From positions 1 to 21,117 of IMG/VR virus record IMGVR_UViG_3300040758_000586: DNA of 21,117 nt. One strand, written 5' to 3'. The stretch is from a virus. The notes under the pieces were generated by a model. It ran no database searches, was not told where the DNA came from, and saw only the letters and a program-made list of their open reading frames with translations. The position numbers were made by a program, and so were the translations under genes. Each line of letters starts with the position of its first letter. Position 1 is the first letter of the stretch. Below, piece after piece: positions 1 to 21,117 of this stretch.

Positions 1-390
1 ATGGAATTTAGCGCACCAGTGGAAATAGCGGCCTGGCTGGGATGCCTGGCGTTCGGATTGATGTTGTTTAACGAGGGGGCGAAGTTCGTGGACCGGATTC
101 GCGGGAAAACGCCGCATCCGCCGAACGAGCAACTGGAGTTCTGCGTGACGGCGATGGACCGGCGGGTGTGCCGGCTGGAGGAGGAGAGCACGAAGATCTG
201 GGCGAAAATGGAGGCGGACAAGACGGAGATTCTGCTAGCGGGGGAGTTGCGGGCGGAGAAGCTGCACAACCGCATCAACCCCATCGCGGCGGGAGTGGAG
301 GGGCTGAGGTCGGCGGCGGAATTGAATAATCAACAGACGGTGCTGTTAAGCACGAAGCTGGACCATTTGATGGAGACAAAGAAGGCATGA
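1..390 (+). CDS. Small membrane-anchored coiled-coil phage protein (Mu gp25/DUF2730-like)
   Basis: 129 residues. Residues about 8-26 form a hydrophobic stretch (AAWLGCLAFGLMLF) that should be one membrane-spanning helix. The rest is charged and helical with heptad-like Leu/Ile spacing (EEESTKIWAKMEADKTEILL, then HNRINPIAAGVEGLRSAAEL), so a coiled coil is likely. Size, single N-terminal membrane segment, helical tail and position just before a winged-helix gene and a small terminase match the DUF2730 (gp25) slot of Mu-like phages. The role of that family is not well established. The gene starts on the first base of the window, so an upstream start cannot be excluded. A holin or spanin-like protein is the main alternative, but there is no lysis gene beside it. 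The family assignment rests on layout and shape rather than on a diagnostic motif. Confidence 0.6.
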   Translation: MEFSAPVEIAAWLGCLAFGLMLFNEGAKFVDRIRGKTPHPPNEQLEFCVTAMDRRVCRLEEESTKIWAKMEADKTEILLAGELRAEKLHNRINPIAAGVEGLRSAAELNNQQTVLLSTKLDHLMETKKA

Positions 391-397
391 AAAGACT

Positions 398-501
398 TTT
401 GCCCGCAGTTCACGCAGATAACGCAGATAGGAAACGACACACTCAAATATATATGTATTCCGGTTCTTCATCTGCGTCTCTCTGCGTGAACTGCGGGCAA
501 A
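398..501. repeat. Long inverted repeat between genes (REP/MITE-like)
   Basis: Arms at 398-428 and 470-501 are near-perfect reverse complements, sharing TTTGCCCGCAGTTCACGCAG and its complement and differing by about one base insertion plus a substitution. The loop is about 41 bases. It fills most of the gap after the first gene. It could act as a transcription-attenuating hairpin but has no following T-run, so a dispersed palindromic repeat is more likely. Confidence 0.75.
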
Positions 502-533
502 TGTTTTGGCTTGGGAGGAAGAAGGACTAACCG

Positions 534-569
534 GGACGAATAGGACGAATAGGACGAATGGGACGAATA
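534..569. repeat. Nonanucleotide tandem repeat, four units
   Basis: Four consecutive copies of GGACGAATA, the third with a final G. They lie just before the winged-helix gene. In the frame of that gene they would read as a Thr-Asn-Arg run, which looks like spurious extension and supports the later ATG. Confidence 0.85.
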
Positions 570-586
570 GGAACAAGGACGAGAAT

Positions 587-856
587 ATGAATGCACAACA
601 ACATGAGGTTTTTCGGGAGACGATGCTGCGGGCGTTCCAGGCGGCGGGGGGCTGCGGCCTGAGCCTGACAACGCTGGAGGTGACGCTGCGGGTCTGCGGG
701 TTCAAGAGGTTCGAGACGGGGGACCTCGAGGCGGAGGTGCAGTATTTCACGGACAAGGGGTTTGTGGCGGAGGTGCCCAAGTCGCACTCGGTGGGGAACC
801 GGATTTGGCGGATCACGGCGGCGGGGGTGGATGACCTGGAAAAGCGCGGGCTGTAG
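587..856 (+). CDS. Small winged-helix phage protein (VpaChn25_0724-like slot)
   Basis: 89 residues from ATG 587. An upstream in-frame start at 506 would add 27 residues encoded largely by the nonanucleotide repeat and was rejected. The chain has helix, helix, beta-hairpin order: FRETMLRAFQAAGG, then LTTLEVTLRVCGF, then LEAEVQYFTDKGFVAEV, then IWRITAAGVDDLEKRGL. The 'YFTDKGFV...W.IT..G...L..RG' pattern is typical of winged-helix proteins. Mu-like phages carry a winged-helix protein of about this size directly before the small terminase, which is its position here. It may bind DNA in packaging or regulate late genes. No Shine-Dalgarno sequence is evident before the chosen ATG. The fold is moderately secure and the role is inferred. 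Confidence 0.65.
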   Translation: MNAQQHEVFRETMLRAFQAAGGCGLSLTTLEVTLRVCGFKRFETGDLEAEVQYFTDKGFVAEVPKSHSVGNRIWRITAAGVDDLEKRGL

Positions 857-860
857 GCAA

Positions 861-926
861 GGATGAAGGATGAAGGATGAAGGATGAAGGAAATGCAGAA
901 TGCAGAATGCAGAATGCAAAATGAAG
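861..926. repeat. Two adjoining heptanucleotide arrays (GGATGAA, then GCAGAAT/GCAAAAT)
   Basis: About four units of GGATGAA (861-889) run straight into an array that starts GAAATGCAGAAT, continues in 7-base steps and ends AATGAAG. This is the first copy of the dispersed heptad family. It lies between the winged-helix and small-terminase genes. Confidence 0.9.
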
Positions 927-955
927 TTTGAATTCTGGAAGAGGAAAGGGTGCGG

Positions 956-1540
956 ATGAAGACATTCAGAAAACCAAGGAGCGATTCCTACGAAGCCAAT
1001 ATCTCCCCCGAGGACCGCGAGCACCTCTATGCCTGGCTCTTGCAGCCCGGCTTGTCCTTGAAGGAGGCCGCTCGCCGGGCTCCCCCGTGGCGGACCGGCA
1101 AACGGGCCGGCCGCAAACCCGATTCCCAGGCCGTCGCCAAAATCAGCCGCCGCATGCGCACCGAAACCGGCTTGGCCGAATTGGAAGCCGCTGCCCTGGT
1201 CCAGCAGGTCGTCCTCAACAAAATCCTCGAACATATCCCGCCAGGCCAGTTGCACGAGGAAATCACCGATCTCTGCATGAGGTTCATCGGCCAGGACGTC
1301 ATCCACAAAACTTTGCAACAGCTCGACCCGGACTCTCGAACCGATGCCGCCAAACTCCTGCTCCAGCGCTCCGATCAGAACCTCGACCGCCAAAAATTCT
1401 ACCTGCTCCTGCGCAAATACGCGGACGAGGCCAAGGCGGCCAAGGAGAAGGCCCAGCAAGCTGGCGAGGCCGGCCACCGCCAAGGCGGCATCCCGGCGGA
1501 AGTGCTGGCGCAGATCGAAAAGGAATTGAAGTTGTTGTGA
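956..1540 (+). CDS. Small terminase subunit-like protein (Mu gp27/DUF3486-like)
   Basis: 194 residues from ATG 956, with GAGGAAAGG just upstream as a plausible ribosome site; GTG 950 in the same frame is an alternative start. The N-terminal third has a helix-turn-helix feel: LYAWLLQPGLSLKEAARRAP, then SQAVAKISRRMRTETGLAEL. A long helical middle and a Lys/Ala/Glu-rich end (residues about 155-190) follow. DUF3486 small terminases of Mu-like phages have this size, helix content and place directly before the large subunit. The role would be recognising phage DNA and recruiting the large subunit. Codon ends are markedly C-rich here, unlike the G-rich genes before it. The last codon overlaps the proposed GTG start of the next gene, suggesting translational coupling. 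Confidence 0.68.
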   Translation: MKTFRKPRSDSYEANISPEDREHLYAWLLQPGLSLKEAARRAPPWRTGKRAGRKPDSQAVAKISRRMRTETGLAELEAAALVQQVVLNKILEHIPPGQLHEEITDLCMRFIGQDVIHKTLQQLDPDSRTDAAKLLLQRSDQNLDRQKFYLLLRKYADEAKAAKEKAQQAGEAGHRQGGIPAEVLAQIEKELKLL

Positions 1541-3153
1541 AATTAACCGCCAGCCATGCAAAAAGCAGAGCGCGCAAACGCTCCAGACCTGTTACCCCTC
1601 CGCCTCCGCTGGTAGGGCGCGCACTCCGGGCGCGCCGCGGCGGGCAGCGGAGTGCCCGCCCTACCCTTCCCACTCCACCAAAAACGCGGTGTCGCGTCGG
1701 CGCTGTGCGCCGATCCATCCTCCTCCCGCCGCCACCGCCTCTCCGGCTCGATAATTTTTTCCTACCCTATCAGGCCAGGTGGATCAACGACCCTTCGCGC
1801 AGACGGCTTATGGAAAAGTCCCGCCAGATCGGCATTTCCCTTTGCACCGCTTATGACCTCGTCAAGAAAATCGGCCGCCAGAACAGCCCCTTCGATGCCT
1901 GGGTCACTTCCCGCGACGATTTGCAAGCCCGCCTCTTCGGCGCCGATTGCGTCCACTGGGCCAGGCTCCTTCACCGTTCCGCGCGCGCTCTCACCTGGCA
2001 ACTGTTGGATGCGACGGATAAAACCTCTGCCCACGTCCTCCCGCTGGACAGCGGGCGCAGTATCTACTGCCTCTCTTCCAATCCCGATGCCCAGGCAGGC
2101 AAGCGCGGCTACAGGGTTTTTGACGAGTTCGCCCTCAACCTGGAGAACCGCCTCCTCTATTCCATCGGCCAGCCGGGGACGATGTGGGGCGGAGGGATGG
2201 ACATCATTTCCACGCACCGGGGGTCGGAAAATTTTTTCAACGAGCTGGTGAATGAGGCCAGGCATAAGGGGAATCCGAAGGGGTTTTCCCTGCACCGGGT
2301 GACGATTGAGGACGCGTGCCGGGAGGGGTTGCTGGCCAAGCTGCAAAGCAAATGGCGGGAGGCCAATCCGGAGGACGCCCGCTTGCAATGGAAGGACGAT
2401 GATTTTCTACAGGCGATGCGGAATGAATGCGCGGATGAGGAGGTCTGGTTGCAGGAGTTTATGTGCGTGCCGGGGGACGATAAGGCGGCGTTTCTGAGCT
2501 ATGAGCTGATTGCGGGGTGTGAAGAGGGGCAGGAAATGCAAAATGCAGAATGCAGAATGCAGAATGAAGACCAAGAGGAATCGAGTCAGGGCTCGACAGA
2601 GTCTCGCCCTGCCGGGAGCAGGCCGACGGGGGCGTTGTATGCGGGGGTGGATGTGGGACGGGAGCATGATTTGACGGTGATCTGGGTGGTGGAACGGGTG
2701 GAGGATGTATGTTTTACGCGGGAGGTGATCTGCCTGGAGAAGGCGCCGTTCGCGGAGCAGGAGGAGAGGCTGTACGGAATTCTGGCGCTGCCCAATCTGA
2801 AACGGTGCTGCATAGACCAAACGGGGATTGGACGGCAGTTCGCGGAGCGGGCGGCGCAACGGTTCGGACGCTACAAGGTGGAGGGGATTCAGTTCACCAG
2901 CGGAGTGAAGGAGGAGCTGGCCTACGACACGCGCACGGCGTTTGAAAAGAAAACGGTGCGCATCCCGGCGGACAAATGGATTCGGGCGGATTTGCGCAGC
3001 ATGCGCAAGGAGGCGACGGCGTCGGGGAACATCCGGTTCACCGGGGAGCGGACGAAGAACGGGCACGCAGACCGGTTTTGGGGACTGGCGCTGGCGCTGC
3101 ACGCGGCGAAACAAGCGACGAGGACGAACAAGGTTTTTGCGCAACTGATATGA
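1537..3153 (+). CDS. terL: Phage large terminase (ATPase-nuclease, Mu gp28-like)
   Basis: 538 residues from GTG 1537, which overlaps the previous stop as GTGA with AAGGA upstream. No ATG lies in frame before 1810, which is inside the ATPase motif. It is the packaging motor: it hydrolyses ATP to drive DNA into the prohead and cuts the DNA. The 'LPYQARWINDPSRRR' motif precedes the Walker A-like loop EKSRQIGIS (residues about 93-101). Walker B is YRVFDEFA (Asp196-Glu197). The RNase H-like nuclease has Asp372 in YAGVDVGREHD, Asp427 in CIDQTGIG and Asp512 in GHADRFWG, the expected acidic set. Two repeats are built into the frame: a hairpin in the N-terminal leader, and a heptad array plus companion (residues about 333-363) in the linker between domains. 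Base composition flips from C-rich to G-rich near 2170, inside the ATPase domain. Confidence 0.87.
   Translation: MKLTASHAKSRARKRSRPVTPPPPLVGRALRARRGGQRSARPTLPTPPKTRCRVGAVRRSILLPPPPPLRLDNFFLPYQARWINDPSRRRLMEKSRQIGISLCTAYDLVKKIGRQNSPFDAWVTSRDDLQARLFGADCVHWARLLHRSARALTWQLLDATDKTSAHVLPLDSGRSIYCLSSNPDAQAGKRGYRVFDEFALNLENRLLYSIGQPGTMWGGGMDIISTHRGSENFFNELVNEARHKGNPKGFSLHRVTIEDACREGLLAKLQSKWREANPEDARLQWKDDDFLQAMRNECADEEVWLQEFMCVPGDDKAAFLSYELIAGCEEGQEMQNAECRMQNEDQEESSQGSTESRPAGSRPTGALYAGVDVGREHDLTVIWVVERVEDVCFTREVICLEKAPFAEQEERLYGILALPNLKRCCIDQTGIGRQFAERAAQRFGRYKVEGIQFTSGVKEELAYDTRTAFEKKTVRIPADKWIRADLRSMRKEATASGNIRFTGERTKNGHADRFWGLALALHAAKQATRTNKVFAQLI
1611..1665. repeat. REP-like hairpin inside the terminase leader
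   Basis: Arms GGTAGGGCGCGCACTCC (1611-1627) and GGAGTGCCCGCCCTACC (1649-1665) pair over 17 bases with one mismatch, with a GC-rich loop. It lies inside the open frame ahead of the conserved terminase sequence and encodes Arg/Ala/Pro-rich residues. It is probably an inserted palindromic element tolerated in a non-conserved leader, or it marks untranslated DNA if the true start is later (GTG 1705 is possible). Confidence 0.8.
2534..2616. repeat. Heptad array plus companion repeat embedded in terL
   Basis: The array begins GAAATGCAAAATGC and ends AATGAAG at about 2569. It is followed by a companion segment containing GTCAGGGCTCGAC and GAGTCTCGCCCTGCC, parts of which recur near 5073, 8291 and 15803. 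Together they add about 31 residues (EMQNAECRMQNE onward) exactly between the ATPase and nuclease domains, keeping the frame. Confidence 0.9.
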
Positions 3154-3205
3154 AGACGATGAATTTTATGGGGGATGGATTGAGATGGACAGGGGTGGAG
3201 GAGGC

Positions 3206-3245
3206 GGGCCGCGAGGCGCGGCCCACGGCACGCGAGGGCGCGTGC
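3206..3245. repeat. Double REP hairpin between terL and the portal gene
   Basis: Two perfect hairpins lie side by side: GGGCCGC (3206-3212) with GCGGCCC (3218-3224), and GCACGCG (3228-3234) with CGCGTGC (3239-3245, loop AGGG). The 136-base gap also has a 47-codon open frame (ATG 3150, TGA 3291) whose start overlaps the terL stop and whose stop overlaps the next ATG. I see no conserved sequence in it. It may be a coupling leader or the remains of a small gene split by the repeat. Confidence 0.75.
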
Positions 3246-3289
3246 GCTCCCCATGAGATGATTTCTGCGGGTTACCCCGGGGGTCCTCG

Positions 3290-6200
3290 ATGAAAGCCAC
3301 GTTTTTATCCCGCCTCCATGCCGCCGCGAACTTGATTTTCAAGAGCGGCGCGCCCTTTCCGTTCAACAAAATCATGCCCTACGACGCGACGGGCGGGGAA
3401 CGGATGTATCGCGCCTTTGAGCAGTCCACCTGGGTGATGAGGGCGATCAAGAAGATCGCGGGGCCGATCGCGGCGGTGGATTTGAATTTTACGCGGGCCG
3501 GGGAACGGTATCACGAGGCGGAACTGGAGGCCTTTTGGGAGACGCCGGGAACGGGGCTGACGCGGACGGATTTGATCGAGGCGACGGTGGGCTGGCTGAA
3601 GCTGGAGGGGGAGGCGTTCTGGCTGCTGGATGATTCGTGGCTGGGGCCGTTTCCGGGCCAGGGAAATTTAATTGGCGGCGGTCCCAGACCGCCGCTACAG
3701 GTGGCAAGGCCGGACCGGATGCGGCATGTTGTCAAGAATGGAGTGCTGGAGGGCTGGGAATATGTGGACGGGGCGGGAAAGCGGGCGCTGCTGCTGCCCG
3801 AGCAGGTCATCCAGTTGAAGATGTGGAATCCTTACAACGACTGGCGGGGCATGGCGGAGTTGAAACCGTGCCGGGACGCGGCGGAGGCGGATTATCTGGC
3901 GGGGAAGTTCAACTTGAACTTGATGAGGAACAACGGGGACCAGGGGGTGTATGTCATCGCCAAGGAAGGGCTGCCGGAGGACGGGCAGCGGCAACAAATC
4001 GTGGACCAGATCCGGGAGAAGCGGGAGCTGGCGCAGCGCGGGGTGTTCAAGCCGGTGTTTCTGGACGGGGACGTGACGATCGAGGACCCGAAGATCCGGG
4101 TGCCGGACGCGGATTTCATCGCGGCCCGGCTGCAGAACCGGCATGAGGTGTTTATCGCCATGGGGGTGCCGGCTTCGATGGCGGATGTGAAGGCGAGTTA
4201 CTCGATCGGGTCGGCGTCGGACTGGTTCATGTTGATCGCGGAGACGTGCATTCCGCTGGGGGAAAAGATCTGCCAGGGGATCAACCAGGTGTTGCGGCGG
4301 CAGGGGGCGGCGGAGGTGCGGGCGTCGCTGAATTGGGACGAGCATCCGGTGATCCAGGCGGTGCGGCGGGAGCGGGCGGATACGTGTGTCAAATACTTTT
4401 CCATGGGCGTGCCGCTGAAGGCGCTGAATGATTATCTGGACCTGGAGCTGCCGGCCTGTCCGGGGTGGGAAAAGGCTTATGTGCCGGCCAAGCTGACGGC
4501 GATTGGAGAGGAGGCAGAGGAGGGGACGGGCGTGACGATGGATGACACGGTGGGGCTGATGCGCAGGGCGCTGGACCCGGTGGAGCGGCTGAGGAGAGCT
4601 TTTGGGGAAATGCAGAACACAGAGCCGTCCAAATGCAGAATGCAGAATGCAGAATGCAGAATGGAAGAAGAATCGGGTCAGGGGAATGAATGTCAGGGGA
4701 ATAAAGACAGGGGAAATGATTCTTTCCATTCCCCTGACCAACATTCCCCTGACCTAAAATCCGGTCCTTTATTTGCCGGCGGAGTTGGCTTGGCGGAGGA
4801 GAGGGCGGAGCAGAGGGGGATGATGAAGGGGTTTGTCTCGCGGTTTAACCGGGAGTTGATGAAGGCACGAACGGAAACGCTGCGCCGCCTGGAGGGGGCC
4901 GGGACATTTGTGTTTGACACGGAGGGGTTTGCGCGGGGACTGATTACGGGGCTGCGGCCGGTGGCGTTGGAAATGCAAAATGCAGAATGCAAAATGCAGA
5001 ATGAAAGCGGGGGGAAGAGTTGCGGATTAAGATTAAGATCAGGATTAAGATTAGGAGGGGAAGAGGGATCGGGTCAGGGCTCGATGCCCTCCTCCGCTGA
5101 AGCTACGGCGGGCGGGGAGTCCCGCCCTGCCGGGGTTGAGGAATACTTGACAGGACGGGAAACGGTCTGGCGGGCGGAGGCGGAACGGATCGGACGGGAG
5201 ATCGAGGAGGCGGCGGGGGAAATGCAGAATGCAGAATGCAAAATGCAAAATGTGGAGGCGAGGGCGGACGCGGTGCGGGCGAAGTTTAATGAGATAGCCA
5301 GGCGCCGGGCGCCGGAACTGGCGCGGAAAGAAATGCAGAATGCAAAATGCAGAATGCAGAATGAAGGCGCGGATGGAGGATGGAGGATGGAAGCTGGCAA
5401 GGACGCCAAGGGAAGCGGGAGCAATTTCCCGCACACCAAAGGCGCGAACACCAATTTTCCAGGACTGACACCTTCGGGGGAGGAAATGCAGAATGCAGAA
5501 TGCAGAATGCAGAATGAAGGCGCGGATGGAGGATGGAGGATGGAGGATGGCAAAGACGCCAAGGAAAGCGGGAGCAAGCTCCCGCACGCCAAAGGCGCGA
5601 ACACCAACTTTCCAGGACTGGCCCTTTTGCACAATGCAGCGCCGCTGCGGCGGATGATTCACCCGGAGGTGCGGGTGGTGGACGCGCGGCGGGGGATCGT
5701 GGATTATATCGCGTCGGATGAAAGTATTGACAGTTACAAGGAGGTCATCCGGGCGGCGGGCTGGCGGTTCACCAATTTTGCCAAGAACGCGCCGTTTGTG
5801 GATTCGCACGATTATTCGACGATCGAGAAATGCCTGGGGAAGGTGATTGATTTCCGGGTGGAAGGGGCGCGGCTGATCGAACGGGTGCAGTGGGCCATAG
5901 ACGTGCCGGAGAACCAACTGGCCCGGATCGGCTGGAAGATGACGGAGGCGGGCTACCTCAAGGCGGTGAGCGTGGGGTTTTTCCCTGTCAAGTATGTGAC
6001 GCCGAGTTCGGGGGAGGAATGGACGCGGCAGTTGAAGGAGCTGGGGCTGCCCGGCGACGCGGCGGTGCGAACGATTTATACGGAGCAGGAACAGGTGGAG
6101 CTGTCCTGCTGCGTGGTGGGGTCGAATCCCAACGCGCTGGCGAAGGCCTACCAGGCGGGGGCGATCAACGACGCGGACATAGAAACACTTTCCTTGGAAT

Positions 6201-6316
6201 ACTCACAACGTGAAAACGGCCGCGCGGCCGACTGTCCTGCTCCTGCCGCGCCGGCCCCGGGGCAGGCACGGGCGGGGTTTTTAGAGGAATTGCACAAAGC
6301 AATGAAACAGAAATAA
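3290..6316 (+). CDS. Portal protein fused to HK97-type prohead protease, with repeat-filled linker
   Basis: 1008 residues. Residues 1 to about 400 look like an HK97-family portal: YRAFEQSTWVMRAIKKIAGP, then LIEATVGWLKLEGEAFWLL, WNPYNDWRGMAELKP, and a C-terminal EHPVIQAVRRERADTCVKYF. It would form the ring through which DNA enters. Residues about 780-985 look like a peptidase S78 prohead protease: the His is in VDSHDYST (His840), the Ser in LKAVSVGFFP (Ser894), and QVELSCCVVGSNPNALA follows. It would trim capsid scaffold during maturation. Between them lie about 370 residues, part helical (RFNRELMKARTETLRRLEG; RADAVRAKFNEIARR) and part pure repeat: five heptad arrays, a palindrome, a hexamer run and a 137-base duplication, all in frame. 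Two separate genes joined by loss of stops is the simplest origin. Both end domains seem intact. Confidence 0.83.
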   Translation: MKATFLSRLHAAANLIFKSGAPFPFNKIMPYDATGGERMYRAFEQSTWVMRAIKKIAGPIAAVDLNFTRAGERYHEAELEAFWETPGTGLTRTDLIEATVGWLKLEGEAFWLLDDSWLGPFPGQGNLIGGGPRPPLQVARPDRMRHVVKNGVLEGWEYVDGAGKRALLLPEQVIQLKMWNPYNDWRGMAELKPCRDAAEADYLAGKFNLNLMRNNGDQGVYVIAKEGLPEDGQRQQIVDQIREKRELAQRGVFKPVFLDGDVTIEDPKIRVPDADFIAARLQNRHEVFIAMGVPASMADVKASYSIGSASDWFMLIAETCIPLGEKICQGINQVLRRQGAAEVRASLNWDEHPVIQAVRRERADTCVKYFSMGVPLKALNDYLDLELPACPGWEKAYVPAKLTAIGEEAEEGTGVTMDDTVGLMRRALDPVERLRRAFGEMQNTEPSKCRMQNAECRMEEESGQGNECQGNKDRGNDSFHSPDQHSPDLKSGPLFAGGVGLAEERAEQRGMMKGFVSRFNRELMKARTETLRRLEGAGTFVFDTEGFARGLITGLRPVALEMQNAECKMQNESGGKSCGLRLRSGLRLGGEEGSGQGSMPSSAEATAGGESRPAGVEEYLTGRETVWRAEAERIGREIEEAAGEMQNAECKMQNVEARADAVRAKFNEIARRRAPELARKEMQNAKCRMQNEGADGGWRMEAGKDAKGSGSNFPHTKGANTNFPGLTPSGEEMQNAECRMQNEGADGGWRMEDGKDAKESGSKLPHAKGANTNFPGLALLHNAAPLRRMIHPEVRVVDARRGIVDYIASDESIDSYKEVIRAAGWRFTNFAKNAPFVDSHDYSTIEKCLGKVIDFRVEGARLIERVQWAIDVPENQLARIGWKMTEAGYLKAVSVGFFPVKYVTPSSGEEWTRQLKELGLPGDAAVRTIYTEQEQVELSCCVVGSNPNALAKAYQAGAINDADIETLSLEYSQRENGRAADCPAPAAPAPGQARAGFLEELHKAMKQK
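4608..4664. repeat. Heptad array in the portal-protease linker (copy 1)
   Basis: Begins GAAATGCAGAA, is interrupted by about 15 unrelated bases, then runs as GCAGAAT units from 4631 to 4664. It is in frame and encodes MQNAECRM-type residues. Confidence 0.9.
4676..4754. repeat. In-frame palindromic repeat in the portal-protease linker
   Basis: The left arm (4676-4702) has two GTCAGGGGAAT units and the right arm (4728-4754) has two ATTCCCCTGAC units, so it folds into a long imperfect hairpin. A third, divergent unit (GACAGGGGAAA) follows the left arm. The element is coding, reading QGNECQGNKDRGN then HSPDQHSPDL. It sits just after a heptad array. Confidence 0.85.
4971..5130. repeat. Composite repeat block in the linker: heptads, hexamers, hairpin
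   Basis: A heptad array (4971-5005) is followed by ATTAAG/ATTAGG hexamers (5024-5055, encoding RLRLRSGLRLG), then the GTCAGGGCTCGA companion repeat near 5073, then a perfect hairpin GGGCGGG (5110-5116) with CCCGCCC (5121-5127). All are translated. Confidence 0.85.
5220..5252. repeat. Heptad array in the portal-protease linker
   Basis: GAAATGCAGAATGCAGAATG, then two GCAAAAT units. It encodes EMQNAECKMQN between two helical segments of the linker. Confidence 0.9.
5331..5620. repeat. Direct duplication of a 137-base composite repeat
   Basis: Copies at 5331-5467 and 5484-5620 are each 137 bases and differ at about nine positions by my count. Each has a heptad array, a GGATGGA run, and a hairpin-bearing segment around GCGGGAGCAA and CCCGCAC. 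The spacing of 153 bases is 51 codons, so the duplication keeps the frame. A related fragment appears near 15865 in the coiled-coil gene. Confidence 0.92.
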
Positions 6317-6323
6317 AGAAAAT

Positions 6324-7586
6324 ATGAAGACGTTAAGTGAAGAACAATTCCAGGAGACAGTCCTGCGAGGAGTCAACGCGGTGGGGGAGAAATTCGAGGC
6401 GGTGGAACGGAACCAGGAGACGCTGCTGCGCAATTACGAGCAGTTGGGACGTGAAACCAAGCAAACGATGGAGGAACTGACGCGGCTGAAGAACACGGCC
6501 AACGACCGGGGACAAATCCTGGGGTCGGTGCAGAAGCTGCAGTTGCAATTGCGGGCGGAAGCGGTCGCGGCGGGGATAGACCCGATCCAGCGCATCGTCA
6601 ACGACCCGGAGAAGAGGGCGCGGCTGAACCTGGCGGTGCGGCTGGCGGTGGACCGGAACGGGGACCTGCGGACGGCGTGCGAACCGCTGGCGCGGGCCAT
6701 CGGCGAAGACACGGGGGAAGGAGCGACGCTGATCATCGCGCAGTTGTTCAAGGAGATCTATGACACCCTGGCGCAGTACGGGGACTGGAGCACGCTGGGA
6801 GTGCGGCGGCTGGGAACGAAGGTGACGAACTTCCCGGTGAAGACGGCGCGGGTGGTGGCGCAATGGCTGACGACGGAGGCGGCGACGATCCCGGACGACA
6901 CGAACGAGGCGGGCTCGACGATGACGCTGACGGTGCTGCCCAACGCGGTGCTGCTGAACGTGAGCCGGCAGTTGATCGAGGACGCGGAGTTCGACGTGAC
7001 GACGGTGGTGATGGAGGACTTCCAGGAGGCGTGGAATCTCCGCCTGGACACGGCGGCCTTCACGGGGAACGGGACGGGGGACGGAAACAACGGCGGGTTC
7101 ACCGGGTTGTTCAACGCCGGCAACAAGGCGGTGGCGGCGCAGGGCAACACGACGGTGTCGGCGCTGGATTTCGACGACGTGACGCGGTGCCTGACGACGG
7201 TGGCGCCGGTGGTGCTGAAACGCAAGCCGCGCTGGTGGATGCACCCGCAGATGCTGGTGCGGATGATGGGGATCAAGGACAACAACGGGCGGCCGATTTT
7301 CCTGGGGGCGCTGGAGGCGCCCAGCTACGGGTCCATCGGGACGATCCTGGGCTACCCGGTGACGCCGGTGATGGCGGCGCCGAACACGGACGGGGCCGGA
7401 CAGTTGGTGGCGGCCTTCGGGGACCGCAACGGCCAGGTGGTGGGGGTGCGGGACGACTTCGTGTTTGAAGCGTCGGACCATTACCGGTGGAACACGCTGG
7501 AGCGGTCGTTCCGGGCCTACGGGCGGGCGGCGACGGGCTGCCGGCAGGCGAACGCGTTTGCGGTGCTGCAAACGGCCGCGCGGTAA
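6324..7586 (+). CDS. Major capsid protein (HK97 fold)
   Basis: 420 residues. Residues about 1-75 are charged and helical (QETVLRGVNAVGEKFEAVER, then QTMEELTRLKNTANDRGQIL), matching the scaffold-like delta domain that the prohead protease removes in HK97-type capsids. The shell domain follows: FKEIYDTLAQYGDWSTLGVR, then WLTTEAATIPDDTNEAGSTM, LNVSRQLIEDAEFDVTTVV, AAFTGNGTGDGNNGGFTGLF, RWWMHPQMLVRMMGIKDNNG and ILGYPVTPVMAAPN. The order 'W..E....p', 'S.qLleDa', 'G.G...p.G..', 'w.mn...' and 'l.GyPv' is characteristic of the phage capsid family PF05065. It begins seven bases after the portal-protease stop, the usual place. It appears intact and is free of inserted repeats, unlike its neighbour. Confidence 0.92.
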   Translation: MKTLSEEQFQETVLRGVNAVGEKFEAVERNQETLLRNYEQLGRETKQTMEELTRLKNTANDRGQILGSVQKLQLQLRAEAVAAGIDPIQRIVNDPEKRARLNLAVRLAVDRNGDLRTACEPLARAIGEDTGEGATLIIAQLFKEIYDTLAQYGDWSTLGVRRLGTKVTNFPVKTARVVAQWLTTEAATIPDDTNEAGSTMTLTVLPNAVLLNVSRQLIEDAEFDVTTVVMEDFQEAWNLRLDTAAFTGNGTGDGNNGGFTGLFNAGNKAVAAQGNTTVSALDFDDVTRCLTTVAPVVLKRKPRWWMHPQMLVRMMGIKDNNGRPIFLGALEAPSYGSIGTILGYPVTPVMAAPNTDGAGQLVAAFGDRNGQVVGVRDDFVFEASDHYRWNTLERSFRAYGRAATGCRQANAFAVLQTAAR

Positions 7587-7597
7587 TTTTGCCGCGA

Positions 7598-7650
7598 AAA
7601 GGCGCAAAAGGCGCAAAAGAAAAAGGATTAAGATTAAGATTAGGATTAAG
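7598..7650. repeat. Short tandem repeats between capsid gene and next gene
   Basis: Units of GGCGCAAAA are followed by ATTAAG/ATTAGG hexamers (7624-7650). They leave only about three bases before the next ATG, so an AGGATTAAG unit occupies the ribosome-site position. Confidence 0.85.
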
Positions 7651-7653
7651 AAT

Positions 7654-8148
7654 ATGAAAAAGATATTGTTGACAATGATGGCGGCGGCGGCGGGGTGGGC
7701 GGCTTCGGCGCAGGAGTATGCGAGCCTGCCCGTCACTTACGCGCCGCCGGGGACGACGAACACGGGGACGGCGCTGACGAACGCGATTCCGGCCAATACG
7801 ACGAACGCGGTGATGAGCGATCCGATTGGATTAACGAAGTACGACACGTGCGCCATCCAATGGGAGTTCAGCGCGCTGAGCAACGCGGCGCCGCTGGGCT
7901 GCACGAACTACCTGACCTTCGGGGCGTCGTCGGACGGGCTGGTCTTCACGGCGACGAACACGCCGTTTCTGACGCTGACGGTGGTGATTCCGCCGACGAG
8001 CACGACCGGGGTGCTGGTGACGAATCTGCCCGGGTCGCTGCTGGGGAGCATCGGCTACCTGCAGTTGCAGACCATGGGCTGCCAGGGGACGAACACGACG
8101 ACGAACCATAGCGTGCTGATTTGGCGCAAGCCGAAGAGGAACGGATAG
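7654..8148 (+). CDS. Exported protein of the head-neck region, unknown function
   Basis: 164 residues from ATG 7654; a longer open frame from 7465 only overlaps the capsid gene. A clear Sec signal peptide is present: MKK, then a hydrophobic core ILLTMMAAAAGWAA, then an ASA-Q cleavage site near residue 19. The mature part is rich in Thr, Asn, Ala and Leu and probably all beta (TVVIPPTSTTGVLVTNLPG; IGYLQLQTMGC). It ends in a short basic tail, RKPKRNG. It sits directly after the major capsid protein, where head decoration or stabilising proteins are often found. A decoration role does not explain the signal peptide, which would send it out of the cytoplasm. I do not recognise a family. Confidence 0.72.
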   Translation: MKKILLTMMAAAAGWAASAQEYASLPVTYAPPGTTNTGTALTNAIPANTTNAVMSDPIGLTKYDTCAIQWEFSALSNAAPLGCTNYLTFGASSDGLVFTATNTPFLTLTVVIPPTSTTGVLVTNLPGSLLGSIGYLQLQTMGCQGTNTTTNHSVLIWRKPKRNG

Positions 8149-8153
8149 GAGAA

Positions 8154-8375
8154 GTGCAGAGTGCAGAGTGCAGAGTGCAGAGTGCAGAGTGAGGAATGAG
8201 GAGTGAGGAGTGGAAGAGGGAGGGCGGCGGGGTTGGCGAGCCCCGCCGCCCCATCCCAAAGGCGAAATGCAAAATGAAGAATGAAGAAACAAGTCACGGC
8301 TCGACGGAGTCTCGCCCTCCCAACGGGAAGCATTTCGGCGGGGGCGCCGGACAAATGAAGAGTGCAGAATGCAGC
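8154..8375. repeat. Repeat-packed 270-base gap
   Basis: This gap holds no gene that I can support. It contains GTGCAGA units (8154-8190), then GAGGAAT/GAGGAGT variants, a short heptad array (about 8265-8286), a companion repeat with GGCTCGACGGAGTCTCGCCC (about 8296-8315), and further AGTGCAGAATGCAG remnants (8355-8375). Before the next ATG lie CTCTTAACTCTTAAGTCTTA steps and a T-run. Confidence 0.85.
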
Positions 8376-8418
8376 GCGCTGAATTCTCAACTCTTAACTC
8401 TTAAGTCTTAACTTTTTT

Positions 8419-9051
8419 ATGAACATTGGACTGGGAAATCTGACGGAGTTGAAGGGGCAGTTGCTGGCGGCGTCGCTGCGGAGCGATACGAATTATGACG
8501 CGGTGATCACGGGCATCGGCCTGGGGGTGGCGAATCTGTTCGATCAGCACTGCAACCGGACGTTCTGCCGGACGGTGGGGAAGGTGGACACCTTTTCGGC
8601 GGACCGGCGGCACTGGTATCTGAACTGTTACCCGGTGGAGACGATCACGGCGCTGGCGAAAAAGGACGACGAGACGGACGGGTTCAAGGCCTACGCGCTG
8701 CCGCCGGATGCGAGTTCGCTCATCCAGGCGATGCAGGCGGACCAGGGGTATATCATGTTTATTTCCATCCAGGGCTATTATTGGTCGCGCCTGCAGGTGA
8801 CTTACACCGGAGGATTTTGGTTTGACACGACGGAGGACGGGAGCGGGGTGATGCCGGCGGGGGCGACGGGGCTGCCGGCGGCGGTGAAGTCGGCGTGGTA
8901 TTTGCAGTGCCAGGAGGTGTGGAAGGGGATTGACAAGCTGGGGGCGCAGATCAGCGAGAACCCGGAGGGGCAGAGGAGCATCCGCGGCATGGAGCTCGCG
9001 CCGATGGTGAAGACGCTGCTGAACCCGTTTAAACGAATGCAAATGACGTGA
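8419..9051 (+). CDS. Head-tail connector protein (HK97 gp6-like)
   Basis: 210 residues, intact. It is a helical adaptor expected to bind beneath the portal and receive the tail. The N-terminal half is helical with the family's look: LTELKGQLLAASLRSDTNYD, then AVITGIGLGVANLFDQHCNR. A beta-rich middle follows (HWYLNCYPVETITALAKKDD, QVTYTGGFWFDTT), then 'LPAAVKSAWYLQCQEVWKG', which matches the 'P..l..a.......w' helix of gp6-like connectors. Its position two genes after the capsid protein supports this. It is longer than the shortest gp6 proteins, mostly through the beta-rich insert. No ribosome site is visible before the ATG. Confidence 0.78.
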   Translation: MNIGLGNLTELKGQLLAASLRSDTNYDAVITGIGLGVANLFDQHCNRTFCRTVGKVDTFSADRRHWYLNCYPVETITALAKKDDETDGFKAYALPPDASSLIQAMQADQGYIMFISIQGYYWSRLQVTYTGGFWFDTTEDGSGVMPAGATGLPAAVKSAWYLQCQEVWKGIDKLGAQISENPEGQRSIRGMELAPMVKTLLNPFKRMQMT

Positions 9052-9056
9052 AAACA

Positions 9057-9137
9057 TTTTTGGACAGGATGAACAGGATGAACAGGATTGGGGAATCTCC
9101 ATCCGGGGCCGGGGGCATCCTGCCCATCCTGTCAAAA
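9057..9137. repeat. Inverted repeat made of nonamer units between genes
   Basis: Left arm TTTTGGACAGGATGAACAGG (from 9057, continuing to 9080) and right arm CATCCTGCCCATCCTGTCAA (from 9116, continuing to 9137) are near-complementary. The left side is tandem AACAGGATG. It ends six bases before the next ATG, so it lies in the 5' leader of that gene. Confidence 0.85.
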
Positions 9138-9142
9138 TAATT

Positions 9143-9856
9143 ATGGACCTACTTTTACAACTGCAACAGGACGTGTGCGACAAGCTGAATTCGGAGGCGG
9201 CGTTCGAGTATCTGGCGGTGGCGACGCTGCGAGGGCATGTGATCGGCAGCGAGATCGAACGGCGGGTGGCGCATTTGACGGGGAAGAACGGACGGAAGGG
9301 GTGCGGGCTGACGGTGAGGATGCCGTCCCTCCAGGGTCTGCAGCCGAATGTGGCGCCGGCGCAGGGGGAGGTGGTGGTGGCGGTGGACGTGGTGGAGATC
9401 CCGGAGCTGAATTTCGCCGCGGGCGGGACGCAGGTGACGGCGGAGGAGGCGGCGCGGGCGGCGCGGGCGGCGCTGCACCAGTTTGCCATCGAGGGGAAAA
9501 TTCTTCTTTACCAGGACGAGAAGGCGATCGAGCCGCTGGCGGGGCTGGAGAAGGAGTTTCCCGGGTGCCTGGGCTACCGGGTGCAGCTGAGGGGACGGAT
9601 GAGCGAGGCGGCGGCGGGGAAATGCGCGCTGCCGGCGATAGCGGCGCCGGGGCAGACGGTGAGTTTTTCGACGACGGACGAGGGGGCGAGCATTTATTAC
9701 ACGACGGACGGGAGTTTTCCCGGGCCGGGGAACGCGACGGGGACGGCGCAGGTTTATACGGGGCCGTTCGAGGCGGGGGCGGGAACGGTGGTGCGGTGGG
9801 CGGGATACCTGGAGGGACTGATGGGGAGCGACGCGGGGCAGGCGGTGATTACTTAA
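9143..9856 (+). CDS. Tail-terminator-like protein with chitobiase-C-terminal-like domain
   Basis: 237 residues. Residues 1 to about 150 alternate helix and strand: LLLQLQQDVCDKLNSEAAFE, GEVVVAVDVVEIPELNF, then a helix rich in Ala, AEEAARAARAALHQF. This resembles tail-completion or terminator proteins that follow connectors in tailed phages. Residues about 160-237 fit the chitobiase/beta-hexosaminidase C-terminal-like (CHB_HEX_C_1/FN3-associated) family: VSFSTTDEGASIYYTTDGSF, then QVYTGPFEAGAGTVVRWAGY. The 'IYYTTDGS.P' signature is diagnostic for that family. Such domains often decorate extracellular glycan enzymes; on a phage neck or tail protein it may add surface binding or particle stability. 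The N-terminal assignment is tentative; the C-terminal domain is more secure. Confidence 0.68.
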   Translation: MDLLLQLQQDVCDKLNSEAAFEYLAVATLRGHVIGSEIERRVAHLTGKNGRKGCGLTVRMPSLQGLQPNVAPAQGEVVVAVDVVEIPELNFAAGGTQVTAEEAARAARAALHQFAIEGKILLYQDEKAIEPLAGLEKEFPGCLGYRVQLRGRMSEAAAGKCALPAIAAPGQTVSFSTTDEGASIYYTTDGSFPGPGNATGTAQVYTGPFEAGAGTVVRWAGYLEGLMGSDAGQAVIT

Positions 9857-9862
9857 AGGCGG

Positions 9863-9885
9863 AATGAAGAATGCAAAATGAAGAA
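9863..9885. repeat. Short heptad-family remnant
   Basis: GAATGAAGAATGCAAAATGA lies a few bases after the preceding stop. Only two or three units remain. Confidence 0.75.
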
Positions 9886-9924
9886 CGGGGAATGGGGAGC
9901 AATGAGTCAAACATAGGATAAATT

Positions 9925-9966
9925 ATGAGCATATCGAGAAGCTTGCTGGTGGGAGGGCCGGCTTAG
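9925..9966 (+). other. Thirteen-codon leader ending in an in-frame amber codon
   Basis: ATG 9925 opens MSISRSLLVGGPA, which reads like the true N-terminus of a phage structural protein. It stops at TAG 9964-9966, and the same frame continues immediately as GTG AAT TTT AAC into a 292-codon gene. GGGAGGG (9951-9957) is nine bases before that GTG and could support restarting. Options: a point mutation with restart, amber suppression, or a sequencing error. Confidence 0.6.
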
Positions 9967-10845
9967 GTGAATTTTAACGGGGCGAACATCCCGCTGGGGG
10001 AGGATTCGCGGCTGGAGATCGCGCCGGTGAACCGGGTGATCAGCGCGGCGCTCTACGGGGAGATAGACGAGGTTTATACGGACCTGATCGTGAAGGGGAC
10101 GGGGACGCCGCTGACGTATGACAATCTGGCGGTGCTGTGGCCGTATTTGCAGCCGACGATCGGGCAGAGGATTTTCGGGAACGCGGACACGCCGTTTGAA
10201 TGGGTGTCGAACAACGGGGACGTGATCACGGTGAGGGCGGGGGCGGTGACGCGGATGCCGGATTTGATATTGGGGGTGGAGAAGGCGGGGATCGGGCCGA
10301 TGGAGTGGAGCGGGGTGGTGGGGAACGGGATGGAGCCGAGCGCGAGCAATTCGTATTACACGATAGCGACGGGGCAGGCGTTCAGCGCGCCGGCGGTGGC
10401 GGCGTCGAAAATACCGCGGCAGAAATATACGGCGGCCTGGGGGAGCGTGGCGGGGTTCACGAGTTTCCAGGCGCAGGAGGAGTGGACGATCACGCACGAG
10501 TTGAAGCTGGCGCCGGTGAGGATCCAGGGGCGGACGGTGGACATGAAGATCACGAGTTACCGGGCGATGGCGAAATGCAAGCCGGCGGAGCCGACGATGG
10601 GGAACGTGGACGGGGCGCTGCTGGCGCAGGGAGCGGCGGCGCAGCACGGGGCGAAGCTGAGTTCGACGGCGGCGGACCTGGTGATCACGGGGGCGCAGAC
10701 GGTGAGCGTGACGGTGAAGAACGCGGCGCTGAAGACGGCGGGATTTGTGTTTGGGGGGAAGGCGCTGCGGAACGGGGAGATTGGATTCGTGTCAACTATA
10801 AACGTGAGCGGCGGGACGGGGACGGCGGCGCTGGTGCTGGGATGA
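9967..10845 (+). CDS. Putative phage tail-tube/neck structural protein
   Basis: 292 residues if started at GTG 9967; 306 if the upstream 13-codon leader and one amber position are included. The sequence looks like a single, mostly beta virion protein: NGANIPLGEDSRLEIAPVNR, VISAALYGEIDEVYTDLIVK, then an ITHELKLAPVRI strand and the YRAMAKCKPA segment. Residues about 225-292 (ADLVITGAQTVSVTVKNAAL, then GEIGFVSTINVSGGTGTAAL) look like a separate beta-sandwich appended at the C-terminus. Tail-tube proteins of long-tailed phages often sit two genes after the connector and carry added Ig-like domains, which fits. No decisive motif was found, so neck or minor tail protein remains possible. The body of the frame is intact. 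Confidence 0.5.
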   Translation: MNFNGANIPLGEDSRLEIAPVNRVISAALYGEIDEVYTDLIVKGTGTPLTYDNLAVLWPYLQPTIGQRIFGNADTPFEWVSNNGDVITVRAGAVTRMPDLILGVEKAGIGPMEWSGVVGNGMEPSASNSYYTIATGQAFSAPAVAASKIPRQKYTAAWGSVAGFTSFQAQEEWTITHELKLAPVRIQGRTVDMKITSYRAMAKCKPAEPTMGNVDGALLAQGAAAQHGAKLSSTAADLVITGAQTVSVTVKNAALKTAGFVFGGKALRNGEIGFVSTINVSGGTGTAALVLG

Positions 10846-10852
10846 GGGGAGC

Positions 10853-10872
10853 AGGATCAAGATTAAGATTGG
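10853..10872. repeat. Short ATTAAG hexamer repeat
   Basis: GATCAAGATTAAGATT lies between the tail-tube candidate and the next gene; three partial units. Confidence 0.7.
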
Positions 10873-10887
10873 GAACAAGAAGGAGGC

Positions 10888-11298
10888 ATGAAGATAACGA
10901 TCACAGCGGCGGGAGGAACGGCGTTTGTGCTGGCGGACGACGCGGGCGGGGCGACGGTGCAGGATGGATTTCGTCCGAAGCAGACGCGGATTTTACAGAG
11001 GCAGCGGTTGTTCCGGTCGGGCTACAAGACGAATATTCCCCGGTACAACCTGGAGAACCGGCTGAGGTTTGTGGTGGAACGGACGTTTGGGACGGTGGAA
11101 CTGTGCCTGAATTTCATGGCGCAGCATGCGGACAGCGTGCCGGCGCAGGGGAATCTTGTGCTTTACAACAGGAGCGGGACGGGACAGGCGACCCGGACGC
11201 TGGGCAACGCGGTGGTGGCGGAGGTGGAGTGCGTGGAACACGTGGGAGTGAGCTGCAAGTTTCAATACACCATCGCGGGAAACGGGGCGTGGCAGTGA
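10888..11298 (+). CDS. Small phage tail-region protein, unknown function
   Basis: 136 residues, intact. AAGGAGG sits almost against the ATG (one base between), a strong ribosome site at an unusually short distance. The chain is mixed strand and basic: MKITITAAGGTAFVLADDAG, a central RPKQTRILQRQRLFRSGYK, then LRFVVERTFGTVELCLNFMA and NAVVAEVECVEHVGVSCKFQ. Strand-rich proteins of this size between tube and fibre genes are often tail-completion or tube-associated proteins. I recognise no family motif. It has no signal peptide or membrane segment, so it should act in the cytoplasm or inside the particle. The stop is followed at once by a heptad array. Confidence 0.6.
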   Translation: MKITITAAGGTAFVLADDAGGATVQDGFRPKQTRILQRQRLFRSGYKTNIPRYNLENRLRFVVERTFGTVELCLNFMAQHADSVPAQGNLVLYNRSGTGQATRTLGNAVVAEVECVEHVGVSCKFQYTIAGNGAWQ

Positions 11299-11327
11299 AA
11301 ATGCAGAATGCAGAATGCAAAATGAAA
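11298..11327. repeat. Heptad array between tail genes
   Basis: AAAATGCAGAATGCAGAATG, then GCAAAATGAAAGG. It begins on the last base of the preceding stop codon and ends about ten bases before the next ATG. Confidence 0.88.
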
Positions 11328-11337
11328 GGCGTCTGAG

Positions 11338-11970
11338 ATGAGTGCGATTGGAGTATTGCCGATTCGATTGTTTTGCGATGTGGCGGCGCGGAATCAGCCG
11401 GTGACGGACCTGAACACGGGGCAGAACGCGCTGTTCTACCGCGGGGACGACGTGGAGATTGACATCGGGATCGGGGGGAACGGGGCGCTGCTGGCGCCGA
11501 GTTTGTCAAATATAGCGTCGGTGGCGTGCCAGGTTTTCGCGAAACAGAACGACGCCAATGGGCCGATGATGAGCTGCACGGTATTGGCGGCGGCGATGAA
11601 CCTGGGGCTGACGGCGGCGCAGTGGGCGGGGGCGAGCGCGGCGCCGCACGCGGCCTTCGTGTTTTCGAATGCGCAGACCTGCATCCCGCTGAACGGGGCG
11701 GCGTCGCAGAATTACTGGCTGCGGATCACGCTGAGGACGGCGGACGCGACGGCCAAGGTGATGACGCTGCTGGACGGGCCGATCACGGTGCTGGACGGGC
11801 CGGCGGGGGCGGGGAGTCCGGGGTTGGGGAATGCGCGGTTCACGACGGATGCTTCCGGGAACTGGGTATTGCAGATTCGGAACGATTCGGACGGGAAGTT
11901 TTACACGGTGGGGGTGGAGAACGGGGTGGGAGGGACGGCGGGGCTGTATGTGGGAGACACGGGATTTTAG
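11338..11970 (+). CDS. Putative baseplate/fibre-attachment protein
   Basis: 210 residues, intact. The N-terminal part, IRLFCDVAARNQPVTDLNTG, then QNALFYRGDDVEIDIGIGGN and SNIASVACQVFAKQNDANGP, resembles the first beta domain of phage baseplate upper or fibre-attachment proteins ('...G....l...i...D'). A middle segment (YWLRITLRTADATAKVMTLL) is a strand pair. The C-terminal 50 residues are Gly-rich with short strand repeats (ARFTTDASGNWVLQIRNDSD), like the start of a fibre shaft. Sitting directly before the fibre gene, it may join the fibre to the tail tip. The similarity is by pattern only. No signal peptide. Confidence 0.5.
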   Translation: MSAIGVLPIRLFCDVAARNQPVTDLNTGQNALFYRGDDVEIDIGIGGNGALLAPSLSNIASVACQVFAKQNDANGPMMSCTVLAAAMNLGLTAAQWAGASAAPHAAFVFSNAQTCIPLNGAASQNYWLRITLRTADATAKVMTLLDGPITVLDGPAGAGSPGLGNARFTTDASGNWVLQIRNDSDGKFYTVGVENGVGGTAGLYVGDTGF

Positions 11971-12057
11971 GAGAATGCAAAATGCAAAATGCAAAATGAG
12001 GAACCACAGATGGACGCCGATGGGCACGGATTTATCCGCGTTAGTCCGGGTTAATCC
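11971..12057. repeat. Heptad array followed by a dispersed-repeat remnant
   Basis: Three GCAAAAT units end at about 12000. ACCACAGATGGACGCCGATG and GGCACGGATTTATCCGCG follow, of a kind seen as scattered intergenic repeats in many bacterial genomes. No gene is supported in the gap. Confidence 0.75.
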
Positions 12058-12075
12058 ACGCTTCAAATTGAAATT

Positions 12076-13299
12076 ATGAAAAATGAAAATTGCGAAAAGA
12101 GGAGCGGCTGGAAGCCGCTGGAACCGGCAGGCAGGATGCCTGACCTACTGCGGCTGTTTCTGCCATTCTGCATTCTGCATTTTGCATTCTGCATTTGCCT
12201 TGGGCAGACGCGGTCGGCGCTGATGGTGACGAACGAGACGGGGCGACTGGCGGGGCCGACGAACTTTTTCGCGGCGAACTCGAATTTGCTGAATCAGGCG
12301 GTGAACACCAACGGGTTCGGCGGCGGCGGGGGCGCGGCGTTCGGGGGGAATCCACACTGGTTTTTCACCAATGGGGCGGGGCAGATTGACCTGCAACTGA
12401 GCCTGAGCAATTTCTTCAATGCGCTGCAAATCGGGTCGGTGAACCTGACCAATTGGTCGGCGCTGGCCACCAATGTGTTGCAGACGGAAATATCCGCGGC
12501 AACCAATGGGCTGAACGTTGGGCAGTATCTGGCAGCCAATGGAGGGGCGGGCAACGCCAACACGCTGACCAATCCCGCCGTGCAGGGCGGCCTCTATTTC
12601 CCCATCGGCGGCTTTGATTGGATTGGGGAGGCGATGGGCAATGTGTTTGATCTGCTGGACACCAATGGAAACATCGCGCTGCAAATCACCAACAATCACC
12701 AGGGGGCGAACCTCTACGCGGACCTGACGATTGCGAACAATTTATTCCTGGCGGGGAACAATCCGGGCATCTGGAACCACGGCACGGCCCAGTGGCAGGG
12801 CAGCCTCAACATTGTTGGGGCATTGAGCGGCAACGGCTCTGCGCTGACCTTCCCAAGCCTGTCAATGGATTTAACTTCTATGGGGCCATCAATCCATCCA
12901 ACAGCGTCGTGGTTGTCTATGGCGATTCGACCGCGGTCGGGCTTTCCAGTTATTGGCTGGACCAAGGATGGTTTACCAATCTGGGCGCAATTCTCAAATA
13001 TGGCGTCAACGGCTCAACTCTGGCTCAGGCCAAGACGGCTTTTGAAGGCAACGGGCTTGCGACCTACGGCTATTCTCAGGCCGGAAGCAACGTCGTTTTT
13101 CTGCTCAAAAGCATGGAGAATGACGTGGCGGGCGACCCTGTGGCCGAGATCACCACCCTCTCCAACTTGCTGGTCGAAGTCGTTTCCAGCAATGCCCTGC
13201 CTGTCGTCTATACCATCATGCCGCGCACAAATCCTGACTTTGCGGCCACTGAAGCCTTTATCCGGCAAGTCAACTATTACATCCGGCATGAACCGTTGA
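12076..13299 (+). CDS. Tail-fibre-like protein, 5' part of a frameshifted gene
   Basis: Open for 407 codons, but only about the first 258 are meaningful. Residues about 24-43 (LLRLFLPFCILHFAFCICLG) form a strongly hydrophobic stretch that would serve as a signal peptide or anchor; its core is encoded by a heptad array in reverse orientation. ATG 12136 is an alternative start. The following part is Asn/Thr/Gly/Ala-rich, typical of trimeric fibre shafts: NLTNWSALATNVLQTEISAA, then SLNIVGALSGNGSALT. At about 12850 coherent sequence stops in this frame and continues in the frame of the SGNH-bearing reading frame, so residues beyond about 258 are out-of-frame noise. The two frames were almost certainly one protein of about 1040 residues. 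Confidence 0.7.
   Translation: MKNENCEKRSGWKPLEPAGRMPDLLRLFLPFCILHFAFCICLGQTRSALMVTNETGRLAGPTNFFAANSNLLNQAVNTNGFGGGGGAAFGGNPHWFFTNGAGQIDLQLSLSNFFNALQIGSVNLTNWSALATNVLQTEISAATNGLNVGQYLAANGGAGNANTLTNPAVQGGLYFPIGGFDWIGEAMGNVFDLLDTNGNIALQITNNHQGANLYADLTIANNLFLAGNNPGIWNHGTAQWQGSLNIVGALSGNGSALTFPSLSMDLTSMGPSIHPTASWLSMAIRPRSGFPVIGWTKDGLPIWAQFSNMASTAQLWLRPRRLLKATGLRPTAILRPEATSFFCSKAWRMTWRATLWPRSPPSPTCWSKSFPAMPCLSSIPSCRAQILTLRPLKPLSGKSTITSGMNR
12103..12196. repeat. Two GGA-loop hairpins and a reversed heptad array at the fibre 5' end
   Basis: AGCGGCT-GGA-AGCCGCT (12103-12119) and CAGGCA-GGA-TGCCTG (12128-12142) are perfect hairpins with the same three-base loop. The reversed heptad array (about 12163-12196, ATTCTGC/ATTTTGC units) follows. 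All are translated in the fibre frame, and the alternative ATG 12136 lies in the second hairpin. Confidence 0.9.
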
Positions 13300-15194
13300 T
13301 CTGGAGGGTGGTGGATAGCGAGGCCATGATTCAGAACAATTACGACCCAAACAATACGGTGGACGGGACGCATCCTTGGGCCAGCCGTTATCAGATGTTT
13401 GCCAATGCGGCGGCCCAGCAAATTGACGCCAAGGTGAAAGTCACGCCTCCCGACTTGTTTGTTGGGGTGGAAGGGACAAACCTTCTTGGGACAGTGCCGA
13501 ACGCGGACGGCTCATTCACCACGCTTTGGACGGGCAATACAAATGGATTAAGCATTACAAATGGCCTCATCATCAACAAAGGAATTGCGGCAGACGCAGT
13601 GCTTCCCGCGATTCAAATCAACGGGAGCTATTGGTCGGATGGTCTGGAGACTGGAAACGCCATTGACTGGCTTTTTCCCGGCACCACTAATTATTTTTTA
13701 CGCCTTGTGGGCGCCCTTGGAGTTGACGATGCGAACCTCGGAGATTTTGTTGTCAGGATGCAGCCGGACGGAGGCGGTTATGGGAGTTTTGACGCCCTTC
13801 GGCTTAATCATGTTGCCAATCTCGGCATCGCTGGCAACGGCACATTCACCAACGGCGTCATTTTCCCCGTGAACACCCTGACCATGGCCACAGTGACCAA
13901 CACGTTCACCAACGGGAGCGCCTGGGTGGGGATGATTAACGGCTCGCTCATCAGTCTGACGATGAGCAACAATATCGTCACATCAAATACCTTGAGCTGC
14001 CTGAGCGGCAACGGCTCCGCCCTGACCAACGCCGGAGGGTTCAAATTCATTGCCCCGACCAACGCGGCCATTGCCGGGCCGGGATGGTTTTTGTTGACAG
14101 ACGGGGTTAATGCTTTTTGGACAAATGATTTTACTGCCTGGCTGGGCAATGCCTACATTCAGACGGCGGCCTACATCAATGCCTTGACCGTCACAAACAA
14201 TGCCAACTTCCTAGAAACCATTCAGTTCGGTGGAACCAATGCGGCGGCAGGCCAGGTTTTGACGGCCAGCGATGCCAGCGGCCACGCGACCTTTCAGCCG
14301 GCCAGCGGCGGCGGGACCAACTTCGTAAGCAGCTTCGCTCCGTGGCTTTGGGAGACGAATAGTGCCGGACAAATTGACTTGTCGGTGGCTGCGAGCAACT
14401 TTCTTTCAGGGCTGAACATCACGACTGGAAACAATGTGATTCTGAGCAATTTAATCGTCGCCTTCGGTGGCACGTCCACGGGGAACGGATACATGGTGAC
14501 GAATTATCTTGGAAAATGGGGATTGACCCCTGCCGTGCCTGGCGGCGGCTCGACTCCAACCTTAAATCCGAGCGTGTTTGCAAGCATCAATGGACAAACC
14601 AATCTTGCTCCTGCGGCAACACCGGGGGCAACCGGAACCAATTTGTCAGTCAATGGTTTGACGAATGTGGGGGTTGAAACGATAGCGAACGCAACCGTCC
14701 CCGCAACCCAAAGCAGTTTTGTCTTTCAAGGCGTGACCTATAATGCCATTCACATAGATGGAGCGCGGGCTTATACTGGATTAACCAACGGTATTATCTG
14801 GTGGGAAGGAAATCCCACAAACCATCATTTCTGGCAGACGAATTTCCTCTCCACGGCGACAAACAATGCTGGCATAGTATATTCAAATTGGCCTCCGGGA
14901 CTGGGATTCACCAACACCTTTGTCGGAGACGCCTACCTGCGCGGAGGCGTAACCTCAAATGCTAGTTTCACGCTTGCCTATAAAACAATGGTTTATGGTT
15001 CGACGTATGGCAGCTCCCTACAATCTCATGGCGCGGCTGTCGCGGGGGCTACGCCTTACAACATACATGGAGGGCTTGCTGCTCCGGCCTGGTTAATGAA
15101 TAGTGTTGGCGTTGCTTTGGCCGTCACAACTCCCGACACAAACGTAATGGCCGGCCTAATTCAGGTGGAATGGTTGATGCAACAATACCCATGA
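12792..15194 (+). CDS. Tail-fibre-like protein with SGNH hydrolase domain, 3' part of the frameshifted gene
   Basis: Open for 800 codons; meaningful sequence starts at about residue 20 (LPKPVNGFNFYGAINPSNS). Residues about 39-210 are an SGNH/GDSL hydrolase. Block I is VYGDSTAVG with nucleophile Ser46, block II KYGVNGSTL, block III KSMENDVAGDP with Asn110, and block V TVDGTHPW with Asp191 and His194. Such domains remove acyl groups, often acetyl, from glycans. The remaining 590 residues are fibre-like with recurring CLSGNGSALTNAGG and TNA-rich stretches and a C-terminal domain near LGFTNTFVGDAYLRGG. Codon choice is less G-biased than in neighbouring genes, suggesting separate origin. The probable job is to modify host surface polysaccharide during adsorption. 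Confidence 0.78.
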   Translation: MAGQPQHCWGIERQRLCADLPKPVNGFNFYGAINPSNSVVVVYGDSTAVGLSSYWLDQGWFTNLGAILKYGVNGSTLAQAKTAFEGNGLATYGYSQAGSNVVFLLKSMENDVAGDPVAEITTLSNLLVEVVSSNALPVVYTIMPRTNPDFAATEAFIRQVNYYIRHEPLIWRVVDSEAMIQNNYDPNNTVDGTHPWASRYQMFANAAAQQIDAKVKVTPPDLFVGVEGTNLLGTVPNADGSFTTLWTGNTNGLSITNGLIINKGIAADAVLPAIQINGSYWSDGLETGNAIDWLFPGTTNYFLRLVGALGVDDANLGDFVVRMQPDGGGYGSFDALRLNHVANLGIAGNGTFTNGVIFPVNTLTMATVTNTFTNGSAWVGMINGSLISLTMSNNIVTSNTLSCLSGNGSALTNAGGFKFIAPTNAAIAGPGWFLLTDGVNAFWTNDFTAWLGNAYIQTAAYINALTVTNNANFLETIQFGGTNAAAGQVLTASDASGHATFQPASGGGTNFVSSFAPWLWETNSAGQIDLSVAASNFLSGLNITTGNNVILSNLIVAFGGTSTGNGYMVTNYLGKWGLTPAVPGGGSTPTLNPSVFASINGQTNLAPAATPGATGTNLSVNGLTNVGVETIANATVPATQSSFVFQGVTYNAIHIDGARAYTGLTNGIIWWEGNPTNHHFWQTNFLSTATNNAGIVYSNWPPGLGFTNTFVGDAYLRGGVTSNASFTLAYKTMVYGSTYGSSLQSHGAAVAGATPYNIHGGLAAPAWLMNSVGVALAVTTPDTNVMAGLIQVEWLMQQYP

Positions 15195-15201
15195 AAGGGT
15201 G

Positions 15202-15272
15202 AAGGATGAAGGATGAAGGATGAAGAAGGGGGAGCCGGGATTAAGATTAAGATGAGGATTAAGATGAGGATT
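15202..15272. repeat. GGATGAA heptamers and ATTAAG hexamers before the coiled-coil gene
   Basis: Three GGATGAA units (15202-15227) are followed by ATTAAGATTAAGATGAGG-type hexamers (15238-15272). The GAGGA of the last hexamer is about five bases from ATG 15275 and may serve as its ribosome site. Confidence 0.88.
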
Positions 15273-15274
15273 TT

Positions 15275-16114
15275 ATGGAGATGGAAGCGAACAAGTCTGT
15301 AGAACGGCCGGAAATGGAAGTTCGTGTGGAGACGGCGCTGGAACTGGCCGGAGCGGAGGAGGGGGCGGCGACACTGGAGAGGGCCATCGGGAAAGCCAAG
15401 GCGCTGGGCCGGAGTTTTGATCACCTGGAAAAGCAACTGGCCAAGGCGAGGGAAGGGGTGAGGCGGTATCGCCTGGCACACCCCGGCGGCGGCGGGGTTG
15501 TGCAGGGAACGCAAAATGCAGAATGCAGAATGCAAAATGGAAACGAGGAAGCGGGGCAGAATGGCGGATTTCCGCCCTCGTTGCGCCCTGAGGAGACCAG
15601 GCTGATTTCCGCCGTCGTTGAGGCTTCCGCCATGGCCGGGGCTTTGGCGGACGAGATGGCGGACAGGGCGGATGGCGCATTGGAAGAAGGCCTGCGGGCG
15701 GCGGAGGAAATGAAAAATGCAGAATGCAAAATGCAGAATGATCCAAGTGCAGAGCGCAGCATGCAGAATGGAGCAGCCTCCGCTCTCAACTCTTCAGTCT
15801 CAACTTCAGAGTCTCGCCCTACCGGAGCAGAAGGAGGGGAGCATGGCAAAGGGTCTGAGGAAAGCGGGAGCAAGCGCCCGCACTCCACAGGGAGGGCTGC
15901 GGCGGCGCGAGACGAAGGGAGGATGGAGGAGGGCGGATGGCGGATGATGGCCCAGGCGGCGCGACGGGAGATCGAGGAGAGGGTGCGGGAGGCGCTGGAG
16001 GAGCGGGAAAGAGGACGGCCGGAACACAGCCAGGCCGAGGAGAGCCGCCTGGCGGCGGTGGAGTCGCGGCTGCAGCGGCTGGAGGAACGGACGAGGATTA
16101 ACCGGGATATTTGA
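15275..16114 (+). CDS. Coiled-coil phage-region protein with embedded repeats
   Basis: 279 residues, hydrophilic and mostly helical. The first helical block is residues about 12-70 (ALELAGAEEGAATLERAIGK, then FDHLEKQLAKAREGVRRYR), the second about 104-145 (ETRLISAVVEASAMAGALAD), the last about 225-275 (ARREIEERVREALEERERGR, then LAAVESRLQRLEERTR). Between them lie translated repeats: a heptad array at residues about 79-88, another at about 145-156, then segments encoding SESRPTGAEGG and KGSEESGSKRPHS that match the repeat block in the portal linker. Removing them would leave a continuous helical protein. It lies between fibre and hub-like genes, so a tail-tip or fibre-associated role is possible, but no family is recognised. 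Confidence 0.65.
   Translation: MEMEANKSVERPEMEVRVETALELAGAEEGAATLERAIGKAKALGRSFDHLEKQLAKAREGVRRYRLAHPGGGGVVQGTQNAECRMQNGNEEAGQNGGFPPSLRPEETRLISAVVEASAMAGALADEMADRADGALEEGLRAAEEMKNAECKMQNDPSAERSMQNGAASALNSSVSTSESRPTGAEGGEHGKGSEESGSKRPHSTGRAAAARDEGRMEEGGWRMMAQAARREIEERVREALEERERGRPEHSQAEESRLAAVESRLQRLEERTRINRDI
15511..15900. repeat. Translated repeat blocks inside the coiled-coil gene
   Basis: Heptad arrays lie at 15511-15539 and 15709-15741, with a remnant at about 15761. A GAGTCTCGCCCTACCGG companion lies near 15806. A GGAAAGCGGGAGCAAGCGCC segment near 15859 is like that duplicated at 5331-5620. All are in frame. Confidence 0.85.
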
Positions 16115-16124
16115 GGGTGAACAG

Positions 16125-16302
16125 AATGCAAAATGCAGAATGCAAAATGAAGAATACAGAAGGCGGCCCGACCTCACCCCAACAGCCCTTTAAAAAACGG
16201 CCCGGTGAGGGCACCGGGCCTACAACAGATGCATGCTTTGCGAGGGAAATGCAGGCCGCGTGCCCTCACGCGGCGGAACTGGAGCCTTTTTTTAACGGGC
16301 TG
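16125..16302. repeat. Heptad array and nested hairpins before the hub-like gene
   Basis: The 220-base gap has no gene I can support. A heptad array (16125-16155) is followed by an outer inverted repeat (CAGCCCTTTAAAAAA at 16183-16197; TTTTTTTAACGGGCTG at 16287-16302). It encloses two perfect hairpins: 16199-16220 (stem GGCCCGGTG, loop AGGG) and 16255-16274 (stem GCCGCGTG, loop CCCT). The two hairpin tips, GTGAGGGCAC and GTGCCCTCAC, are exact reverse complements. It could be a terminator or a pair of opposed REP units. Confidence 0.8.
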
Positions 16303-16334
16303 GCAATCCTCCCCTCCAGGAGAGGGACTCAAAC

Positions 16335-18728
16335 ATGACTTACACGACGCTGACTTATAACGGGACGGAGAAATGCCTGGCGGATTGGGGGGTGGCGCGG
16401 TGGCGGCGGGAATGTTTTAACCAGGCCAGCGATTCGTTCGGGTTTGATCTTCTCGCACAAGCCGATGCCGCCGAGATTTTCGCTTTTGGCGCGATGGTCA
16501 AGATTTCCACGGGGAGGACGCCCGGGCCAGGCGTCCCTACCTCGGCGGCAGGGTTGCCGGTTTCGGGCTGCACTTCGTGGACGGGGGGGAAGACTTGGTT
16601 TGTGGGATGGCGGGCGCAGAATGTGCGGACGGGGACGGCGGAGATGGAGGGGTTCAAGTATAAGCTGGCGGGGCCGTGGGACTTTTTCTTCGAGCGGCTG
16701 GTTTTTCAGAAGCTGTGGCTGACGTGGAACGGGGTCAAACAAATCGCGGACTGGCGCTCGCAGGTGGTGCTGGGGATGAGCGTGAACGCGCTGACGGGGG
16801 CTGGGGACACGGTGACGGGGAGCACGACGACGAACCTGATGAGCATCAGTCAACAATTAAAGGAGATTACATCGTATGTCATTGCGCAAAGCGCCTACGA
16901 GCAAACGGTCAACGGGCTGGGCTGGCCCGCGGGCGGGCAGATGCAGTTTGACAACCTCACGACGGACGCGAACGGCAATTACCATTTATTGCCGGCGCCT
17001 GGCGCAAATTGCAGAATCCCGGATTTTGTGCCGGGGTACGCGGGGGCAAGCGGAGACACGCCGGTCAGCACGTCGGGCCTTATGCTGCGCGCTCCTCTGG
17101 ATGCGGTGAACGACATGACGTGCGCGGAGTGTTTTAGAAGGATGCTGCGCTGGATCGGGGCGGTGGGCTCGCCGGTGGTGTGGTTTGATTACACGACGAC
17201 GCCGCCGACGCTGAAGGTGAGCACGCGGGACCAGTTGCCGGCGGTGACGCTGGCGTTGCCGGAAGCGGACGGAGCGGGCGGATCGGTCGAATCGGTCAGG
17301 ATTCAAAGGAGGGATGATCTCGTGCCGTCTGCGATTGCCTTTAAATATCGCCTCAGCGGGCAGATTAATGGGACGCCCTATTCGATCATCGAGAACGACA
17401 TCGCGGCGACGGTGGACGGGGCGCCGGCGGAGGGGATCGGGATGTTCGGGCTGCTGACGAATTTGGGCGGGGGGGCGATTTCCGCGGAGGCGCAGGCGCA
17501 GTTGCCGTTGCAGGCGCGGCGTTTTGCGGCGCAAATTGCGACGTTCGATTTCGAGGGTTTTTCCAGCGACACGGCCAGCGGGACGATTGCGACGGTGGGG
17601 CTGAACCTGGCGGATCCGGCGGGCGGGGGAGGGTCCACGGGGTTTTGGACGGCGCTGTTTCCGCAACTGGCGGCGGTGAGCAATCTGGCCTTTTACCAGG
17701 ATCCCAGCGGGGCGGTGGCGCCGACGGTGCAGGATGGGAGCGGGGCGGCGATCAACACGACGAATTTTTCGAACATGCTGGTGGACGGGAACGTGGCGCC
17801 GTGGATGTATGTCAACAATACGCCGAGCAGCAACACGCCGGGAGCGTGCGTGCCGGCGACGATCACGGCTTACTTTTCCTACACGGACAACGCCAGCCCG
17901 GCGGCGGATACGAGCGTCAATCCGGGCACGGTGCAATGTCATCCGCTGACGATCAAGGTGAAGCTGACGAATCTGAGCAGCGGGACCTATCAATCGCGCC
18001 AGCAAGTCAACCCCGGGGAGCCGGTGCCCTACGGGCTGGCGGGATATGTTTACGGGATCGAGGCGATCCGGCAATACCAGGGAAGATTCACGGTGGTGGA
18101 GGAGGAGATCAGCGATGTGTGCGGGATGGGGCACGGATTGAATTTGAGCGGGGGCCTGGCGGAATGGGGGACGATGAACGCCTGCGTGCAGCAGGTGAAT
18201 TATGATGAGGCGGGGAGGACGGAAATTATTTTTGGTCCGGCGCAGCATTTGGGGAACGCGGACCTGGTGGAGCGGCTGCGGGTGAACCGGGGTCCGCGCT
18301 GGTATAACCTGATCGGGAACGATTTGTTGAACGCCAATGTGACCTCGGGTCCGACCGCGCTGGGGAAGAATACGCCGGTATCGTCTCCGAGTCCGGGGAA
18401 CAAGGTATGCAGCGAGACGCTGCATCCGCAGAGTCTGAAAGACTTGCAAAGCCATTTGTCGGGCTACACGCAGTTATTGCCGGGTGTGTATACCTGGAGC
18501 AAAGGCAATGGCCGGAGCGGATTGAGCCTGGTGGACGCGGGGCCGGGGCTGGCGCTGGCGGGGGGAAGCGGCGGGACGCTGGACGCGCAGTATGTGCTGA
18601 TGTCGGTGGCGCAACTGGTTTCGGTGGTGGCGGGCCAGCCGGTGAAATTCTTTGAACTGAACACGTGCGAGGACGGGGACGCGACGTATTACCGGACGTT
18701 TCTTTGCACGGATAAATATCATCATTGA
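16335..18728 (+). CDS. Large tail hub/baseplate-like protein
   Basis: 797 residues, intact. GGAGAGGG about nine bases before the ATG is one of the clearest ribosome sites in the window. Residues 1 to about 125 look like the first barrel of a tail hub: FGFDLLAQADAAEIFAFGAM, KTWFVGWRAQNVRTGTAEME, YKLAGPWDFFFERLVFQ. Residues about 225-345 contain a second hub-like part: CAECFRRMLRWIGAVGSPVV, then WFDYTTTPPTLKVSTRDQL. The rest is beta-rich (GEPVPYGLAGYVYGIEAIRQ; EAGRTEIIFGPAQHLGNADL). This split-barrel plan resembles gp27/gp44-type hubs and would place it at the tail tip, but no motif settles it. A REP hairpin is translated within the first barrel. Cys is frequent for a cytoplasmic phage protein. 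Confidence 0.58.
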   Translation: MTYTTLTYNGTEKCLADWGVARWRRECFNQASDSFGFDLLAQADAAEIFAFGAMVKISTGRTPGPGVPTSAAGLPVSGCTSWTGGKTWFVGWRAQNVRTGTAEMEGFKYKLAGPWDFFFERLVFQKLWLTWNGVKQIADWRSQVVLGMSVNALTGAGDTVTGSTTTNLMSISQQLKEITSYVIAQSAYEQTVNGLGWPAGGQMQFDNLTTDANGNYHLLPAPGANCRIPDFVPGYAGASGDTPVSTSGLMLRAPLDAVNDMTCAECFRRMLRWIGAVGSPVVWFDYTTTPPTLKVSTRDQLPAVTLALPEADGAGGSVESVRIQRRDDLVPSAIAFKYRLSGQINGTPYSIIENDIAATVDGAPAEGIGMFGLLTNLGGGAISAEAQAQLPLQARRFAAQIATFDFEGFSSDTASGTIATVGLNLADPAGGGGSTGFWTALFPQLAAVSNLAFYQDPSGAVAPTVQDGSGAAINTTNFSNMLVDGNVAPWMYVNNTPSSNTPGACVPATITAYFSYTDNASPAADTSVNPGTVQCHPLTIKVKLTNLSSGTYQSRQQVNPGEPVPYGLAGYVYGIEAIRQYQGRFTVVEEEISDVCGMGHGLNLSGGLAEWGTMNACVQQVNYDEAGRTEIIFGPAQHLGNADLVERLRVNRGPRWYNLIGNDLLNANVTSGPTALGKNTPVSSPSPGNKVCSETLHPQSLKDLQSHLSGYTQLLPGVYTWSKGNGRSGLSLVDAGPGLALAGGSGGTLDAQYVLMSVAQLVSVVAGQPVKFFELNTCEDGDATYYRTFLCTDKYHH
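16516..16536. repeat. REP hairpin embedded in the hub-like gene
   Basis: GGACGCC (16516-16522) pairs with GGCGTCC (16530-16536) around a 7-base loop and is followed by CTACC as in other hairpins here. It encodes the Gly/Pro/Thr run RTPGPGVPTS, which interrupts the strand pattern between MVKISTG and KTWFVGW. Confidence 0.75.
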
Positions 18729-18729
18729 T

Positions 18730-18765
18730 CGGACGGATTGGACGGATTGGACGGATCGGACAGAT
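18730..18765. repeat. Nonanucleotide tandem repeat between tail genes
   Basis: Three to four units of GGACGGATT, the last one changed, fill the 52-base gap before the next ATG. Confidence 0.85.
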
Positions 18766-18780
18766 TAGCGAGAATGAACC

Positions 18781-20268
18781 ATGGCTAACCGAGTGGCAAC
18801 GTGTCCGAGGGCGAAGCAGATCGTCGGGACCAAGCAGTGGATCGGCTGGGCGGGTTTTTTCTCGTTTCCGGGATTCAAGGGGAACTGGGTTTACCCGGTG
18901 ACTTACGCCGGGGGCGTGCCGACGAACAGCGGGCCGGGAAGCTGGACGTTCAGCGCGGCGGGAGGGGCGATGACGGGGAGCGCGGCGGATTTCAATGCGG
19001 GGGATTTGGTGTTGCGGGAATTTGAGGCGGTGGGGCCGCTGACGGATTATTTGACGGGGCTTTCCCAGAGTTACCCGAAATACTGGCAGGTGTATATATG
19101 CACGGCGGCGATCACGGGAAGCACCACCGATCCGGCGCTGGATGCGGCGCATTTCACGCCGTGGGATTACCAGGTGTTCACGGTGAGCGGCGGGACGCTG
19201 CATGGGGATGCGGGGAATGCGGCGGGCGGTCCGAGCGGGTGGCCTGCGCAGGCCGGCAGCATTGGCGGGAGCGGACGGGCGCTCTTTACGGAGACGACGA
19301 CGAGCAGTAATTTAGAATTGACAATGACAACGGAGCTTGCGAATTTTCCATTGATGCCGGCGACGATCAGCGGGCTGACGGCGGCGCTGGGGACGACGAA
19401 TGACAGCGCGCCGGCCTGGGTCAATCCGACGGTGCCGGAGGCGGCGGCGGCGGGGACCTTCGTCTATGATTGGACCTTCGCGAATAATTACGACGGGACG
19501 GCGGCGACTTACACGCCTCCGGGAACGGGGCCGAGCGCGGAACAGGGGCCGCTGGTGTTTCCGGGGCTGCCGTATCAACGCGGGGTGGGTTTCTGGCCGG
19601 TGCTTCCCGGGGACGGGTCAATCGCGAGTGTGTTTGCCATCAATCCTTCGCCGCCGGCGGTGTATTTGCCGGGGCTGGTGAGTTGGACCTACGGCGCGAG
19701 TTCATTGCAGTTCGAGTTCGCGGCCTGGAGCTGGAGCGAGAGCGTGGAATACAGTTTTGCGCTGGGCCATTTTGGGGCGCTGGCGACGGCGCCGGGGACG
19801 ATCACGCAGACGATCACGCTGGGGACGGCTTACAGTTTAAGCGAGGTGGCCGCGCAGGCGGCCGCCTTGATGGGCGCCACCCCGTTTGACTCGATAGCCT
19901 GGGGCACCAGTTGGACCAACACCTACAGCCCGGCCGGCGCGGTCGTCTCGACGCAGAATTTTGCGAGCACGGTGGCGAATGTGATCACGGCGTCATGCCA
20001 GATAGGGACGCCGGTGCAAATTCTGTATGGAGGGAGCGTGGCGGGGCAGGGGGCGGCGGTGAACGGGCTGTTCACGTCGGGGGTGAGTTGGTGTTATTGC
20101 AGCAAAGCTCTTGTGGACGTGTGCGGGAATTATTGCCAGCGGACCTACAACTGCCCGACGGTGACGTGTGTCTCGGGAAATGTGGACGGGTATGACCCGG
20201 TGGAGATTGACCCGCCGGGAACGCCGGGGGAGAGCGCGGCAATTTATGCGGGGTGCCAATGCACCTGA
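18781..20268 (+). CDS. Cys-rich tail-region protein, unknown function
   Basis: 495 residues, intact. It is rich in Gly, Ala, Thr and aromatic residues and looks largely beta: KQWIGWAGFFSFPGFKGNWV, LVSWTYGASSLQFEFAAWSW, TITLGTAYSLSEVAAQAAAL. The last 65 residues carry eight Cys in closely spaced pairs (WCYCSKALVDVCGNYCQ, NCPTVTC, GCQC), suggesting a metal-binding or disulfide-bonded knob. No signal peptide is present. It follows the hub-like gene with a 52-base repeat gap and is the last large gene of the element. Tail-tip, receptor-binding or adhesin-like roles are possible. I recognise no family. Confidence 0.6.
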   Translation: MANRVATCPRAKQIVGTKQWIGWAGFFSFPGFKGNWVYPVTYAGGVPTNSGPGSWTFSAAGGAMTGSAADFNAGDLVLREFEAVGPLTDYLTGLSQSYPKYWQVYICTAAITGSTTDPALDAAHFTPWDYQVFTVSGGTLHGDAGNAAGGPSGWPAQAGSIGGSGRALFTETTTSSNLELTMTTELANFPLMPATISGLTAALGTTNDSAPAWVNPTVPEAAAAGTFVYDWTFANNYDGTAATYTPPGTGPSAEQGPLVFPGLPYQRGVGFWPVLPGDGSIASVFAINPSPPAVYLPGLVSWTYGASSLQFEFAAWSWSESVEYSFALGHFGALATAPGTITQTITLGTAYSLSEVAAQAAALMGATPFDSIAWGTSWTNTYSPAGAVVSTQNFASTVANVITASCQIGTPVQILYGGSVAGQGAAVNGLFTSGVSWCYCSKALVDVCGNYCQRTYNCPTVTCVSGNVDGYDPVEIDPPGTPGESAAIYAGCQCT

Positions 20269-20271
20269 AGA

Positions 20272-20304
20272 AATGCAGAATGCAAAATGAAAAATGCAAA
20301 ATGA
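20272..20304. repeat. Heptad array after the Cys-rich gene
   Basis: GAAATGCAGAATGCAAAATG, then AAAAATGCAAAATGAAG. Its last ATG (20294) opens the frame of the next small gene, making that ATG a likely false start. Confidence 0.88.
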
Positions 20305-20317
20305 AGAGCAGCCGGTC

Positions 20318-20527
20318 ATGATGCGCCTGAGCGTCGCGGAAATCCGATCGCGGGGACGGGTGAGAAGGGCCGGGTACGTGGAGGCGGTGCTGGCGGCGGG
20401 GCGGGCGGACGGGGACGGGGCGCATTGGCTGGTGCCGCTGGCGGCGTTGCGGGAGGTGTGGGCCCGATATGGGGCGGCGGGTTTGGACCTGGAGCACGGG
20501 GGCGGCTGCGGGGGCTGCGACTCTTGA
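20318..20527 (+). CDS. Small basic protein at the end of the phage-like cluster
   Basis: 69 residues from ATG 20318 (ATG 20321 also possible). A frame-matched ATG at 20294 is part of a heptad array and was not used. Residues about 2-20 are basic and helical (RLSVAEIRSRGRVRRAGYVE). A compact helical part follows (AVLAAGRADGDGAHWLVPLA, then ALREVWARYG), and the end is Gly/Cys-rich (GGGCGGCDS) with a CxxC pair. The helix-turn-helix-like layout and trailing CxxC could suit a small nucleic-acid-binding protein, but this is a guess. It is the last gene before the chromosomal ubiX. Confidence 0.45.
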   Translation: MMRLSVAEIRSRGRVRRAGYVEAVLAAGRADGDGAHWLVPLAALREVWARYGAAGLDLEHGGGCGGCDS

Positions 20528-20621
20528 AACGGGGCGGGTTTTTTGCAGGCGCACAGTCAAACATAATGTTGACTTGCCTGGAACCGACCCCTTTGACGAT
20601 GTTCCGGCGACTGGCAGGGAG

Positions 20622-20666
20622 GAGATTAAGATTAAGATTAAGATTAGGATTAGGATCAGGATTGGG
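20622..20666. repeat. ATTAAG/ATTAGG hexamer repeat at the element-chromosome boundary
   Basis: Seven or so hexamer units (GATTAAG then GATTAGG, GATCAGG) lie in the 245-base gap between the last phage-like gene and ubiX. A short inverted pair GTCAA/TTGAC sits at 20558-20575. I see no clear attachment site, promoter or terminator in the rest of the gap. Confidence 0.85.
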
Positions 20667-20772
20667 AACGGAGACAGAGGGCGCCTCCTGAAGAAGTGAA
20701 ATGCGGCGCGCGGGCGCGGGGGCGGCGCTGGCGGCTTGTGGAAAGGGGGCGGGGCTGGCAGGATGGGAGGGA

Positions 20773-21117
20773 TTGAAAATACTCGTCGCCATGACCGGGG
20801 CCAGCGGAGCGATTTACGCGCAGCGGCTGCTGGATAATCTGGACGCGAGCCGGCACGAAATCCACGTGGTGCAAAGCCATTACGCGCAGGTGGTGCTGGC
20901 GGAGGAGCTGCCGGGAGGGCTGCGGCTGGCGGCCGGGGTGAGAACGCACGGGCTGAAAAGCATGAACGCGCCGTTCGCCAGCGGGTCGAATCCGGTGGAC
21001 GCGATGGTGGTGATTCCCTGCACGATGGGAACGGCGGGACGGATCGCGCACGGATTCAGCGAGGATGTGCTGCTGCGGGCGGCGGATGTGACGCTGAAGG
21101 AGAAGCGGAAGCTGATT
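20773..21117 (+). CDS. ubiX: Flavin prenyltransferase UbiX (partial, runs off the right edge)
   Basis: 115 residues are visible from TTG 20773. UbiX transfers a dimethylallyl group to reduced FMN, making prenyl-FMN for UbiD-type decarboxylases in quinone or aromatic-acid metabolism. The start LKILVAMTGASGAIYAQRLL carries the flavin-binding TGASGA loop. NAPFASGSNPVDAMVVIPCT, then MGTAGRIAHGFSEDVLLRAA, then DVTLKEKRKLI are hallmark UbiX segments. TTG 20773 is chosen because UbiX proteins begin directly at this strand; GGAGG is only two bases upstream. ATG 20701 is in frame and would add 24 Gly/Ala-rich residues. It is an ordinary chromosomal gene and marks the right limit of the phage-like cluster. 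Confidence 0.9.
   Translation, partial: MKILVAMTGASGAIYAQRLLDNLDASRHEIHVVQSHYAQVVLAEELPGGLRLAAGVRTHGLKSMNAPFASGSNPVDAMVVIPCTMGTAGRIAHGFSEDVLLRAADVTLKEKRKLI

Follow-up and report, generated by a model that had tools for sequence, protein, structure and literature searches.

Heptanucleotide arrays with shared ends and a preferred size occupy conserved slots, with changing units, in a lineage of tailed phages

The stretch of tailed-phage DNA analysed here, a virus record of 21,117 bp that we call the window, contains 14 arrays in which two or more GCARAAT units are perfect (or one unit is mismatched), 13 on the + strand and one on the - strand, and relatives 85-90% identical to it hold heptamer arrays of different units (GCTAAAT, GCGGATT, GCAGAAA) in the same slots. 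With moderate confidence, we interpret these arrays as a dispersed short repeat cassette, RAATG(CARAATG)n, usually with n = 4 (33 nt), that was copied and replaced within one tailed-phage lineage. The window encodes a large terminase (terL, with Terminase_6N and Terminase_6C domains), a fused portal and protease and a Phage_capsid-family capsid protein, followed by connector and tail genes. A first-pass annotation had listed GCAGAAT/GCAAAAT arrays both in gaps and inside genes, and the arrays are real, nearly all of the positions that it named holding an intact or degenerate array (Table 1). The exceptions are 4608, which is a lone partial unit (the array lies at 4632-4663), and 8355, with only about 1.7 units; those listed at 8265 and 9863 are present in short, degenerate form.

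Table 1. Heptamer arrays in the window (window coordinates; n, number of CARAATG units)
Feature	Coordinates	Strand	Context
GCARAAT array, n=4	892-923	+	Intergenic; adjoins AAGGATG heptamer array at 859-891
GCARAAT array, n=4	2535-2566	+	In terL, between Terminase_6N ATPase and Terminase_6C nuclease
GCAGAAT array, n=4	4632-4663	+	In portal-protease ORF
GCARAAT array, n=4	4972-5003	+	Portal-protease ORF, in place of a segment conserved in relatives; GCGGATT array in L150
GCARAAT array, n=4	5221-5252	+	Portal-protease ORF; net +24 nt relative to relatives
GCARAAT array, n=4	5332-5363	+	At end of portal homology; in first of two 153-bp tandem copies
GGATGGA heptamer array	5371-5391	+	Portal-protease linker; second copy at 5524-5550
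GCAGAAT array, n=4	5485-5516	+	In second 153-bp tandem copy
AGTGCAG/AGTGAGG heptamer array	8153-8212	+	Starts 5 nt past stop codon; slot holds ATTGCGG in L150, AATGCAG in L151
Degenerate GCAAAAT/GAAGAAT array, short	8266-8286	+	Intergenic
Degenerate array, short	9863-9883	+	Just past stop codon; slot holds GATTGCG in L150, AAATGCT in L156
GCARAAT array, n=3	11300-11324	+	2 nt past conserved stop codon; other heptamers in L150, L155, L156
GCAAAAT array, n=3	11974-11998	+	4 nt past stop codon; AAATGCT in L156
Reversed GCARAAT array, n=4	12164-12195	-	Hydrophobic core of signal-peptide-like start FLPFCILHFAFCICLGQ
AAGGATG heptamer array	15195-15225	+	Immediately past stop codon
GCARAAT array, n=4, first unit mutated	15508-15539	+	In ORF 15275-16114; aligned array in L150
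GCARAAT array, n=4, first unit mutated	15709-15740	+	In ORF 15275-16114
GCARAAT array, n=3	16125-16149	+	11 nt past stop codon
GCARAAT array, n=4, one unit mutated	20272-20303	+	4 nt past stop codon

All 14 arrays fit AATG(CARAATG)n, with n = 4 in 11 of them and n = 3 in the other three, allowing for a single mutated unit in a few. Among their 53 units the six fixed positions (1-6) vary at only 3 of 318 sites, while the R position is G in 32 units and A in 21, so that R is a true two-state position and not random decay. The ends proposed in the first-pass annotation, GAAATG and AATGAA, are roughly right: a purine precedes the first AATG in 14/14 arrays, and C never follows the last AATG. Chance is excluded as an origin, because a de novo scan for period 7 in the window and 13 relatives (200 kb) returned 64 arrays, far above any other period, compared with none in shuffled sequence, and because the reversed GCARAAT pattern occurred 0 times in every genome searched. 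The same spacers and linkers of the window hold further heptamer families (AAGGATG, GGATGGA and AGTGCAG) together with GATTAR hexamers and 9-mers; the hexamer arrays, near 5025, 7626, 10850, 15239 and 20624, form one sequence family found in at least five places and also in L153 and L155. No larger composite element is evident around each window array, the flanks being 31-34% alike compared with 27%, mostly through purine composition, and a composite marked by the motif GGCTCGACGGAGTCTCGCCCT was rejected since GGCTCGACGGAGTCTCGCCCT lies near some arrays and not others. A motif, GAATCGAGTCAGGGCTCGACGGAGTCTCGCCCT, is dispersed at 2575-2613, 5063-5101 and 8283-8321, near some arrays, and recurs in L150, L151, L152 and L155.

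The comparisons were made among metagenomic virus contigs, in which misassembly of the arrays is unlikely because they are shorter than one sequencing read. For the statistics on unit sharing, size and ends, relatives were picked by their capsid gene and not by their arrays; tblastn of the capsid protein against GenBank found no named phage relative, and searches with portal and tail proteins added one further relative only (L256). Three records (L012, L020 and L024) that might have served as independent near-identical phages differing in their arrays were discarded, as they are overlapping records with 100% identity. In that other phage (L012/L024), dispersed repeats about 200 bp long have an AATGCAG array as their 5′ end.

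In aligned spacers, the slots are filled by GCGGATT or GGCTGAA in L150, by GCTAAAT with TTTAGCC/CTTCAGC in L156, by GCAGAAA with GTAGAAA in L155, and by AATGCAG and others in L151, and some relatives have nearly no period-7 arrays. Within a phage the unit is shared far beyond expectation (133 same-phage pairs with the same unit versus 44.6 expected; permutation p ~5e-5), also when the window is left out (24 versus 6.9). Two L150 arrays align with arrays of the window, and part of the distribution is therefore vertical inheritance. The earlier view of the arrays as discrete copied units thus stands as regards their conserved ends and lineage-specific presence, but not as regards a single fixed sequence, since other heptamers fill the same slots in relatives. 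Alignment of terL and portal genes with and without the array did yield sites that lack the insert, as in the terL genes of L155 and L157 at the position of the window array, but no target duplication was seen at the aligned empty sites of relatives, none of which aligns cleanly. At the best-aligned of them, the 5221 slot, a 32-nt array corresponds to a net gain of 24 nt; the array replaces or accompanies sequence loss, and a clean insertion is not supported there.

The foremost alternative is that these are ordinary simple sequence repeats, each expanded at its own site from a short seed through replication slippage, with the bias to heptamers reflecting the polymerase footprint. Heptanucleotides are reported as the commonest long class of such repeats in most prokaryotes, and polymerase slippage has been proposed for them (PMC4679880 and PMC4692102, citing earlier work); the variation between n = 3 and n = 4 in the window, and a slot in L151 that holds about seven perfect units along with decayed ones, are what slippage would produce. 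Array lengths, however, do not fall off but peak at 30-33 nt, both in phages and, separately, in bacterial loci with units other than GCARAAT (the bacterial histogram leaves out that unit, by which the loci had been chosen, and its variants), while shuffled sequences contain none that long. End phases for the same unit are constant within a genome and different between genomes: the window arrays start and end on AATG, those of G014 start on AATG and end after AA, and those of G001 start on AGAATG. In addition, one unit recurs over unrelated slots of a phage, and n is 4 in the in-gene arrays, whereas 7-nt growth steps at a fixed site would preserve the reading frame only when three units, or a multiple of three, are added. 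Slippage as the whole account is thus unlikely, and dispersal of a discrete cassette is favoured over it because of the fixed ends, the preferred size, the one main unit per phage and the turnover in slots.

Under cassette dispersal, a cassette would arise in or arrive at a genome, be copied with defined ends into several of its slots, and later be replaced by another, so that relatives would carry equivalent cassettes of other heptamers in the same expendable places, namely behind stop codons, in linkers and in a signal-peptide core. We infer that the spread involves copying, which may proceed by template switching, by recombination or through a transposase supplied by the host; as the first-pass annotation had remarked, no mobilising enzyme is visible, there being no transposase among the window ORFs scanned. 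The two-state R position and the differing R patterns among arrays are unlike what exact copying of one 33-mer would predict. The cassettes themselves are probably for the most part selfish or neutral.

Absence of the arrays outside this locus, which the first-pass annotation had said would argue for local slippage only, is not what was found, as they occur far beyond it and in several bacterial phyla. GCARAAT arrays are present in genomes labelled Verrucomicrobia, Planctomycetes, Acidobacteria, Bacteroidetes, Clostridia and Cyanobacteria (loci chosen by the GCARAAT unit itself), with 0 occurrences of the reversed pattern. Array-rich bacterial stretches are dominated by period 7, with few units per genome, and those genome-specific. 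In an Acidobacteria genome, arrays paired in opposite orientation flank short, unlike cores (folding z about -11), and one Oscillospiraceae and one Bacteroidaceae genome have dispersed repeats, about 165 and 118 bp long (L203:10783-10949 and L200:9918-10035), whose inverted arms are heptamer arrays, the Bacteroidaceae copy matching, among the matches listed, only within its own genome. These bacterial dispersed repeats look like MITE or REP-type elements, and the phage cassettes may represent a minimal form of such MITE-like palindromes with heptamer arms. One verrucomicrobial stretch (L169-L171; contig C374 of G001) has 43 heptamer arrays in 40 kb, many in a tandem family of large genes. Capsid relatives, which occur in 7/49 genomes of one Limisphaerales family versus 6/388 of a sample of the phylum, point to Limisphaerales as the candidate host. 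The repeat vocabulary of such a host was rejected as the source of the arrays: GCARAAT arrays occur in 7/49 genomes of that family, with at most nine matches, and other heptamers are almost absent from the parts read.

A broader proposal, to which we assign a lower probability than to slippage, is that an undescribed general bacterial process both makes heptad cassettes and inserts them, across unrelated phyla and their phages, downstream of genes and in linkers; each cassette would have about 4.5 units (30-33 nt), and its unit and ends would be particular to the genome. The dimorphic position would then stem from a template, as in wobble pairing to an RNA, rather than from decay.

Of the 37 intergenic period-7 arrays counted in the window and seven close relatives, 21 have a purine-rich coding strand and start -1 to 20 nt past a stop codon (median 4), while six pyrimidine-rich ones end 3-11 nt upstream of a start codon (gene starts, and so position and orientation, were estimated by homology in relatives). 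A strong G+C hairpin, GGGCGGCGGGG...CCCCGCCGCCC, follows a gene at 8218-8258 and is kept in aligned relatives; it may be terminator-like or regulatory. Inside genes, where 9 of the 14 GCARAAT arrays of the window lie, all have n = 4 and seven of eight read in one frame, RAATG(CARAATG)4 being 33 nt and frame-neutral. The in-frame additions to proteins that the first-pass annotation had recognised are borne out in terL, portal-protease and ORF 15275, and those in terL and portal-protease sit in linkers. In the portal-protease ORF (3290-6316), portal homology ends at about residue 685, exactly at an array start, and protease homology resumes at about residue 781. In the more distant relatives L157, L159 and L161, that place is occupied by a MuF domain (Pfam E 1e-13 to 1e-17) and the protease is a separate ORF; a weaker MuF match is kept in L152 and L155, and none is found in the window, L153 or L156. 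In the window the place of the missing domain is taken by repeats, including a 153-bp tandem duplication (5322-5627; 90% identical) that contains both an AATGCAG and a GGATGGA array, and L153 and L156 have other repeats there; the capsid tree does not settle whether MuF was lost once or repeatedly. At the position of the reversed array in the signal-peptide-like start (12164-12195, with the perfect units at 12165-12192), L155 and L156 have other T-rich heptamers. The surrounding region, 12076-15194, is one 840-aa ORF in L156 and two overlapping frames in the window, split near 12.8 kb by a frameshift or sequencing error.

The arrays had also been singled out for being open in all six frames, which is true and unremarkable: 50% of the possible heptamers give no stop in any of the six frames, 65% at the G+C content of the window. 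Six-frame openness as a special design was accordingly rejected. On the coding strand, 18/18 units inside genes lack a stop, compared with 21/39 between genes (p=4e-4), and because stop-containing units do occur between genes and half of heptamers are open anyway, openness reflects survivorship. Inside genes, only stop-free and frame-compatible copies would survive, so that the protein gains a hydrophilic linker EMQNAECRMQNE from an array or, where the array is reversed, a hydrophobic segment.

These placements could instead reflect selection at the RNA or protein level, for purine-rich tracts after stops, for pyrimidine-rich tracts ahead of start codons, and for linkers or signal peptides that tolerate any frame, heptamers being merely a handy way to make them. 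The distances to stop and start codons are in keeping with this, as are the paired arrays in L155 and L156 spacers, which fold with z of about -2 to -3.8, and the signal-peptide core spelled by different T-rich repeats in different phages. For the window arrays alone, however, RNA folding is unremarkable (z -0.2 to -1.3), and such selection leaves the fixed ends, the fixed unit per phage and the dimorphic R unexplained; we consider it an improbable account of the whole. The least probable reading is that the arrays are oriented, dispersed binding sites of a phage protein, by analogy with stoperators, which are dispersed, mostly in one orientation and phage-dependent in motif (PMC6550527), or with the 7-bp parS heptads of omega/ParB systems, of which pSM19035 requires at least four contiguous copies (PMC9499535); the phage-specific motif, the modal n of 4, the orientation of 13/14 arrays relative to transcription and the position of many behind stop codons would suit it, but the GCARAAT unit and the same length also occur in unrelated bacterial phyla, several heptamer families coexist in a phage, many arrays are located far inside coding linkers, some relatives are almost devoid of arrays, and no ribbon-helix-helix binder or ParA was found among the ORFs scanned (part of the ORFs of a window that is itself a fragment).

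The cassettes both resemble several known systems and differ from them. The stoperators of cluster A mycobacteriophages are likewise dispersed, oriented, phage-specific short sites, but they are single asymmetric 13-bp sites bound by a repressor, whereas the window arrays have no known binder and arrays also occur outside phages; no stoperator-type repressor gene was found in the window fragment. The parS of pSM19035 shares contiguous 7-bp repeats, at least four being needed (n = 4 in 11/14 window arrays), but is clustered at a few plasmid promoters and bound by omega, and its unit, WATCACW, is unrelated to GCARAAT. Rickettsia palindromic elements are short repeats in frame in unrelated protein genes (reviewed in PMC10969869), and the parallel that the first-pass annotation drew with them holds for the effect, in-frame additions to proteins, but not for the sequence, as those elements are palindromes of about 150 bp with a conserved peptide and the window arrays are 25-33 nt and not palindromic. 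Closer to them than the heptamer arrays is a palindrome, AGCGGGAGCAAGCTCCCGC, dispersed at 5389-5442, 5542-5595 and 15838-15891 with the in-frame reading SGSK.PH; similar motifs occur in L150 and L153 and in none of 49 Limisphaerales-family genomes. MITEs and REP-like palindromes are also short, non-coding dispersed repeats, with heptamer arms in the Oscillospiraceae and Bacteroidaceae elements, but the window arrays are single, 13/14 of them on the same strand, and have no inverted partner or core, nor was a target duplication seen; terminal inverted repeats, absent from the window arrays, are present in elements of G014 and G011.

The closest relatives of the phage arrays are the heptanucleotide repeats of bacteria (cyanobacterial STRRs, P6b of the tRNA-Leu intron, Xanthomonas GGGAATC, Nostoc GGGGAYT and Beggiatoaceae TAACTGA), which likewise consist of a few 7-bp head-to-tail units and are dispersed, mostly intergenic and genome-specific. 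The GGGAATC repeats of Xanthomonas follow the upstream ORF at short distance (mean 28 nt), with slots that are kept while length and sequence vary (PMC4692102), and the heptamer classes of tRNA-Leu intron P6b differ among Nostoc lineages (PMC3488679). As in STRRs, the arrays described here are tandem 7-bp units at many loci per genome, many of the intergenic ones close behind the upstream gene. They differ from the bacterial repeats in their phage setting, in being in many cases in frame in structural genes, in the swapping of units within the same slot among phages that are 85-90% identical, and in their near-fixed n = 4 and fixed ends. Heptanucleotide arrays in bacteria were thus already known, and what is new is the phage setting, the slot with unit turnover, the fixed cassette size and the replacement of a domain; we found no published description of these phage cassettes in the open-access literature.

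Although bacterial heptanucleotide arrays have been known for decades, no explanation of their origin is generally accepted. The conserved slots, replaced units, fixed ends and preferred size seen in these phages make the origin and spread of such repeats testable. The in-gene cases further place repeats where a protein domain formerly stood, and a signal peptide is supplied from non-coding DNA; repeats can serve in this way because a stop-free unit of seven bases is open in every frame.
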